Shown: one piece after another, positions 1-64,000 of the stretch | How positions within the stretch are numbered: the first letter of the stretch is position 1 | Layout of the letters: every line of letters starts with the position of its first letter | Source: Halioglobus sp. | GTDB lineage: Bacteria; Pseudomonadota; Gammaproteobacteria; Pseudomonadales; Halieaceae | Reading direction: 5' to 3' | Assembly: GCA_002699145.1 (NCBI GenBank) | Contig: PABK01000041.1 | Location: 248,001-312,000, forward strand | Length of the DNA: 64,000 bases | The notes under the pieces: model-generated | Seen by the model: only the letters and a program-made list of their open reading frames with translations | The model's database searches: none | Told to the model about the DNA's origin: nothing | Made by a program: the position numbers and the translations under genes

Positions 1-825
1 ACGCGCAACATGCGCCCCGAGGTGAACATCTACACGTACCGAACGCCACACTACATGCTCAGCACCGCCCAGGACTGGCGCAAGGGCTTCGGCGGCGACC
101 AGTCCTCCATCTGGCAGGCGACACTGGGCGCCGAGGCTGTCAGCTTCACCACCCACCCGGGCAGCGAGGACTACCTGGACGCCGGAACACCGAGCTACTG
201 GGTCGGCTACGGCACCCTGCCGCGCGCCGCCCAGGTCAGGAACGTGGTGATTTCACTGTACGACGTGGACACGCGCGAGGGCCTGATTATCACCGAACAA
301 CCGCTGTATACGCACGCCTTCCTGCCGCGCGCAAAATTCGACGACAGCGGCAAGGAGGGAAGCTGGTTTTTCGCGCGCAAGGGCGAGGCCTACCTGGCGC
401 TGTGGTCCTCGGACCCGGACGCCGACTGGATTCCCGCCGCCGAACGGGGCTTCGGTGGCGGCGATGACTACGACATCATCGCCAACGGCGAGAAAACCAT
501 CTGGCTGTGCGAACTCGGCGACGCCTCCGCCTACGGTGACTACGCCAGCTTCAAGGCGGCAATCAGAGCCGCGCCTGTCGAGGCGGACACACAGGCCCTG
601 TCCATTCGCTATCGCTCGCCGTCACAGGGACTGATCGAGATGGGCTGGGACGGCCCCGTGCTGCACAACGGCGTCGCCGTACCGCTGGATGACTATGCGC
701 GCTACGACAACCCCTGGAGCCAGGCCGCGTTCCCGGCGCGGGATATTACCTTCACCCACGGTGGCAGCTACCTGCGCCTGAACTTCGACGCCGGGATTCG
801 CGAGGTCAGTGACACCTTCGACTAG
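1..825 (+). CDS. C-terminal part of a secreted toroid/beta-sandwich protein (5' end outside window)
   Basis: The reading frame is open from base 1, and the codons before the first internal ATG (T-R-N) match the paralogue at 2932-5022. The gene therefore begins upstream of the window, and the ATG at 10 is not its start. The visible 274 residues align without large gaps with the last 40% of that paralogue, roughly three-quarters identical by eye, including the shared LALWSSDPDADWIP and PVLHNGVA stretches. This part looks beta-rich and is probably the beta-sandwich half of an (alpha/alpha)-toroid plus beta-sandwich enzyme. It ends tail to tail with the ceramidase gene, the two stop codons overlapping by 4 bp. 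The function is unknown; the uronate catabolic neighbours suggest polysaccharide degradation, which is an inference. Confidence 0.8.
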   Translation, partial: TRNMRPEVNIYTYRTPHYMLSTAQDWRKGFGGDQSSIWQATLGAEAVSFTTHPGSEDYLDAGTPSYWVGYGTLPRAAQVRNVVISLYDVDTREGLIITEQPLYTHAFLPRAKFDDSGKEGSWFFARKGEAYLALWSSDPDADWIPAAERGFGGGDDYDIIANGEKTIWLCELGDASAYGDYASFKAAIRAAPVEADTQALSIRYRSPSQGLIEMGWDGPVLHNGVAVPLDDYARYDNPWSQAAFPARDITFTHGGSYLRLNFDAGIREVSDTFD

Positions 826-2852
826 GGCGCCACGTCAAATGCCCGCGAGGCGCCACTGAACGCCTCCCCGCCGGGGAGGTATCCCAGGTGCACCAGGCGA
901 TAGCGACCCGCCTCGACATCGCCGGGAATATCCCACTCCACGCTGGCCAGCGCACGGCTGCCCTCGAAGCGCCAGCGCACCCGTGTGGACCAGTCGCTGT
1001 CACTGGCGATCGTGCGCCAGTCCTGCCCCGTGCGGCGCTGTACCTGCAGGAAGTTGTTCCCGGTCACGTAGTGCGCCCCCGGGTCCGCGGACAGGAACTG
1101 CACCACCACCGTCTCCCCGGGGCGGTAGCGCCTGGCCGGCCGGCTCAGCGCATCCCCGGGCGCGCCGCGTCCGTGCACGTGCGCGGCGCGGCGCGAGGGC
1201 AGGCCCAGGGCGGTCGACCTGCCGCGCCAGTCTTCGTAGTGAGCGCCGCCGGCGGGATCCGTGTCGCGCTCCAGCGCCGTGGCGAGCTGGCTGGCCACCT
1301 GCTGGTAGGCGGGCAGTGACCAGGGGCCGTGCAGGTTGTGCCCGCCCTCGTACTGTTGCAGGCGGTATTCCTCGGGAGTTGTGATATACCCGGCGAATTC
1401 ATTGGCGTAGCCCGCCAGGACAATGTGCCGGGCCCAGTCGCCCAGCTCGGCCATGACGCTGGCGCGCAGCCGCCGGCCGGACATCGTGGTCACCTCGCCG
1501 GGCATGGCGAGAATCACCAGTTGGCCGATACGCGCCAGGCTGACGGTGTGCACCTGCGACTGCAGCGGCGGGTCCTGGCTGCCGGTCTCGAACAGGATCG
1601 CCTTGGGGGCCTGGCAGCGCCGCACCTCCTCGGTCCACGCGGGCGTGCCGGTGACCAGGCGCACCAGCCAGTCCAGCCAGGTCTTCTGTTCGGTCATGCC
1701 CTCCTCGAAAAGGAAATGCCCGCCACCGTCCTCGGTGGAACCGCCGGCGAAAGCGTAGCCGTAGGCCGACGGGCAGGTGTGCTGCACACCGCGCCCGGTG
1801 AACCTCGCGGACACCGCGTAGTGCTCCAGGTCGACGTAGACCTGGCGCGAGGCGACCGGACCGCGCAACACCTCGCTGGCCGAGGCAAACAACTGTTGCG
1901 CCCGCTGCAACTGGCGCTCGCCCATGATGCGCGTGGTCTCCACGTCGCTGGCGCCAGGGCCGGTGTTGTCGAGATTCGTGTTCGGGGTTACGTCGCCGGG
2001 GTCCGCCTGGGCGAAGGCGGCGACAAAGTCGTCGCGGGAGGCGTAATCGACGCCGCGTTCGCGCTCCGCGTGCAGCGAGGCGTAACCCTTGTGATCTCCC
2101 GATACCAGCCGGTTGTAGTAGTTCATCGCCGTGGGATGCAGGGCGTACCAGTTGAGCATGCCGATCTCGCCGCTGGCATCGACGAACTTCAACAGCGTCA
2201 TCGTGGTGTTGGTGTCGCCCGCGTAGCGTTCGCGCTCGGACTGCGGGTTCTGCAGGTAGGCCAGCGCCGAGCGATTGACCCCCGCGTTCGCCACCTCGCC
2301 GCTGTTGAGCAGCACCCTGCCCGGCTGCAGGTCCTCGTGGGCGCGCACGATCGAGGCGGTAACACCGCGCACCACGGCGTCGTAGTGCGCCGGGTAGAAT
2401 CCACCGTCCAGGCCGTTATCCGTGCGCGTCTGCCAATAGCCGGTCGGCCCCGCGTGGGTGTGGGTGGCGCTGATAATCACGTTGTGCAAACCGTAGCTGT
2501 CGCCAAAGCGCGCCTGCAGGTTGTCGATCACGGCCAACGCGATATGGTGGTCTATGCTGCCCAGCTCGACACTGGCGAACACCAGCCGTCGCGCCGGAGC
2601 GGCCCGCTCGGCGACGATGAACGCGCGCGATCGCAGGCGTAGGTGCAGGCCCTCGCCGACCTGGTCGGGCCGGCCGAAGCCCCACAGCTGCAGGCCGGTG
2701 ACCGGCCCGGTGACGTCCGCCATACCGCGGCCGACCAGGTAGTTGAACTGCGCGGGATCTTCATCGCCGACGGCCGCGGGTTCACCCGCGCCCGCTAGCG
2801 CGCTACAGGCAAGGAGCCCGGCAAACAGCAGTGCCCGTCTGGCTATGCACAT
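822..2852 (-). CDS. Neutral/alkaline non-lysosomal ceramidase, secreted
   Basis: This 676-aa protein matches the neutral ceramidase family, which hydrolyses the amide bond of ceramides to sphingosine and fatty acid. Near the N-terminus it has the family opening (VGRGMADVTGPVTG). It then has a zinc-ligand-type histidine motif SATHTHAGPTGY and a central NTNLDNTGPGASD segment in the region of the family's catalytic serine. The C-terminal third looks like the usual immunoglobulin-like domain. The first 22 or so residues are a signal sequence. LLAC at residues 13-16 could serve as a lipobox, but an ordinary signal peptidase site after AGA is equally plausible. It lies between two inverted paralogous toroid-protein genes. 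Sphingolipids are rare in gammaproteobacteria, so the substrate is probably exogenous. Confidence 0.88.
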   Translation of the reverse strand: MCIARRALLFAGLLACSALAGAGEPAAVGDEDPAQFNYLVGRGMADVTGPVTGLQLWGFGRPDQVGEGLHLRLRSRAFIVAERAAPARRLVFASVELGSIDHHIALAVIDNLQARFGDSYGLHNVIISATHTHAGPTGYWQTRTDNGLDGGFYPAHYDAVVRGVTASIVRAHEDLQPGRVLLNSGEVANAGVNRSALAYLQNPQSERERYAGDTNTTMTLLKFVDASGEIGMLNWYALHPTAMNYYNRLVSGDHKGYASLHAERERGVDYASRDDFVAAFAQADPGDVTPNTNLDNTGPGASDVETTRIMGERQLQRAQQLFASASEVLRGPVASRQVYVDLEHYAVSARFTGRGVQHTCPSAYGYAFAGGSTEDGGGHFLFEEGMTEQKTWLDWLVRLVTGTPAWTEEVRRCQAPKAILFETGSQDPPLQSQVHTVSLARIGQLVILAMPGEVTTMSGRRLRASVMAELGDWARHIVLAGYANEFAGYITTPEEYRLQQYEGGHNLHGPWSLPAYQQVASQLATALERDTDPAGGAHYEDWRGRSTALGLPSRRAAHVHGRGAPGDALSRPARRYRPGETVVVQFLSADPGAHYVTGNNFLQVQRRTGQDWRTIASDSDWSTRVRWRFEGSRALASVEWDIPGDVEAGRYRLVHLGYLPGGEAFSGASRAFDVAP

Positions 2853-2931
2853 CAGGTTCGCTCCCGCGGCGGCGACCCCTTAATCTCGCATACATCCTCG
2901 CGGATTGAAATCCGCGCGGGACGCTCGCGCG

Positions 2932-5022
2932 CTATTCCAGGTAGCTGCTGGCTTCACGGGTGAGCGTATCGAAATCAAGCCGCAGGTAACTGTCGCCGTA
3001 ACTGAAGCTGATGACGTCCGCGGGGAAGCCCGACTGGCTCCAGGCATTGTCGTAACGCGGGTAATTGTCCAGCGCTAGCGCGACACCATTGTGCAACACC
3101 GGGCCTTCCCATCCCATCTCGATCGCCCCCTGTGATGGCGACTCGTAGCGCACCTCAAGGCTGTCCGCGTCGGCGACCAGCGGCGCGGCCAGGATGGCGG
3201 TCCTGAAAGCCTCGAAGTCGCCGTAGGCGCCGGCATCGCCCAGCTCGCAGATCCACACGGTCTTCTCCCCGGCGGCGATGATGTCGTAGTCGCCGCCACC
3301 GCCGAACCCCTGCTCGACGGCGGGAATCCAGTCGGCGTCGGGATCCGAGGACCACAGCGCGAGGTAGGCGTCATCCTTGCGCGCGAAAAACCACTGCCCC
3401 TGCTTGAGGCTTTCGTCGAACCTCGCCCGCGGCAGGAAGGCGTGGCTGTACAGTGGCTGGTTGGAATAGTACAGGCCGTCGCGCGTGTCCACGTCGTAGA
3501 GGGTGATCACCACGTTCTTCACCTGGGCGGCGCGCGGCAGGGTGCCATAGCCAACCCAGTAATTGGGCGACGAGCTGTCGGCGTCCTCCTCGTTGGCCGG
3601 GTGCGTGGTGAACGCCACGGCTTCCATGCCCAGGGTCGCCTGCCAGATGGAGGATTGGTCGCCGCCATAGCCCTTGCGCCAGTCCTGGGCGGTGCTGAGC
3701 ATGTAGTCGGGCGTACGGTAGGTGTAGATATTCACCTCCGGGCGCATATTGCGGGTAATGTCCCACTCGTAGGTCGCCACCGCCGCGGCGCGCACCTCGG
3801 GGTCATCCAGAAACGCGCGGTACTCCTTGAAAGGGCTGAAATCGCGCAGGCCCCACCACTGGTAGGCATTGAGCATGGCGTAGAAGGTATCGATGAACAG
3901 CGGATGCGTGTACGGCTCCATGGTCATGAACAGCATGCCGTCATCCAGGCTGTCGATATCCAGCCCCCAGGAGGCCGCCTCCTCGAGCTTGATGCCCATG
4001 CGCTGCCTGTTTTCCAGCGGCGCAACGCCCGCGTCGTTGGCGATCAGGGACAGCACCTGCGGTACACGGTAGTTCTCCGACAGGGCGAGCATGGCGGTGG
4101 ACATGGTGCCCGAGTGCAGGCGATGCAGGCCAAACGCCATGTGCATGATGCCGCGGGCGGAGTCACGGTTGCCGTTCATCTTGTGCGTGTAGGTGCGGCC
4201 GTGAGTGGCGCCGAAGTTGCCGCCAAAGTTGTTCAGGGCCATGTCCGCCAGGATCAGGTCCAGCACCATGCGCGACTTCTGCACCAGTTCGTCGTCCTCC
4301 GCCAGCTCGATCAGGGCCAGCAGCGCGGGTATATCGGCGTTGTAGTACACGTTCGACAGCCACTCGCTGAAACCGCTGGCGTAGCGCAGCTCGAGCCAGC
4401 GCAGGATGCGCTCACGGTAAACGGCCATCTGTTGCGCGCCGGTCCTGCCCGAGGCGGGAAAGACCCGCTCCGGGTAGAGCTGGCCGGCGATGTAGGCGCC
4501 GGAGGTAAACAGGATGTAGTGGTTCTCGGTCCAGGTCACCATGGTCTGGCTGTCGCTGGTGCCCGGCACGTCCTGCAGTTCGTCGGGCCAGTACTTGAAG
4601 TTGATGATCGCGTCCTCAATACGCTGGCGCTGCTCACTATCCAACACGTTGCTGTCCGCGTAGCGCGCCAGCAGGGTGAGAAATCCCGGCAGCGCGAAGT
4701 CGGCGGTATCGTCGCGGTTGTTGAGCTGCTCCAGGTCCTCGTCGAAGCTGCCCTCGCGCGGCGCCAGGCCGGCGGCAATGTGCAGCAGGGCGCCGTAGGT
4801 GCCGCCACGCCCGACCGCGACCGCGTCGTCGAGCACCGCCTGCTGCACCAGCTGAAACGCCGTGGGCGCCGGCGGAATTTCGGGGCTGTCCTCCACGCGC
4901 CTGTCGCTGCCGTCACTGCAACCAAGCAGGAGGGAGAGACATAGGATGGCCAGCAGTAAGGAAAAACGCGGGGCCCGGCAGGCCGGCAGCCCCACGACGG
5001 TTGTAGTTGCCGTGGTGTTCAT
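2932..5022 (-). CDS. Lipoprotein, (alpha/alpha)-toroid plus beta domain; candidate polysaccharide lyase
   Basis: This is a complete 696-aa paralogue of the partial gene at the window start. The start is supported by an upstream GAGAG and by a well-formed lipoprotein signal ending LLLGC, with the lipidated cysteine at residue 35 followed by SDGSD. Residues of about 60-400 look all-helical, and about 420-696 beta-rich. Conserved-looking polar clusters are WTENHYILF, NVYYNAD and THGRTYTHKMNGN, resembling the Asn/His/Tyr/Arg sets used by toroid-fold lyases. I cannot assign a named family. Genes for unsaturated uronate catabolism (kduD, kduI, GH105) lie directly upstream on its 5' side. A surface-bound or periplasmic lyase acting on a uronic-acid polysaccharide would fit, but it is an inference. 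Confidence 0.72.
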   Translation of the reverse strand: MNTTATTTVVGLPACRAPRFSLLLAILCLSLLLGCSDGSDRRVEDSPEIPPAPTAFQLVQQAVLDDAVAVGRGGTYGALLHIAAGLAPREGSFDEDLEQLNNRDDTADFALPGFLTLLARYADSNVLDSEQRQRIEDAIINFKYWPDELQDVPGTSDSQTMVTWTENHYILFTSGAYIAGQLYPERVFPASGRTGAQQMAVYRERILRWLELRYASGFSEWLSNVYYNADIPALLALIELAEDDELVQKSRMVLDLILADMALNNFGGNFGATHGRTYTHKMNGNRDSARGIMHMAFGLHRLHSGTMSTAMLALSENYRVPQVLSLIANDAGVAPLENRQRMGIKLEEAASWGLDIDSLDDGMLFMTMEPYTHPLFIDTFYAMLNAYQWWGLRDFSPFKEYRAFLDDPEVRAAAVATYEWDITRNMRPEVNIYTYRTPDYMLSTAQDWRKGYGGDQSSIWQATLGMEAVAFTTHPANEEDADSSSPNYWVGYGTLPRAAQVKNVVITLYDVDTRDGLYYSNQPLYSHAFLPRARFDESLKQGQWFFARKDDAYLALWSSDPDADWIPAVEQGFGGGGDYDIIAAGEKTVWICELGDAGAYGDFEAFRTAILAAPLVADADSLEVRYESPSQGAIEMGWEGPVLHNGVALALDNYPRYDNAWSQSGFPADVISFSYGDSYLRLDFDTLTREASSYLE

Positions 5023-5117
5023 GCTTCAACTCTCTTCAGTGTTTGCGCGCCACCGCTTCCATTGCCCCGTCCAGGGCGTCCCGGACAGCCGTGGCGCATA
5101 CGTAAAACTACGTTGCG

Positions 5118-5879
5118 CTAACGCGCCAGCCAACCGCCGTCCACGGCCAGTGTGTGGCCGTTGACATAGGCGGACGCGGGGCTGGCGAGGAAGACCACCG
5201 CGCCGGCCAGGTCCTGTGGCAGGCCCCAGCGCCCGGCGGGTATACGCGCCAGGATCTCCTCATTGCGCACCGGGTCATCGCGCAGCGCCTGGGTGTTGTC
5301 GGTCGCCATGTAACCCGGCGCAATCGCATTGACGTTGATGCCGTGGGGAGCCAGTTCATTGGCCATCGCCATGGTCAGCCCCCGCACCGCCGACTTGCTC
5401 GAGGTGTAGGACGCCACACGTATGCCGCCCTGGAAAGACAGCATCGACGCGATGTGGATGATCTTGCCCCCTGTGCCCCGGTCGATAAACTCCCGGGCCA
5501 CCGCCTGGGAAAGAAAAAACAGCGTCTTGAGGTTCAGGTCCATCACCTCGTCCCAGTCCTGCTCGGTAAAGTCGATCAGGTCGTTGCGGCGAATGGTGCC
5601 GGCGTTGTTCACGAGTATATCGATGCCAGCGCAGGCATTGTTCGCCTGCGCCACGATATCGGGCACGCACGACTTGTCTGTCAGGTCGGCGCGGATACCG
5701 AGGAAACGCCGGCCCATGGCCTCCACCTGGGCGGCGGTATCAGACATGTCCGACACGCCCACGCCGACCACGTCAGCACCCGCCTCGGCCAGCGCCAGCG
5801 CGATGCCCTTGCCCAGGCCCCGTGACGCGCCCGTGACCATTGCCGTTTTTCCCTGCAGGCTGAATTCATCCAGTACCAT
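5118..5879 (-). CDS. kduD: 2-dehydro-3-deoxy-D-gluconate 5-dehydrogenase (KduD), SDR family
   Basis: This 253-aa classical short-chain dehydrogenase has the length expected of KduD. It shows the NAD(P) glycine motif TGASRGLG near residue 18, the NNAG motif, the catalytic Ser of IASMLSF and the Tyr/Lys pair SYTSSK. The C-terminal region ends GHTLAVDGGWLAR, as in KduD. In pectin or alginate-type uronate catabolism this enzyme interconverts 2,5-diketo-3-deoxygluconate and 2-keto-3-deoxygluconate. It follows the isomerase/epimerase gene by 21 bp in the same operon as kduI, which strongly supports the assignment over generic gluconate dehydrogenases. No kdgK or kdgA is in the window, so the last steps must be encoded elsewhere. 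Confidence 0.88.
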   Translation of the reverse strand: MVLDEFSLQGKTAMVTGASRGLGKGIALALAEAGADVVGVGVSDMSDTAAQVEAMGRRFLGIRADLTDKSCVPDIVAQANNACAGIDILVNNAGTIRRNDLIDFTEQDWDEVMDLNLKTLFFLSQAVAREFIDRGTGGKIIHIASMLSFQGGIRVASYTSSKSAVRGLTMAMANELAPHGINVNAIAPGYMATDNTQALRDDPVRNEEILARIPAGRWGLPQDLAGAVVFLASPASAYVNGHTLAVDGGWLAR

Positions 5880-5900
5880 GGTCGCTCTCCCGGCCAGGTT

Positions 5901-6695
5901 TCAGAAAAGTGCCTCGTAGCCGAGGCGTTTCAGGTGAGCGACACTGCCGGCCACCTGCTCGAAGGGAGCGCCGGTGTCCTGCTCTATCGCCATGTAGTTC
6001 ACACCGTGCTCGACGCAACTGTCCACGATGCGGGTGAAATCCAGGTTGCCGCTGCCCAGCGCGGCGTCGGTCGCGGAGAGCCCGAAAAGCCCCCTGCGCA
6101 ATTTGAAATCGCGCAGGTGCACCACCTTCACGCGCCCGGCGAGATCGCAGATCATATCGTGGGCGGCGCGTCCGCCTCGGGCCGCCCAGTAGGTATCCAG
6201 CTCCAGCCCGACATGATCCGCCGAGGTGTTCTCCAACAGCAGGTCCAGGCCCAGGCGATCGCCGTAACGGCGAAACTCGAAATCGTGGTGGTGAAAGCAC
6301 AGCTGCAGCCCACGCTCCCGGTAGTAGCGCCCCAGCGACTCCAGCCTGTCCGCGAAGCGCAGCAGGCTGTCGCGCCCACCCAGGATGGCCTTCATCGGCA
6401 GCACGGACACACTGCTGAAAGCGCAGCCGAGTTTCTGGTGCAGCTCGAGCACCCAGTCGCGCCGGCGGTCCAGGAAGTCGAAGGTGATCTGCGTGCTGCC
6501 GACAGTGATAGCGTGCATGCCACAGGCGCGACCCACCGCCTCGATCTCCTCGCGCTCCAGCCGGATGTAGGCGAGTTCCACCGAGTTCAGGCCCGCCTTA
6601 CTGATACGCGCAAAGCAGCTCTCGACCGCGGCGGGCGATTTCAGGTACTTGCGAACCGTAAAGGTCTGCAGCGCGAAACGCGGGTGTCCAGCCAT
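5901..6695 (-). CDS. Sugar phosphate isomerase/epimerase-like TIM barrel protein
   Basis: This 264-aa protein of the xylose-isomerase-like TIM-barrel superfamily (AP endonuclease 2 type) starts only 5 bp after kduI. Visible motifs are the opening LQTFTVRKYLKS, the metal-ligand-type LCFHHHDFEF near the middle, GLELDTYWAARGG, and VKVVHLRDFK, all in the order expected of the family's divalent-metal site. It probably isomerises or epimerises a free sugar, keto-uronate or derivative entering the Kdu pathway. Its exact substrate cannot be read from sequence. It is likely co-transcribed with kduI and kduD and under the same TetR-type control. Confidence 0.8.
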   Translation of the reverse strand: MAGHPRFALQTFTVRKYLKSPAAVESCFARISKAGLNSVELAYIRLEREEIEAVGRACGMHAITVGSTQITFDFLDRRRDWVLELHQKLGCAFSSVSVLPMKAILGGRDSLLRFADRLESLGRYYRERGLQLCFHHHDFEFRRYGDRLGLDLLLENTSADHVGLELDTYWAARGGRAAHDMICDLAGRVKVVHLRDFKLRRGLFGLSATDAALGSGNLDFTRIVDSCVEHGVNYMAIEQDTGAPFEQVAGSVAHLKRLGYEALF

Positions 6696-6700
6696 AAAAT

Positions 6701-7537
6701 CTACTTGAGGTCGGCCGGGCTCAGGTGGTCCATGTCGTCAAACGTCTGGTTCTCGCCCACCATGCCCCAGATGAAGGTGTAGTGGCTGGTACCGGCGCCG
6801 GAATGGATGGACCAGCTCGGGGAGATCACCGCCTGCTCGTTCGCCACCATGATATGACGGGTCTCCTGCGGCTGGCCCATCAGGTGAACTACCCGCGCGT
6901 CGGCGGGCATGTCGAAGTAGAAGTACACCTCCATGCGACGCTCGTGCGTGTGGCAGGGCATGGTGTTCCAGATACTGCCCGGTTCAAGCATGGTCAGGCC
7001 CATCACCAGCTGGCAACTGGCGCAGACATCGGGGTGGACGTACTGGTAGATAGTGCGCTTGTTGCACGTCTCATCTTCCCCCAGGCGTACGGGGTTGGCC
7101 TGCTCGATGGCAATGTGCGTGTGCGGATACTGCCGGTGGGCGGGTGCGCTGTTGAAATAGAAGCGCGCCGGCCTGTCGGCGCTGTCGGACTCGAACAGGA
7201 TCTCTTTCACGCCCATGCCGATATACAGCCCGTCGCGCTCGCCGAGGCCGAAGCGCTCCCCGTCCAGGACAATACTGCCGCTGCCGCCGACGTTGATGAC
7301 GCCGGCTTCGCGGCGCTCGAAGAAATAGTCGACGCCCATTTCCTTGCCCGCCTCGAGCCCGACAGCCTTGTTCACCGGCATGATGCCGCCGGCGATGATC
7401 CTGTCCACGTGCGAATAGGTAAACGACGCCGTATCGGCGACGAACACCGACTCGACCAGGAAGTGGCGGCGAAGCTGTTCGGTGGTGTAGTGCTTAACGT
7501 CCTCGGGGTGTGTGGCGTAGCGGATATCCAGTTCCAT
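6701..7537 (-). CDS. kduI: 5-dehydro-4-deoxy-D-glucuronate isomerase (KduI)
   Basis: This 278-aa protein matches KduI in length and sequence, opening [20 protein letters not shown]. It carries the cupin zinc motif [18 protein letters not shown] near residues 190-206, where two histidines and a glutamate bind the metal, and a further histidine in the terminal [12 protein letters not shown] segment. KduI converts 5-keto-4-deoxyuronate, released spontaneously from unsaturated uronates, to 2,5-diketo-3-deoxygluconate. It is the first gene of the minus-strand kduI-isomerase-kduD run and is divergent from the TetR gene. The shared 143-bp interval holds a palindromic operator. The assignment is firm. 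Confidence 0.95.
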
Positions 7538-7629
7538 GTCGATTGCCCGTGTTCAGGTTGCGAATTACAGGCCCGGATACGCCAGTCGCTCCGGGCGCTT
7601 CATAGCAGTGTTGGCAATTCTACTTATTT

Positions 7630-7647
7630 ACTGTACGATAGTACAGT
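7630..7647. promoter_or_regulatory. Palindromic operator between kduI and the TetR gene
   Basis: A perfect inverted repeat, ACTGTAC-GATA-GTACAGT, lies in an AT-rich patch of the divergent intergenic region, about 93 bp from the kduI start and 34 bp from the tetR-type start. Weak -35/-10-like AT-rich elements flank it on both strands, so a bound dimer could block both promoters. Assignment as the site of the adjacent TetR protein is an inference from position and symmetry. Confidence 0.65.
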
Positions 7648-7680
7648 TAAATTTTTCCCCATACGCTCCGGGCGCGTCAC

Positions 7681-8370
7681 ATGGTAGCTAGTAGCAGGCA
7701 GTCCACTGCACACCCGCCCGGCAGTCGCGCCGCGGCGCGCGCGAGCACGCGCGCGCGCATGCTCGACGCCGCGCTGGCGATCATCATCGAGGAGGGTATT
7801 CGCGCGGTGCGCCACCGCGCTGTGGCCAAGCGCGCGGGGGTGTCCCTGGGCAGCACGACGTACCACTTTGCCAGCATCGAGGAGCTGATCATCAGCGCCT
7901 TCGAGCACTGGCGGAGCAAGGCGCTGCTCACGGACAGCCCGTTCTACCGCCAGACCCGGACGCTGCTGGAGCCCTACGACGACAAGGTCGTGCCTGCCGC
8001 CGACAGGCCGCGCATCGCGGCCGCGATCTTTGCCGCGTCGGTGGGCTACCTGCGCAGCCAGCTGTCGGGCAAACGCGACGACCGCCTGCTGGAGCTCGCG
8101 TTCCACCACGAATCAGTGCGCTATCCCGCGCTGCACGGCCTGGTGATGACCGAGTGGGACGCGCAGTTGCAGTACCTCGAATCGATACACCGCGCCATGG
8201 GATCCAGCCAGCCGGTGGAGGACGCACGCATTACCTTTTCCCTGTTCAGGCAGCTGGAGCAGACCACCGTACTGGAGAACAGGGCGCGCCTGGACGTTGC
8301 GCGCATCACCCGCACGCTGAGCCGCCACATGGCGCTGTGTTTCGGCGTCGAACTCTCAGACACCCGATAA
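7681..8370 (+). CDS. TetR/AcrR family transcriptional regulator
   Basis: This 229-aa regulator has the typical TetR helix-turn-helix at residues of about 20-70: RARMLDAALAIIIEEG, then VRHRAVAKRAGVSLGSTTYHF. A divergent helical ligand-binding domain follows, ending near residue 220. It is divergent from kduI and lies 9 bp upstream of the GH105 gene, so it probably controls both the minus-strand catabolic operon and its own hydrolase/transporter operon. KdgR-type regulators of this pathway are usually IclR, GntR or LacI members; a TetR here is less common. The inducer is unknown, perhaps an unsaturated disaccharide or keto-deoxy sugar. Confidence 0.88.
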   Translation: MVASSRQSTAHPPGSRAAARASTRARMLDAALAIIIEEGIRAVRHRAVAKRAGVSLGSTTYHFASIEELIISAFEHWRSKALLTDSPFYRQTRTLLEPYDDKVVPAADRPRIAAAIFAASVGYLRSQLSGKRDDRLLELAFHHESVRYPALHGLVMTEWDAQLQYLESIHRAMGSSQPVEDARITFSLFRQLEQTTVLENRARLDVARITRTLSRHMALCFGVELSDTR

Positions 8371-8379
8371 GAGGTTAGC

Positions 8380-9504
8380 GTGAACCCGCAATCCGAGATC
8401 CGGCAAGCCGTCAACGAACAGCGGACACTGGCCGCCGACCCCTTGTTTTCACGGGTTCTGGAACTGGCCGACGCCTCGGTCAGGCGTCACGACCCCACCC
8501 GCCTGAAATGGATGTGGGGCGAGGCCCTGTACCTGTACGCCCTGCACCTCCTCGACGAGGCGCTGGGGGAAGACCGCTACCTGGACTACATCTGCACCTA
8601 CCTGGATACGCATATCGACAAGGGCTACCGGGTCGACCAGTCAGACACCATGGCGCCCGGGCTGGCCGCCTATGCCGCCTACCGCCGGACCGGCCAGGCG
8701 CGCTACACCGCCGTGGTGGACAGGGTCGTCGACTACCTGCTGCACTCGCAGCGGGTGCTGGATTACATGCCCAATCACCTGGGCTCCTCCCCGGAGGGCA
8801 AGCTCTACCCAAGCAGCGTGTGGGTCGATTCCGTGATGATGTACGGCGTGTTTTCCGGTTGGTACGGCCGCGGCGAAGACCACGCACAGATCTACGACTT
8901 CGCGCGACGACAACCGGCGCTGTTCGCCAGGTACCTGCAGGACCCACAGGACAAGCTGTTCTACCACTGCTACTGGACCCGGCAACAGCACACCTACCCA
9001 AAAAGCAAAATTTACTGGGGACGCGGCAATGGCTGGGTCATCGCCGGACTGCCGCTGACCATCGAGCACTTCGCGGCGGACAGCGATGAGCGACGGGAAG
9101 CCGTGCGCATACTGCGCGAAACCTCCGCCGCCCTGCTGCCCTACCAGCGCGCCGACGGCTTCTACGAGACGGTGTTCAACCGGCCCGGCAAGACCTACAT
9201 CGAGAGCAGCGCCACCGCCCTCATCGCCAGCGGCTGGATGCAGGGCGTGGCCGACGGCTACCTGGAGGAACGCTACCTGGAGCCCGGCCTGAAGGCATTT
9301 CGCGCCGTGCTGGAGTCGCTGGAGATGAAGGACGGTCTGCTCAGCATGCCGCTGATCAGCGCGCCGACCATCGCCATTCCGTTTATTCCCTACCTCGGCT
9401 ACAAGTACACGCCCCGTGGCAACGACTGGACCTACGGGTTGGCCGCCCTGTTCTTCGCCGGCCTGGGCTACCGCAAACTGTTCAACCAGGGCCGGCTGTC
9501 ATGA
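8380..9504 (+). CDS. GH105-type unsaturated uronyl hydrolase, cytoplasmic
   Basis: This 374-aa protein of the GH88/GH105 (alpha/alpha)6-barrel group starts at GTG 8380 behind AAGAGG. It has WMWGEALYLYAL near the start, DQSDTMAPG, and WVDSVMMYGVF, which contain the two acidic positions used by YteR-type hydrolases, then YWGRGNGWV. No signal peptide is present, so it acts in the cytoplasm on imported unsaturated oligosaccharides made by lyases, releasing 4-deoxy-5-keto-uronate for KduI. Its stop overlaps the transporter start by 4 bp (ATGA), indicating translational coupling. Glucuronyl versus galacturonyl specificity cannot be read from sequence. Confidence 0.87.
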   Translation: MNPQSEIRQAVNEQRTLAADPLFSRVLELADASVRRHDPTRLKWMWGEALYLYALHLLDEALGEDRYLDYICTYLDTHIDKGYRVDQSDTMAPGLAAYAAYRRTGQARYTAVVDRVVDYLLHSQRVLDYMPNHLGSSPEGKLYPSSVWVDSVMMYGVFSGWYGRGEDHAQIYDFARRQPALFARYLQDPQDKLFYHCYWTRQQHTYPKSKIYWGRGNGWVIAGLPLTIEHFAADSDERREAVRILRETSAALLPYQRADGFYETVFNRPGKTYIESSATALIASGWMQGVADGYLEERYLEPGLKAFRAVLESLEMKDGLLSMPLISAPTIAIPFIPYLGYKYTPRGNDWTYGLAALFFAGLGYRKLFNQGRLS

Positions 9505-10946
9505 ACCCGGCGCCCCCGCCCATCACGCTGCGGGAGAAGCTGATCTTCGGTTCCGGCGATATCTTCATCGGCGGGTCGCAGGTGATCATGGCCTTCTACT
9601 ACCTGCGTTTCCTCACCGACGTGGTGCAGATTTCCCCGGCACTGGCCGGCACCGTGGTGCTGGTGTCCAAGGTCTGGGACGCGATCTCCGACCCGGTGAT
9701 GGGGGTCATCACGGACAATACCCGCACCCGCTGGGGACGGCGCAAACCCTACTTCGTGCTGGCCTTCTTCGGCATCATCACCTCGTTTATCGCGCTGTGG
9801 TACCCGGTCTCCTTCGACACGGAGCTGAAGAAGTTCGCCTATGTCCTGGCGACCTATATCTATTTCTCCACTATCGCCACCGTGTGCCTGGTGCCCTACT
9901 CCTCCATGAGCAGCGAGATCAGCACGGACTACGAGGAACGCAACAACATCAACGGCATCCGCCTGTTCTTCTCGCAGCTGTCCTCCCTGCTGGCCGCGGT
10001 GCTGCCGCTGACCATCGTGGAGATGTTCGACGACCCCACCGCCGGCTGGCTCGCCATGGCGGTCATCTTTTCCCTGTTCTACGCGGTGCCCTGGCTGATG
10101 ATGTTCGTGTTCACCCACGAGCGGGTGCCCATGTCGGACGAGCGCAGCCAGTTTTCGCTGGCCTCGTTCCTGCGACCCTTCGAGGTCAGGACGTTTCGCA
10201 AACTGCTGGTGATGTACTTCCTCGCCTACCTGTCGATGGACGTCGTGGCCGCCGTTTTCCAGTACTACATGTACTACTACCTGGACAGGAAAGACGAGGC
10301 GGACCTCGTGATCGGCACCATGCTGGTGACACAGATCCTGCTGATTCCCGCCGTGGTCACCCTGGCCAACCGCTTCGGCAAGGCCACGGTCTACCGCTAC
10401 TCCATCGTACTGTGGCTGCTGGGCGCCTGCCTCATGGCGGCCTACCGGCCGGACTGGCCGGACTACGCCATTTACCTGGTCGCCGCGGTGGTCGGCAGCG
10501 GCGTGGTCGGCTGCGTGGTGATGCCCTGGTCGATCTTCCCCGACGTGACCGACGTCGGGGAGTTGCGCTTCGGCAAGCGCATCGCGGGCTCGTTCAGCGG
10601 GGTGATGACGTTCTCACGCAAGTTTTCCGGCGCCATCGGCATCTTCGCCGTGGGCGTGATCCTGGAAGTCTCGGGGTACCTGCCGCCGGTTAGGGAAATG
10701 CGCGAGGGGCGGTATACGGAAATCCTGCAGGTGCAGCCGGACAGCGTGATCACCGCCCTGCAACTGATCGTGTTCCTGGTGCCTATCGCCCTGCTGGTGC
10801 CGGCGTTTCTCGCCGCCCGGACCTACCCGCTGGACAAGCTGACGCACAACAGCCTGCGCCGTTACCTCGAGTTCCAGCGCGGCGAGAAAAGCGACTCCAA
10901 CCTGAGCGACGACGAGCTGGAAGCCATGCGCCGGCTGTTGATCTGA
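9501..10946 (+). CDS. GPH-family sugar:cation symporter (MelB-like MFS)
   Basis: This 481-aa, about 12-helix membrane protein has the glycoside-pentoside-hexuronide symporter signature DPVMGVITDNTRTRWGRRKP after helix 2. Further family segments include VLVSKVWDAISDP, EERNNINGIR and a central cytoplasmic loop near residue 215. It most likely imports unsaturated uronate-containing oligosaccharides with Na+ or H+ for the GH105 enzyme with which it overlaps. It ends 6 bp before the convergent esterase stop. The C-terminal tail of about 40 residues is hydrophilic. Confidence 0.9.
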   Translation: MNPAPPPITLREKLIFGSGDIFIGGSQVIMAFYYLRFLTDVVQISPALAGTVVLVSKVWDAISDPVMGVITDNTRTRWGRRKPYFVLAFFGIITSFIALWYPVSFDTELKKFAYVLATYIYFSTIATVCLVPYSSMSSEISTDYEERNNINGIRLFFSQLSSLLAAVLPLTIVEMFDDPTAGWLAMAVIFSLFYAVPWLMMFVFTHERVPMSDERSQFSLASFLRPFEVRTFRKLLVMYFLAYLSMDVVAAVFQYYMYYYLDRKDEADLVIGTMLVTQILLIPAVVTLANRFGKATVYRYSIVLWLLGACLMAAYRPDWPDYAIYLVAAVVGSGVVGCVVMPWSIFPDVTDVGELRFGKRIAGSFSGVMTFSRKFSGAIGIFAVGVILEVSGYLPPVREMREGRYTEILQVQPDSVITALQLIVFLVPIALLVPAFLAARTYPLDKLTHNSLRRYLEFQRGEKSDSNLSDDELEAMRRLLI

Positions 10947-10952
10947 GACGTT

Positions 10953-11891
10953 CTAGTCCCGGGGGTGTTGCAGTATCCAGCCGACGAACTGGTCGAGCCC
11001 CGCGGGAACCCAGGGTGCGGGGATATGTGGCCCGCCATTCATTTTCCAGAATTCCACCGCACTGCCGCGCAGGCAGCCCGGCCAGCTGGTCACCGAGGTC
11101 TCGGCGCCGTCGATGCTGGCGACCAGGTCCACATCCGCCTGCGCCTGGGGATTGGCCGTATCGCAACCGGCCAGCATGGCGTAGCGCTGCGCCACCGCCG
11201 GCGCACTCAGGTAGCGACCCTCAATACCGTCGAAGAACACGGTGTCGTCCTGGTCGCCGTGGATACTCAGTACACTCACCCGTTCGCTGGCGGGCTGGCA
11301 GAGCTCCAGGTCGACAAAGGTGGAGCCGGCCAGCTGCACCAGCGAGGTCACCAGGTGCGAGGCTTCGCAGGCCATGGTCAGCGCCATGAAGCCGCCGCTG
11401 GAGTGACCGATGAGCCCGACCCTGCTGGTATCGACACTGTAGGTCGCCGCGGCCTCCTCGATGAGCCCGGACAGGTAGCCGACGTCGCTGATCGCGTCCG
11501 CCTCGGCGGCAGGCGTATCGCAGCAGGTCGGGGTGGAACGCCACTGCCTGCGGCCGTCTCCCGCCACCAGCCCGTCGGGGTAGACGAGGATGTAATCGCG
11601 CCGGTCGACGCCGTCCAGCAGGTCCATGTACAGGGACTGGACCAGGCCGTTGACACCGCGCCCGTGCAGCACCATGACCAGGGGGTAGCGCCGGGTGACG
11701 TCGTAATCCGCCGGTAGCGCCACCATGGAGGGCCTCTCGCCACCGATAACCAGTGGCGGGTTGGGCTGGCAACTGCCGCTGTCGGCACAGCCGGGCAGGC
11801 GATAGCGGGCGGAGTCGCTGCCATCACTGCAGGCGCCGAGCAGCGCGACGGCGGCGACAAGCGGCAACGCCGCCAGGATTTTGCTGAACAT
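10953..11891 (-). CDS. Lipoprotein esterase, PHB-depolymerase/feruloyl-esterase-like alpha/beta hydrolase
   Basis: I place the start at 11891 because GGAGGTG lies 5 bases upstream of that ATG. The 312-aa product then begins with a lipoprotein signal (cysteine 21, LLGAC) followed by SDGSD. An upstream in-frame extension is arginine-rich and unlikely. The hydrolase has PLVMVLHGRG with the oxyanion region, the nucleophile elbow GHSSGGFMA, a later Asp in SIHGDQDDTV and a histidine near the C-terminus (NGGPHIPAP). This is the LpqC/poly(3-hydroxyalkanoate) depolymerase-like group, which also includes feruloyl and acetyl-xylan esterases. Cysteine pairs suggest disulfides. The substrate is probably an ester-substituted polysaccharide or polyester. 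Confidence 0.85.
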   Translation of the reverse strand: MFSKILAALPLVAAVALLGACSDGSDSARYRLPGCADSGSCQPNPPLVIGGERPSMVALPADYDVTRRYPLVMVLHGRGVNGLVQSLYMDLLDGVDRRDYILVYPDGLVAGDGRRQWRSTPTCCDTPAAEADAISDVGYLSGLIEEAAATYSVDTSRVGLIGHSSGGFMALTMACEASHLVTSLVQLAGSTFVDLELCQPASERVSVLSIHGDQDDTVFFDGIEGRYLSAPAVAQRYAMLAGCDTANPQAQADVDLVASIDGAETSVTSWPGCLRGSAVEFWKMNGGPHIPAPWVPAGLDQFVGWILQHPRD

Positions 11892-12095
11892 GGACACCTC
11901 CGGGGTCTCTTCTACTGGCCGCCATGTTCCCGCGCGCGGCGCCGTCTTGCAACGGCTATTTGCGCGGCGCCGCCAGCCTGGCGCGGCAATGCGGGCGGCG
12001 GCCAGCGCGCCGGCAGGGGCCAACCGCACGTGTTGCGGCGCGGCTGGAAATACGCTTAGCTATGACGCCAGGTTCCGTATAACAAGGCCCCCGCA

Positions 12096-13685
12096 ATGGC
12101 TATAACAGGACCAGGCACCGACCACTACCGGGTTTACCGCATTGCCGTCGTGCTGCTGACAGCGCTGTTGGCAGCCTGCAGCGACGGCTCCGACCAGGGT
12201 GAACGCTTTACCGGCAGGGCTTATTACATCGACTGCGACGCAGCGGACACCGGGGAAGGCAGCCGGAAAGCGCCGTGGAATGCCCTCGGGGCCGCCAGTT
12301 CAATCACCCTGGCGCCGGGAGACCAGCTCCTGTTGCGCCGCGGCAGCAGCTGCAACGGCATGCTCAAGCCCCGGGGCTCGGGCACGGCAGACGAGCGCAT
12401 ACGCATCGGCGCCTATGGCCAGGGACCGCTGCCGCGCATCGACGCCGGGGGAACACACACGGCGGCCGTGCATATCGAGGACATGTCCCACCTGGTAGTG
12501 CAGGACCTGGAACTGACCAACCCCGGCGACGAGTCCGAACCGCACCGGGGTGTGTACCTCACCTCGGCGCAGACGAAAGTCACCAATATCGAGATCCGCG
12601 ACCTGTACATCCACGACGTGACCGGCCCGGTGGGATTCAACGGCACCGCCAAGCGCGGCGGCGGGATCATCGCCAATTCGCTGTTCGACACCGTGGATAC
12701 GCAGTTCGATGGCGTACTGATCGAGAACAACCTGATCGAGGACGTGGGCCGCAGCGGTATTTATTTCGACGGCACTACCGCCGGCTCAGGCGACCGGCCT
12801 CGCGCCGACCAGGCGTGGCCGGCGGCTGGCCAGGGCGTGGTGATTCGCGGCAATACCCTGAAACGGCTGCAGGGCGACGCCATCGTTGCCCACGGCACCG
12901 CCGGGGCAATCATCGAGGACAACGTGGTCAGTGTCGGCAATCTTGCGGGCAGGGACTGGCTGAGCCCCGAACGCAACTGCGCCGCGGGCATCTGGACGTG
13001 GAATTCCATCAACACCCTGATCCAGAGAAACGAGGTGTCCGGCTACCGTTTCGGGCAGAGCCCGACCGACGGCTGCGACGGCACCGGCTTCGACATCGAC
13101 AACGAGCAGGAAGGAACCATCATCCAGTACAACTACAGCCACAACAATGAGGGGGGGTTTATCCTGCTGTGCAGCGACGACGAACCGCATGCCGCGGAAG
13201 TGCGCTACAACCTCAGCATCGACGATGGCAAGGTCATCAACGTCAGCCCTTGCAAATTCCCCACCATCGGCACGCTCGGTGATATCCGCTTCTACAACAA
13301 CACCTTCATCGCCACCGCGCCGAACACGGGCATGGAAACCCTGCCACTGGAAATGTTCTCCAATCCAGGGAATTTCCTCTTTGCCAACAACATCATCTAC
13401 GCGACGACAGCGCAGAGCACGACCATCGCCTGCGGCGATCGCTGCAGCAACAACCTCTTCTTCAACCTGCCGCCCGTCGGCACCCAGAACTTCAGTGGCG
13501 ACCCGCTGTTCGAGGACGCGGCCTGGCGGGGTGCCGGGCGCGAAGCGGCCGGCGAGGCGTTCCGCATCCGCAATGGCTCGCCCGCGTACGCCGCCGGCCT
13601 GGGACTGACGGACCCGCCGGCGACAGACTACCTGGGCAACGCGGTACCCGCCACGCCGTCTATCGGTATGCACCAACCGCGCTGA
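12096..13685 (+). CDS. Lipoprotein with right-handed parallel beta-helix (pectate-lyase-like)
   Basis: This 529-aa protein has a lipoprotein signal ending ALLAAC, with the lipidated cysteine at residue 28 followed by SDGSD. From about residue 40 it shows beta-helix repeats of the PbH1 type: IEDMSHLVVQDLELTN, IEIRDLYIHDV, GVLIENNLIEDVGRSGIYF, VVIRGNTLKRLQGD, AIIEDNVV and IIQYNYSHNNEGGFIL. The N-terminal YYIDCDAADTGEGS is typical of secreted pectate-lyase-like proteins. No family-specific catalytic lysine or arginine can be assigned. It could be a polysaccharide lyase, a mannuronan-epimerase-like protein or a binding protein for uronate polymers. Confidence 0.8.
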   Translation: MAITGPGTDHYRVYRIAVVLLTALLAACSDGSDQGERFTGRAYYIDCDAADTGEGSRKAPWNALGAASSITLAPGDQLLLRRGSSCNGMLKPRGSGTADERIRIGAYGQGPLPRIDAGGTHTAAVHIEDMSHLVVQDLELTNPGDESEPHRGVYLTSAQTKVTNIEIRDLYIHDVTGPVGFNGTAKRGGGIIANSLFDTVDTQFDGVLIENNLIEDVGRSGIYFDGTTAGSGDRPRADQAWPAAGQGVVIRGNTLKRLQGDAIVAHGTAGAIIEDNVVSVGNLAGRDWLSPERNCAAGIWTWNSINTLIQRNEVSGYRFGQSPTDGCDGTGFDIDNEQEGTIIQYNYSHNNEGGFILLCSDDEPHAAEVRYNLSIDDGKVINVSPCKFPTIGTLGDIRFYNNTFIATAPNTGMETLPLEMFSNPGNFLFANNIIYATTAQSTTIACGDRCSNNLFFNLPPVGTQNFSGDPLFEDAAWRGAGREAAGEAFRIRNGSPAYAAGLGLTDPPATDYLGNAVPATPSIGMHQPR

Positions 13686-13982
13686 AGGGCTACGAACGGC
13701 GGCGGGTTTCGGGTACAATACGCGCCGGCCAAAGGAAGACCACCTGTCCCTGCGCCATCCGGGAGCCCGTCGCAGCACTGCACCGGCCCCGGAAAAGTGT
13801 GCAGGTCCACGCCGGCTACCCCGCCCGCCAGGTCTTTCCGGCCCACCGAACCCACTGTTTTCAAAGGCTTTTGAATCAGCCGCGCATCCGACTATGCCGT
13901 GCAGATGGGATCAACGTAAGCTATTGCGCGCAGCCCGTAGTCGGGGGTTTGCCACCCAGACCAGGAACCGAAGACGTACCGC
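13686..13982 (+). other. Long intergenic leader with promoter-like element and pairing segments
   Basis: These 297 bases carry no credible gene. A -10-like TACAAT lies at 13714-13719. Downstream, 13727-13741 can pair over a long range with 13831-13843 (GGTCTTTCCGGCC), closing a region of about 115 nt in which 13742-13746 (ACCTG) can pair with 13802-13806 (CAGGT). A separate small hairpin, TTCAAA-GGCT-TTTGAA, occupies 13860-13875. This may be a structured 5' leader of the coiled-coil gene or a small RNA. It does not match the 6S, 4.5S, tmRNA or RNase P RNA sequences I know. Confidence 0.3.
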
Positions 13983-14525
13983 ATGCTGACCGTAAACAAG
14001 CTCGAAAAGATTATTGAACTGGAAGAAGAACTCCGCAACGAATACCAGGGCAAGCTGGATGCCGCCACTGCCGAGGCCGAGCGTTGCAAGCAGGAACTGG
14101 CCGAGGAGCGCGAAAAGCTGCAGGCGACGATCGACCAGCAGCTGGCGACCATCCAGGAACTGGCGCCAAAAGCCAATGCCAACGAAAACCTGGAACAGCG
14201 CAATCGCGAACTGTCCAACCGCAGCGACAACCTGCAGGAAGAGGTGGGCACCCTGAAGAAGCGGGTGAAGAGCCTGCAACAGGACCTGGCCAAAGAACGC
14301 GAGCAGGTCAAGGAACTCACCCAGTTCGACCCGGTGCGGATGAAAAAGAACCTGGACGCGAACAAGAAGAAGCTGGCGGAAAACGCCAGGGCCAACGAAC
14401 TGCTGCAGAAGTCCCTGAAGGAAGCGCGCGCCGAAAAGGCTGAGCTGCAGGGCAAACTGAAGGAACTCGAGGACGAGCTGGCGACCCTGAAGTCCGGCCT
14501 GGAGCCCGAGGAAGAAGCGGCCTGA
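13983..14525 (+). CDS. Coiled-coil protein of unknown function
   Basis: This 180-aa, highly charged protein is almost entirely predicted coiled coil. Leucine heptads run from LEKIIELEEELRNEY to KLKELEDELATLK with only one break, around QELAPKANANENLEQ and TQFDPVRMKKNL. No signal peptide or membrane segment is visible, so it is cytoplasmic. The tail EPEEEAA is acidic. I cannot name the family; it may be a scaffold or structural factor. It is transcribed alone, behind a long leader, and followed by a GC-rich inverted repeat. Codon use resembles that of its neighbours. Confidence 0.8.
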   Translation: MLTVNKLEKIIELEEELRNEYQGKLDAATAEAERCKQELAEEREKLQATIDQQLATIQELAPKANANENLEQRNRELSNRSDNLQEEVGTLKKRVKSLQQDLAKEREQVKELTQFDPVRMKKNLDANKKKLAENARANELLQKSLKEARAEKAELQGKLKELEDELATLKSGLEPEEEAA

Positions 14526-14532
14526 AGGCCTC

Positions 14533-14554
14533 GCGGCCGCCGTTAAGCGGCCGC
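14533..14554. terminator. GC-rich inverted repeat after the coiled-coil gene
   Basis: Two copies of GCGGCCGC separated by CGTTAA form an 8-bp stem with a 6-base loop, 8 bases after the coiled-coil stop codon. The next gene is convergent, so termination is expected here. There is no T-run on either strand, so this is at best a weak or Rho-assisted terminator. Confidence 0.4.
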
Positions 14555-14614
14555 CCACGACGGCGGCGCGGCAATGCCGCGCGTATTACCACGCACAACG
14601 GCGCGACTGCCTCG

Positions 14615-15751
14615 TCAGAACAGCGGCAGCCCTGCGGCCTCGCAGGCGGCGCCGTTGACCGGGTTACAGCGCGCGACCCCGGGTCCCGGCAGGGTCACCT
14701 GATAGTCCGTGAAGCGCGGGTCCGGTTGCGGGTAATCGGTGCTGACAAACTGCGCGCCGCTGGCCAGTGCCGCGTCGCGCCGCGTGGTATCGCCATTGCG
14801 CGATTCCTGCGTATCCGCATCCGCGCGGGTGCGCACCAGGTAGCCTCTGCTCACCAGGTCCGCTATCTCCCCCGGATTGGACAACGGGTCGTTGCGCTTC
14901 ATGAAGGCCGCCTCGGGTGTGCCGGGGGGCGAGTCGGTAAACATCACGCGTCCGGCCAGTGAGCTGTGGCCCTGCACGTAGGTGTCACGCCTGGCGCCGC
15001 CGTTGTCCAGCGCGAACATGACCTTGCCGCGGGCCTCGCCGAGCGTGGGCCAGCCGCGGGTGAGCACGGCCTGCTCCAGGGTCACGCTGTCGCCGCGCAC
15101 ATCGTCCGGCAGGATGATACGCGCGTCGGCAAAAACACTGCGAATCTCCGTATCGATGCGGCCCAGCGCCGCGGCGTCGAAAGGTACCGGCACGCTGAAG
15201 CCGAGTTCCAGCGGGTCGACAATCGCCTCGTCCTTGGCCTCGATCAGGACCATCACCGGCAGGTGTTGTGGGTTATCGTCGGACCACTGCCGTATCTCCT
15301 GCAGGCAGCGCACCAGGGTCAGGCAGGTGGTCTGGTAGTCGATTTCCTGCACGTGCAACACCTTCAGGCCGGGCTCGTCCAGTTCGGCAAGACCCGAAGC
15401 GGCGGGCTCATCGAACAGCGTACGGACCTTGCGCTCGGCGTACAGGCCGCCCTGCGGGTCGGCGAAAACGTCCAGTTCGAACTGGCGTATCCCCAGCTCC
15501 TGCAGCTGTTCGGTCAACGGCCTGTGGGTATACTGCAGCGTCGGCGCCGTCTCTGGTATGACCGCCAGCAACAGCCCGAACAGGTCCTCCTCCGGTTCGA
15601 TATGGTAGCTGTTGTGCGTGCCCAGGTACTGCAGCTGATTCATCGGCAGGCTGTCCAGGACGTTCGCCACCGGGTTGTCGCTACCGTCGCTGCAGCCGAG
15701 CAACAACAGTGGGGCCAGCAGGGACGCGATCCAGTTCAAGAACTTGTACAT
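14615..15751 (-). CDS. Lipoprotein, PI-PLC X-like phosphodiesterase (Ca2+-dependent PLC-C1 type)
   Basis: This 378-aa lipoprotein (signal ending LLLLGC, cysteine 20, then SDGSD) has a phosphatidylinositol-phospholipase-C-like TIM barrel. The catalytic-type QYLGTHNSYH is at residues of about 38-48, followed by YTHRPLTEQLQELGIRQFEL, VMVLIEAKD, and late GKVMFALDNGG. The architecture matches the PLC-C1-like group of secreted bacterial phosphodiesterases rather than the classic Bacillus enzyme. It probably hydrolyses a phosphodiester in a lipid or glycan in the periplasm or on the cell surface. An AGGTGG lies near the start. It is transcribed alone. Confidence 0.82.
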   Translation of the reverse strand: MYKFLNWIASLLAPLLLLGCSDGSDNPVANVLDSLPMNQLQYLGTHNSYHIEPEEDLFGLLLAVIPETAPTLQYTHRPLTEQLQELGIRQFELDVFADPQGGLYAERKVRTLFDEPAASGLAELDEPGLKVLHVQEIDYQTTCLTLVRCLQEIRQWSDDNPQHLPVMVLIEAKDEAIVDPLELGFSVPVPFDAAALGRIDTEIRSVFADARIILPDDVRGDSVTLEQAVLTRGWPTLGEARGKVMFALDNGGARRDTYVQGHSSLAGRVMFTDSPPGTPEAAFMKRNDPLSNPGEIADLVSRGYLVRTRADADTQESRNGDTTRRDAALASGAQFVSTDYPQPDPRFTDYQVTLPGPGVARCNPVNGAACEAAGLPLF

Positions 15752-15839
15752 TGTTCAATCCACCTGCCTGCACAAAAACATCAGTCGGTTTTCCCACCGG
15801 CTACCGCAAGGGCCCGACCGCCGGGCGGCCGCGCGGGCG

Positions 15840-16949
15840 CTACGCCTGCGAGGTCACCAGGTATTTCTCCCCCGTCCTCATGGCGCGGTAATCCAGCACC
15901 GCGTCGCGCGTCAGCATCTCCTGCAGGTTGACCTTGCGCTTGTAACTGCTGGCGAAGGTCGTCGTCAGGCCGTCCAGCACGCGCTGGCGCATGCGCAGCA
16001 CAGTCTCCATGCCGGCCTGCTGCAGGAAGGGGGTGAGCAGCCAGCCTGACAAGGTCCAGCCGAAGCCGTAGGCGGGGGTGAGGATGGTCGGCCCGAAATC
16101 GAGCCGGCCGTAGATGTACATTTTCTTCGGCTGGTCTGAGCCGTAGCGGGAGTACTCGGCCATCTGGCTTGCCGCCACCTGCTCCATGGCCTTGAAGCAC
16201 TGATCGACCATGTTGCCGCCGCCGATCGGGTCAAAACCGCAATAGGCGCCGGTGGCCTCGATGGCGCCGCGCAGTTGCGCGCTGAAGTCCTCGTCCGAGG
16301 AATTGACGATGTGCCCTGCGCCCAGACCCGATAACAGCTCGACCTGTTGCGGTTTGCGTACGATATTGACCAGCGCGATATCGTCCTGCTGGCAGATTTT
16401 CACCAGCATCTGGCCCAGGTTGGATGCCGCGGCGGTATGGATAATGGCGCCGGCGCCCTCGGCCCTGGCGGTTTCCACAAAGCCCAGGGCGGTCATCGGG
16501 TTGACGAAAGCCGAGGCGCCGTCCTCGCAGGACACGTCGCCCAGTGGCAGGCACAGTGCGGCGTCGGCGATGCAGTACTGGGAGTAGGCGTTGCCCGGCA
16601 CGCAGGCCACGCGCTGCCCGAGCAGGGACTGCGCGAGTTCGCTGTCGCCCGCCGCGACCACCTCGCCCGCGCCCTCGTTGCCGGCGGGCAGGCGCTGGCC
16701 ATGTCGACCCTTCTGTGCGCTGTAAAAAGGCTCGGGCATGTCCGCGACGAATTTACCCGGCGTGTACTCGGCGTTTTCCAAATCGGCCATGCCGGTGAGG
16801 ATGGCGAGATCCGAGGGATTGATGGGTGCGGCCTCCATCCTGACCAGGACCTGGTTGCCGGTCGGTTCGGGCACCTCGGTCGGCACGACTTCAACCGTGA
16901 GCTTGCCGTCGGCGAGGGTGCTGAAAAGCTGTTGTCCGGTCGTCGTCAT
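15840..16949 (-). CDS. Zinc-independent MDR oxidoreductase (quinone/enoyl reductase-like)
   Basis: I set the start at 16949 (MTTTGQQLF), preceded by AGGAGA; a longer upstream frame is not protein-like. The 369-aa product is a medium-chain dehydrogenase. It has an N-terminal GroES-like domain (VLVRMEAAPINPSDLAIL, then PAGNEGAGEVVAAG) and a Rossmann domain (AIIHTAAASNLGQMLVKIC). It lacks the cysteine-rich structural zinc loop and therefore resembles NADPH-dependent quinone, enoyl or acrylyl reductases. The C-terminal 120 residues, including YGRLDFGPTILTPAYGFGWTLSGW, are longer and more hydrophobic than usual. The substrate is unknown. Confidence 0.82.
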   Translation of the reverse strand: MTTTGQQLFSTLADGKLTVEVVPTEVPEPTGNQVLVRMEAAPINPSDLAILTGMADLENAEYTPGKFVADMPEPFYSAQKGRHGQRLPAGNEGAGEVVAAGDSELAQSLLGQRVACVPGNAYSQYCIADAALCLPLGDVSCEDGASAFVNPMTALGFVETARAEGAGAIIHTAAASNLGQMLVKICQQDDIALVNIVRKPQQVELLSGLGAGHIVNSSDEDFSAQLRGAIEATGAYCGFDPIGGGNMVDQCFKAMEQVAASQMAEYSRYGSDQPKKMYIYGRLDFGPTILTPAYGFGWTLSGWLLTPFLQQAGMETVLRMRQRVLDGLTTTFASSYKRKVNLQEMLTRDAVLDYRAMRTGEKYLVTSQA

Positions 16950-17081
16950 GCTGCATTCTCCTGCGGTTCGGCGTGGCCAAAAGTGGCCCAATGTAAGTCG
17001 TGTGCCGCCACAATGCCAGTGATTATAGACCAGCGCCGCCCACCGCAGGACGTGCCGGGCGCTCGCGGCGCGACCGGGTAG

Positions 17082-18134
17082 ATGACTCCAGGCGCCCGCC
17101 CTGCAATACTGCGGCCCACAGCAACAGCTTCCGGAACCCAGGCCTTGGCTGCAAAACACTGGCTGCTGCGGTTCGTCCCGCAGCGAAGATACGCCAAACT
17201 GTTCACCGGGGTGATCCTGTTCACCCTGCTGTACCCGCCGTTCAGCCTGGGGGTCAGCGCGACCCTGGACGACCAGACGCCGGCTCTCTTTTTCAGCCTG
17301 GTCATCGCCTATATCATCCCCGTGTTCAGCTACATCACGGAAAAGGCGCAGGAAGCGATGCGCGAGCTGCGTCCGCTGCTGGACCTCGACGAGGACAGCT
17401 TCGAACTCACCTACAGCCGGCTGTCCGCGGTCAGCCCGCGGATCATCGCGGGGCAACTCGCCGGCGGCGCCATCATGGGCGGCCTTCACTACACCAGCCT
17501 GCAGGGTTCCCTGGCCAATGCGCTGGGCGGGCTGACCTCGAGTATCAACGACCTGATGAGCGGCGTGGGCACGCTGCTGACCTGGATGGTCATGACCTCG
17601 GTAATCTACATGCTGGTGCAGCAGGCGGTGATTTTCGCGCGGCTGGGCGGGCGCAACGTGCACGCCACGCCGTTCAACGTGCGCAGCCTCGCGCCCTTCG
17701 CGCGGGTGTCGATCAGCGCCAGCCTGTCGACCATCGGCGCGCTGGCGCTGTTCCCGCTGATCGGCCTGGAGGGCGGCATCGACCTGCGCGAAATACTGCC
17801 CGGCGCCATTGCCATGATCGCCCCCCTCGTCGCCATGTTCCTGCTGCCGGTGTGGCCGCTGCACAGCCGCCTGGCGGCGATGAAGCAGCGCAACCTGGTG
17901 CGCGTGGACCGCCTTATCAACCAGTGCCTGGATGGCGACGGGTTCATCGACGACGGCGCAGCACAGGCGGACAACCTGCAGCAGTTGCTGACCTACCGCC
18001 GCGAGCTGGAGACCTGCGCCACCTGGCCCTTCGACGTGAGTAACTTCGGCCGGCTGGCGCTGTACATGATCATCCCGCCGCTGACCTGGGTGGCCGCGGC
18101 GCTGATCGAAAACCTGGTCGATTCAATGTTGTGA
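17082..18134 (+). CDS. Polytopic membrane protein of unknown function
   Basis: This 350-aa protein has roughly six membrane segments: around residues 40-60 and 68-88, two near 160-190, one near 225-245 and a last one at the C-terminus (LALYMIIPPLTWVAAALI). A soluble charged stretch, EKAQEAMRELRPLLDLDEDSF, follows the second. The start at 17082 lacks a strong ribosome-binding site, and a later Met is possible because the first 25 residues look unstructured. It is divergent from the MDR gene and its 3' end overlaps the convergent deacetylase gene by 12 bp. I do not recognise the family. Confidence 0.75.
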   Translation: MTPGARPAILRPTATASGTQALAAKHWLLRFVPQRRYAKLFTGVILFTLLYPPFSLGVSATLDDQTPALFFSLVIAYIIPVFSYITEKAQEAMRELRPLLDLDEDSFELTYSRLSAVSPRIIAGQLAGGAIMGGLHYTSLQGSLANALGGLTSSINDLMSGVGTLLTWMVMTSVIYMLVQQAVIFARLGGRNVHATPFNVRSLAPFARVSISASLSTIGALALFPLIGLEGGIDLREILPGAIAMIAPLVAMFLLPVWPLHSRLAAMKQRNLVRVDRLINQCLDGDGFIDDGAAQADNLQQLLTYRRELETCATWPFDVSNFGRLALYMIIPPLTWVAAALIENLVDSML

Positions 18135-18860
18135 GCCGGGGCCCGGGGCCGGGGCCGCGCGGCGCGCACCGAGGCGCTCGAGGCAGGTCACCGGCCTGGG
18201 CGTCGACAACCAGCCCGCCAGGTCCCGCCGCAGGCGCAATTGCCGGTCCCGGGGGTGAACCCCCAGTCTCAACACACCGCGGGCGCTGGCGACACCCCGG
18301 TTGACGGCATTGAACCCGCGCAGGAAGGCCGCCCGCACCGCGGTATCGGCCTCGAAACCGACCAGCGGCAGGCGATACAGCCGCCGCGCGTGGAGGTCGT
18401 GAATGCCCGCCAGCGTCTCGATGTAGCGAAAGCCGCAGCCGTCCAGCCGTGCCGGCGCGATGCGTCCCAGGGCCCAGGCGGGCGGCACGTAGAGCGCCGG
18501 CGCCGGCAGTGCATGCTCGCCGAACCAGCGCTGGCAACGCTGCACCAGCTCGACAACACTGGCCTCGTCCAGGGGCAGGTGCTCGGCCACCCCGCGCGAC
18601 AGCAGCGCGCTGTGCAGGCGCTGGTAGAGGCTGCGCGGCGGCGCCATGCGGTGGTGCCAGCCGTGGCCGGCCAATTCGTGTCCGCGCTGCAGCATCGCGC
18701 GCAGCCGCTGCAGGTCACGCGCTTGCCAGTCCAGTCCCGGGACCACCAGCAGGGTCACGGGCCGCAACCCCGCCCTGTCGAATTCCTCCAGGATAGCCTC
18801 GACACGGTCGAGATTGTGCGGCATCACGTCGTGGATGGATGGCAGCAGTTCAAACGACAC
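18123..18860 (-). CDS. Polysaccharide deacetylase-like protein (DUF2334 type)
   Basis: A GTG at 18860, overlapping the glycosyltransferase stop by 11 bp, gives a 245-aa product starting just before LLPSIHDVMP, the expected first strand of DUF2334-type NodB-fold deacetylases. Other family features are VTLLVVPG, RGHELAGHGWHHR with the metal-binding histidines, ALYVPPAWALG, and LRLGVHPRD near the end. It probably removes an acetyl group from a glycan or glycolipid. As the third gene of the sulfotransferase-glycosyltransferase operon it likely modifies the same surface glycan. Longer in-frame extensions upstream are arginine-rich and overlap the glycosyltransferase. Confidence 0.8.
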   Translation of the reverse strand: MSFELLPSIHDVMPHNLDRVEAILEEFDRAGLRPVTLLVVPGLDWQARDLQRLRAMLQRGHELAGHGWHHRMAPPRSLYQRLHSALLSRGVAEHLPLDEASVVELVQRCQRWFGEHALPAPALYVPPAWALGRIAPARLDGCGFRYIETLAGIHDLHARRLYRLPLVGFEADTAVRAAFLRGFNAVNRGVASARGVLRLGVHPRDRQLRLRRDLAGWLSTPRPVTCLERLGARRAAPAPGPGSQH

Positions 18861-20010
18861 GGCGCACCCCGCCGGGATCGTCCAGCCAGTCCAGCCAGGT
18901 TTGCGCGTTCCACGCGTGCAGGCTCCTGGCCGCCTGCAGGGCGCGCTGCGCCGTCGCACGACGCCGCCGCTCATCCAGGCGCATGACACGGTCCAGGCCC
19001 TCAGCCAGGGACTCCTGCGCGCCCATGACGTAAAGGCCGCGCGCCAGGGCCGGCCAGTCGGCGATGCCGCAGGTATGGGATACCAGTGCCGGGCGCCCCC
19101 TGGCCATCGCCTCCAGGGCGACAGTGCCGAATGCCTCCACGTGCGAGGGCAGCAGGAGCAGGTCGTGGCGGTCGATGACGCCGATCAGTTCGTCGCGGGG
19201 CAGCCAGCCCAGGTAGGCCAGGTTGTCCAGTTGCGCCGCCGCGTTGCGCACCGTCTCGCGCAGGGGACCGTCGCCGACAATGCTGAAACGCAGCTCGGGG
19301 CGCTGCCGGGCCAGTTCGAGAATCGTCGGTACGTTCTTTTCCTCCGCCAGGCGACCGACAAACAGCACCTGCCGCAGGCGGCCGGAGGCCGGGGTCACCG
19401 GTCGCGACAGGAACGCGGCGGGAACGGAAGTGCCCATGAGTTCCACGCGCCGGGCGCCCAGCAGGCGCGCCTGGCGCTGCATCTCGGCGGAGTTGGCCAG
19501 CACCAGTGCGCTGTGCCGGAACAACAACCGGTTGCAGCCGGACAGGTACCACCGACACAGGCGGCCGAACGCATCGTGCCAGTAGATACCCGCCAGCGCC
19601 TCGTAGTGGGTATGGAAACCGACGATCAGCGGCACCGACAGCCAGCGCGCGGCGACCAGGCCGAACAGGCCGTAGGGACCGGGCGTGGGCACCACGATCA
19701 CATCCGGGCGCAGGGATTTGAGTTGTGCGCGAATCTTGAACGGGCGCGGCAGCCAGATGCGCTGCGTACTGTCCCCCGGCAGCGGCGGGGTGACGTAGCG
19801 GTGCCAGCGCCGCGTTTGCGCAGTGGGGCAGATCAGTTCGGCGCCGCCGATCCGACCGCGCAACTGTTGTACCAGGTCGGCGTAGTAAGACCCGACCCCG
19901 TTGCGTTCCGGCGGCGAGTCGGACAGTACGGCCACGCGCAGCCGCCCCCGGTCCGGCGCGGGCGCCTGCGCGGCGCCGGCGATCAACTCCTGCGCCGCGT
20001 TCACGCGCAT
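18850..20010 (-). CDS. GT4-family glycosyltransferase
   Basis: This GT-B glycosyltransferase of about 386 aa has an N-terminal acceptor domain (VAVLSDSPPERNGVGSYY, IVGFHTHYEALAG) and a C-terminal donor domain (VLFVGRLAEEKNV, FSIVGDGPLRE). The retaining-GT4 EX7E motif appears as HVEAFGTVALEAMARG. It transfers a nucleotide-activated sugar to a lipid or glycan acceptor, probably at the cytoplasmic membrane face. I prefer the Met at 20010 (MRVNAAQE); one 15 bases upstream is also possible. Both overlap the sulfotransferase stop. The sequence resembles enzymes that add mannose or glucose to membrane lipids, but donor and acceptor cannot be determined. Confidence 0.87.
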   Translation of the reverse strand: MRVNAAQELIAGAAQAPAPDRGRLRVAVLSDSPPERNGVGSYYADLVQQLRGRIGGAELICPTAQTRRWHRYVTPPLPGDSTQRIWLPRPFKIRAQLKSLRPDVIVVPTPGPYGLFGLVAARWLSVPLIVGFHTHYEALAGIYWHDAFGRLCRWYLSGCNRLLFRHSALVLANSAEMQRQARLLGARRVELMGTSVPAAFLSRPVTPASGRLRQVLFVGRLAEEKNVPTILELARQRPELRFSIVGDGPLRETVRNAAAQLDNLAYLGWLPRDELIGVIDRHDLLLLPSHVEAFGTVALEAMARGRPALVSHTCGIADWPALARGLYVMGAQESLAEGLDRVMRLDERRRRATAQRALQAARSLHAWNAQTWLDWLDDPGGVRRVV

Positions 20011-21209
20011 CCCCCGGCATCGCACCAGTGCGCGAAGCGCTCGTGCACATCAGACGGACGAATGTCCCATGTGGCCAGGCCGGCGGCCGTCGAGGCCGGC
20101 ACGTGGCGCCCCCCCCGCTCGTAGGCATCGACCGCGCGCAGCAGTGGCTGCGGCAGCGGTCGGTCGAAGAGTTGCGCATACAGTACGCGCAAGGTACCGG
20201 CGGTGCGTGCGGACAGGTCCGGCAACGCCACCCGGCGCAGCTGCCCTGGCGGGGCCGCGGCGCACAGCCGCTCGAGGTTGCGATAATAGAACTGCAGGCA
20301 GTCGAGCAGGTTGTCGCGGAAACCCGGGTCCGACAGCGGCACCCCAAACAACTTCATGCCCTCGCTCACGGCGCGAAACTGGGAGGTGACGACCTGCAGC
20401 GCGTCGCGCTCGCAGACGATCAGCCGCGCATCGGGAAAGGTTCTGCGCAGGCTGCAGGCCATGCCGGCGAAAGCGGCATTCTTGCTCAGCAGGCTGCGGC
20501 CGGGGCCGTGGACGTAGAGGTGACGCTGCAGGCAGCGCCGGTACCAGTTCATGACGGCGTCGCGTTCGGCGGCGCTGGCATCGCGGTCCAGGGTGCCCAT
20601 GCGCCAGATCCAGCGCGCGCGGGGAAAAGGCACGACGAGAATGAAGCAGCGCAACAGTGGCAGAAAGATGAAGTAGTCCTCTTCCGGCGCCGCGAGGCTG
20701 ACCGGGTGCACGTCGTCGAGCCAGCCAAACATCCTCCGCTCCAGCACCCCGAGCAGGCGGCCAAGGGGGCGGCCGCACAGGCGGTCCAGACGCGCGCAGG
20801 CCAGGCAGACGTAGCGCTCGCTGATGCTCGGCGCGAAGAAACACTCCCAGGTACTGAAGGTGGTGAACTGCGGGTCGTGGGCCAGCAGCCGGTGCAGGAA
20901 GGTGGTGCCGCTGCGCGGTACGCCCAGCACAAAGGTGGGCTGGCGAATCTCGATGTCGCGATAGCCGCGAAAGAGGATCTCGTCCAGCGCGAAGCCGATC
21001 CAGTGCAGCAACTGCAGGCAGGCGAACGGCGGCAGCGCCAGCGCGACCACCAGCAGGCGCTGCAGATGGCGCGCCACTCCCGGGTAGGGGCGCGGGAACA
21101 GGCCCTGCAGGACCAGATCCAGGAATCGCAGGGTCAGGGTCGACACGGTACGGGTACCGCTGGCGAGCGCGCGCACGAGTGCGGGCGTGTACCGGCTATT
21201 TTCACACAC
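20001..21209 (-). CDS. Sulfotransferase family protein
   Basis: This 402-aa protein has the PAPS 5'-phosphosulfate-binding loop VPRSGTTFLHRLL at residues of about 93-105. It also has the helix pair WECFFAPSI and PEEDYFIF, and a 3'-phosphate-binding-type segment, LIVCERDALQVVTSQF, seen in bacterial carbohydrate and lipid sulfotransferases. The GTG start at 21209 follows GAGG. The N-terminal region, with a hydrophobic stretch near residues 55-75, suggests membrane association. It transfers sulfate from PAPS to an unknown hydroxyl or amine. The overlapping glycosyltransferase and deacetylase downstream suggest a sulfated glycolipid or exopolysaccharide component. Confidence 0.85.
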   Translation of the reverse strand: MCENSRYTPALVRALASGTRTVSTLTLRFLDLVLQGLFPRPYPGVARHLQRLLVVALALPPFACLQLLHWIGFALDEILFRGYRDIEIRQPTFVLGVPRSGTTFLHRLLAHDPQFTTFSTWECFFAPSISERYVCLACARLDRLCGRPLGRLLGVLERRMFGWLDDVHPVSLAAPEEDYFIFLPLLRCFILVVPFPRARWIWRMGTLDRDASAAERDAVMNWYRRCLQRHLYVHGPGRSLLSKNAAFAGMACSLRRTFPDARLIVCERDALQVVTSQFRAVSEGMKLFGVPLSDPGFRDNLLDCLQFYYRNLERLCAAAPPGQLRRVALPDLSARTAGTLRVLYAQLFDRPLPQPLLRAVDAYERGGRHVPASTAAGLATWDIRPSDVHERFAHWCDAGGCA

Positions 21210-21341
21210 GCCTCGATGCTAGGGCGGGATTGTTACACCGCTGTTACCCGCCCGTCCCGCCCGGCGCTGCGGCGGCCGCTTGCGTTCTCGCACAGCGGTG
21301 CTACTTTTAGGCTATTCGTTGGGCTTCCACCGGCAGCAACG

Positions 21342-22346
21342 ATGAACAACTGTCTCGCCGTAAACCGCCCCACCGCGCACGGCCGCGCCGCGACCTGGCT
21401 GGCTGCGTTTCTCGCCCTCTGTCTCGTCGGCTGCGTCCAGACCAAGACCACGCCGGGTTACGCCCGGGCAGGGGACCACATCGTCATCGGCCTGGGCGGC
21501 GCCGAGCGCAACCTCGGCGGGGCAACGGTGCTCAAAGCCGCGGACCTGAGCATCGTGCTCACCGACGCGAACGACGTCCAGCACACCCTGGAAGCGCGTT
21601 TCATTTTCCGCTCCTTCGCGGACTACGCGTCGCAGATGACCACCTACACCATGGACGGCACCCTCGACGATGTCGGCCTCTCCGGCATGGTGCCCTACGA
21701 CGGCGGCTGGTTCGTGGTCTCGCCGCTGACCACCCCCGGCAACTACAACAACCCCCTGCCACTGGCGGTGGGGCCCGCGACCATCGCGGTCACCTCAGCC
21801 AAGCTCACCAATACTGCCGGCGCGCTGGAGGGCGACCTCAGCGCCATCCCCATCGAGATCATCGCCGGCACCTCGCCCCAGGACACGGATTTCACGCGCC
21901 AGTTCACCGGGTACAAGGCGGACCCGGACCGCTTCTTCATCACACCCGACGATCTCACCGGGATTACCGAGGTCGGGGGCGCGTTCCTGGTCGTCGAGTA
22001 CAACGACGAGTCGTTTTTCGACGAGGGTATCGCGCCCACCGTGGTGCCGCTCAATCACAACCCCTACGTGCAGTTGAGCTACAACGTGGTGCCCAACGGC
22101 GACGGCACCGGCCGCATCTACGTCACCCTGATCAACCCCGCGGGCTTCACCACGCCGGCCGGCGCCAGCCCGAATTCCTCACTGTTGTCGGACCTGGGCG
22201 TGCAGCTGGTCTACTTCCCCACGGGCAGCGCGGCCCAGGCCAAGACGGTCTTCAGCCTGGACCTGGTGGCCAGCTACTACATGGACATCAACGGTTTCCC
22301 GCTGGGCAGCGTGGCGCCGGTGCTTACCCATGTCCAGGATCTCTGA
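21342..22346 (+). CDS. Secreted lipoprotein of unknown function, partner of the matrixin
   Basis: This 334-aa protein starts at ATG 21342; much longer in-frame extensions run antisense through the sulfotransferase and are rejected. Its lipoprotein signal ends CLVGC and is followed by VQTKTT, so it lacks the SDGSD tag. The mature part looks like one or two beta-sandwich domains (VIGLGGAERNLGGATVL, LSYNVVPNGDGTGRIYVTLINPAG). I recognise no family. It overlaps the downstream metalloprotease by 17 bp, implying co-expression, so it may be a substrate, inhibitor or anchoring partner of that enzyme. Confidence 0.72.
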   Translation: MNNCLAVNRPTAHGRAATWLAAFLALCLVGCVQTKTTPGYARAGDHIVIGLGGAERNLGGATVLKAADLSIVLTDANDVQHTLEARFIFRSFADYASQMTTYTMDGTLDDVGLSGMVPYDGGWFVVSPLTTPGNYNNPLPLAVGPATIAVTSAKLTNTAGALEGDLSAIPIEIIAGTSPQDTDFTRQFTGYKADPDRFFITPDDLTGITEVGGAFLVVEYNDESFFDEGIAPTVVPLNHNPYVQLSYNVVPNGDGTGRIYVTLINPAGFTTPAGASPNSSLLSDLGVQLVYFPTGSAAQAKTVFSLDLVASYYMDINGFPLGSVAPVLTHVQDL

Positions 22347-23340
22347 GCGGGCCAGGTGGCGCGCGGCCGTGCTGTCGCTGGCCGGCGCACTGGCCCTGCT
22401 GTCCGCTCAGGCGCAAGCGTGCAGCGTCTACGGCAAGGGCTGGGGCAGCAAGTGGGACAACCCGGTGTGGCCGGACAGCGCGGTTGTCACCTGGAGTTAC
22501 ATGACCCCGGGCGTGGGACTGGGCCCACAGACGCCGGTGGCCTGGAGCGGCACCAATACACTGGGCAGCGGCGGTGCCGACGACCTGCGCGTCATCATCG
22601 ACAACGCGCACGGCGCCGGGGCCTTCGACGCCGCGGTGCAGCGCGCGCTGGACACCTGGGAGGGCGCCGCCAATATCCAGTTCGTGCAGGTGGCGGACCA
22701 GGGAGGCGATTTCGGCACCGCCACCGTGCCGGACATCCGCATCGGCGCCTTCAGCTTCGGCGCCGGCGACCCCGCCGGCGCGGCGGGTTTTGGTCCGCCC
22801 GGCGACGATATCAACTTTCCCGACGCGCTGGCCGGCGACATCGCTTTCAACGACGACAACCACTTCAACATCGACCCCGGCAACGAGGGCGACCCCCTGC
22901 AGACCGGGCCCGGGGGCCTGTACCTGAACGATATCGAGGGCCTGGTGCTGCACGAGGTCGGCCACACCCTGGGCATCGGCCACAGCAAGGTGGTCGACAG
23001 CGTGCTGTGCGGATACCTGTCGCCGAACTTTGACGGCCAGGCCTGCCGCTACGACCTGGTCAACCGCGTGCTGGAGCCGGACGACCTCAATGCGCTGCGC
23101 AACATCTACGGCCCGCCTCCCCCGCCGGATGGCGATATCAGCTTCGATTGCACGGTCGACGCCGCGGATGCGCAGCTGGTCAACCGCCTGCTGCTGGGGC
23201 TGTTCGTGCCCAACGCGGCGCAACTGGCCCGCGCCGACGTGGCGCCGCTGGTTGGCGGTGTCCCGGTGCCTGACGGGCAGATCAGGCTGGACGACTTGAT
23301 GACGATCATGAAAAAGGGCATCAGGGCCATAAGCTTTTGA
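22330..23340 (+). CDS. Matrixin-like zinc metalloprotease with dockerin-like C-terminus
   Basis: This 336-aa secreted protein (signal peptide to about residue 34, cut after AQA) carries the metzincin zinc motif HEVGHTLGIGH at residues 208-218. A preceding VADQGGDFGTATVPDIRIG matches the matrixin calcium-binding strand region. The usual methionine of the Met-turn seems replaced, the segment after the zinc site reading VDSVLCGYLSP. After a PPPPP linker, residues of about 270-336 form a dockerin type I-like pair: CTVDAADAQLVNRLLLG and VPDGQIRLDDLMTIMKKG, with Ca2+-loop acidic residues. This could attach the protease to a cohesin-like partner. It is translationally coupled to the lipoprotein upstream. 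Confidence 0.82.
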   Translation: MSRISERARWRAAVLSLAGALALLSAQAQACSVYGKGWGSKWDNPVWPDSAVVTWSYMTPGVGLGPQTPVAWSGTNTLGSGGADDLRVIIDNAHGAGAFDAAVQRALDTWEGAANIQFVQVADQGGDFGTATVPDIRIGAFSFGAGDPAGAAGFGPPGDDINFPDALAGDIAFNDDNHFNIDPGNEGDPLQTGPGGLYLNDIEGLVLHEVGHTLGIGHSKVVDSVLCGYLSPNFDGQACRYDLVNRVLEPDDLNALRNIYGPPPPPDGDISFDCTVDAADAQLVNRLLLGLFVPNAAQLARADVAPLVGGVPVPDGQIRLDDLMTIMKKGIRAISF

Positions 23341-23423
23341 GGCCGGTGCTATATTTCCCGGCAGCGACGTTGTAACGCGCCGCCGCAGGCGGCAAACAGA
23401 TCGATCATCACCGGGATAACACT

Positions 23424-24374
23424 ATGCATAACCTGAAAATGATCCTGCGTCACTGCCTTGGCGCCCTGCTTCTGGTCACGGCCGCCATCCACGCAGACCC
23501 CGAGCCGGAATATACGTTCATGGACGATCTCAAGGTGGTAGACGACGCACTCAGGAACAATCCCACACACGCCCTGCGCCAGTCACTGGAATCCTGCCTG
23601 AAACAGCGCAACCACGCGGTGGTGCTGAACGAGATCGGCATGGAAGAACGGGCGCGGCGCGCGCTGCAGTACTGTTTTGACTCGCTCTACCTGACCCGGG
23701 AAACCGTGGTCAAGGTCAAGGCGCCAACCCAGGAGGAGTTGCAGGCGCTGGCGCAGCAGGAGTTTGACAGGGCGCTCGCCCTGGCACCGGACGTGCGCAA
23801 CGGGCTGGCGATTTACCGCGAGTGCGCCGCCTGCCACGAGCCTGAGGGCTGGGGCCTGGCCAGCGGGATCGTGCCGCAGATCGCCGGCCAGCACAGGGAT
23901 GTCGTGATCAAGCAGCTCGCAGATTTCCGCGCCGGCAACAGGAACTCGGGGTTGATGGCGCCCTACGCCTCGGTGGAGAGCATCGGCGGGGCCCAGGCCG
24001 TCGCCGATGTGGCCGAGTATGTCTCCACCCTCGAGATCAGCGTGGACAACGGCAAGGGGCCCGGCACCAGCCTGGCACTGGGCGAACGACTCTACGCCAG
24101 GCACTGCGCGAAGTGTCACGGCGACAATGGCGAGGGCAGCAACGAGGACCTGGCGCCGCGCATCCAGGCGCAGCACTACAAGTACCTGCTGGAACAGTTC
24201 CGCGCAATTCGCGACGGTGAACGCCGCAACGCCAGCGCGAAGATGACGGCCCTGAGCAAGGAACTCACCGGCGAGGAGGTAGCAGCCGTCCTGGATTACA
24301 CCTCCCGCCTGTTACCGGACGAGGAATTGCGCGCGCCGGAGGGCTGGAGAAATCCCGATTTCGAGCAGCCCTGA
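23424..24374 (+). CDS. Periplasmic dihaem cytochrome c (c4-like)
   Basis: This 316-aa protein has a Sec signal peptide (to about residue 25) and two haem-c sites: CAACH at 134-138 and CAKCH at 228-232. They lie in tandem class I domains separated by about 94 residues, as in cytochrome c4. Downstream methionines in GLMAPYAS and AKMTALSKE are candidate axial ligands. The N-terminal 110 residues before the first haem, with two cysteines, are extra relative to c4 and unassigned. It probably shuttles electrons to a terminal oxidase or a periplasmic dehydrogenase; no partner lies alongside. A GC-rich hairpin at 23379-23393 sits in the leader. Confidence 0.85.
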   Translation: MHNLKMILRHCLGALLLVTAAIHADPEPEYTFMDDLKVVDDALRNNPTHALRQSLESCLKQRNHAVVLNEIGMEERARRALQYCFDSLYLTRETVVKVKAPTQEELQALAQQEFDRALALAPDVRNGLAIYRECAACHEPEGWGLASGIVPQIAGQHRDVVIKQLADFRAGNRNSGLMAPYASVESIGGAQAVADVAEYVSTLEISVDNGKGPGTSLALGERLYARHCAKCHGDNGEGSNEDLAPRIQAQHYKYLLEQFRAIRDGERRNASAKMTALSKELTGEEVAAVLDYTSRLLPDEELRAPEGWRNPDFEQP

Positions 24375-24504
24375 AACGCCATGAACCGGTCGGCAGCACC
24401 GGATGCGCGCATGGAACCCTGCCAGCGCCGCGCATGCCGTGATAGTCACCGCGCGATTGCGCTCTGGCGCAAGGGCCCCGCCACGGCGGCCCGGCCGTGC
24501 GCGA

Positions 24505-26064
24505 TCATGCCGGGTAGCCTGTCGTCGCGCGTATCGACTGGTACAGCGGCCCCAGCCGGCCGTACATTTTCAGGTAGACGTCCCTGTACAGGGCGTCGTA
24601 GGTGCGCACGTTCGCAGCGATCGGGGTAAAGCGCTCGCCCTCGTGAGTCATGCTGTCCAGCGCGCTCTGGTAATCCGGGAAGAGGCCGGCGCCGACTGCC
24701 GCGTTGATCGCTGCGCCCAGGCCTGACGTCTCATAGGTATGGGGCCGCTCCGCTGTCATGCCAAAGACATCGGCGGTGATCTGCATGGCCTCGTCGCTCT
24801 GCGAACCACCGCCGGATACCTTCAGCGTCGAAATGCGGTGCCCGCTGCGATTTTCCAGGCGCTCCTTGCCTTCGCGCAGGGCGTAGGCCAGCCCCTCGAT
24901 GATCGCCCGGTAGATATGCGCACGCGTGTGTACATCGCCGAAACCGATCATCGCGCCCTTCGCCTCGGGCCCGGGCTCACGCACGCCGGGCGACCAGTAG
25001 GGCTGTACCACCAGGCCCATGGAGCCCGGCGGCACCGCCTTGAGCAGGTCTTCGAACAGGGTCTCGGGCGCCACGCCCGACTGCGCCGCCATGCGCGTCT
25101 CGCGCAGGCCGAACTCACGCTTGAACCAGTTCACCATCCAGTAGCCGCGCTGCACCATGGTCTCGGTGTTGTAGGCATTGGGTACGGCCGCGGGATAGGC
25201 GGGCACGTGGCGCAGCGCCTCGATGTATTGCGTATTGGTGCTGTTGTAGGTGGCGGTCGTGCCGTAACTGAGACTGCCGGTATCCGGCGTAAGGCAGCCC
25301 GAGGCAAGCACCTCACAGGCCTTGTCGGCGCCCGCCGAGATAAGTTGCAGCCCCTGGGGGATACCGGTCGCGGCCGCCGCCGCCTCGCTGATACAGCCCA
25401 GGGGTGAACCGGCGGGGACCAGCTCGGGCAGTTGCCCGCGCTGGATGGGCAGGGCTTTCCATTTCCAGTCCAGCCTGCCCGCCCAGCGATGGCGCCTGAA
25501 ATCGAACGGCAGGTAGCCCACCTGGCTGGCCACGGAGTCGACATATTTCCCGGTCAGGCGGTAGCTGAGGTAGCCGGACAGCAGCAGGAAGTGCGCGGTG
25601 CGCTGCCAGATCTCTGGCTGGTTGTTCCTGATCCAGTGCGCCTCGGACTGTGAGCGGAAAAAGCGCACGGTTTCCCGCTCCCCGGCAAGCCCCAGCAGCA
25701 GGCCCCACAGGCCCATGCCCGGCAGGCGCTGTTCCAGGCGCTGGTCCAGCCACACGATAGCCGGGCGCAGCGCTTGGCCATTGCTGTCCAGATTGACCAC
25801 CGTGGCGCGCTGCGTGGTCAGCGCCAGCGAACGGATCGCGCTGCGCGGGAAATCGAGCTGCGGCCACAGTCCCTGGCAGGCCTGGCACAGCTTGTCCCAG
25901 AAGTACTCCACGCGCTGCTCGGCCCAACCGGGGTGCTGCGAGAAGTAGGGCTCTATCTCCACCTTGCTCTTGGCGACCAGTTGGCCGTCCAGGTCGAAAA
26001 CCAGGGCGCGCACGCTCTGCGTGCCGTTGTCGATTGCCAGTACATAGTCCTTGTTATTGTTCAC
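24505..26064 (-). CDS. FGGY-family carbohydrate kinase
   Basis: This 519-aa sugar kinase has the FGGY N-terminal phosphate-binding DNGTQSVRALVFDLDGQ, the WAEQ segment after it, the catalytic-region TTQRATVV and the C-terminal signature around LKVSGGGSQSDEAMQITADVFG. It starts 15 bp after glpD in the operon. Glycerol kinases are the nearest functional partner of GlpD, but this sequence looks more like the xylulokinase/unassigned FGGY branch. It may phosphorylate glycerol, dihydroxyacetone or a lipid-derived polyol such as an alkylglycerol. That is an inference from the neighbours. Confidence 0.87.
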   Translation of the reverse strand: MNNNKDYVLAIDNGTQSVRALVFDLDGQLVAKSKVEIEPYFSQHPGWAEQRVEYFWDKLCQACQGLWPQLDFPRSAIRSLALTTQRATVVNLDSNGQALRPAIVWLDQRLEQRLPGMGLWGLLLGLAGERETVRFFRSQSEAHWIRNNQPEIWQRTAHFLLLSGYLSYRLTGKYVDSVASQVGYLPFDFRRHRWAGRLDWKWKALPIQRGQLPELVPAGSPLGCISEAAAAATGIPQGLQLISAGADKACEVLASGCLTPDTGSLSYGTTATYNSTNTQYIEALRHVPAYPAAVPNAYNTETMVQRGYWMVNWFKREFGLRETRMAAQSGVAPETLFEDLLKAVPPGSMGLVVQPYWSPGVREPGPEAKGAMIGFGDVHTRAHIYRAIIEGLAYALREGKERLENRSGHRISTLKVSGGGSQSDEAMQITADVFGMTAERPHTYETSGLGAAINAAVGAGLFPDYQSALDSMTHEGERFTPIAANVRTYDALYRDVYLKMYGRLGPLYQSIRATTGYPA

Positions 26065-26079
26065 AAACCGGCTCCGGAA

Positions 26080-27678
26080 TTACGCGTCCTGTGACGGCAG
26101 GTAGTAGTGCCGGCGCCACAGCGCGAGGTAGCGCGCCACCTCGGAGCGCCAGCGCTCACTGTCCCAGCCCAGTTCCTCGCGGCAGATTGTCTCCAGCTCC
26201 GGCAGCAGGTCCTCGGCGCCGCGTGCGACAATGCAGCCCAGCCGCGTGCGGCGCAACAACAGGTCGTCCAGGTGCACCACCGCTTCGTGGCGCGCCGCCC
26301 AGCGGCACTCGGCGAGACAGAACAGCGTACCGGCGATGGGCCGGGTCTCCCCTGGGCCGGCGATGTCAAATAACTCCCGCGCCCGGTCACCGTAGCGACC
26401 CAGCAGGCGCCGGGCCCAGGACTCATCCGTCGTGTCCAGCTCGGCCGGCGCAAGCGTCACAGCGCTGAATACCCGCTCGTCCGCCACCTTCGCGGCCGGC
26501 TCACCGCAGGCGGCATTGATGGCGTCCAGGGCAATGAGGCGGAAGGTGGTCAGCTTGCCGCCGCTCACGGTCACCAGACCTTGGTCGTTCCACACCGCGT
26601 GGTCGCGCCTTTCCTTCGACGGGTCGCGAGACTTTTCCGAGCCGATCACCGGGCGCACACCGGACCAGGTGGAGACGATGTCGCCCCGGCCGATCGCGTG
26701 GTCCGGGAATTGCTGTTGCAGCACCGTCAGCAGGTAGTCGACCTCCTCGTCGCTGATTGCCGGCTCCTCGTCCAGGCCACCCCCGTGATCCAGGTCCGTG
26801 GTGCCCACCACCGTGGTCCCCTCCCAGGGGAAAACGAAGACAGGTCGCCGGTCGGCCGGGTGCAGCAGCGTCAGCGCATCCGGCACCGGCAACCTGGCAA
26901 AGGGCAGCACCAGGTGGCTGCCGCGCAGGGGCCGAATGCGCTTTTCCGGGTTGACCTCGTTGCGCAGGCGGTCGGCCCAGGCTCCGGTGGCGCTGATCAC
27001 CGCGCGGGCGCGCACCTCTGCCCGCTCTCCTCCCTGCGCATTGTGCAGCACCACGCCGCAAACCCTGCCGTCTTCCCTGATCAGCGAATCGGCTTTGGCG
27101 TAATTCAGCGCGCGGCCGCCGGCCTCGACCGCTTCCTGCAACACACGCAGCACCAGCCGCGCGTCATCGGTCACCGTATCCGTGTAGTAGACGGCGCCCT
27201 TCAGGCCGCGCTGATCGATCCCGTCGTAGTTCTGTCGCATTTCATCACGACTGACATAGCGGTGATTCCTGATTCCCGCCAGCCAGTCGTAGAAGGCCAG
27301 TAGCAGGCTGAAAACATAGCGGCCGGGGAACTGGCCGCGCCGCAGGGTAAAGTAATACCCCATGCGCTCGATCAGCCCCGGCGCCTCGTGCAGCAGGCGC
27401 TCGCGCTCGCGCACCGCGTCGCGGGTCAGCCTGATATCGCCCGAGGCGATATAGCGCAGCCCGCCGTGCACCATCTTCGAAGACCGGCTCGAGGTGCCCC
27501 AGGCGAAGTCGCGCTGTTCCACCAGCAGGGCACTGAGCCCGCGCCGCGCGGCCTCGCGCAGCACCCCGGCGCCGATAATGCCGCCGCCCACGATGACCAG
27601 GTCCCAGGTCTTTTCACCCTGCGCGAGTTCGCGCCACAGTGTTGCGCGCTCGGACAGACTGGTGCTGGCGGTCGTCAT
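26080..27678 (-). CDS. glpD: FAD-dependent glycerol-3-phosphate dehydrogenase (GlpD-like)
   Basis: The start at 27678 is preceded by GGAGGAACAGCC and gives 532 aa. Family features are the FAD Rossmann fold LVIVGGGIIGAGVLREAARRG and the adjacent WGTSSRSSKMVHGGLRY. They also include VISATGAWADRLR, WEGTTVVGTTDLDH and the late SVSGGKLTTFR-like segment VTVSGGKLTTFRLI. The enzyme oxidises sn-glycerol-3-phosphate to dihydroxyacetone phosphate at the inner membrane, passing electrons to quinone. It lies between an alkyl-DHAP-synthase-like gene and a kinase, so here it may serve ether-lipid or alkylglycerol metabolism rather than simple glycerol use. Confidence 0.9.
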   Translation of the reverse strand: MTTASTSLSERATLWRELAQGEKTWDLVIVGGGIIGAGVLREAARRGLSALLVEQRDFAWGTSSRSSKMVHGGLRYIASGDIRLTRDAVRERERLLHEAPGLIERMGYYFTLRRGQFPGRYVFSLLLAFYDWLAGIRNHRYVSRDEMRQNYDGIDQRGLKGAVYYTDTVTDDARLVLRVLQEAVEAGGRALNYAKADSLIREDGRVCGVVLHNAQGGERAEVRARAVISATGAWADRLRNEVNPEKRIRPLRGSHLVLPFARLPVPDALTLLHPADRRPVFVFPWEGTTVVGTTDLDHGGGLDEEPAISDEEVDYLLTVLQQQFPDHAIGRGDIVSTWSGVRPVIGSEKSRDPSKERRDHAVWNDQGLVTVSGGKLTTFRLIALDAINAACGEPAAKVADERVFSAVTLAPAELDTTDESWARRLLGRYGDRARELFDIAGPGETRPIAGTLFCLAECRWAARHEAVVHLDDLLLRRTRLGCIVARGAEDLLPELETICREELGWDSERWRSEVARYLALWRRHYYLPSQDA

Positions 27679-27703
27679 GGCTGTTCCTCCCACGAACGGG
27701 GCG

Positions 27704-29302
27704 TCAGGGCAGGAGTTTCCCGGGGTTCATTTTGCGCTGCGGGTCGAACTGTTCCAGCAGCGCGGTGATCGCCTCGATACCCAGCACGCCCTTCTCCGCG
27801 GGCAGGTACTGCGCGTGGTCCGTACCCACACCGTGCTGGTGGCTGATCGTACCGCCCGCGTCAACGATCGCCTGCGCCCCGGCCGCCTTGAGTTTTGCCC
27901 AGCGCGCGTGGGTCTCGGGGTAGCTGGCCGCGCAGCGAAAAACGTAGGTGGTATAGAGACTGGAGCCCTGCGGGTACAGGTGGGACAGGTGCGTGAACGC
28001 GTGCACCGCCTCGTCCTCGTCCGCCAGCGCCTGCGCAATCGCACTTTCGATAGCCTCGACCGCCTGCGGCACGCGCACCCAGTCCAGCGCCGTCTCCATG
28101 GTGTCGACCGCATACCCCGCTTCCCACAGGCCGTGGCGCAGGTAGGGCGTGCGGAAACGGCTGTGCTCCCACTTTTTCCCCAGTAAGGTACCGGTGCTGA
28201 CGCCGCCGTGGCGCCTGGCCATTTTCCGCGCCTGGGACAGCGCCGCGCGGCACTGGGCCGCACTGCCGGTAACGCCGAAGGTGAACATCACCTTGCCCGA
28301 CCCCGCGCCGCGCATCGCCAGGTATTTTTCCAGCACCGAAACGGCCCCCGCGCCTCCCGCCAGCCGCAGCTGGGTAGCGGTTTCCACGGCGTTGCTCAGG
28401 CGCATCATGGACAACTGCACCCTGGCCTGTACGATCTCGCGCACCGCTGCGAGGCCCTGCTCCCAGGTGGGAAAAAACACCACGTGGAAGCTCTCCTGCT
28501 GTGGCAGCGGGGTGACACGCGCCTTGACCTCAGTGATGACACCGAGGCGCCCCTCGGTGCCGAGGAAAAACTCGCGCAGGTCAGGGCCCGCCGAGGACGC
28601 GGGAAAGGTAGGTATATCCAGCGTGCCGCCCAGGGTCTCGATACGGCCGCCGGCGAACATCTGCTCGATGCGCCCGTAGCGCATCGACTGCTGCCCGCTG
28701 GAACGGCTGGCGACCCAGCCGCCAATGGTGGACAGTTCCCAGGACTGGGGGTAATGGCCCAGGGTGTAGCCGTGTTCGGCAAGCTGTGACTCCACCTGTG
28801 GACCCGTCGCCCCGGCGCCGAAGGTGGCGATCTGGCTCTGGCGATCCAGGTGCAGCAGCCGGTCCATGCGCGTCATGTCCACGCTGAGCACCGGCCGGCC
28901 GTCGCCCTGCGGATTGATGTGCCCCACTACCGAGGTGCCGCCGCCGTAGGGAATCACGTCGATCTCGTGATCGCGCGCGTACTGCATCAGCGCACCCACC
29001 TCGTCACTGCTTTCGGGATAGGCGACCGCATCCGGGAAAGGCCCCAGCTCGCCGCTGCGCAGGGCCAGCCAGTCCGGCAGGCTCTGTCCCCGGGCGTGCC
29101 GCAAGCGCTCCTGCGCGTCCACGCTGTACAGCGAATGTGGCGCCAGCCGCGAGTCCGGCACCCTGGCCAGCGCCTCTTCCAGGCTGGCGTCGGGCAGCGC
29201 CGTGGACTCGCCCAGCAGGCCCTGCAGGAACGCCAGCGCGCCCGCGCTCAGCGTGAAATCCAGGTCGTTCTCGTCGTCACCCCAGCCATTCCAGCGTTTC
29301 AT
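27704..29302 (-). CDS. FAD-binding oxidase related to alkyldihydroxyacetonephosphate synthase
   Basis: This 532-aa flavoprotein of the VAO/PCMH type has an N-terminal MKRWNGWG, as in alkyl-DHAP synthases. The FAD pyrophosphate loop is VIPYGGGTSVVGHINP, and YPQSWELSTIGGWVASRSSG and RYGRIEQM parallel the active-site strand of that enzyme. The C-terminus has the paired ISHQHGVGTDH histidine motif. Alkyl-DHAP synthase swaps the acyl chain of acyl-DHAP for a fatty alcohol; bacterial relatives are often annotated merely as FAD-binding oxidases. It is the first gene of the operon with glpD and the FGGY kinase (25 and 15 bp gaps). Confidence 0.85.
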   Translation of the reverse strand: MKRWNGWGDDENDLDFTLSAGALAFLQGLLGESTALPDASLEEALARVPDSRLAPHSLYSVDAQERLRHARGQSLPDWLALRSGELGPFPDAVAYPESSDEVGALMQYARDHEIDVIPYGGGTSVVGHINPQGDGRPVLSVDMTRMDRLLHLDRQSQIATFGAGATGPQVESQLAEHGYTLGHYPQSWELSTIGGWVASRSSGQQSMRYGRIEQMFAGGRIETLGGTLDIPTFPASSAGPDLREFFLGTEGRLGVITEVKARVTPLPQQESFHVVFFPTWEQGLAAVREIVQARVQLSMMRLSNAVETATQLRLAGGAGAVSVLEKYLAMRGAGSGKVMFTFGVTGSAAQCRAALSQARKMARRHGGVSTGTLLGKKWEHSRFRTPYLRHGLWEAGYAVDTMETALDWVRVPQAVEAIESAIAQALADEDEAVHAFTHLSHLYPQGSSLYTTYVFRCAASYPETHARWAKLKAAGAQAIVDAGGTISHQHGVGTDHAQYLPAEKGVLGIEAITALLEQFDPQRKMNPGKLLP

Positions 29303-29470
29303 CGATCAAGTCCTGAGCGGTTTTTTTCGCTAGCGGAGCAGTGTACAGAGCCAGGCTGGGCCTGACACCCATCCGGCTCCTGAAGCCCGCATGGTAGCGC
29401 GCCGCAAGTCCGTACGATAGCCTGAGATTTTCTACGTTGGCTCCGCTGTTTATTACGCTTCAGGTTTCGC

Positions 29471-32080
29471 TCAACTGCCAAAGCTTTTCGACAAGCTGTG
29501 GCAAATGTCACAAGACACGGGCTCTCCCGCACTTACCGCACGCCAGGAGTCTTCGACATAGAAGCGACGGTCCGTCGCCGCGCGGGACAGCACAGTGCCG
29601 CGATGGTCGGCACCGTGACAGTCGCCGCAGAGCCCTCCACCTGGTTTGCCATTTTCCCGCTTGGCAATATCCTTGTGCGCCTCCTTCCAGAAACGCCGGT
29701 CATCCACGAGGTGCATTCCATGTGGTCCGTCCAGTGTATCGGCCTGCATCGCCTGCGTGTCGTGGCAGGTGGTGCACTCTATGATGGGCCCAGTATGGCC
29801 CTGCAACTGGATCGCGGTCTGGTTGTCATTCGCATTCGGGTCGGACAAAGGCCATTCTGCGTGGGTTGAACCGTGACAGCCCTGACACATGACCCCGCCG
29901 TGGCCAGTACTCACACGATACAGCTTTGGGTTCCCCGCCGCGGGGTTGGCGAAGCCGTTGAAGACTTCTGGAACCAATGGTTCTGCAAACAGCTTGTTGC
30001 CAGGTACGATGGGTGTTGCCTTGGCATCCCCGGTGAGAAACGCCTGGCGCAACCGTATCCCGTCCCTGACACCGCGGCTGTCGCGCAAATTGACCATCAC
30101 TCCAGCCTGCTGCGTGAGGTTGTCATTCGCGCTGCCTGTATGACAGGAACCACAGCCGGGCTCATTGGCCCAGGGCACCCGGGCTTGCGGACTGCCGCTG
30201 TCATAGAAATTTCCCTGGTCCAGCACAAACGCCCCGGGATTGGCGGCAGACACCCCGGCGGAGAAGTCCGCACCGACCTGGTTGATGCTGCCGTGACAGT
30301 CGCTGCACAAAATGCCGGCATTAAACATGGCGCCACGCAGGCACTTCGTCTCTTTACCGGGGTGGCACTGGTAGCAGTTACTCTCAAGGGCGCCCAGGCG
30401 CTCAACTTGATTGAGAATGACCCCGGTGGCAGGGTCCTGCACTGCCGGGGGAATAGCCGGAAACAACCCGGGCAGATTGCCGTGATGGTTGTGCATGACC
30501 CGTGAATTCGTCTCGTGCACCAGTTGGTTGCGCCCATTGGCCGGACTGCCGGGAGGTCCCGACACGGGACCGGATTGGGCAAGGTCCAGCGCGGGAGTGT
30601 AATGGCAGCTCTGGCAAACTATCGGCTGGCCGGCATCCAAAGCGCGGGCGAGCAGGCAGCTCGGCGAACCGTTGCTTCCCTGGTAAGGGCTGCACGCATC
30701 GGCCTCGTGCACCACGTTGTCGCCGTCCATCGCCGGCTTGACGTATGCGCTGCCGTGCCTGAGGTCGTGCAGGCGCAGGATATTCAAGTCGGCGGCGTAC
30801 TCAAGACTAACTGACTCGGGCACGCCCCCTACTGCAAACTCGGGATCGGCCGTCTTTAGAGAAACGACAAGCCCCGCTGCCGCAAGGGCCTGAGCTGGGG
30901 CGGCAGACAACGCCTGGGGATTGTCGAGCGGGCTGGCGTGACAGTTCGTGCAACTCGTTTCGGCAGATACGGGCAACACCGTGTCGACCGTGGACACCAC
31001 CTCACCCGCCATACTGGCCTCCACCCGCGCCAGGGGAAAGGGATTGAGCCGACCATCGTCGTCGAATGGCGATCCGGGAATACCGGGCGCCTCAAACCAG
31101 TTCACGCTTTCAGCGATGTAGCCAATCGGAAAATTGATAAAGAAAGGCTTGTCACGGTAGTGCTCGTGCAACGACTGGGGCGAATTTTTCACCAGAGGGT
31201 TGGCATTGCCGGGCATGGCCTGCTGCACCGCACTGAGATACTCGTCGCCGTCACCCACAATACCGTTCTCCCCGAGGTATAACAGCTCCGCGTTCGGGAC
31301 CGGCAGACCTGTATCGGGGGTTACCGGGAAGGGCCCTGTCGCCAGGGGCGTGACCTGTGGCGGGTAGAATGCGTCGTAGGAAGCATGGGGAATACCCTCC
31401 CAAAAGCGGGTCTTGAAGCCTGTTCCATCGGCTGCCAGGCCGGGCCGGGCAGCGTTATCCAGAGCCGGATCCAGCGGGTTGGACGCGGCGGAGTAGTGTA
31501 GTTCCACGTCAGCCGGATTGAGCTCAGGCGCGGCGCCTTTGCGTATCACCTGGGCCACCATGACCTGGAACGGCGGCAGGATATTGGCGATGCGCCCATC
31601 CAGATCGACACAGTGCATACCCAGGTCATTGACAGCAAACACCGAGTAGGCGCCCTCCAGTACCTGTGGGCGCTCCTGGACCGGCGAAAACGCGCCCGGG
31701 TACAGCCCGGTAGCACTGGTGGAATTGATCGACCGGGGTGTATCGTCTACTTCGAATTCCGGCAGTAAATAAGTGTCGACGTCGAGCGCGGTGAGAGAAG
31801 CCGGTACCCCTTGCAATGCGCAGGGTGTTTTTTTACCCGCGCAGAGGCTGCCCTCGGCACTCCGCCAGCCAGCGAAGCGATATCCAGGCGCTGCCACCGC
31901 GGTAAAGGTATCGCCAAAATATTCTCCCTGTACCTCTACGACACAGGTTTCGCCGGCCTCACAGTCACGCGTACCCGAAGAGGAAATGATCGAACCGTGT
32001 TCAGGGATTACCTGGGTGATGCGACAACCCTGCAACAGGGCCAGCACCAGTGACAAACTCAAAACTATCGCACGTTGCAT
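29471..32080 (-). CDS. Nine-haem cytochrome c lipoprotein
   Basis: The start at 32080 has AGGGAG upstream and opens a lipoprotein signal (MQRAIVLSLSLVLALLQGC); the longer frame beyond it is rejected. The 869-aa product has nine CXXCH haem sites: CTNCH, CQSCH, CYQCH, CSDCH, CGSCH, CQGCH, CTTCH, CGDCH and CDICH, spread over residues of about 375-862. Residues of about 20-110 resemble an InlB-B/bacterial repeat domain (VAAPGYRFAGWRS). The middle region has two further non-haem domains. It is probably an outer-membrane-associated electron-transfer or reductase protein. Hand counts of 29941-30000 and 30361-30420 give about 54% GC against 67-73% in sampled neighbours, which suggests transfer. Confidence 0.87.
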   Translation of the reverse strand: MQRAIVLSLSLVLALLQGCRITQVIPEHGSIISSSGTRDCEAGETCVVEVQGEYFGDTFTAVAAPGYRFAGWRSAEGSLCAGKKTPCALQGVPASLTALDVDTYLLPEFEVDDTPRSINSTSATGLYPGAFSPVQERPQVLEGAYSVFAVNDLGMHCVDLDGRIANILPPFQVMVAQVIRKGAAPELNPADVELHYSAASNPLDPALDNAARPGLAADGTGFKTRFWEGIPHASYDAFYPPQVTPLATGPFPVTPDTGLPVPNAELLYLGENGIVGDGDEYLSAVQQAMPGNANPLVKNSPQSLHEHYRDKPFFINFPIGYIAESVNWFEAPGIPGSPFDDDGRLNPFPLARVEASMAGEVVSTVDTVLPVSAETSCTNCHASPLDNPQALSAAPAQALAAAGLVVSLKTADPEFAVGGVPESVSLEYAADLNILRLHDLRHGSAYVKPAMDGDNVVHEADACSPYQGSNGSPSCLLARALDAGQPIVCQSCHYTPALDLAQSGPVSGPPGSPANGRNQLVHETNSRVMHNHHGNLPGLFPAIPPAVQDPATGVILNQVERLGALESNCYQCHPGKETKCLRGAMFNAGILCSDCHGSINQVGADFSAGVSAANPGAFVLDQGNFYDSGSPQARVPWANEPGCGSCHTGSANDNLTQQAGVMVNLRDSRGVRDGIRLRQAFLTGDAKATPIVPGNKLFAEPLVPEVFNGFANPAAGNPKLYRVSTGHGGVMCQGCHGSTHAEWPLSDPNANDNQTAIQLQGHTGPIIECTTCHDTQAMQADTLDGPHGMHLVDDRRFWKEAHKDIAKRENGKPGGGLCGDCHGADHRGTVLSRAATDRRFYVEDSWRAVSAGEPVSCDICHSLSKSFGS

Positions 32081-32153
32081 AGCTCTAGCTCCCTTTGACC
32101 AGTTATCTACCGCGCTGGGGCTCGCGCTACACAAACACTGCCTTGGTTCCCGG

Positions 32154-32181
32154 ATACTAGAATATATCCATACATTGTCAA
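32154..32181 (-). promoter_or_regulatory. Sigma70-type promoter for the nine-haem cytochrome gene
   Basis: On the minus strand a perfect TTGACA (32181-32176) is followed after 16 bases by TAGTAT (32159-32154), 74 bases before the cytochrome start codon and inside a clearly AT-rich patch. The -35 is consensus; the -10 matches 4 of 6. No other element of this quality is seen between the cytochrome and alanine dehydrogenase genes. Confidence 0.55.
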
Positions 32182-32279
32182 TGGTTAATATTGCCGGATT
32201 CGCAGCTGCCACCGGTGGCCTCGACATTCACATGTGAAGCCTTCAGGCACCACGACACGAAAAGGCTCACCGGAAATAC

Positions 32280-32310
32280 GGGCCGGCCGACGTCGACCTG
32301 TCGCCGGCCC
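32280..32310 (-). terminator. Stem-loop after the alanine dehydrogenase gene
   Basis: GGGCCGGC (32280-32287) pairs with GCCGGCCC (32303-32310), with an inner self-complementary CGACGTCG in the 15-base loop. It lies 36 bases past the alanine dehydrogenase stop on the minus strand. The bases after it (CGTATTT) are only moderately U-rich, so this is a plausible but imperfect intrinsic terminator. Confidence 0.45.
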
Positions 32311-32345
32311 CGCCTCCATTGAGATCACTCGAAGCAGTTGTAGCG

Positions 32346-33425
32346 TTATCTCACGCCAGCGGCCCTGGCGACCGCGGGGCAGGTAATCCGACCTGCGCGG
32401 GTATTGACGCCCTTGCGGAAGCCGGGGTCGGCATCCAGCGCCGCGTGGCCGCCCGCGGCCAGGCGCAGTACGTAGGGCAGCGTGCGTTCCGTCAACGCCT
32501 GGGTCGCCGTGCGTGGATAGGCGCCGGGCATATTGGTCACACAGTAGTGGATGACCTCGTGCATCGTGAACACCGGGTCGCTGTGACTGGTGGGGCGGGA
32601 GGTTTCCACGCACCCCCCCTGATCGACGCTGACATCGACAATCACCGAACCGGCTTGCATCGACCTGACCATCGCTTCACTGACCAGGTGAGGCGCCCGC
32701 TCACCGACGCGCAATACCGCGCCCACGACCAGGTCCATGGCAGTGATATGACGGGCGATGTTGTCCGGGTTGGATTCCACGAAGCGCATGCCGCCCATGG
32801 GATGCGAAGTGGCCCATTCCGCGTCCCTGCCCGCCCTGCCGACCACCAGTACTTCAGCGCCCATGGCCGAGGCCATGCGCGCCGCATGCTGTCCCACTGA
32901 ACCCAGCCCGATGACCATGACCCTGCCGTTGCGCTGACCCAGCACCTGGGCCAGTTGCACGCCCCGACCCCCGTTGTGCCGCGCCAGGTAGTGGTTGCCC
33001 ATGGTGATCGCCATGTTGCCGGCGATGGCGCTCATCGGCGCCAGCAGTGGCAGCAAGCCCACGTCGTCCTCGACAGTTTCGTAGGCAATCGCGGTGGTGC
33101 CCGCGGCAAGCAGCGCTGCGGTCAACGCGGGGTCAACGCCCGCCAGGTGCAGGTAGGTAAACAACAGGTTGGATTGCAGGTGGCAATACTCCTGGGGTAG
33201 CGGCTCCTTGATTTTCAGCACCAGGTCACTGGCCCAGGCCTGTGCGGCGGTGCACAGCCTCGCACCGGCGTCCAGGTACTGTTCGTCGGTGAAGCCGGAG
33301 CCGCTGCCGGCTCCGGCCTGCACCAGCACCTCATGACCGCCAGCAACCAGTTGCGCTGCGCCTTCAGGCGTGAGAGCGACGCGACTTTCACTATCCTTGA
33401 TCTCCCTGACGACGCCTACACGCAT
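32346..33425 (-). CDS. ald: Alanine dehydrogenase
   Basis: This 359-aa protein (the family is about 370) opens MRVGVVREIKDSESRVALTP. It has the substrate-binding KIKEP, the catalytic-type YLHLAG segment, the NAD-binding VIGLGSVGQHAARMA and the family signature DVSVDQGGCVETSRPTSHSDPV. It catalyses reversible oxidative deamination of L-alanine to pyruvate and ammonia with NAD. It follows the Usp-like gene by 28 bp. Alanine dehydrogenase is known to support redox balance at low oxygen in some bacteria, which fits the FNR-type promoter at the head of this gene run. Confidence 0.93.
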   Translation of the reverse strand: MRVGVVREIKDSESRVALTPEGAAQLVAGGHEVLVQAGAGSGSGFTDEQYLDAGARLCTAAQAWASDLVLKIKEPLPQEYCHLQSNLLFTYLHLAGVDPALTAALLAAGTTAIAYETVEDDVGLLPLLAPMSAIAGNMAITMGNHYLARHNGGRGVQLAQVLGQRNGRVMVIGLGSVGQHAARMASAMGAEVLVVGRAGRDAEWATSHPMGGMRFVESNPDNIARHITAMDLVVGAVLRVGERAPHLVSEAMVRSMQAGSVIVDVSVDQGGCVETSRPTSHSDPVFTMHEVIHYCVTNMPGAYPRTATQALTERTLPYVLRLAAGGHAALDADPGFRKGVNTRAGRITCPAVARAAGVR

Positions 33426-33453
33426 ACCCGGTCTCCCAATGTCGGACTGTCGA

Positions 33454-34212
33454 TCAACCGGGCCCGCGCCCGGCGGTCAGGATTACCGGGCAGGTTGAAC
33501 GCCTGAGCAAGGCATCCAGTATCCACGGCGCGCAATGACGTGACGCGACCACCAGGTCCACTCCCCGAGCCAGTGCGCGATACAGGTCGGTGGGGCCCGC
33601 GGCAGGCAGGTTCACGCAGGAAACCTCGGCATGCTCCACGACAAATCCGCGCAGCAATTCATCGGCGGCCAGCCCCGCTCCCCCGTCCACCAGCAGCAGT
33701 TCCATGCGTCGCTCTGCGCGCAGTGATCGCAGGCACTCCAGCACCGGCATGGCCTCAGCGGTATCCGCCTGTACCAAGGCGATGCGCAGCGTCTGGTCAC
33801 GCGCCTTGCGCAAGGACCCGGGCTGTGCCAACACGAGGTAGTCCGCCTCGACCTCCCCCCCGAGTTCCAGCGCCCCCCGGCGGCCGTACACACTGTCGAA
33901 TGAGTGACTCAGCGAGGCCCTTTCGGCACCCTCGGAGAGCAGTCGCCGAAAGCGCCGACTGACCTGTTCCAGGTCGCGACGCAAACGCTGCTGGTCCAGG
34001 GCCCGCGGGCGGGCACCGGCAAGGGTAATCTCCTGGGTGAACGGCAGCGAGCACACCATGGCGAGGTCGGGGTCTTCGACAAACAATCCACGCAATGCCA
34101 GCCGACGCCTGCCTGCGAGCGCTATCGCCACCTCCAGGGTGGACTGCAGGTGGCTGTGATAGTCCGCCACCACCACGATATCCCGCGGCCTGTCACCCCC
34201 CTCACTCATCAT
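33454..34212 (-). CDS. Universal-stress-protein-like tandem-domain protein
   Basis: A double ATG (34212/34209) overlapping the Lon-like stop by 11 bp gives 252 aa; the arginine-rich upstream extension is rejected. The product looks like two Usp/HUP-type domains: DIVVVADYHSHLQSTLEVAIAL, with a long helical insert ending SFDSVYGR, and then LRIALVQADTAEAMPVLECL to the end. The C-terminal DLVVASRHCAPWILDALLRR resembles the last strand and helix of UspA. The canonical GX2GX9G(S/T) ATP loop is not clear. A stress or regulatory adaptor role beside the Lon-like protease is an inference. Confidence 0.7.
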   Translation of the reverse strand: MMSEGGDRPRDIVVVADYHSHLQSTLEVAIALAGRRRLALRGLFVEDPDLAMVCSLPFTQEITLAGARPRALDQQRLRRDLEQVSRRFRRLLSEGAERASLSHSFDSVYGRRGALELGGEVEADYLVLAQPGSLRKARDQTLRIALVQADTAEAMPVLECLRSLRAERRMELLLVDGGAGLAADELLRGFVVEHAEVSCVNLPAAGPTDLYRALARGVDLVVASRHCAPWILDALLRRSTCPVILTAGRGPG

Positions 34213-36601
34213 TCGCACCGCCCCTGGAATCAGTAAAACTGTGGCGCAGCTCCTGTAGCTGCGCAATGCGCTCCTGCACCGCGCACTGGAAGCTGCCCCG
34301 GGGGAAAACGCCGTCCTGCGCAACGCCCGAGTCCAGCCCGCACAACCGTTCCATGACCTCTTCCACGTGGGTGGCCGTGTAAATATGGAAGCTGCCGGCC
34401 TGCACCGCCTCGCGCACGTCACCGCGCAACATCAGGTGCACCTGGTTGGCCCGTGGAATAATCACGCCCTGGTCGCCGCTGAGGCCACGCGCGCTGCAAA
34501 TATCGAAGAAGCCCTCGATCTTTTCATTCCCCCCGCCGATGGCCTGCACTTCCCCCCACTGGTTCATTGAACCGGTGACCGCAAGCTCCTGCGCCAGCGG
34601 CAGGCCGGCAATAGCGGACAACAGCGCACAGAGCTCGGCACAGCTCGCGCTGTCACCATCCACGCCGCCGTAGGACTGCTCGAAGACCAGCGTGGCCGCT
34701 ACCGGCAGCGGGTTGTCGCGGGCGTAGCAGTTCGCCAGGTAGGCGCTGAGGATCAACACACCCTTGCTGTGGATCTCGCCACCGAGCTTGCTCTCGCGCT
34801 CGATATCCACGACCTTGCCCGCACCCAGCCGCGCGGTGGCGGTAATGCGCGACGGCGTGCCGACCATCAGGTCACCCTGGCGCAGGACGGACAGACCGTT
34901 GACCTGTCCGACCCTGCTGCCCGCGGTAGCCACCAGTCGCATGTCCCGCAGGACCTGTTCGTTGAGCAGCTCGCGCAACCTGCCACTGCGCTCACGCTGC
35001 TGTTGCACCGCCAGCCGGACGTCTTGGGCCGTCACGGTATCCCGCTCGCCGCGCCGGGCGCAGTAGTCGGATTCCTGCAACAGCAGGCCGAGCCGGTCGC
35101 GGTTCAGGGACAGTTTTTCGCTGTCATCGGCCCAGCGCGCGGCCTGCTCTATCACCGCACTTACCGCCTCGCGGTCCAGAGGATGCAAGTTCTCGCCACG
35201 CTGCCTGGCGGCGATGTGCCGCGCCAGCATTTCCTCACCGCCCGGGGCGCGGTCCATGTCAGCGGAGAAATCCGCGGCGACATGAAACAGTTGCCGGAAC
35301 TCCGGGTCGTAGTGATCCATCAGGTAGTAGAGGTAGGGCTCCCCCAGCAGGATCACCTTGACATCCAGGGGGACACACTCCGGCTCCAGAGACACCGTGC
35401 TGTTCAGGCTCAGTACCTCCTGCAGTGATGCGATCTTTACTTCGCCACTCACCAGGGCCCGTTTCAGCCCCTCCCAGGCGTAGACATGGCTCAACAGCTT
35501 GCGCGCTTCCATGACCAGGTATCCGCCGTTGGCCCGGTGCAGCGCACCGGGCTTGATCAGGGTGAAATCCGTCAGCAACGTTCCCATCTGCGAGACGTAT
35601 TCCACTCGGCCATTCAGATTCTGGTAAGTGGGGTTGTCCTCGTACACCACCGGCTCACCCGCCTGGTCGCCACTGTCGACCAGCACATTGACCTGCATGG
35701 CCGTGTAGTCACGGGCTTTTACCTTGCTGGTACCCAGCTCATCCTGTTGCGCATGATTGAGAAAATCTTCCGCGTTCTCCACAGCGTAGGTTTTAACCTG
35801 GGCGAGGTACGCCATAACCTGCTCATCGTCCGCGTACTTTTCCTCCAGCGAGGCGACGAACTGCTCCACGGTGAGCTGGGTGATTTCCCGGTTGAGCGCC
35901 TTGATACGATGGCTGGCTTCCCTTTTCAGTACCGGCAGCTGACCGACAATCTTCATCAGTTCGACCTGCAGCTCGGCGATGAGTGCGTGGATTCGCTCCT
36001 GCTCGTCCTCGGGCAGTTGCGAGAACTGTTCTGGACTAACGACCTTGTCATCCATCATGGGCGCAAGCGTGTAACCCGCGGGGGTTCGTATCAGCGCTAT
36101 GTTCTTTTCCTTCGCCCTGGCGTCCAGCTCGCTGAAACGTTGCTCGGATCGCTCGAGCATTTCCGAGTCAATTTCCTCGCGACGATTGCGATACTCCGCG
36201 CTTTCAAAAGAGGAAGGCAGGGTGATGAGCAGATCCTCCACCAGCTGCAGCATATCCGCGGCAAGCTGCGCGCCCACGCCCGCGGGCAACCTGAGCAGGC
36301 GCGGCTTGCCAGGGTCATCAAAATTGCTGACATAACACCAATCGTGGCGGGGACTGTCCTGCGCGGTCCGTTCCTGCAGGATTTCGCGGACCAGCTGCGC
36401 CTTGCCGATACCCGGCGGACCCAGGGCGAACACGTTGAAACCGGGGCGCTTGATGTCGATACCAAAGGTCAGGGCATCCATGGCGCGAAGCTGGCCGGGC
36501 GGGTGTTCCAGCGGGTCGAGATCGGCGGTGGTAGTAAAGCTGCAACCCTCCAGGTTACAGGGCCGGTACAGCTGCACCGAGTCCAGTTCAGTCAACGCCA
36601 T
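34202..36601 (-). CDS. Lon-like ATP-dependent protease (AAA_32/LonB type)
   Basis: This 799-aa protein has a degenerate Walker A GPPGIGKA at residues 61-68, with Ala replacing the usual Ser/Thr, and an inserted coiled-coil region of about 170-260. The C-terminal Lon peptidase domain has catalytic Ser651 in DGDSAS and Lys694 in GGGNEK, exactly 43 residues apart as in E. coli Lon. It lacks the Lon N-terminal LAN domain, as is normal for this family. It degrades unfolded or regulatory proteins in the cytoplasm. It heads the gene run with the Usp-like and ald genes, and its upstream DNA carries a class II FNR-type promoter. Confidence 0.9.
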   Translation of the reverse strand: MALTELDSVQLYRPCNLEGCSFTTTADLDPLEHPPGQLRAMDALTFGIDIKRPGFNVFALGPPGIGKAQLVREILQERTAQDSPRHDWCYVSNFDDPGKPRLLRLPAGVGAQLAADMLQLVEDLLITLPSSFESAEYRNRREEIDSEMLERSEQRFSELDARAKEKNIALIRTPAGYTLAPMMDDKVVSPEQFSQLPEDEQERIHALIAELQVELMKIVGQLPVLKREASHRIKALNREITQLTVEQFVASLEEKYADDEQVMAYLAQVKTYAVENAEDFLNHAQQDELGTSKVKARDYTAMQVNVLVDSGDQAGEPVVYEDNPTYQNLNGRVEYVSQMGTLLTDFTLIKPGALHRANGGYLVMEARKLLSHVYAWEGLKRALVSGEVKIASLQEVLSLNSTVSLEPECVPLDVKVILLGEPYLYYLMDHYDPEFRQLFHVAADFSADMDRAPGGEEMLARHIAARQRGENLHPLDREAVSAVIEQAARWADDSEKLSLNRDRLGLLLQESDYCARRGERDTVTAQDVRLAVQQQRERSGRLRELLNEQVLRDMRLVATAGSRVGQVNGLSVLRQGDLMVGTPSRITATARLGAGKVVDIERESKLGGEIHSKGVLILSAYLANCYARDNPLPVAATLVFEQSYGGVDGDSASCAELCALLSAIAGLPLAQELAVTGSMNQWGEVQAIGGGNEKIEGFFDICSARGLSGDQGVIIPRANQVHLMLRGDVREAVQAGSFHIYTATHVEEVMERLCGLDSGVAQDGVFPRGSFQCAVQERIAQLQELRHSFTDSRGGANDE

Positions 36602-36705
36602 ACGTTTTCTCTCCGCTGCATGCTATGAGTGTAGTCCGTGCCGCGGGGGTTGCGGCAGTCTGCCACTGACAACACAGAACGCAGCCCCGACAGGCCAACG
36701 TGTCG

Positions 36706-36747
36706 ATTCTAGGGCGCCGGCGCCAACAAGCAGATGATCTTTGTCAA
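36706..36747 (-). promoter_or_regulatory. Class II FNR/ANR-type promoter of the Lon-Usp-ald gene run
   Basis: On the minus strand TTGAC-AAAG-ATCAT (36747-36734) matches the FNR/ANR box TTGAT-N4-ATCAA at 8 of 10 positions. Its centre is 36740.5. A -10-like TAGAAT occupies 36711-36706. If transcription starts at 36699, the box is centred at -41.5 and the hexamer spans -12 to -7, which is the exact geometry of class II FNR activation. The Lon-like start codon is about 98 bases further on. Confidence 0.65.
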
Positions 36748-36823
36748 TACACCCGGCACAGTGGACAGTGCGCGATAAGATTTCCGCACAGGCGATGACC
36801 TGGGTTGCGATTGCCCGGGCGCC

Positions 36824-37486
36824 CTATCTGGCGGTCCGGATCAAACCCAGGCGTTCCGCCTCAAGCGCCGCCTCCGCACGCGAGGACACCTCCAGCTTGC
36901 GGTAGATCACCTTGATGTAGTCAGAGACGGTATGCTTCGACAAACCCAGCAGCTCCGCCACATCCTTGCGGTTCAGTCCCTTGGCGATGAGTTTCAGCAC
37001 TTCCTGCTCACGCGGGGTCAGGTTGCTATCCGGCGCGGGACTGCGTGCATGAAAATGCGCCACGAGCCGGCGCACGACACTGGGAGAAAGGGGCGGGTTG
37101 CCGGCGCGCAGCTGCTCCAGGCCGGCCACCAGTTCGGCGGGGGAGTGTTCCTTGAGCAGGTAACCCGTGGCCCCGGCCTCCATGGCGTCGAACAGGTGAT
37201 CGTCATCATCGAAAATGGTGGCGACGATAATCTCAGCATCCTCACAGGCCTGGCGCAGCAGCCGGATGACATCGATACCGCTGCCGTCGGGCAACCCCAG
37301 GTCAATCAGCGCGAGCTGAAAGCGCCGCTGCTCGATCGCCGCGACGGCCTCTGCACAGATTCCCGCCTCGATAATGTCCGCGCCGGGATACACCTGGCAG
37401 ACGACACCGGCGAGCATGTTCCTGACCACCGGCTGGTCTTCCAGTATCAGCACCGACGGCGCCGGCGACGTACCGTTCGCGTTCAC
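36824..37486 (-). CDS. LuxR/NarL-family response regulator
   Basis: A GTG at 37486, overlapping the kinase stop by 4 bp (GTGA), gives 220 aa. The receiver domain has the acidic pair LEDQ, phosphoacceptor Asp62 in ALIDLGLPDGSG, a Thr in VATIFDD and the Lys of YLLKEHSP. The C-terminal GerE/LuxR helix-turn-helix is LTPREQEVLKLIAKGLNRKDV followed by LLGLSKHTVSDYIKVIYRKL. It is the cognate partner of the upstream kinase. Its targets are unknown; candidates are the adjacent genes. Confidence 0.92.
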   Translation of the reverse strand: MNANGTSPAPSVLILEDQPVVRNMLAGVVCQVYPGADIIEAGICAEAVAAIEQRRFQLALIDLGLPDGSGIDVIRLLRQACEDAEIIVATIFDDDDHLFDAMEAGATGYLLKEHSPAELVAGLEQLRAGNPPLSPSVVRRLVAHFHARSPAPDSNLTPREQEVLKLIAKGLNRKDVAELLGLSKHTVSDYIKVIYRKLEVSSRAEAALEAERLGLIRTAR

Positions 37487-39708
37487 AGCGCGACCTCCAC
37501 GACGGCTCGAAGTCGGCGCTTGCCCATATCCTGCGTGGTGGAGAAACTGATACGGCCGCCGATCTCCTGCGCCCGGGTCACCAGGTTGTACTGGCCGCGT
37601 CCCCAGGTCCAGTCGCGGGGATCGGTGACGCTGCCGTCGTGACGAAAATCTATGGTCAGCCCGTCGTCGACATCGAGATCTATCCAGATATTCTCCGGCC
37701 GCGCGTGTTTCAGCGCATTGGTCAACAGCTCGCGCAGGATACGCGTCAGGTTGACATACTGCCTGGCGTTTAGCTGACCACTGTCCGCGGCGTTGTTCCG
37801 CCAGTACAACTGCGCGCCCGAGGCGGCGGAACGCTGCTCCAGTTCCATACGCCATCTCGCCGCCGCCTCCACCAGGGGTGTCGCCTGGCGGGAATGCAGG
37901 GGAATGACACTGGTCCTGAGCGTCTGCAGCAGGTCCGCCGCTTCTTCACGCACCGCCGCATCGGCACTGCCGTGCACCAGGGACAGGAGTCTGGCACCGA
38001 CATCGTCGTGCAGGTCGCGCATGATGCGCTCACGCTCGGTGCGCTCCACGGATTCGTGTTTTTCCGCCAGGCTGACCAGTTGCCCCACCAGCCTGACCAC
38101 GGTTTGCGCGTAGTCGACATCGGAGGTATCGAAGAGCCGTCGCCCGCGATGCTTGCCCGAGAGCAACACCTGTCCACCTGCACCGGGTGCGGGAATCACC
38201 ATGTTCAGCCCGTGGTCGGTCAGGCGCGGCCGGTCGTCCTGGGCAGGAGTGCTCAGGACCACCGCGTCCGGGGCGTCGAAGATGGACTCGAACAGGTGGC
38301 CGAGCTCATGCGTCACCTGCGGCGCGGTCAATGGCCGGGCAAAACGCGAGGCAATCTGCGGCATGATCTGCCAGGGTGAACGCTCGGGGGTACGCATGGC
38401 GAGTTCCCACACCCGCTGGCGCACCGGAAAGTACACCCAGGCCACCACCAGCACGGCCAGGACGGTCGAACCCGTAAAGCCCAGCTGCATCACGCTGATC
38501 AGCAGCACATCCACCAGCACGATGGCCACGCCCATGCCGAACCACAGCCAGGTATTGAGCCACCAGCGCTCCACATCGAAGAGCCGGTAACGCGCCGCTC
38601 CCAGCGCCAGGCCGATAAAGAAAATGAGCAGGATCATCTGCGACAACCAGGGCGTGGTCACCGGGTCGGCGCCGTACAATGGGGGTACGACATACATGGC
38701 GAAGGCGCCGGTGGTGCTGCCAAAGATAGTGATAAAGAGCCAGCGCAACGAGGCCTTTTCCAGTGGTCGCTTCCTGGATTTCCACCACTGCAGGGTCGCC
38801 AGGGTAAATCCCACCACCAGGGGCATGCAGAACAACGGCAGGTAGTAGGCATGCAGTGGAAACTCGTAGAGCTGGAAGGTCAGCACAACCCAGACCAACA
38901 GCCCGAAACCGAGCGTCAGCGGCCACACGCGGAACGGTACCAGGCGCACCGGGTAGCGCCAGACCAGCGCCAGCGCCGCGCCGATCATAACGACAAAGCC
39001 CAGGTGATTGATGGCCTCCAGGGCGGGCACCAGCGCCACCAGCGGCGCGGCCAGTTCCCGCGGGCCGTACAGGGGCCAGCTCCAGGCGGTGAGCCAGAAA
39101 CCCAGGGCGGCGATCATGACCAGTGTGGTGTTGGGGTCGGAGGGCGTATGCGCCTTCAACGCAGTGCCGATCGCCAGGGCGACGATGCCCATCAGCGATA
39201 TCGCCCAGTACCAGCCGGGCAGTGCACCCAGGGGGCGTTGCGGCAACGCGGTTACCGCCAGGCTGCGCCCGTCTGCCAGCTGCAAGCGCACAGGGCCGCC
39301 CTGCAGCGCCGTAGTGACGGCGCCGACGTCGCGCTGAAACGACGTGACAAGCGCATAACTGCCGGCGACATCGGGATCGTTCAGGGTGAGGTAATCGCGC
39401 AGCACCACCCGTTTGCCACCCGCGGACAGTGCGAGGATCACATCGCCTGCCTGCAGTCCCGCGCCGTGCGCCGGCAGGCCAGGCTCCACCTGCGTCACGC
39501 GCAGGCCGGCGTTCTCGCCGACCGGGGCCAGCGTCAACCCCAGGGTAGGCACCTGTACCGCCAGGGTCGTCTGCAACACCATGAACAGCAGCCCGGCAAT
39601 CACCACGGTCCACACCCAGGCCAGCGGCGTCGCGTCGATACGCTTGGCGACGCTATCCAGGCTGCCCGATCCCTCCGGGCTGCTTGCGCGCAACGCTGCT
39701 TCGTTCAT
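37483..39708 (-). CDS. Membrane histidine kinase (HisKA_3/DesK type) with extracytoplasmic PDZ domain
   Basis: I chose ATG 39708, giving 741 aa, because upstream codons are not protein-like. After a first membrane helix (residues of about 27-47) comes a PDZ-like domain with VTQVEPGLPAHGAGLQAGDVIL. About seven more helices follow to near residue 410, then a GAF-like linker region. A dimerisation helix has the phosphorylated His567 in MRDLHDDVGARLL. The ATPase domain has RELLTNALKHARP (N-box) and WGRGQYNLVTRAQEIGG. It is the sensor partner of the overlapping LuxR-type regulator. PDZ domains bind peptide C-termini, so it may sense misfolded envelope proteins or peptides; this is an inference. 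Confidence 0.87.
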   Translation of the reverse strand: MNEAALRASSPEGSGSLDSVAKRIDATPLAWVWTVVIAGLLFMVLQTTLAVQVPTLGLTLAPVGENAGLRVTQVEPGLPAHGAGLQAGDVILALSAGGKRVVLRDYLTLNDPDVAGSYALVTSFQRDVGAVTTALQGGPVRLQLADGRSLAVTALPQRPLGALPGWYWAISLMGIVALAIGTALKAHTPSDPNTTLVMIAALGFWLTAWSWPLYGPRELAAPLVALVPALEAINHLGFVVMIGAALALVWRYPVRLVPFRVWPLTLGFGLLVWVVLTFQLYEFPLHAYYLPLFCMPLVVGFTLATLQWWKSRKRPLEKASLRWLFITIFGSTTGAFAMYVVPPLYGADPVTTPWLSQMILLIFFIGLALGAARYRLFDVERWWLNTWLWFGMGVAIVLVDVLLISVMQLGFTGSTVLAVLVVAWVYFPVRQRVWELAMRTPERSPWQIMPQIASRFARPLTAPQVTHELGHLFESIFDAPDAVVLSTPAQDDRPRLTDHGLNMVIPAPGAGGQVLLSGKHRGRRLFDTSDVDYAQTVVRLVGQLVSLAEKHESVERTERERIMRDLHDDVGARLLSLVHGSADAAVREEAADLLQTLRTSVIPLHSRQATPLVEAAARWRMELEQRSAASGAQLYWRNNAADSGQLNARQYVNLTRILRELLTNALKHARPENIWIDLDVDDGLTIDFRHDGSVTDPRDWTWGRGQYNLVTRAQEIGGRISFSTTQDMGKRRLRAVVEVAL

Positions 39709-39911
39709 GGGTACATCCAACCCGCCTGTGAGGACATCATCAACCAACCGCCAGAACGCCTCGTCGCAGTGTAGCAGCCAGGGTAATGAAAGTAGCGCCA
39801 GGCACTTTCGCCTGTCCACCCCTGCATATGGGGGGTGGGTAACATCGCCGCGAAGGCGTACAACGGGTCCCCAGGCAACACCACAACAATGTCGAGCAGG
39901 AGGTGTCCACG

Positions 39912-40709
39912 ATGCACCATCACAGGTATCTGACAGCAGCATGGCTGCTTTCCTTTGCCACGAGCTGGGCCGCGGCCCAACCGTTGCTGGAAAGCGGCGA
40001 ACTCACCCCCGAACAACTGGATGCGGCCTTCACCGAGGAGGACGCGAGGCGCGAGGCCGCCGGCTGGAGCGACGAGATCATCGAGCGTACCCCCGCCGAC
40101 CCGCTGGCAAAGATGTCGGCCGCTTCCGACCTGGTGGTACGCGGTACGGTGACCGCGCAGGAGGTCGTCTACGACGCGAATGACACGCCCTTCACCCACA
40201 CCACGCTGAGCATCAGCGAGGTCCTGGAAGGCAGCTACCCCGGCGCCCTGGTCACCATCGTGCAGGAGGGCGGGCCGGCCAGGCACGAACCCGACAATGT
40301 ATTAATCCTTTCCCACACCCACTATTTCACCCCGGGCCAGGAGGAGCTTCTGTTCCTCGAACTGAACCCGGACAGCCCCCATGCCCACTCCCGGGTGCTG
40401 ATAAAAAACCGGTTCGGCGTCCTCGACGGCAAGATCTTCAACGAGGACGGGCGCGGCCTGATCTATACCGAGACAGACGAACCGCCCGGCTACAAGCTGT
40501 CCTGGAGCGGCGATCGCAACCCCCATCCACGCTTCACCGAGTTCAGTATCGGCCCGCACGAGTTCAGCAAGCAGTTCGATCAACACGAAGCGGAAAGCGA
40601 GTCGCCCGGCCAACGCCTGTCCGCTCCCCAGACCCGGGCGCGACCTGGCTACCAGGCCAGCGTCGATCTCGGCACGTTCAGAAACGCACTGACCGGAAAG
40701 GGAGGATAG
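39912..40709 (+). CDS. Secreted protein of unknown function, partner of the second matrixin
   Basis: The start at ATG 39912 is chosen because AGGAGG ends 8 bases upstream; a GTG at 39903 is in frame but inside that site. The 265-aa product has a Sec signal peptide cut after AAA/AQP near residue 22. The central domain, ASDLVVRGTVTAQEVVY to GALVTIVQEGG and QEELLFLEL, is a beta-rich fold often seen in secreted proteins with a similar strand pattern. The C-terminal 60 residues are polar. It precedes the matrixin gene by 4 bp and is probably exported with it. Confidence 0.75.
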   Translation: MHHHRYLTAAWLLSFATSWAAAQPLLESGELTPEQLDAAFTEEDARREAAGWSDEIIERTPADPLAKMSAASDLVVRGTVTAQEVVYDANDTPFTHTTLSISEVLEGSYPGALVTIVQEGGPARHEPDNVLILSHTHYFTPGQEELLFLELNPDSPHAHSRVLIKNRFGVLDGKIFNEDGRGLIYTETDEPPGYKLSWSGDRNPHPRFTEFSIGPHEFSKQFDQHEAESESPGQRLSAPQTRARPGYQASVDLGTFRNALTGKGG

Positions 40710-40713
40710 GGCC

Positions 40714-42456
40714 ATGAAAACACTGGCAAACATAGCTGCCATCGCGGGCCTGGCGCTGGTCGCAGAAGGCGCCGGCGCCTACACCTACATCAGTCGCGAC
40801 TGCGGCACGGTGACCGGGTACAGCAACATCAGCAGGACCTTCAACCTCGGCAGCAACCTGTCCACGGCAGAGAAAAACGATATCGCGACGGCCCTGGCAC
40901 GGCTGACCGTGTTCTCCCAGGCCAGCTTCATACTCAATGACAACAACGACAGCAGCTGGAGCACCACCAACACACAGAACGAGATCTACCACGACACGTC
41001 ACACGCCACGGCGCAGTGCTCGCTGTACTACAACACCTCGAGCTGCACCGTGATCGCGACCGATATCCGTTTCGGCAACCAGCCCTGGGTAACCGGCAAC
41101 GACTCGAATCACTGGCCCTACGATAACTCCAGCGCCACCGGCGGGCGCTCCATACTCGGCACCGCGGTGCACGAGGGTGGCCATTGCGCCGGCATGGGGC
41201 ACGAGGCGGACGTGTACAACATCATGGGCGACGACTGGGACCACGTCACCCGCAACGGTACGACGAGCTACTACGGCCCGGGCGAGGACTTGTCCGACGG
41301 GCTCATCGACCGCTGGGGCAAACGCTCCGGCAATGACGCCTACCGCGACGTCGGCCTCGCCGTGCACCGCTACGACGGCTCCGACGGCACCTACAGCAGC
41401 CACAGTTTCGGCGTGCTGCGCGACGCCTCCGGCGCCGTGCTGCCGGTAGCCGGTTCTTTCGAGGGCCAGCCCTCCTATGAGGTGGTGGCGGGCGAGACAG
41501 TACAGATGGAACTGACAGTGGAAAACATCGGCGAGAAGAACACGGAGTCGTTCCACACCGGTTTCTACCTCTCCAGCAACAGTATCATCAGCTCCAGTGA
41601 CACTTTCCTCAGCGAAGATACCGGCTACGTGATGACGCGGAACATCCCCTACGAGGTGCTGGAGCCGGTGACGATTCCCATCGACACCCCACCTGGCACC
41701 TACTTCCTCGGCGCCTACGCGAATCACGACTTCCAGTTCGGCGAGGTAACCTACCAGAACAACGTCGCCTACTACCCCGTGGAGGTCCTGCCGCCGCCGG
41801 CGGACCTGACCGTGCCCTTCGCCGGTGTCTCCGACACCACGCTCCTGCCCACCCAGTCGTTCTCGATACTGGCGGTCACACGCAATGCAGGCGACGGCCC
41901 GGCGGACAGCAGCACGCTGCGCTACTACCGTTCGACCAACTCGATCATCAGCACGGGTGATTCCTTCGTCGGTTCGGATAGTATTTCTGCCCTCGCCGCC
42001 GGCGCCCAGCAGGCCTCCAATGACCCGGAGACCGCGCCCGCCACGGAGGGCACCTGGTACTACGGGGCCTGCGTGGACAGCGTCGCCGGAGAAGAAGTGA
42101 CCAACAACCAGTGCTCCAGCGCGGCACAGGTCACGGTCGCGGCGCAGACGCCGGACGTCAGTACCGGCGCGGTTAGCGGGATCGGCGCCACCGAGGCCAC
42201 CGTCAGCGCAACAGTGACTGCCAACGGCGCGAACACCATGCTGTATTTCGACTACGGAACCGACGGGCAGTTTGGCAATACACTGACCCACGGCTTCGTC
42301 GGATCCGGCCTGTCCAGCGTCAACGCCAGCAACCTGCTCCCCGGACTGGTGTGCAATACCCAGTACCAGGTCCGGGCTCGGGCAGTGAACAACAAGGGCA
42401 GCGCACTGGGCAGCGTGGTGCAGTTCACCACGGAGGCCTGCGCGGGTTGCCAGTAG
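40714..42456 (+). CDS. Secreted matrixin-type metalloprotease with CARDB and fibronectin-like domains
   Basis: This 580-aa protein has a signal peptide to about residue 22 and the metzincin site HEGGHCAGMGH at residues 153-163, followed by YNIMGDDW with a genuine Met-turn. Two CARDB-like beta-sandwich repeats follow, with matched phrases FYLSSNSIISSSDTFLS and YYRSTNSIISTGDSFVG. The C-terminal fibronectin type III-like domain ends SVVQFTTEACAGCQ. Such repeats usually bind carbohydrate or cell surfaces. RBS GGAGGAT is upstream. It may digest extracellular proteins for nutrition. A strong hairpin follows the gene. Confidence 0.87.
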   Translation: MKTLANIAAIAGLALVAEGAGAYTYISRDCGTVTGYSNISRTFNLGSNLSTAEKNDIATALARLTVFSQASFILNDNNDSSWSTTNTQNEIYHDTSHATAQCSLYYNTSSCTVIATDIRFGNQPWVTGNDSNHWPYDNSSATGGRSILGTAVHEGGHCAGMGHEADVYNIMGDDWDHVTRNGTTSYYGPGEDLSDGLIDRWGKRSGNDAYRDVGLAVHRYDGSDGTYSSHSFGVLRDASGAVLPVAGSFEGQPSYEVVAGETVQMELTVENIGEKNTESFHTGFYLSSNSIISSSDTFLSEDTGYVMTRNIPYEVLEPVTIPIDTPPGTYFLGAYANHDFQFGEVTYQNNVAYYPVEVLPPPADLTVPFAGVSDTTLLPTQSFSILAVTRNAGDGPADSSTLRYYRSTNSIISTGDSFVGSDSISALAAGAQQASNDPETAPATEGTWYYGACVDSVAGEEVTNNQCSSAAQVTVAAQTPDVSTGAVSGIGATEATVSATVTANGANTMLYFDYGTDGQFGNTLTHGFVGSGLSSVNASNLLPGLVCNTQYQVRARAVNNKGSALGSVVQFTTEACAGCQ

Positions 42457-42479
42457 GCTAGCGCACAGCCGTGATCTCC

Positions 42480-42508
42480 AGCCAGGACGGCCAGAGGCCG
42501 TTCTGGCT
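42480..42508 (+). terminator. Strong stem-loop after the matrixin gene
   Basis: AGCCAGGACGGCC (42480-42492) pairs with GGCCGTTCTGGCT (42496-42508) over 13 positions, one of them a G-U, with a 3-base AGA loop, 24 bases after the stop codon. There is no U-tract after it, so it may act as a Rho-assisted terminator or a 3'-end stabiliser. The rest of 42457-42693 shows nothing else clear. Confidence 0.5.
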
Positions 42509-42693
42509 GCATCCACCCAGCCCCCTCATTCCAGATTCCTGACGCCACTGGCGCGGCTCACCACCGATGGCTGTGGCACAGGACCGGCGCCGCGGCAAAA
42601 GTATTGACGTCGAGCGAGCACCCCTCCACGCTATGCCTGCAGGCCGGTTTGATGGCCCCGGGCCTGGTTACGCCAGCACAAAAAGGGTGAGAG

Positions 42694-43884
42694 GTGATTG
42701 AGACGGCGCAAGACAGCGCGACGATACTGTTGCCACTGGGGGCGGTACTGCTGGCCAGCCTGGGACTGGAGGCGCTGGGCCGGCGCACGCGCCTGCCGCG
42801 GGTCACCCTGCTGATCCTGTTCGGCTTCCTCGCCGGACCCGCGGTGCTCGGCTGGATACCCGACCAGTCGGCGCGGTGGTACCCGCTGGTCGCCGATACG
42901 GCGCTGGGCATGATCGGCTTCCTGCTCGGCGGCAAGCTCACCCGCCGGCGCATGCGCAGCATGGGGAAACTCGTTTTCTGGGTGTCGCTGGTGCAGGTGA
43001 TGGTGACCTTCCTGGCCGTGGCGGCAGGACTGTGGCTGCTGGGCCTGAACCTGCCCGCGGCGCTGGTGCTGGCGGCCATCGCCACCGCTACCGACCCCGC
43101 CGCCACCACCGATGTGATCAGCGAGACCGGGGCGCGCGGCGAGTTCACCCGCCTGCTGCAGAGCGTGGTGGCCATCGACGATGCCTGGGGCCTGCTGGCC
43201 TTCAGCTTCGCCCTCGTGGCGGCCATGTCGCTGCTCGGCGACAGTCCGGGCATGCAGTTGTTCCAGCACGGCATGTGGGAGCTGCTGGGGGCGATCACCC
43301 TCGGACTGCTGCTGGGCTTCCCCGTGGCGCTGGTGACCGGGCGCCTGCGCGACCACCGGCCGGTGCTGGTGGAGGCCCTGGGCGCGGTGCTGCTGTGCGT
43401 CGGCCTGGCGCGCTGGCTGGAAGTCTCCTACCTGCTCTCCTGCGTCACCCTCGGCGCCACCGTGGCCAATGTCGCCAAACACCACAAACGGCCGTTTCAC
43501 GCGGTAGAGGGCATCGAGTGGCCCTTCGTGATCCTGTTCTTCGTGCTGTCCGGGGCGCAGTTGAGCGGCGCGCAACTGCTCTCCATTGGCTGGGTGGGAC
43601 TGGCCTATATCGTCCTGCGTTGCGGCGCCAGGTTTGCCGGGGGCCTGCTGGCCGGGACGCCGGCATGGGCACGCGAACCGGCGGTGCGCTGGTCGGGCGC
43701 GGCGATGCTACCCCAGGCCGGCGTGGCCATGGCCATGGCCATGGTGGCGGCCCAGGCTTCCCCGGTCTTCGCATTCGTGCCACCGCTGGTGGTCGCCAGC
43801 ACCATCTTCTTCGAGCTGCTCGGACCGCTGTGCACACGCTTCACGCTACAGCGGGTAGGCGATACCGACGCGCGCGGCGCCTAG
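42694..43884 (+). CDS. Cation:proton antiporter (CPA2-type, KefB/NhaP-like)
   Basis: This 396-aa, roughly 12-helix protein starts at GTG 42694. It opens with an NHE/CPA2 fold (LPRVTLLILFGFLAGPAVLG) and has the ion-site motif AIATATDPAATTDVI in the predicted helix 5 and AIDDAWGLLAF in helix 6. It lacks the C-terminal TrkA-N domain of KefB/C, so it is a stand-alone transporter, probably exchanging Na+ or K+ for protons at the inner membrane. Its stop overlaps by 4 bp the stop of the convergent TonB receptor gene. Confidence 0.87.
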   Translation: MIETAQDSATILLPLGAVLLASLGLEALGRRTRLPRVTLLILFGFLAGPAVLGWIPDQSARWYPLVADTALGMIGFLLGGKLTRRRMRSMGKLVFWVSLVQVMVTFLAVAAGLWLLGLNLPAALVLAAIATATDPAATTDVISETGARGEFTRLLQSVVAIDDAWGLLAFSFALVAAMSLLGDSPGMQLFQHGMWELLGAITLGLLLGFPVALVTGRLRDHRPVLVEALGAVLLCVGLARWLEVSYLLSCVTLGATVANVAKHHKRPFHAVEGIEWPFVILFFVLSGAQLSGAQLLSIGWVGLAYIVLRCGARFAGGLLAGTPAWAREPAVRWSGAAMLPQAGVAMAMAMVAAQASPVFAFVPPLVVASTIFFELLGPLCTRFTLQRVGDTDARGA

Positions 43885-45935
43885 AATTCGTAGCCGAGGT
43901 ACACCCGGAACTGCCGCGGTTCGAACACGTGGAAGTGGATGTCTTCCACGCCCCCCGTCGGCTCCCCTGGCAGGCGCGAGGCGTAGTAGTAGTCGATGTC
44001 GTGGTCGTCGGAATCCAGCAGGTTGAGCGCGTCGACCTGCAGGCGCCAGGCCTCACCCGCCCAGCCCAGCGCCAGGTTGACCATGCTCGAGCTGTCCGAC
44101 TCCACGCTGCCGTCCTCCACCAGGGGCGCAGAGGAAAAATAGCGGTAGCGCAGGGAGCCAAACCAGCCCGCGGGGTATTGCGCCGACAGCGCACCGCTGG
44201 CCACCCACTCCAGGGCGCCGGGGATATCGTCACCCTCCGGCGCGTCATTGCTAAACCGGGCGTCGGTCCAGGCGAAGTCCGCCTCCAGCGACCAGACATC
44301 GTCCAGCGCCACCAGGTTGTTGAATTCCACCCCCCAGCGCTCGCTGCCGCGACTCGGCTCGGTGGTGCCGGCGTCGCCGACAAACAACAGCTCCGAGTCC
44401 AGTTCCAGGTACCACAGCGCGAGCGAGGTGTTCCAGCGCTCCAGCCACAGGGCCTTGAAACCCAGCTCGGCGCCGTCGGATTCCACCAGCGGGTCCGCGG
44501 AACCGATGACCTCTCCACTGCCCGGATCGAGGCTGGCGGTGACGCCGCGCGCATCGTTGGAGTGGAAGCCGCGCCCGGCGCTGAGATAGGCCTCGCTGGT
44601 GTCCGAAAACGCGTAGATCAGGCTGCCCTTGGGACTGAGCTGCGATGCCGAGGTGTCACCGGCATTGGCCGCGACGCCCGCGTCGACGTCAAACCAGTAG
44701 TAGTCCGCGCGCACACCCAGGACCGCGCGCCAGCGCGGCGCGAAACGCCAGGCCAGCTCGTAGAAAAGGCCGGCGCTGCCCTCCTCGACCGCATCTTCAC
44801 GCACGGTATCCAGGCGCCGCTGCTGCCGCGTCCGGTAGAGTCCGACCGTGTCGATATCGTCGTAGCGCAGCTCCGCGCCGAGGCGGTGGTGCAGGTGTTC
44901 CGCCTGGCCGGTCACCCAGAAGCGGTTGTAGCTGCCGCCGAAGATGGTGCGCTCGTCGGCCTGCTCAAACTGGTCGCCATTGACCGGGTCGTCCAGCAGG
45001 TAGGTGAAGTTGGACCACAGGTTCATTTCGTAATCGATGACATAGGCGCGCCACTCGCTGCGGTGGTCCCCATGCTGGTGCGCGTACTGCGCGGACAGGC
45101 TGACGCGGCGACTCTTGCCGCCCACATCGGTATCGATGGAGCCGAACTCGTCGATCAGCCCCTCGCTGACGGCGCGCGTCGGGATCTGGTCGGCGGAATT
45201 CCACGAGTTGTCGTAGTACATCGCCGTGGCCGACCAGGTCCGTTCCTCGTCGCCGCCGCCCAGCCGCAGCAGGGAGTTAACCTTCTCCACGTCTTCCTCG
45301 ATGTCACTCCAGGGACCGTCGTAAGCCTGCCCTTCCAGCGCCCCCGACAGGTACATCCCGCCCAGTTCCACGCTGCCCATGCCGAGCAGGCGGCGGTAAC
45401 CGTCCTCGCCGACCCCGAGCTTGACGCGGTTGCCGGGCATGCGCGCGAAAGTGTCGATGTGCACACCGCCGGCGGAGGAAAAATCGCCGAGTTCGGCATG
45501 ATAGGGCCCCTTCACGTAGGCCATGCTCTGCACGGTTTCGGGAATGAGAAAATTGATGTCGGTGTACCCCTGGCCGTGGCCGTGGGTGCGCATGTTCACC
45601 GGCATGCCGTCCACCCAGGTGGCGAAATCGGTGCCGTGATCCAGGTTGAAACCGCGCAGGAACATCTGGTTCGACTTGCCCGATCCACTGTGCTGGGTGA
45701 CGATCAGGCCGGGCACCGCCTCCAGTACATCGCCGGGGCGCAGCAACGGGCGGATGGCGAGATCCAGCTGTCCCACCAGGCCCTCGGAGGCGGTGCGCGC
45801 CTCGCCCGCCAGCACCTGGCGACGACCGCTGACCACCACTTCCTCCAGGTCTGTGCTCTCCCTGTGCGCCTGCGCCGTGACGGTCAGCAGCAGGAACGGC
45901 AGCGCGACGCTGCGCGCGCGATGACAATACGACAT
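43881..45935 (-). CDS. TonB-dependent outer-membrane receptor
   Basis: This 684-aa protein has a signal peptide cut near residue 23, then a TonB-box-like LEEVVVSGRR. The plug domain is LLRPGDVLEAVPGLIVTQHSG to FLRGFNLDHGTDFATWVDG, and then come the beta-barrel strands. It ends in the outer-membrane signature RQFRVYLGYEF with terminal Phe. The plug contains a histidine-rich stretch MRTHGHGQGYTDINF. The substrate is unknown: an iron or other metal chelate, cobalamin or an oligosaccharide. No siderophore or polysaccharide genes adjoin it, and no cobalamin riboswitch is visible. The MarR gene upstream on the same strand may regulate it. Confidence 0.9.
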   Translation of the reverse strand: MSYCHRARSVALPFLLLTVTAQAHRESTDLEEVVVSGRRQVLAGEARTASEGLVGQLDLAIRPLLRPGDVLEAVPGLIVTQHSGSGKSNQMFLRGFNLDHGTDFATWVDGMPVNMRTHGHGQGYTDINFLIPETVQSMAYVKGPYHAELGDFSSAGGVHIDTFARMPGNRVKLGVGEDGYRRLLGMGSVELGGMYLSGALEGQAYDGPWSDIEEDVEKVNSLLRLGGGDEERTWSATAMYYDNSWNSADQIPTRAVSEGLIDEFGSIDTDVGGKSRRVSLSAQYAHQHGDHRSEWRAYVIDYEMNLWSNFTYLLDDPVNGDQFEQADERTIFGGSYNRFWVTGQAEHLHHRLGAELRYDDIDTVGLYRTRQQRRLDTVREDAVEEGSAGLFYELAWRFAPRWRAVLGVRADYYWFDVDAGVAANAGDTSASQLSPKGSLIYAFSDTSEAYLSAGRGFHSNDARGVTASLDPGSGEVIGSADPLVESDGAELGFKALWLERWNTSLALWYLELDSELLFVGDAGTTEPSRGSERWGVEFNNLVALDDVWSLEADFAWTDARFSNDAPEGDDIPGALEWVASGALSAQYPAGWFGSLRYRYFSSAPLVEDGSVESDSSSMVNLALGWAGEAWRLQVDALNLLDSDDHDIDYYYASRLPGEPTGGVEDIHFHVFEPRQFRVYLGYEF

Positions 45936-46035
45936 GGTAAGGACCCGTTAGTGAACTCGCCCGCATTCTACAGGGGGCGTCGCGGCAGACAAGCGCAGCC
46001 AGCTCCCGGGCAGGCGCGACGACCGGAAGCTGCGC

Positions 46036-46602
46036 CTACTCGCCCCGTCCGGCGGCGGGAGGCGCGGCCCGTGGCGGCTCCTCCGCGGCAGCTACCCGGT
46101 CGAGGCCCTGTACACCGGGGGGTGATTCCGGCGGCCGGTCCAGGATGCCGACATCGAGCACCGGGGAGGCGTCGATATGCTCCGCGTCCATCATGTGCGC
46201 GACGCGCTGCAGCGCGGCGATGATCATTGTCTGCTCCCACTCCTGCAGATCATTGAACTGCCGCGCAAAATGCTCCTGCAGCGGGGTGGGCGCATCGCGC
46301 AGAATCTCGGTACCCAGGTCGGTCAGGTGCACGTGAACCTTGCGCTTGTCCACCGTGGAACGCGCCCGTTCGATGTAGCCGCGCTTTTCCAGGCGGTCGA
46401 GGATGGTGGTCACCGTGGCCTGGCTGAGGCTGACCTCGACAGCGAGCTGTCCGACCGCCGCCCCCTCGAACCTGCGGATGGCCTGCAGTAACAGGATTTG
46501 CGGCGCGGTCAGTCCCGAGGTCTTGGCCAGGCGTTTGGAGTGCAGGTCGGTGGCGCGTATCACCCTGCGCAGGGAGGTCAGTACCTGTTCCAGTCTATCC
46601 AT
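46036..46602 (-). CDS. MarR-family transcriptional regulator
   Basis: This 188-aa protein from ATG 46602 (a GTG two codons upstream is possible) contains the MarR winged helix. Its parts are LTAPQILLLQAIRRFEGAAVGQLA, then SLSQATVTTILDRLEKRGYIER, and the wing STVDKRKVHVHLTDLG. The last 40 residues are a proline/alanine-rich tail not usual for the family. It lies 38 bp after the ECF sigma gene on the same strand and 100 bp before the TonB receptor gene, so it could belong to either unit. The ligand is unknown. Confidence 0.88.
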   Translation of the reverse strand: MDRLEQVLTSLRRVIRATDLHSKRLAKTSGLTAPQILLLQAIRRFEGAAVGQLAVEVSLSQATVTTILDRLEKRGYIERARSTVDKRKVHVHLTDLGTEILRDAPTPLQEHFARQFNDLQEWEQTMIIAALQRVAHMMDAEHIDASPVLDVGILDRPPESPPGVQGLDRVAAAEEPPRAAPPAAGRGE

Positions 46603-46640
46603 GCTCACACCCCGCTGTTTGTACTACGACAGTCGGCGCA

Positions 46641-47570
46641 TTATACCTGCTTGTGCCCTGCGCCGGCGGGACGCCAGCCGGCGCTCGAGGCGGCGAGCTT
46701 GTGCGGGTTGCGCAGCATGTAGATCCAGCTGATCCTGCCCGCCGCGTCGGTACGCAGTGTCATGATCATGTCCTGCTGCGTACCGTTGAGGGCAACGAAC
46801 GCGGGACGGCCGTTGACGCGCCGGATCTGCGCCGGCGGCAGCTGCTGTTGCTCGCCCTCGCGCCGCGCCTTGCTGGCGATATGGGTGAACACCTGCGCCA
46901 CCCGTTGCGGTCCCTCCAGGGGTATCAGCGCGGCACGCACCACACCACCGCCATCGGAGACCGCCACCACGTCCGGCGCGAGCATCGCCAGCACGGCCTC
47001 GCGGTCCCCGGCCGCGGCGGCCTCGGCGAAGGCCACCATGGCCTGCTCCAGTTCCTCGGCGGAACTGGAGTACCGCGGCGTCGCCTCCCTCACCCGGCGC
47101 GCGGCGCGGCTGACCAGCTGCCGGCAGGCGGCCTCGGAGCGCCCCAGCACCCTGGCGATCTCGCTGTACTGCGTGTCGAACACCTGGCGCAGCAGGAAGG
47201 CGGCGCGCTCGACCTCGTTGAGCCGCTCCAGCGCCCACAGCAGGGCCAGCTCACACTCCTGGGCCACTTCCAGGCAGGCCGAGGGTTCGGTCGCGAAGCC
47301 GGTCTCGACAATGGGCTCGGGCAGCCAGGTGCCGGTGTAGGACTCGCGACGCGCGCGTGCCGAGCGCAATTGATCGATAGACAGGCGGGTGACCACGCTG
47401 GTCAGCCAGGCGTCGGGGGAGCGGATCTGCGCGCGCTCCGCGGCGTTCCAACGCAGCCACGCCTCCTGCACGATATCTTCCGCGGCGGCCAGTTCGCCGA
47501 GCATCTGGTAGGCCAGCGCCAGCAGCTGGCGCCGGCGCGCCTGGAAGTCATCCTGCGCGGGCGCCGCCAT
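46641..47570 (-). CDS. ECF41-group RNA polymerase sigma factor (SigJ-like)
   Basis: ATG 47570 overlaps the upstream stop as TGATG and gives 309 aa. Sigma2 (RRRQLLALAYQMLGELAAAE) and sigma4 (RLNEVERAAFLLRQVFDTQYSE) are followed by a SnoaL-like C-terminal extension of about 110 residues. All three ECF41 hallmark motifs are visible: WLPEP in the linker, DGGG in the extension and NPHKL near the end, a variant of NPDKL. In this group the extension controls activity in place of a classical anti-sigma factor. The operon partner is an AhpD-like protein, as expected, and an ECF41-type promoter lies upstream. Confidence 0.92.
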   Translation of the reverse strand: MAAPAQDDFQARRRQLLALAYQMLGELAAAEDIVQEAWLRWNAAERAQIRSPDAWLTSVVTRLSIDQLRSARARRESYTGTWLPEPIVETGFATEPSACLEVAQECELALLWALERLNEVERAAFLLRQVFDTQYSEIARVLGRSEAACRQLVSRAARRVREATPRYSSSAEELEQAMVAFAEAAAAGDREAVLAMLAPDVVAVSDGGGVVRAALIPLEGPQRVAQVFTHIASKARREGEQQQLPPAQIRRVNGRPAFVALNGTQQDMIMTLRTDAAGRISWIYMLRNPHKLAASSAGWRPAGAGHKQV

Positions 47571-48118
47571 CAGGATACGCCCGCCGCGCCGGCATCCACG
47601 TCCTCGCCTGCGACGCTCACAGCGCGACATGCTTGGCCGTGCCCGAGGCCGCGCTTGATAACCGGCCAGGCGCGCCCGGTGGCGGAGACGATGGCCAGCG
47701 ACACCAGCGCGCGCTCACCGTAGCGCGCGCCTATCTCGCCGCGCAGCGGTTCGAGATCGGGACCGCCGCCGATGGCGGCGAGCGCGAAGCGGTAGCCCAG
47801 GCCGGTGACACCGGCATCCGCCGGGCGGCCCCGCAGAATGGCGCGCAGCGCCGCCGCGTCCGCGCCCTGCTCCAGGGCCATGTCGACCACCAGTTGCAGG
47901 CAGGGCCCGCAATCGCCCTCGCGCGTCGAAGCCACCGCCGCACCGGCCCACAGGTCAACCGGGAGACCCGCGCGGTAACCGCTGAGCAGCGGCAGCAGCA
48001 CGCCCAGGCGCAGGGCGCCGCCACCGGAGACCTGCGCCACCTCACGCAGGTAGCTGCCGTCGTAGTCATAGCGCCGCTGCATCGTGTCCGCAACGCGATT
48101 GGCCAGGTAGCGGATCAT
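47570..48118 (-). CDS. AhpD/carboxymuconolactone decarboxylase-fold protein
   Basis: A start at 48118, overlapping the upstream stop by 4 bp (ATGA), gives 182 aa; longer frames are not protein-like. The diagnostic CGPCLQLVVDMAL at about residue 74 is a CXXC motif in the AhpD-like helical fold, followed by EQGADAAALRAILRG. It probably acts as a peroxidase or thiol oxidoreductase, or as a related carboxymuconolactone-decarboxylase-family enzyme. Genes of this kind are the standard targets and neighbours of ECF41 sigma factors. Its own stop overlaps the sigma start by one base, so the two are translationally coupled. Confidence 0.82.
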   Translation of the reverse strand: MIRYLANRVADTMQRRYDYDGSYLREVAQVSGGGALRLGVLLPLLSGYRAGLPVDLWAGAAVASTREGDCGPCLQLVVDMALEQGADAAALRAILRGRPADAGVTGLGYRFALAAIGGGPDLEPLRGEIGARYGERALVSLAIVSATGRAWPVIKRGLGHGQACRAVSVAGEDVDAGAAGVS

Positions 48119-48510
48119 ACCGGCGCCCTCCCCGCAGCGCGCTGCAGTCGCAGGGCGACCAGCAGCGCCCCCCAGGCCGGCAACTGTATGCCGATCAGGT
48201 TGACCGCCGCCACCAGGTCCAGCGGCAACCCGCGCGCCAGCCACATGTGCAGGTGAAACAGCGCGTGGAACAGCGGCCACAATGTACCGGCCAGGCTCCA
48301 GGTATACAGGCGGTGACGCCAGCCCCAGGCCAGCAGCAACCCGGCCGCGGCATAGCTGAGCCCCGCGTCGCGAATGAAATGCAGGTTGAAGGGGCCGAGC
48401 ATCTGTACCCCGGGCACCGTGTCGTAGAAAAACTGCGGCATGACGAACATCTGTATGCCGGTGAACAGGTGGTACAGCGCCAGGAACAACAGTAGGTGTC
48501 GATACATCAT
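48115..48510 (-). CDS. Small four-helix membrane protein of the ECF41 operon
   Basis: The double ATG at 48510 follows GGAGATGG and opens a 131-aa hydrophobic protein with four predicted membrane helices: YRHLLLFLALYHLFTGIQMF, an AGLSYAAAGLLLAW segment, WPLFHALFHLHMWLA and LIGIQLPAWGALLVAL. Histidines within the third helix (HALFHLHMW) could bind haem or metal, which is speculative. It is the promoter-proximal gene, 40 bases after an ECF41-type promoter, and overlaps the AhpD-like gene. I do not recognise a named family, though it resembles small DoxX-like proteins in size. Confidence 0.78.
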   Translation of the reverse strand: MMYRHLLLFLALYHLFTGIQMFVMPQFFYDTVPGVQMLGPFNLHFIRDAGLSYAAAGLLLAWGWRHRLYTWSLAGTLWPLFHALFHLHMWLARGLPLDLVAAVNLIGIQLPAWGALLVALRLQRAAGRAPV

Positions 48511-48549
48511 CCATCTCCGGGTTGGCGGAATTGCATTCCTTTCCCCTAT

Positions 48550-48576
48550 GACGAGACAGCTTCGCGCCCTGTGACA
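48550..48576 (-). promoter_or_regulatory. ECF41-type promoter
   Basis: On the minus strand TGTCACA (48576-48570) is followed after 16 bases by CGTC (48553-48550). TGTCACA with CGTC is the known target of ECF41 sigma factors. It lies 40 bases upstream of the first gene of the operon that encodes an ECF41 sigma factor, so positive autoregulation is likely. Confidence 0.8.
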
Positions 48577-48677
48577 GCGCGCGGGTAGAAAAGGCGGGCG
48601 CCGCTGCACCAGGGGAGCCCGGACCTCGCGCTTGCCGGTATAAACCGGCGACCCCGCGGGCAGGGGTGCAACAAAAC

Positions 48678-48728
48678 TGTCGCGACACTGTCATGTTGCC
48701 GACAACAAGCCACCCTATCGTAACGTTA
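48678..48728 (+). promoter_or_regulatory. Cluster of short palindromes upstream of the lipid-associated operon
   Basis: Three perfect small inverted repeats sit within 51 bases, 45 bases before the first gene: TGTCGCGACA at 48678-48687, TGTTG-CCGA-CAACA at 48694-48707 and TAACGTTA at 48721-48728. One or more may be operators. I cannot place a convincing -35/-10 pair, so the promoter itself remains unassigned. Confidence 0.3.
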
Positions 48729-48772
48729 TCGGGACGTAAACTGACCTGCGCCTAACAGCAGGTGATACGAGT

Positions 48773-50503
48773 GTGGTCATGAATGAAGCGTTGCTTCTAC
48801 TGGCGCCAGCGACAGCGGTTGGCGTAATCGGCCTGTTACGGCTGCACACCCGACTCCGTCTTTCCCTGGCCAAGCACCCCTCGATTCGCGGTCACGCGAA
48901 ATGGTCGCGCCGGCTCGCCCGACAGGTCGCACCCTACCACTTTGATCGTGAAAAATTCCTTGCCAGTGACGGCGCCCCCGCGGACGTGGCCGCACGGCGA
49001 CAGCAGGGCCTGCAGGCGCTGAGCGCACGCACCCGGCAGCAAGCTGCGCAGGGGCAGGCCTGTTACCAGCGCCTGTCGGGACAGGTCTCGGACGCCCAGT
49101 TCACCAGCGCCTACCGCGTCCCCTTCCCCTACCGCGAACAGCTGCCCGAAGAACTCAAACGGGGCGCCATCGCGGTCGCGTCGGATAATCTGCGCGTGTG
49201 CGACCTTGACGGCACCTGGCGCTACGACTGCTCGGGTTCCTACGGCGTCAACGTCTTCGGCTACGACTTCTACAAGTCCTGTATCGAAGAGGCCACCCGC
49301 CTGGCCGGGGAACTCGGCCCGGTACTGGGCCCCTATCACCCGCTGATCGAGGACGTGGCCGCGCGCCTGTGCAGCATCTCGCGCCTGGACGAGGTGTCCT
49401 TTCACATGTCCGGCACGGAAGCCGTCATGCAGGCCGTGCGCCTGGCGCGCTACCACACGGGGCGCACGCATCTGGTGCGGCTGTGCGGCGCCTACCACGG
49501 CTGGTGGGACGGGGTACAACCGGGGGTGGGCAACCAGCGCGCGGTGAACGATGTCTATACGCTGGGCGACCTGAGCGAGCGAACCCTGTACGTGCTGGAA
49601 ACACGCAGGGACATCGCCTGCGTACTGATCAACCCGCTGCAGGCCCTGCACCCCAACGCGGACGCTCCCGGGGACGCCACGCTGCTCAGCAGCAAGCGCA
49701 GCGCCGCCTTCGACCGCGAGCGCTACAGCGCCTGGCTGGGGCGCATTCGGGATGTGTGTACACGGCGCGGTATCGTGCTGATCTTCGACGAGGTGTTTAC
49801 CGGTTTCCGCCTGGGCTACCGCGGCGCCATGGAATACTACGGCGTTCAGGCGGACATGGTCACCTACGGCAAGACACTGGGTGGCGGGTTGCCGGTGGGC
49901 GTACTGTGCGGCCGGCACGGGCTGATGAAACGCTACCGCGAGCGGCAGCCGGCCAACATTTCCTTTGCCCGCGGCACCTTCAACTCGCACCCGTACGTGC
50001 TGGCCGCCATGCACGTCTTTCTCACCCGTATAGAAAGCCAGCCCTACCAGTCCCTGTACGCAAACGCCGACCGTGTCTGGAACGAGCGCGTCGCACTGCT
50101 CAACCGCCGCCTGGAGAGCGCGCAGCTGCCTCTGCGCGTCGCCAACCTGCACTCGATCCTGACCGTGCTGTATACACGGCCGTCGCGCTACAACTGGATG
50201 TTCCAGTTCTACCTGCGCGACGCGGGCCTGGAGCTCGGCTGGACCGGCAGCGGCAGGCTCATCATGAGCCTGGCCTACACCGACGCGGATTTCGAGCAGG
50301 TGTGTCAGTGCTTCATCGCGGCCGCCCGCCAGATGGAGGCGGACGGCTGGTGGTGGCAGTCGCGGCAACTGCGCGAACAGGACATCCGTCGACAGCTGCT
50401 GAAGGAAATGCTCGGGGCGAAACTGCGCAGCCTGCTGCCCGCACCCTCGCCCGACAACAAGGCGACGACAATGGCCAGCGCCAGTGCGGAGGAAGCAAGA
50501 TGA
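48773..50503 (+). CDS. Membrane-anchored class III aminotransferase (glutamate-1-semialdehyde mutase-like)
   Basis: This 576-aa PLP enzyme starts at GTG 48773 (ATG 48779 is an alternative). An N-terminal membrane helix, LLLLAPATAVGVIGLL, is unusual for the family, as is the following leader of about 130 residues. The class III core has SGTEAVMQAVRLAR, the aromatic stacking region GAYHGWWDG, IFDEVFTGFRLG, and the PLP lysine 367 in TYGKTLGGGLPVG. It most resembles glutamate-1-semialdehyde 2,1-aminomutases, but the anchor and context argue against a haem role. It may transaminate a lipid- or sugar-bound group. It overlaps the next gene by 4 bp (ATGA). Confidence 0.85.
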   Translation: MVMNEALLLLAPATAVGVIGLLRLHTRLRLSLAKHPSIRGHAKWSRRLARQVAPYHFDREKFLASDGAPADVAARRQQGLQALSARTRQQAAQGQACYQRLSGQVSDAQFTSAYRVPFPYREQLPEELKRGAIAVASDNLRVCDLDGTWRYDCSGSYGVNVFGYDFYKSCIEEATRLAGELGPVLGPYHPLIEDVAARLCSISRLDEVSFHMSGTEAVMQAVRLARYHTGRTHLVRLCGAYHGWWDGVQPGVGNQRAVNDVYTLGDLSERTLYVLETRRDIACVLINPLQALHPNADAPGDATLLSSKRSAAFDRERYSAWLGRIRDVCTRRGIVLIFDEVFTGFRLGYRGAMEYYGVQADMVTYGKTLGGGLPVGVLCGRHGLMKRYRERQPANISFARGTFNSHPYVLAAMHVFLTRIESQPYQSLYANADRVWNERVALLNRRLESAQLPLRVANLHSILTVLYTRPSRYNWMFQFYLRDAGLELGWTGSGRLIMSLAYTDADFEQVCQCFIAAARQMEADGWWWQSRQLREQDIRRQLLKEMLGAKLRSLLPAPSPDNKATTMASASAEEAR

Positions 50504-53214
50504 ACGGCAATATCACCGATTTTCCCATGAACCGCGGCGAGTTTCGCTCCCGGCTGACCACGGATTTCGACCTGTTCCTGCACAAGCAGGCGCTGCGTTT
50601 CGATCCTGAAGAAACACTGCGTATCGACCTGCACTGCCACGATCGCAACAGCGACATCCCCGACGAACTGTGGGGGCGCATACTGGGCCTGCCGGAGAGC
50701 TGGCTGAAAACCGACAAGCTGGTGAAATGCCTGCGCAACAACGGCAGCGATGTCATTACGGTGACCAACCACAACAACGCGCGCTCCTGCTGGCAGCTGC
50801 TGGACGCGGGCCAGGACGTGCTGGTCGGTGCGGAGTTCACCTGCTACTTCCCCGAGCTCGACATCTTCCTGCACGTGCTGACCTACGGCTTCTCGCCGGC
50901 CGAGGAACAGGTGCTGGAGCAGAAGCGGCAGAATATCTACCACTTTCTCGCCTACGCCGCCGAGCGCGATATCCCCGTGGTACTGCCGCACCCGCTGTAT
51001 TTCTACACCCGCAACGAGGCCATCGACAACGAGTTGTTCGAAAAGCTGGCGCTGATGTTCCAGCGCTTCGAGGTGCTCAACGGGCAGCGCGACCTGTGGC
51101 AGACCAACCTGACGCTGAACTGGGTAGAGAGCCTGTCCGCGGAGAAAATGGACACCTACGCGCGCAGGCACGGCATCGATCCGCGCGATTTCGGCGTCGA
51201 CATCCAGGCGCCCAAGGTCCTCACCGGTGGCTCCGACGACCACATGGGCATCTTCGCCGGCCAGTGCGGTTCGTTCCTGCAAGTGCCCGAACTACGGGAG
51301 CGACTGAAAACACAACGCCCCTCCGAGCTGGCCCTGGAGGCCATTCGCGCCGGACGCATGGCGCCCTACGGCCACGTCGGCGAGTACCAGAAACTGAACA
51401 TCGCACTGCTGGACTACTTCTCCCAGGTGGCGACCCACCTGGAAGACCCTGGCCTGCTACGCATACTGCTGCACCGCGGCGAACTCAACGACAAGGTCGC
51501 CTGCTTCGCTATCAGCAACATCCTGCTCGAATTGCAGAAGAACAAGAACTCACTGAAGTTTTTCAACTTCGTACACGACGCACTGCAGGGCAAGAAACCC
51601 AACAAGCTGATCACCTGGAAAATTCCCAAGCGCTACCGCTTCTGCGTCAAGCACCTGGAGCGTATCGCCGACAGCAAGCACGAATCGCCCCAGGCCTTCG
51701 TCAACACGGTTAACGACTCCATCTCCGAACTGTTCGCCGAACTGAACCGGGTCATCCTGGGCAAACTGCGCGAGTCGCGCCTGCTCGACGAGGAAATCCC
51801 CCTGCACAAGTTCTCCACCGAGGAACTGGCGCGCAACATGGAGATTCCCAGCCAGGTCAGCGCGCTGCTGTTCGGTGCCGACAGCAAGCACGGCAGGTTT
51901 GATACCAGCAAGATCAAGGGCCTGGTCGACGGCCTGTCCTTCCCCTTGCTGATCGCCCTGGTGTTGTTCGGGTCCACCGCCGCCAGCACCCGCCTGCTGT
52001 ACAAGAACCGGCAATTCCTCAACGATTTCTCGCACCGCCTGGGGCGCAGCCAGCACGGCCACCGCGCGCTGCACCTGACGGACACGCTGTACGACAAGAA
52101 CGGCGTGTCCAACTCCCTTGGCGCCAAATTGCGCGAGTTCCAGGGCAACGACCTGGCGGTGGACATGCTGGTGTGCCACGAGGACGCCGTCGAGGAAGCA
52201 CACCTGCACGTGGTGCGGCCGCTGGACAGCTTTGTACTGCCGGAATCCGGCGGACAGAAGATTCGCATTCCCGACCTCATGCAGGTGGTGCGCCTGTTCT
52301 GCGAGGGCGGCTACGACCGTATCGTCTGCTCCACCGAAGGGCCCATGGTAGCCGCGGCGCTGCTGCTGAAATACATGTTCAACGTGCCGGCCTATTTCTT
52401 CATGCACACCGACTGGATCGAATACATCAAGTGCACGACGAACGCCACGCAACACGAGCGCGATCGTATCCGGCGCCTGCTGCGCCTTTTGTACAGCCAG
52501 TTCGACGGCCTCTTCGTGCTCAATTCCGACCACCGCGACTGGCTGACCAGCCACGAGATGCAACTGGACCCGGACAGGGTATTCCTCACCGCGCACCACG
52601 CCCATCCGCCGCGCAGCGGCATCACGCCCGTGAACAAGTCCACGCTGTTCGACGACGCCAGCGCCGACACCCCCGTGCTGTTCATCGCCTGCCGCCTGAG
52701 TGAGGAAAAGGGCCTGGCGGACCTGCCCGAGATCCTGCGCCTGGCGCGACAGCGCCTGCCGCAGCTGAAGCTGGTGGTCGCCGGCGAGGGGCCGGCCCGC
52801 GCGCAACTGGAGCGGGAAATTCCCGACGCCGCATTTCTCGGCTGGGTGGACCGCGAGCGCCTGGACAGCCTGTACGCCGGGCTGGACATGTTTGTCTTCC
52901 CCTCGCGTTTTGACACCTTCGGCAACGTGGTGCTGGAGGCATTTTCCCATGGCATGCCGGTCATCGCGTACAACTGCAAGGGTCCCAGGGATATTATCGA
53001 GCACGAGCGCAGCGGTTACCTGGTGGAGGATATTCCAGGGATGGCGCAGCGGATCGTCGAGCACTTCTCGTTAAGCGGACGGCGCTCTAGCATGAGCGCC
53101 AACGCCCGCGCGCGCACGCTGGACTACCGCGCCGACGTCATCCTGACCCAGTTCCTGTCCGACATAGGCCTGCCCGCGCCGGCCTGCAGGTTGGGACAGC
53201 GCCCGGCCGCCTGA
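50500..53214 (+). CDS. PHP-domain / GT4 glycosyltransferase fusion protein
   Basis: ATG 50500 behind GGAGGAAGCAAG gives 904 aa. The N-terminal half (about 40-330) is a PHP phosphoesterase-type domain: metal motif DLHCHDRNSD with His45 and His47, VTVTNHNN-like TVTNHNNARS, VVLPHPLYF and TGGSDDHMG. A hydrophobic segment around 476-500 (SFPLLIALVLFGSTAAS) may anchor it. The C-terminal half (about 530-890) is a GT-B glycosyltransferase with FIACRLSEEKGLADL, KLVVAGEGPAR and RFDTFGNVVLEAFSHG, where Asp replaces the first Glu of EX7E. The fusion suggests a coupled phosphatase and sugar transfer on one lipid intermediate. It sits between an aminotransferase and a phosphatidylserine decarboxylase. Confidence 0.87.
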   Translation: MNGNITDFPMNRGEFRSRLTTDFDLFLHKQALRFDPEETLRIDLHCHDRNSDIPDELWGRILGLPESWLKTDKLVKCLRNNGSDVITVTNHNNARSCWQLLDAGQDVLVGAEFTCYFPELDIFLHVLTYGFSPAEEQVLEQKRQNIYHFLAYAAERDIPVVLPHPLYFYTRNEAIDNELFEKLALMFQRFEVLNGQRDLWQTNLTLNWVESLSAEKMDTYARRHGIDPRDFGVDIQAPKVLTGGSDDHMGIFAGQCGSFLQVPELRERLKTQRPSELALEAIRAGRMAPYGHVGEYQKLNIALLDYFSQVATHLEDPGLLRILLHRGELNDKVACFAISNILLELQKNKNSLKFFNFVHDALQGKKPNKLITWKIPKRYRFCVKHLERIADSKHESPQAFVNTVNDSISELFAELNRVILGKLRESRLLDEEIPLHKFSTEELARNMEIPSQVSALLFGADSKHGRFDTSKIKGLVDGLSFPLLIALVLFGSTAASTRLLYKNRQFLNDFSHRLGRSQHGHRALHLTDTLYDKNGVSNSLGAKLREFQGNDLAVDMLVCHEDAVEEAHLHVVRPLDSFVLPESGGQKIRIPDLMQVVRLFCEGGYDRIVCSTEGPMVAAALLLKYMFNVPAYFFMHTDWIEYIKCTTNATQHERDRIRRLLRLLYSQFDGLFVLNSDHRDWLTSHEMQLDPDRVFLTAHHAHPPRSGITPVNKSTLFDDASADTPVLFIACRLSEEKGLADLPEILRLARQRLPQLKLVVAGEGPARAQLEREIPDAAFLGWVDRERLDSLYAGLDMFVFPSRFDTFGNVVLEAFSHGMPVIAYNCKGPRDIIEHERSGYLVEDIPGMAQRIVEHFSLSGRRSSMSANARARTLDYRADVILTQFLSDIGLPAPACRLGQRPAA

Positions 53215-53217
53215 ACC

Positions 53218-54126
53218 ATGGAGCAACCCCTGCGTGCACTGAGCGAGTGGGAGCAGCTCAACTTCCTGCTCACCAACCGCATCCCGCGTCGCCTGGCCAC
53301 GCGCCTGATGGGCAGGTTGAGCCGTGTGCGCAGCCCCGCCTTGACCCGGGCGCTGATCGCGATCTGGGGCATGTTCGCGGATGACCTGGATCTCGCCGAG
53401 GCGAAGACCTCGCGCTTCGACAGCCTGCACGAGTGCTTCACCCGCGAACTGCGGGACGGCGCCCGGCCCTTCGACCCGTCACCGGCGGCGATCTGCAGCC
53501 CCTGCGACGGCGTGGTGGGCGCCTTCGGCAGGGTCGAGGGCGGCAGGGTCTACCAGGCAAAGGGCTTTCCGTACGAGCTGAAGGACCTGATCCCCGAGCG
53601 AGCGGTGCGCGAGCGCTACCACAACGGCAGTTACCTGACGCTGCGTATCAAGTCGAGTATGTACCATCGACTGCACGCGCCGATGGACGCGGCGCAACGC
53701 CAGGTGATCTACGTCTCGGGCGACACCTGGAACGTCAACCCGGTGGCGCTCAAACGTATCGAGAAGCTGTACTGCAAAAACGAAAGGGCCGTGCTGGAGC
53801 TGTGGCGCGGAGACGGCTCCAGCGTGTGTATGGTGCCGGTGGCGGCGATCCTGGTCGCCAGCATCAGGCTGCACTGCCTGGACGAGAACCTGGATATGCA
53901 TTACGACGGCCCGCAACGTATCAGCAGCGCGCGCCAGTACAGCAAGGGAGAGGAGCTGGGATATTTCCAGCACGGCTCCACCGTCATCCTGTTCACCGAT
54001 GCCAGCTACACGCTGAGCGAATCGCTGCGCAGCGGCGACACGCTGCAAGCCGGCGCCAGGATATTCACCCACACGCCCGATCAATCACGCACGCCGCACG
54101 GCGCGCCCACGTCAACCAATGGATAG
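53218..54126 (+). CDS. psd: Phosphatidylserine decarboxylase-type proenzyme
   Basis: This 302-aa protein starts 3 bp after the fusion gene. It has the PSD features SSMYHRLHAPMDA (catalytic His region) and VAAILVASI. The self-cleavage site HGSTVILF has Ser254, expected to form the pyruvoyl group after cleavage from Gly253; HGST is a known variant of LGST. It decarboxylates phosphatidylserine, or an analogous amino-acid-bearing lipid, at the inner membrane. Its place in this operon suggests either bulk phosphatidylethanolamine synthesis or a paralogue dedicated to the operon's special lipid. Whether a second psd exists elsewhere cannot be seen. Confidence 0.9.
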   Translation: MEQPLRALSEWEQLNFLLTNRIPRRLATRLMGRLSRVRSPALTRALIAIWGMFADDLDLAEAKTSRFDSLHECFTRELRDGARPFDPSPAAICSPCDGVVGAFGRVEGGRVYQAKGFPYELKDLIPERAVRERYHNGSYLTLRIKSSMYHRLHAPMDAAQRQVIYVSGDTWNVNPVALKRIEKLYCKNERAVLELWRGDGSSVCMVPVAAILVASIRLHCLDENLDMHYDGPQRISSARQYSKGEELGYFQHGSTVILFTDASYTLSESLRSGDTLQAGARIFTHTPDQSRTPHGAPTSTNG

Positions 54127-54766
54127 CGACATGAACTTTCTCGAAGAACTTCACCAGCAACGCTGGGACGATCACCGGTACTACCATCACAACCGCGTCA
54201 ACCAGGCACTGCACCTGCTCAGTGCCAGCTGCTTCCTCGCCAGCTACGTACTGCTGTTCATCGATCCCGTGGCGGCTGTGATGGTGGGCTGGCTGCTGGC
54301 CATGCTGCTGCGGCAACTGGGCCATTTCGTGTTCGAGCCCAAGCACTACGACGAGGTCAACCAGGCCAGCCACGAGTACAAGGAGAGCATCAAGGTCGGC
54401 TACAACCTTAAACGCAAGGTGGTGTTGCTCACCATCTGGATGCTCATCCCCCTGGGCCTGTACTTCAACCCGGGCTTCTTCGGCCTGTTCTCGGCGGAAC
54501 AGGTGCAACGCGGCTTCACCTACAACACATCGATACTGTGGCTGTACACCGGCATCGGTGCGGTGGTGTTCAGGACGCTGCAACTGTTCTCCATCAAGAG
54601 CCTGCAAACCGGCCTGGTGTGGGCCACCAAGATCATCACGGACCCGTTCCACGACATCAAGATCTACCACAAGTCGCCGTACCACCTGTTGCGCGGTAAC
54701 ATGTACGACGATATGACGGACTGGTACCGCCCCGTCGAAGAAGATAGCGGTGTCGTGCGCGCCTGA
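54119..54766 (+). CDS. Membrane protein, possibly Mpo1-like (DUF962 fold)
   Basis: This 215-aa protein overlaps the decarboxylase stop; the Met at 54131 (MNFLEEL) is an alternative start. Helical segments include VNQALHLLSASCFLASYVLL, VAAVMVGWLLAMLL, VVLLTIWMLIPLGLYF and ILWLYTGIGAVVF. The pair HHNRVNQALH and RQLGHFVFEPKHYDE resembles the histidine motifs of Mpo1/DUF962 proteins, which bind iron and alpha-oxidise 2-hydroxy fatty acids in yeast. That resemblance is my recognition only. A lipid-chain modifying or lipid transport role would fit the operon. Confidence 0.65.
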   Translation: MDSDMNFLEELHQQRWDDHRYYHHNRVNQALHLLSASCFLASYVLLFIDPVAAVMVGWLLAMLLRQLGHFVFEPKHYDEVNQASHEYKESIKVGYNLKRKVVLLTIWMLIPLGLYFNPGFFGLFSAEQVQRGFTYNTSILWLYTGIGAVVFRTLQLFSIKSLQTGLVWATKIITDPFHDIKIYHKSPYHLLRGNMYDDMTDWYRPVEEDSGVVRA

Positions 54767-54782
54767 GCCAGGGCCACTCTCT

Positions 54783-55157
54783 ATGGCGAAGCCCGGCCGG
54801 ACGGGGATTACACGGCTCATCGCGGCCACGCGCTATTCCTGGCAGGGCCTCAGCGCGGCCTGGCGCTTTGAGCAGGCCTTCCGCCAGGAGGCGGTGCTGG
54901 CCATGCTCGGGTTTCCACTGGCGCTGCTGGTGGCCGACAACCGCGTGGAGTTCCTGCTGCTCACCCTGCCGTTGCTACTGCTGCTGCTCACCGAGCTGGC
55001 CAACAGCGCGATCGAGGCGGTCGTCGACCGTTTCGAGGACGGGCGCAGCGAGCTGGCCGGGCGCGCCAAGGATATGGGCTCGGCCGCGGTGTTCATGGCC
55101 TCACTGATCGCCGGGCTGGCGTGGCTGACCCTGCTCGTCCCGGCCCACTGGTACTGA
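54783..55157 (+). CDS. dgkA: Diacylglycerol kinase (DgkA)
   Basis: ATG 54783 gives 124 aa; an in-frame start at 54750 would overlap the previous gene. The sequence follows E. coli DgkA closely: TGITRLIAATRYSWQGLSAA, FEQAFRQEAV, then ELANSAIEAVVDRFED and GRAKDMGSAAVFMA, with three membrane helices. It phosphorylates diacylglycerol to phosphatidic acid. Cells need it where head groups are removed from phospholipids and diacylglycerol builds up, so it implies that this operon's pathway may release diacylglycerol. Confidence 0.95.
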   Translation: MAKPGRTGITRLIAATRYSWQGLSAAWRFEQAFRQEAVLAMLGFPLALLVADNRVEFLLLTLPLLLLLLTELANSAIEAVVDRFEDGRSELAGRAKDMGSAAVFMASLIAGLAWLTLLVPAHWY

Positions 55158-55280
55158 CCCCCCCCTGCAGACGACCGCGGCTTGACTTGCCCCGCGCATG
55201 CACTAGTGTTCACGGCGAGGGTGGCCGGCGCCACCTGCATCTGACAATACTGGTCACCCGGCCGGACAGGGAGGTTCACC

Positions 55281-55670
55281 ATGCCATTGATCGACGAAAG
55301 CTGGGCGAGCGAACGCTCGTTCGAGGTATTCAACAGGATTTTCTGCAACGGGGTGCCCGCGGATATCGCCGCGGCAGTGGATGAGTCGCGACTGGACTCC
55401 AGGGACCCGGGGCAGCTTTACGGCATGGATATGGACCTGTTTGGTGCGTCCATGGTCGCACACTTCGAGCAGGACTGGCTGGGCATCGGCGGCGACCCCT
55501 GGTTCGGCCCGGAGGCAGGCGAACTGGTCTATCGCACTATCGTCCGCGCTATCCAGTCCGCGGGACAACGGCGCATCAAGGCGCTCTGGGTAGAGAGCGA
55601 CAGCGTGCGCGCCCAGGTCGTCGAGGACCAGCAGCTGGTGCTGGTGCTGATCGGTTCGCCGCGCCCCTGA
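55281..55670 (+). CDS. Small cytoplasmic protein of unknown function
   Basis: GGAGG lies 7 bases before this ATG and codon use is normal, so the 129-aa frame is probably real. It has no signal or membrane segment and is acidic. Visible are LDSRDPGQLYGMDMDL, a tryptophan-rich GGDPWFGPEAGELV and a C-terminal strand pair VEDQQLVLVLIGSP. I recognise no family. It is separated by 123 bp from dgkA and converges on the cyclase gene. Confidence 0.65.
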   Translation: MPLIDESWASERSFEVFNRIFCNGVPADIAAAVDESRLDSRDPGQLYGMDMDLFGASMVAHFEQDWLGIGGDPWFGPEAGELVYRTIVRAIQSAGQRRIKALWVESDSVRAQVVEDQQLVLVLIGSPRP

Positions 55671-55696
55671 ACGCCGCCGGGGCACTCGCGCATCAC

Positions 55697-58414
55697 TCAG
55701 CCTGACGAACGCGCTACCCAGGACTCCAGCGCACGTGTACAGTAGTTCACCACCTGGGTCGGGTCCATGGCGGCGCCACGGTGCACTGACATCTGGAACT
55801 CGGCCTTGCCCAGGCTTTTTTCCACCCGGGCAATGGCCTGGTCATAGGACTCGCTGAGCCCGGCACTGAAAGCGACACGCTGCTCCTGGCGGCGCAGCCA
55901 GCCATCCAGCACCGCCACCAGGTCGTCGTCGATTCCCGCCATGCACTGGGCGCACAGGCGCAGGGCGATGGCCATGGCCGCCCAGTTGGCCACGCGGTAC
56001 CAGTGCCTGATGACGCGCAGGCAGGCCGCCACCAGGGTCGAATCGCCGGCAGACTGCAGCTTCCACATGGAGGCCTGCAAGGCCAGCCCGGCCACGTACT
56101 GGTTGTCCACCATGTCGGCGAACTCGATGGACTCTTCCAGCAAGCCCAGCGCTGACTCATCCTCCTCGAGCAGCCCGCAGACGTACAGGCACCAGGCGAG
56201 CAGGGAGGGGTTGCGCAGCGCCCGCGCCTGCTCCAGGGCCTGCCGCGCCATGTCACCGGCGTCTTCATTGTCGCTCGCCAGCAGGAAACCGTGCGCCACG
56301 AAGGCCGTGAACCGGGCCACTTCCAGCGCGGCTCCGCGCTCCCGGGCGCGCTCGATCGCCGCGTAGGACACCTCGCTGGCCCGCTCGCGGTCGCCGGTGA
56401 GGATGCCGGCGATAGCGACGACCCGGTTGGCGATGAAGGTGTCGGCCACCGTGGACTGCCGGGCACAGTCCAGCGCCTCCTCCGCCAGGCGCATGGAGCC
56501 GGCGATATCGTCGCCGCGAGCGGCGGCAGTGGCGCGCACCGCCAGCGCCGCGAAACGGTGGGGTTCATCGCCGCGGGAAGCGGCCAGCGCCTGCTCCGCC
56601 CAGCTCTCCACCTCGCGGCGAAAACGGTCGCGAGCGTAACCGTCGGTGCAGTGGACCAGTTCCATGGCCCGGTCGACCTGCCCCGACTCCAGGGCCCAGG
56701 CGACCGCTGCACGCAGGTTGTTGAATTCCCTGTTCAGGCGCCGCACCCAGTCCACCTCGAACTGCGTGCTCAGGCCCTCGCGGGCGGCGTTGGCGAACTC
56801 CAGGTAGGCTTCCAGGTGGCGCTGGCGCTGCACATCGACACCCTCGCCAGCAGGCAAGCGCTGCAGGATATAGTGCCTGAACACACCGAGCATGCGGTAG
56901 CGGTTGCCCTCGTCGGTGCGCTCGATGGACAGTACCGACTTGTCCACCAGGTCAGACAGGCCCGGGACGATATCGTCCACAGCGACGTCGCCGCCCGTGC
57001 ACACGCGCTCGGCCAGCGTCAGGGAGAAGCCCCCGGCGAAAACAGCCAGCCGCCGGAACAGGGTGCGCTCAGCTTCGCTCAGCCCGCTACAGGACAGATC
57101 GATCAGCGTGGCGAGGGTCTTGTCCCTGTCGTCGATCAACTCCAGCCGCCGGCCGATGCGCTGCGCCAGGTCGCGGGGGTCAAACGCCGCCATCTGCGCC
57201 GCCGCCAGTTCCACCGCCAGGGGCAGGCCGTCGACCTGGTGGCAGATGGAGAGAATGGCCGACAGGTTGCCCTCACCCAGCGCAAACTCGCTGTGCGCCA
57301 GGCGGGCGCGGCGCTCGAACAAGGCCACGGCGGCACTGCGGCGGGCGGCCTGCAGGTCGTCCTCGTCCAACGCGGGCAAGGCCAAAGGCCCCACGCCCAG
57401 CACCTGCTCGCCGCGCGCGCGCAATACCTCGCGACTGGTGCACAGGATCACCACGTTGCCGCAGGCGCCCAGCAGTTCGGTCGCGACACTGGCCGCTGCC
57501 TCGAGCACGTGTTCGGCGCCGTCCAGGATAAGCAGGGCGCGCCGGGTCGCGAGGCCGCTGCTGAGACGTTCCAGGCTGTTCTCGCCGCGGCTGGCGTGCA
57601 GCTCCATGGTCGCCTCGATCAACTGCGCGATATCCTCCACCGTCTGCGCGCTGCCCAGGCGACAGAACCAGGCGCCGTCCTGGAACAGGCGCATGTGGTC
57701 CATCGCCGCGGCGATGGCCAGCTGCGTTTTTCCCACCCCGCCCGGACCGGTCAGGGTGATCAGCCTGCCCTCGCGCAGCATCCCGCCCAGCCTGCGCACC
57801 TCCATTTGCCGCCCGACGAAGAGCTCGGCCAGGGGGGGCAGTTGCCGGCGAATACGATCGACGCTGCGCAGCGGGGGGAAGCGCGATGGCAGCGCCGGGT
57901 CGCAGAGCTGGAACACCGCCTCCGGCGTGCTCAGGTCTTTCAGCTGGTGCATCCCCAGTTCGCGGATGTCCCAGCGATCGCCGCGGGTTGCCTCGAGCAG
58001 TGCCACCGTGGTGCCGGACAGCAGCACCTGGCCGCCGTGGGCGGCGTCCATGATACGCGCGCAGCGGTTCACGTCACGGCCAAAAACCTCGCCGCTACGC
58101 TGCTGCGCCAGGCCACTGTGAATCCCGATACGCGAGCGCAGTTCGCCGACCGTACCCCAGTCCGACGCCGCCAGGCGCTTCTGCGCCTGCAGGGCCGCGC
58201 ACGCCGCCTGCTGCACATCGGTGAAGGCCGCGGCGAGACCATCGCCGGTGTGCTTGAAAACCTTGCCGCCGCACTCGCGCACCGCGCCGTGAAAGATCTC
58301 GTCGTGGCGCGACATCACCGCCTCCATGGCGCGGTCGTGCTCTTCCCACAGCCGGGTGGAATCCTCGATATCGGTAAACATGAAGGTGGTGTGGTTGCGC
58401 TCGGCGCTGGTCAT
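55697..58414 (-). CDS. Class III nucleotide cyclase fused to STAND-type ATPase and helical repeats
   Basis: This 905-aa protein has an N-terminal class III cyclase domain. Metal-binding aspartates are at 15 (FMFTDIEDSTRLW) and 58 (KHTGDGLAAAF), and the later GRDVNRCARIMDAA segment contributes to catalysis in the family. A P-loop ATPase of NB-ARC/AP-ATPase type follows, with GPGGVGKTQLA near residue 225 and LILDGAEHVLEA. Then come a winged region and about 350 residues of TPR-like helices. Such proteins make cAMP or cGMP in response to an unknown signal sensed by the repeat region. It is transcribed alone. Confidence 0.87.
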   Translation of the reverse strand: MTSAERNHTTFMFTDIEDSTRLWEEHDRAMEAVMSRHDEIFHGAVRECGGKVFKHTGDGLAAAFTDVQQAACAALQAQKRLAASDWGTVGELRSRIGIHSGLAQQRSGEVFGRDVNRCARIMDAAHGGQVLLSGTTVALLEATRGDRWDIRELGMHQLKDLSTPEAVFQLCDPALPSRFPPLRSVDRIRRQLPPLAELFVGRQMEVRRLGGMLREGRLITLTGPGGVGKTQLAIAAAMDHMRLFQDGAWFCRLGSAQTVEDIAQLIEATMELHASRGENSLERLSSGLATRRALLILDGAEHVLEAAASVATELLGACGNVVILCTSREVLRARGEQVLGVGPLALPALDEDDLQAARRSAAVALFERRARLAHSEFALGEGNLSAILSICHQVDGLPLAVELAAAQMAAFDPRDLAQRIGRRLELIDDRDKTLATLIDLSCSGLSEAERTLFRRLAVFAGGFSLTLAERVCTGGDVAVDDIVPGLSDLVDKSVLSIERTDEGNRYRMLGVFRHYILQRLPAGEGVDVQRQRHLEAYLEFANAAREGLSTQFEVDWVRRLNREFNNLRAAVAWALESGQVDRAMELVHCTDGYARDRFRREVESWAEQALAASRGDEPHRFAALAVRATAAARGDDIAGSMRLAEEALDCARQSTVADTFIANRVVAIAGILTGDRERASEVSYAAIERARERGAALEVARFTAFVAHGFLLASDNEDAGDMARQALEQARALRNPSLLAWCLYVCGLLEEDESALGLLEESIEFADMVDNQYVAGLALQASMWKLQSAGDSTLVAACLRVIRHWYRVANWAAMAIALRLCAQCMAGIDDDLVAVLDGWLRRQEQRVAFSAGLSESYDQAIARVEKSLGKAEFQMSVHRGAAMDPTQVVNYCTRALESWVARSSG

Positions 58415-58527
58415 CGCCTATCCCCGGTTGTCAGGCCCCCATCACTGCGGCGTATAGCTCTTATGGGTGAGCCGCGGGCATTTTAGTCTCGCTAATATAA
58501 AACAGTGTATTGCAACGAACCACCTGT

Positions 58528-59751
58528 TTACGCCGGATGCGCCGTGTGCGCCTCTATTTTCAGCGGCAGCAACAACGCCGCGGCGAGCCCGATGACCGCG
58601 CCGAACAGCCACAGGCCGGCGCTGTAGCTGCCGGTGGCGTCGAACAGGCGCCCGACCACGGCAAAGCCCGGCATGACACACAGCGCGATGACCGGTCCCA
58701 TCACTCCCATGGCGCGGCCAAAGCTGGCGATACCAAAGACCCGCGCGACCATGGCGTTCCACACCGGCAACATGCCCCCCGTGGAGAGGCCGAAACAGGT
58801 CGCCGCCAGCAGCAGCCAGGCATAGCCCGGCTCAACCAGGAGAATGGCAAAGGCGATACCCAGCAGCGCGTGGGCGCCCCACAGCCCGAACTTGAGGTTG
58901 ATCCTGTCGGCGGCGGTGCCAAACAGCAGCTTGCCCACCAGTCCAGCCACCGCCAGCACCGCGATCAGGGTGGAGATTGCGCCCTCACCCACCCCCAGGC
59001 GCGCCGCGTAGGGCGCCAGGTTGGCCAGCATGGAGGAGAACGCGGCGAACACCATCCCCATGCTCAGGCCGATCAGCCAGAAGGCGCGCATGCGCACGAT
59101 CTGCGCCAGGCCGGGGTCGGCGAGCTGGGCGCCCTGCGCCGCACTGTCCGCGGCACTTATGCCCTCTGGCTGCAGGCCCACATCCTGCGGACGGCTGCGC
59201 ACGCTCCAGCAGATGAATGGCAGGACCAGGCCGGCGGCGCACAGCGCCAGGTACTCCAGCGCACCGCGCCAGCCGTGGCGCTCCACCCAGAACGTCAGCA
59301 GGGCCGGGACAACCACGCCCCCCAGGGATGAGCCCATCGCGGCGATACCCAGCGCCTTGCCACGACTGGCGGTGAACCAGCGCGCGACCGCGGCGCTGCC
59401 GGCCATGGAGCCGGCCATGGCCATGGACACGGACATGGTGACCCCGATAGACAGGTTGAACGCGGTGATGCCCTGCGCGCGGGACGCCGCGTACAGGCCC
59501 GCCACCAGGACCAGGCAGCCCAGGGTCATGATCAGCCGCACCGATTGCCGGTCGATCAACACGCCAACCAGCGGCGCCACCAGCAAACCGAGCAGGGTCC
59601 CCAGGGTCATGCTGTACATCACCTGCTCGAGGCTCGCCGCGAAGGCCACACGGATCGGGTCGACCAGCACCGTGAAGCCGTAGGTAAAGAGACCGTTGGT
59701 GATGGCCATACCGACAAAGGCGCCGGCAACAACCCGCCATCCGTAGAACAT
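58528..59751 (-). CDS. MFS transporter (OFA/monocarboxylate-like)
   Basis: ATG 59751 with GGGAG upstream gives 407 aa and a classic 12-helix MFS protein. It opens with FYGWRVVAGAFVGMAITNG, the typical start of OFA/MCT-type carriers. Helix 2-3 has LLVAPLVGVLIDRQSVR, the DXXGRR-like loop, and helix 4-5 has ARWFTASRGKALGIAAMG. It probably carries a small carboxylate. The SDR gene diverges from it, and a shared substrate is possible. A longer upstream frame runs antisense through the SDR gene and is rejected. Confidence 0.87.
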   Translation of the reverse strand: MFYGWRVVAGAFVGMAITNGLFTYGFTVLVDPIRVAFAASLEQVMYSMTLGTLLGLLVAPLVGVLIDRQSVRLIMTLGCLVLVAGLYAASRAQGITAFNLSIGVTMSVSMAMAGSMAGSAAVARWFTASRGKALGIAAMGSSLGGVVVPALLTFWVERHGWRGALEYLALCAAGLVLPFICWSVRSRPQDVGLQPEGISAADSAAQGAQLADPGLAQIVRMRAFWLIGLSMGMVFAAFSSMLANLAPYAARLGVGEGAISTLIAVLAVAGLVGKLLFGTAADRINLKFGLWGAHALLGIAFAILLVEPGYAWLLLAATCFGLSTGGMLPVWNAMVARVFGIASFGRAMGVMGPVIALCVMPGFAVVGRLFDATGSYSAGLWLFGAVIGLAAALLLPLKIEAHTAHPA

Positions 59752-59878
59752 GGTGCAACTCCCGTTGAGATGGATAGCCATTCTTACCGCGCTGGCGACA
59801 CAAAGCCAGGGGTTTGGAGCACGGCTCACGTTTCCCCACGATCCCGACGGCGTTATGATGGCGATCTGACGATTCACC

Positions 59879-60799
59879 GTGGCACGACCACACGCCACAC
59901 GAAGAGGTGACATTATCCGCCGCATACTGATTACCGGGGCGAACAAGGGCATCGGCCTGGCCTGCGTGCGCGCCGCCCTGCAGCAAGCCGGGGACATTGA
60001 CGTGCTGCTGGGCTCGCGCGACAGCGAACGCGGCGCCGCGGCGCGACAGGCGCTGCTGGAGGAGAACCCGGCGTGGGCGTCGCGGCTGCAGGTGCTGCCC
60101 ATCGACGTGACCAGCGCAGACTCGGTCGACGCCGCCCGTACCGCGCTGTTGGCCGCCTGTGCAGACGATCCCGCCCCGCTGTACGGGCTGGTCAACAACG
60201 CCGGGGTGGGCCTGGCGTCGGATGACCTGGCCGCCGTGCTGGCGGTGAACACGCTGGGCGTGAAACGCGTCTGCGACGCCTTTCTGCCCTTGCTGCGGGA
60301 CGGCGGCCGGGTGGTCAACGTCTCGTCCGCCTCCGGCCCGAAGTTCGTCAGCCAGTGCAGCGCCGCTCGGCAGGCCTTTTTCACCGACGGCAACGCCCGG
60401 TGGACGGACATCGAGGAACTCATAGCGCAGTTGTCCGCGCCCGGCGATGCCGCGCAAGCTTGCGCCCGCCTGGGACTGGGGGAGTTCAACCCCTACGGCT
60501 TGAGCAAGGCCTGCGTCAGCCTGTACACGTTGATCCTCGCGCGCCAGCACCCACGGCTTCGTATCAACGCCTGTACGCCGGGGTACATAGAGACCGACCT
60601 GACGCGACCCCAGGCGCTGCGCCGCGGCGTGTCCCCGCAGGAGATGGGCATGCAGCCCCCGCAGCGGGGCACGGTATCCATCCTGCACCTGCTGCTCGGC
60701 GACGACCCCGGCAGCGGCTACTATTTCGGCAGCGACGCCCTGCGCAGCCCCCTGGACCGCTACCGCGCACCCGGCAGCCCGGCCTACACCGGGCCCTGA
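59879..60799 (+). CDS. Short-chain dehydrogenase, carbonyl-reductase-like
   Basis: This SDR of about 306 aa has the cofactor motif ITGANKGIGLACVRAA, NNAGVGLASDD, the catalytic Ser in NVSSASGPKF, Tyr/Lys in NPYGLSKA, and CTPGYIETDLT. An insertion between the Ser and Tyr (residues of about 155-200) matches carbonyl reductase-like SDRs of about 275-300 aa. The GTG at 59879 has no ribosome-binding site. AAGAGG at 59902-59907 precedes an in-frame ATT at 59912, so translation may begin nearer the Rossmann strand. It reduces an unknown aldehyde or ketone. Confidence 0.83.
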   Translation: MARPHATRRGDIIRRILITGANKGIGLACVRAALQQAGDIDVLLGSRDSERGAAARQALLEENPAWASRLQVLPIDVTSADSVDAARTALLAACADDPAPLYGLVNNAGVGLASDDLAAVLAVNTLGVKRVCDAFLPLLRDGGRVVNVSSASGPKFVSQCSAARQAFFTDGNARWTDIEELIAQLSAPGDAAQACARLGLGEFNPYGLSKACVSLYTLILARQHPRLRINACTPGYIETDLTRPQALRRGVSPQEMGMQPPQRGTVSILHLLLGDDPGSGYYFGSDALRSPLDRYRAPGSPAYTGP

Positions 60800-60923
60800 C
60801 CCGCCCCGGACGCAGGCCGCTGTCGCCGCAGCGGGAAAATCCGTCGCCCGCGCGCGCAATCTGCTACCCTGAAGTGATGATGCGCGCCCGCCATCACCAC
60901 CAATAATTCAAGAGGCATTCGCA

Positions 60924-63422
60924 ATGTCCCCGACCGTGTTTAGACACATCCGCCACCACCACGCGAAAACGGCCGTCCTGGGCCTGCTGCTCGGCGCCGT
61001 CCTGGCCGGCTGCAGCGACGGTTCGGACAACGCCAGCGAGCTACAGCCGGCCCGGGACCGCGCCTACTACATCCTGCCACCGGGCAACTACGGCGGGCTG
61101 CCCACCACAGAGAATTCCCTGGACCAGCTGCCGCTGTACGACGGCCTGACACCGCTGCGCGGCAACGTCACCGACGCGGACATCGAGGCGCTGTTCCTGC
61201 CCGAGGACTTTGCGCCGGTGGGCGACACCCGGGTGGAGGCGACGGGACGGCCCGGCCTGACCATCCTCTACGACGCCTTCGGCATCGCCCACATCGAGGG
61301 CGACACGCGCGAGGACATGGCCTTCGGCGCGGGCTGGGTGACCGCCCGCGACCGCGCCCTGCTGCTGGACCTGGGGCGCTGGCCGGCGCGCGTCGCCGTC
61401 GCCGACGTGCCGGGCATCAACGCCTTCGGCCTGGTCACCAGCGGGCAGAGTTTCGTGCCCAGCGCGGCAACCGAACAACTGGTCACGGACCAGGTGCAGC
61501 TCATCATCGACACCTACGGCGCGGAGGGCGAGCAGATAATCGCCGAGGCCAACGCCTACGCCGCCGGCGTCAACGCCTACAAGGCGTCCATCGGCGAGGC
61601 CGTGGATCCGCCGTTCAGCGCCAACGACGTCGTCGCCACCACCGCGTTCATCGGCTCCATCTTCGGCGCCGGCGGCGGCAGCGAGGCGGCCAACGCCGAT
61701 TTCCTGTCGACACTGGTCAACGGCATCGGCGACGGCCCCGGGCAACTGGCCTGGGAGGACGTCATGCTGTTCGACGACCCGGAGGCGCCGACGACCATCG
61801 AGCAGGTCTTCGACTACGGACCGCTTACCGGCGGACCGGTTACCGGCTCGGCGGTCATCGACGCCGGCTCCATCGTCTCGCTGGATCCGCTGCAGCCGCT
61901 GCCAGCGAGCCAGGGCGCGGCCATCGCCGCGGCGGCGCTGGTGCCGGCGGCGGATCCACCGCCGGACCGGGAGGCGTCGAACTGGCTGATCGTGCGCGAC
62001 GAGCGCTCGGTCAACGGCACCAACCTGGCGGTAATGGGGCCGCAACTGGGCTACTACTATCCCGAGATCGTCATGCAGATCCACCTCAAGGCGCCGGGGC
62101 TGGAGGCCCAGGGCGCCGCGGTGCCGGGCCTGGCCATGTACATGCTCATCGGCCGCACCCGCGACTACGCCTGGAGCCTGACCTCGGCGGGACACGACGT
62201 GCGCGATGTCTACGTGGAGGAACTGTGCGAGCCCGGCGAGGAGGCAGTAAGCCGGGACTCACTGCACTACCTGTACAACGGCCAGTGCATCCCCTTTGAG
62301 ATATTCGACGCCGGCACCCTCAACGGCAACCCCGTCGTCTACCCGGTGTCCGTGCACGGGCCGATGATCGGCACGGCCACCTCGAACGGCGCGCCGGTGG
62401 CCCTGACCCGCAAGCGCTCGACCTTTGGCCGTGACGGCCTCAACCTGGCGGCGCTGAAAGACATGACCGAGGGCGATGCGGACACCCCCGACAACTTCTT
62501 CGCCGCGGCCAACAAGTTCGGTTTCACCTTCAACTGGGGCTACGTGTCCCGCGACGCCACGGCCTACTTCAGCTCCGGCTACCTGCCGCAGCGTCCCCCC
62601 GGGCTGGACCGGCGCCTGCCCACCTGGGGCAACGGCGCCTACGAGTGGCAGGGTTTCCTGGCGGAACGTGAACACCCCCACGCCAGCGGCGGTCCCGAGG
62701 GCAGGTTGCTGAACTGGAACAACCAGTCGGCGCCGGGCTTCATGCACGGTGACGGCAACCCCTACGGCTCCGTCCACCGGGTGGAGACTTTCGACCAGTG
62801 GCCGGACATGGCGGAGCTGGCAGACGTGGTCAGCGTGATGAACCGCTCCGCCACCGAGGACGTGCGCTCCCCGGTGTGGCCGGTAATCAGCGAGGTGCTG
62901 CGCGGCGGCGCCGCGCCCAGCGAACTGGCGGGGCAGCTCATCGACCTGCTGGACGCCTGGGTGGACGAGGACGCACCGCGCCTGGACGCCGACGACGACG
63001 GTTTCAACGACCACGCCGGGCCGACGATATTCGACGCGCTGTTCGAGCCGCTGGCGGAAGCGGTCATGGCGCCGGTGTTCGGCGACCTGGTGGGCGAACT
63101 GGACGACATGCGCAACCTGAACGGCGACGACGGCGCGAGCCTGATGGACAAGGACCTGCGCAGCCTGCTCGGCAAGCCGGTGCAAGGCCCTTTCAACCTG
63201 CAGTACTGCGGCGCCGGCAATCTCGAGGCCTGCCGCGACAGCCTGTGGCAGGTGGTCGACAGCGTCGGCCAGGCACTCGCCGCGGAGTACGGCGGCGCGC
63301 CCGAGAGCTGGCTCAAGGAGGGTGCGCGCACGGGGTACACACCGGGCCTGATCCCGAATACCCACCGTTCCACCAACCGGCCCACGTTCCAGCAGGTGCT
63401 GGAGTTTGCGCCCGCGCCCTGA
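60924..63422 (+). CDS. Penicillin-acylase-family (Ntn hydrolase) lipoprotein
   Basis: This 832-aa precursor has a lipoprotein signal ending AVLAGC, the cysteine at residue 30 followed by SDGSD. The alpha-chain region has LTILYDAFGIAHIEGDTREDM and GAGWVTARDRALLLDLGR. The autocatalytic N-terminal nucleophile of the beta chain is Ser352 in EASNWLIV, followed by VMGPQLGYYYPEIVMQI. Members cleave amide bonds in beta-lactams, acyl-homoserine lactones or acylated peptides. The substrate here is open; AHL or N-acyl amino acid hydrolysis are candidates. Cysteines near residues 435-455 and 755-770 may pair. It is transcribed alone. Confidence 0.88.
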   Translation: MSPTVFRHIRHHHAKTAVLGLLLGAVLAGCSDGSDNASELQPARDRAYYILPPGNYGGLPTTENSLDQLPLYDGLTPLRGNVTDADIEALFLPEDFAPVGDTRVEATGRPGLTILYDAFGIAHIEGDTREDMAFGAGWVTARDRALLLDLGRWPARVAVADVPGINAFGLVTSGQSFVPSAATEQLVTDQVQLIIDTYGAEGEQIIAEANAYAAGVNAYKASIGEAVDPPFSANDVVATTAFIGSIFGAGGGSEAANADFLSTLVNGIGDGPGQLAWEDVMLFDDPEAPTTIEQVFDYGPLTGGPVTGSAVIDAGSIVSLDPLQPLPASQGAAIAAAALVPAADPPPDREASNWLIVRDERSVNGTNLAVMGPQLGYYYPEIVMQIHLKAPGLEAQGAAVPGLAMYMLIGRTRDYAWSLTSAGHDVRDVYVEELCEPGEEAVSRDSLHYLYNGQCIPFEIFDAGTLNGNPVVYPVSVHGPMIGTATSNGAPVALTRKRSTFGRDGLNLAALKDMTEGDADTPDNFFAAANKFGFTFNWGYVSRDATAYFSSGYLPQRPPGLDRRLPTWGNGAYEWQGFLAEREHPHASGGPEGRLLNWNNQSAPGFMHGDGNPYGSVHRVETFDQWPDMAELADVVSVMNRSATEDVRSPVWPVISEVLRGGAAPSELAGQLIDLLDAWVDEDAPRLDADDDGFNDHAGPTIFDALFEPLAEAVMAPVFGDLVGELDDMRNLNGDDGASLMDKDLRSLLGKPVQGPFNLQYCGAGNLEACRDSLWQVVDSVGQALAAEYGGAPESWLKEGARTGYTPGLIPNTHRSTNRPTFQQVLEFAPAP

Positions 63423-63463
63423 AACAGGGCCGGGCACAGCCCGGCGCAGGTCAACCGCCCGCG

Positions 63464-64000
63464 CTAGCTGGACCGGGAAGCTGCATCGGCGGTGACCAGT
63501 AACGGCGTCATATCGCGCGCACTGAGCGGCTTGCTGTACAGGTAGCCCTGTAACTCGTCGCAGCCGTTGTCGATCAGGAAACGCTGCTGCGCCACGCTCT
63601 CCACACCCTCGCCCACCACACGCAAACCGAGTTGGTGGGCCAGGGCGATGACCGCCATGGTAATGGCGCGCGAGCCCTCGTCGCGCTCCACACCGGCGAC
63701 GAAGGAGCGGTCGATCTTGAGGATGTCCACGGGGAAACGGTGCACGTAACTGAGTGAAGAGTAGCCGGTGCCGAAATCGTCCAGCGCGATCTGAACACCG
63801 ATCTCCTTCAGTTGTCGCAGGGTGCGCAGGGCCCTGTCCTCGTCGCTCATCATCGCGCCCTCGGTGATCTCGATGACCAGGTTATGCGGCGCGATGCCGT
63901 TGGCCAGCAGCGCATCCTCCACCACTTCCACCAGCCCGGCGCGGCGAAACTGTTCGCTGGAGACGTTGACGGCCACACACTGCAGCTTCGCACCCTGGTC
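63464..64000 (-). CDS. EAL-domain c-di-GMP phosphodiesterase, C-terminal part (5' end outside window)
   Basis: The frame is open from the window end, so the start lies beyond 64000. The 178 visible residues form the second half of an EAL domain: VAVNVSSEQF, EITEGAMM, the metal and loop-6 motif ALDDFGTGYSSLSYVHRFP, LKIDRSFV, the catalytic-type VVGEGVES and QGYLYSKPLSA. All the late EAL catalytic motifs look intact, so c-di-GMP hydrolysis is likely. The missing part commonly carries GGDEF and sensor domains. It is convergent with the acylase gene, leaving a 41-bp gap. Confidence 0.88.
   Translation of the reverse strand, partial: DQGAKLQCVAVNVSSEQFRRAGLVEVVEDALLANGIAPHNLVIEITEGAMMSDEDRALRTLRQLKEIGVQIALDDFGTGYSSLSYVHRFPVDILKIDRSFVAGVERDEGSRAITMAVIALAHQLGLRVVGEGVESVAQQRFLIDNGCDELQGYLYSKPLSARDMTPLLVTADAASRSS

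Follow-up and report, generated by a model that had tools for sequence, protein, structure and literature searches.

In enterobacteria, an aspartate at position +2 of the mature lipoprotein, the lipidated cysteine being residue +1, is a Lol-avoidance signal. Several routes lead lipoproteins to the cell surface, and those treated in a review include the type II secretion system (T2SS), Slam, BAM, and NalP (PMC7857515). For Acinetobacter baumannii, it has been reported that lipoproteins exported by the T2SS need GspN (Roberts, Gura, and Sandkvist, mBio, December 2025, PMC12802150). According to the same report, 13% of the lipoproteins of this species are T2SS-dependent, and surface export depends on residues +2 to +8, a segment enriched in Asp, Gly, Ser, and Asn. 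The post-cysteine residues are rich in Gly/Ser or Asn/Asp, with the motifs GGG or ND(N/D) at positions +2 to +4, and Gly/Asp hybrid motifs are described for two further species (PMC12802150). InvL is retained in the cell when given the start of Pal or LirL, and Pal furnished with the start of InvL is not exported either (PMC12802150). The cargo in Table 1 of the report comprises a GDPD protein (CNDDDKTE), alpha/beta hydrolases, an esterase, a nucleotidase, and a sulfatase, and the authors suggest that the motif has a dual role in Lol avoidance and recognition by GspN (PMC12802150). In another phylum, the export signal (LES) of Bacteroides fragilis has the consensus SDDDD, and the minimal LES of Capnocytophaga, K-(D/E)2 or Q-A-(D/E)2, is described as sufficient alone (PMC5080379).

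Here, we analyze a hexapeptide, CSDGSD, found at the lipidation site of lipoproteins of Halioglobus sp. (Halieaceae). The tag was unreported in the open-access literature searched in one library with the terms CSDGSD and Halieaceae plus lipoprotein.

Results

Tagged lipoproteins of the window

The window, which is the whole 64,000-nucleotide stretch analyzed, belongs to contig 57 of a genome of 5.2 Mb, designated G000. An earlier note on this DNA had pointed out five lipoproteins opening their mature chain with CSDGSD. All five tags proved to be in frame and at the lipobox cysteine. They are carried by a 'toroid' protein of 696 residues (2932..5022, minus strand; tag at 4903..4920), an esterase of 312 residues (10953..11891, minus strand; PF00756; tag at 11814..11831), a right-handed beta-helix protein of 529 residues (12096..13685, plus strand; PF13229; tag at 12177..12194), a PI-PLC-C1 protein of 378 residues (14615..15751, minus strand; PF16670; tag at 15677..15694), and a penicillin amidase family protein of 832 residues (60924..63422, plus strand; PF01804; tag at 61011..61028). 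Four of the five have a Pfam match, the exception being the toroid protein, for which neither Pfam nor NCBIfam gave one. The codons differ, as the note had claimed, and the five tags have five DNA spellings. Two further lipoproteins of the window lack the tag and begin with CVQTKT (21342-22346) and CRITQV (29471-32080).

The tagged esterase and beta-helix genes form an adjoining divergent pair (10953-13685). A sixth tagged lipoprotein, another esterase, is encoded 3.4 kb past the right end of the window (G000:C57:315445). Six of the 16 exact tags of the genome are located inside about 63 kb, comprising the window and the DNA just to its right.

The tag resembles the motif of GspN/T2SS lipoproteins, exemplified by InvL of Acinetobacter and PulA of Klebsiella, in placing Gly, Ser, Asp, or Asn just after the lipidated cysteine (PMC12802150). 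SDGSD is made up entirely of Ser, Asp, and Gly, in keeping with the Gly/Ser or Asn/Asp richness described for positions +2 to +8. In contrast to the Acinetobacter motifs GGG and ND(N/D), Halieaceae tags read SDG, SDS, or SDN at +2 to +4 and follow the fixed form S-D-x-[S/T]-[D/N] in a stricter register; the 19-row Acinetobacter table has Asp at +3 in nine rows and SDGSD in none (PMC12802150). The Ser at +2 and Asp at +3 are shared with the B. fragilis LES, a mark of surface lipoproteins, but the acidic residues of the tag are at +3 and +6, whereas those of the LES, in its different phylum, are adjacent (PMC5080379).

Frequency and register of the tag across genomes

The DNA pattern encoding CSDGSD had 16 matches in G000, versus none for the reversed-pattern control. 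All 16 tags directly follow a lipobox whose -1 residue is Ala or Gly, the status of the signal peptides being assigned by frame reading without a trained predictor. The frequency of the tag is thus far above chance, and the 16 tags have 13 distinct 18-base spellings, in agreement with the proposal that selection acts on the peptide. The first refuting condition of the note, a tag no commoner than other residues, was examined in part, the exact tag being searched genome-wide and the background established on a sample, and the idea of a tag survived it. The proteins had been called unrelated. This holds for the five of the window but not genome-wide, since the 16 include three pairs belonging to the same Pfam family (Abhydrolase_10, penicillin amidase, and esterase). 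With a relaxed pattern, three genes with CSDSSD and two with CSDNSD were also detected, one of the latter two being present on two contigs; other lipoprotein starts of G000 close to the tag are CSDGGD, CSDGHD, CSDSPD, and CADGND. Two motif words recur as an identically spaced pair at G000:C1:139596-140450 and G000:C21:2317-3171, so that contig 21 may be a duplicate of a portion of contig 1 in this assembly.

To describe the tagged proteins against other lipoproteins, a home-made gene and lipobox caller was applied to 60 stretches of G000 and to the window (1.25 Mb). It returned 58 candidates, of which 12 from regions with known tags (the window, L080, and L084) were left out; L075 was retained despite its known tags, having been picked on the grid. 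Asp was present at +3 in five of the remaining 46 candidates (CSDGSD twice, CSDNSD, CSDSSD, and CADGND), and all five also had Asp at +6. The other 41 had Asp at neither position, with Glu at +3 in one and at +6 in five. The association between Asp at +3 and at +6 was highly significant (Fisher P 7e-7 for the 46 candidates, several of the 41 looking like ordinary secreted or inner-membrane proteins). The tagged share of the census (11%) and the T2SS-dependent share in A. baumannii (13%) are both about a tenth (PMC12802150). A census of 13 stretches of another genome, G133, gave eight candidates, one of them tagged, a number too small to be of use.

In four relatives, CSDG[S/T]D was found at a lipobox-like site in all 38 distinct sites read (18 in G011, seven in G034, seven in G061, and six in G013, where six of eight places were fetched). 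With a length of just 66 residues, one of the tagged cases of G011 (L156) is possibly a broken gene or a spurious call. A single CTDGSD of G011 is not at a lipobox-like site. When 391 genomes of the order were scanned with the relaxed pattern, the 20 sampled from the host family gave 72 matches versus five for the control. Outside the family, at least one match was present in 150 of 371 genomes. At least eight matches were found in only three genomes, all from the host family, and the maximum outside was seven (G173). One 21-base word matching the relaxed pattern is present in five copies in G173 and three in G455, both genomes of the same order (family f35), and this repeated word is probably a mobile element rather than the tag.

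Conservation of the tag among relatives of tagged proteins

Three protein families were compared. The relatives of a tagged GDPD belong to Haliea, Parahaliea, Pseudohalioglobus, Kineobactrum, Seongchinamella, and Halioglobus. Among the 35 of 37 GDPD loci that were read, two distant partial matches being left out, Ser was present at +2 in 33, Asp at +3 in 32, Ser or Thr at +5 in 27, and Asp or Asn at +6 in 29; position +4 varied, the sequence was free from +7 on, and the complete C-S-D-x-[S/T]-[D/N] motif was found in 25. The three without Asp at +3 begin with CGGSGS (Algiphilus), CSSPDQ (a gammaproteobacterium), and CTGGTD (a MAG). For the penicillin acylase, 11 of 22 loci yielded an N-terminus under the filter used, with Ser at +2 in all 11, Asp at +3 in ten, and the full motif in seven.

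The Abhydrolase_10 family, represented by 30 loci of the order, distinguished the host family from the others. Asp was present at +3 after a lipobox in 12 of 12 Halieaceae proteins versus none of 18 from other families (P 1e-8, kinship ignored), as expected from the lineage-specific tag that the note had proposed. Two of the Halieaceae lipoboxes (L253 and L266) were missed by the pattern and read by eye, and two pattern matches outside the family (L261 and L274) were judged spurious. The full motif was found in six of the 12, the others having CDDSSQ, CGDSDS, CSDNSR, and similar starts. Most of the 18 proteins from other families have no lipobox, and the five lipoproteins among them begin with CKQ (two), CAK, CKT, and CNR. 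In all three sets, Asp at +3 is better conserved than the full motif C-x-D-x-[ST]-[DN]. The residues of the tag are all small or acidic, with +2 and +3 held and variation at +4 and from +7 onward.

Position +4 was tabulated for 190 tags from 16 genomes picked for their many matches, those of G000 and G011 being obtained with a pattern lacking Asn at +6. The distribution of Gly, Ser, and other residues was uneven across genomes (chi-square of 105, versus 63 for the highest of 5000 shuffles, kinship ignored). Gly accounted for 16 of the 21 G000 tags and for 18 of 21 in G011, and Ser for 17 of 20 in G001 and for all ten of those listed among the 13 G133 matches. Ser was the main residue in G001, G015, G043, G047, and G133, being specified by both Ser codon families except in G015. 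GC bias as the sole cause was rejected, as it fits genus g1 (G001 and G015, one locus each) but not G133, which has Ser at 62% GC. The plain reading is that the +4 spelling reflects drift at a free small residue. It is doubtful that a lineage-specific receptor reads the tag in strict register, tag and reader drifting together and hence giving each genome its +4 spelling, and that enzymes unlipidated in sister families acquire a lipid anchor and the tag in this lineage. In a search for co-variation between GspN and +4, one column of GspN followed the spelling, and 235 of 2000 label shuffles equaled this result.

Cargo of the tag

Eleven of the 16 exactly tagged proteins of G000 have a Pfam match over the cut-off (two Abhydrolase_10, a BD-FAE carboxylesterase, a GDPD, a GH10, two penicillin amidases, two esterases, a PI-PLC-C1, and a beta-helix); five have none or one below the cut-off, and for several proteins the scan was made on fragments cut at 506 residues. 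The tag or its Thr/Ser variant is present in relatives on PhoD, endonuclease/phosphatase, RPE65-like, GH10, Amidohydro_2, and beta-lactamase-fold proteins, and further tagged proteins of relatives include a tannase-like DUF6351 protein, a metallophosphatase, a PETase-like protein, a lipase, and a GH106. An NCBIfam search gave no name for any of the unknown tagged proteins.

Outside the window, 43 untagged candidates were considered, of which ten were left out, mostly because they did not look like lipoproteins, and 23 of the 33 submitted to Pfam matched a family. The untagged set contains PilP, BamC (NlpB), BamD (YfiO), Pal (OmpA domain), an SLT transglycosylase, an FKBP, and an M48 protein. 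Thus, lipoproteins obliged to face the periplasm (BamC, BamD, Pal, and PilP) are devoid of the tag in this sample. The idea that the tag marks hydrolases stood in part. The cargo consists mostly of hydrolases, but the tag or a close variant also occurs on beta-helix, beta-propeller, and PQQ-type propeller proteins, a GMC oxidoreductase, and several unknowns, and some enzymes (an amidase, a sulfatase, SurE, and DUF3604 proteins) are untagged. A tagged protein is therefore mostly an exoenzyme, but an untagged one is not necessarily a non-enzyme.

A second type of lipoprotein start, unlike the tag, was observed on four lipoproteins (window 29471-32080, minus strand; L017:10437-13277; L017:3593-4936; L020:7341-8549). 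It has the form C-x-x-x-(L/I/V)... G-x-I/V followed by a Cys-containing stretch rich in PGYRF/GW and resembles, by eye, an InlB-like repeat. The window protein is a multihaem cytochrome with nine CXXCH motifs and an MtrC/MtrF-like domain; a sulfatase is also among the four.

Type II secretion genes and export of tagged precursors

G000 harbors gspC, D, E, F, G, I, J, K, L, and M in one run, identified by Pfam except for gspD, which was identified by TIGR02517 (590 bits); the gspH candidate had no Pfam match at 1e-5. The gspN gene directly follows gspM (PF01203, 108.6 bits). In the family, gspN was found in 127 of 140 genomes, in 126 over the cut-off, and in 28 of 28 genera. GspD was over the cut-off in 133 of the 140 genomes and is thus near-universal, making a comparison of tag number with T2SS presence uninformative. 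Tag numbers vary widely among genomes with gspN. A second T2SS-like operon of G000 (L223, G000:C28:60001-80000) encodes a secretin and a subtype-b GspM and is followed by a small lipoprotein gene. Tag number was also considered in relation to a second GspD match in the genus, but this link was abandoned, as tag-poor G016 and G017 also have such a match.

Some tagged precursors have twin-arginine starts by eye (PhoD, RPE65-like, and Amidohydro_2 proteins of G011, and the GMC oxidoreductase of G000, tagged CSDSSD). Because the tag is common to Sec-like and Tat-like precursors, its signal probably acts after export across the inner membrane and lipidation.

Discussion

The tagged proteins of Halieaceae and the Acinetobacter set both comprise mostly hydrolases, including GDPD, in organisms that have a T2SS with gspN (PMC12802150). 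On account of this analogy and of the gsp gene content, we consider it likely that CSDGSD is the Halieaceae form of the GspN/T2SS lipoprotein sorting motif. Tagged proteins would accordingly resemble the Acinetobacter cargo in being located at the cell surface and dependent upon GspN. The T2SS with GspN is thus a published candidate for the dedicated machinery that the note had surmised. By the mechanism that this suggests, the precursor would be exported across the inner membrane through Sec or Tat, lipidated, and cut at the lipobox. Extrapolating from Acinetobacter, Ser-Asp-x-Ser-Asp at +2 to +6 would then block transport by Lol and let GspN, or a part of the T2SS near it, take the lipoprotein up. 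In the last step, the protein, already folded, would be handed on by GspD to the outside of the outer membrane and remain anchored there by its acyl chains. The kind of signal has already been published, and the S-D-x-S-D sequence form is probably a new variant of it.

Other explanations were weighed against this one. The tag could be a surface-display signal read by another translocator, a flippase of the Bacteroidetes type or Slam, its likeness to the LES having arisen by convergence. Ser at +2 and Asp at +3 also open the B. fragilis consensus, but the two adjacent acids needed by the minimal Capnocytophaga signal, near +3 to +5, are absent from SDGSD, as are K and Q (PMC5080379), and the genome does encode a T2SS with gspN, which fits the cargo; a TPR_Slam match in G000 was below the cut-off and in a general TPR protein. 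We therefore regard recognition by another translocator as unlikely. Lol avoidance through Asp at +3 could also be an end in itself, the tagged proteins being retained in the inner membrane. The acidic residues and Gly just after the cysteine are features of Lol-avoidance signals, and the discussion of PMC12802150 attributes this action to GGG and GDD in Pseudomonas. However, such signals define inner-membrane residence, whereas the families represented in the cargo (GH10, PI-PLC, PhoD, GDPD, and esterases) suggest extracellular proteins. If tagged proteins stay in the inner membrane, this is more probably the first step of T2SS export, and retention as such appears very improbable.

Shared descent offers a different kind of explanation, in which a signal-peptide cassette including the tag spread between genes. 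The three same-family pairs among the 16 tagged proteins would fit this scenario. The signal peptides are nevertheless unalike by eye, some being Sec-like and others Tat-like, and 16 tags are spelled in 13 ways at the DNA level. For these reasons the spread of a cassette was rejected, and we give it hardly any credence.

The likely assignment of CSDGSD to the GspN/T2SS motifs bears on how type II secretion picks lipoproteins, the motif and the role of GspN having been published in December 2025 (PMC12802150). The Halieaceae would offer a very sharp code in this respect, with one short tag in a fixed register, shared by many unrelated folds and legible from sequence alone. If the assignment is true, the differences in spelling from genome to genome would be a natural experiment for finding the contacts of the reader, and the tag would predict the set of surface-anchored enzymes of a widespread marine family.
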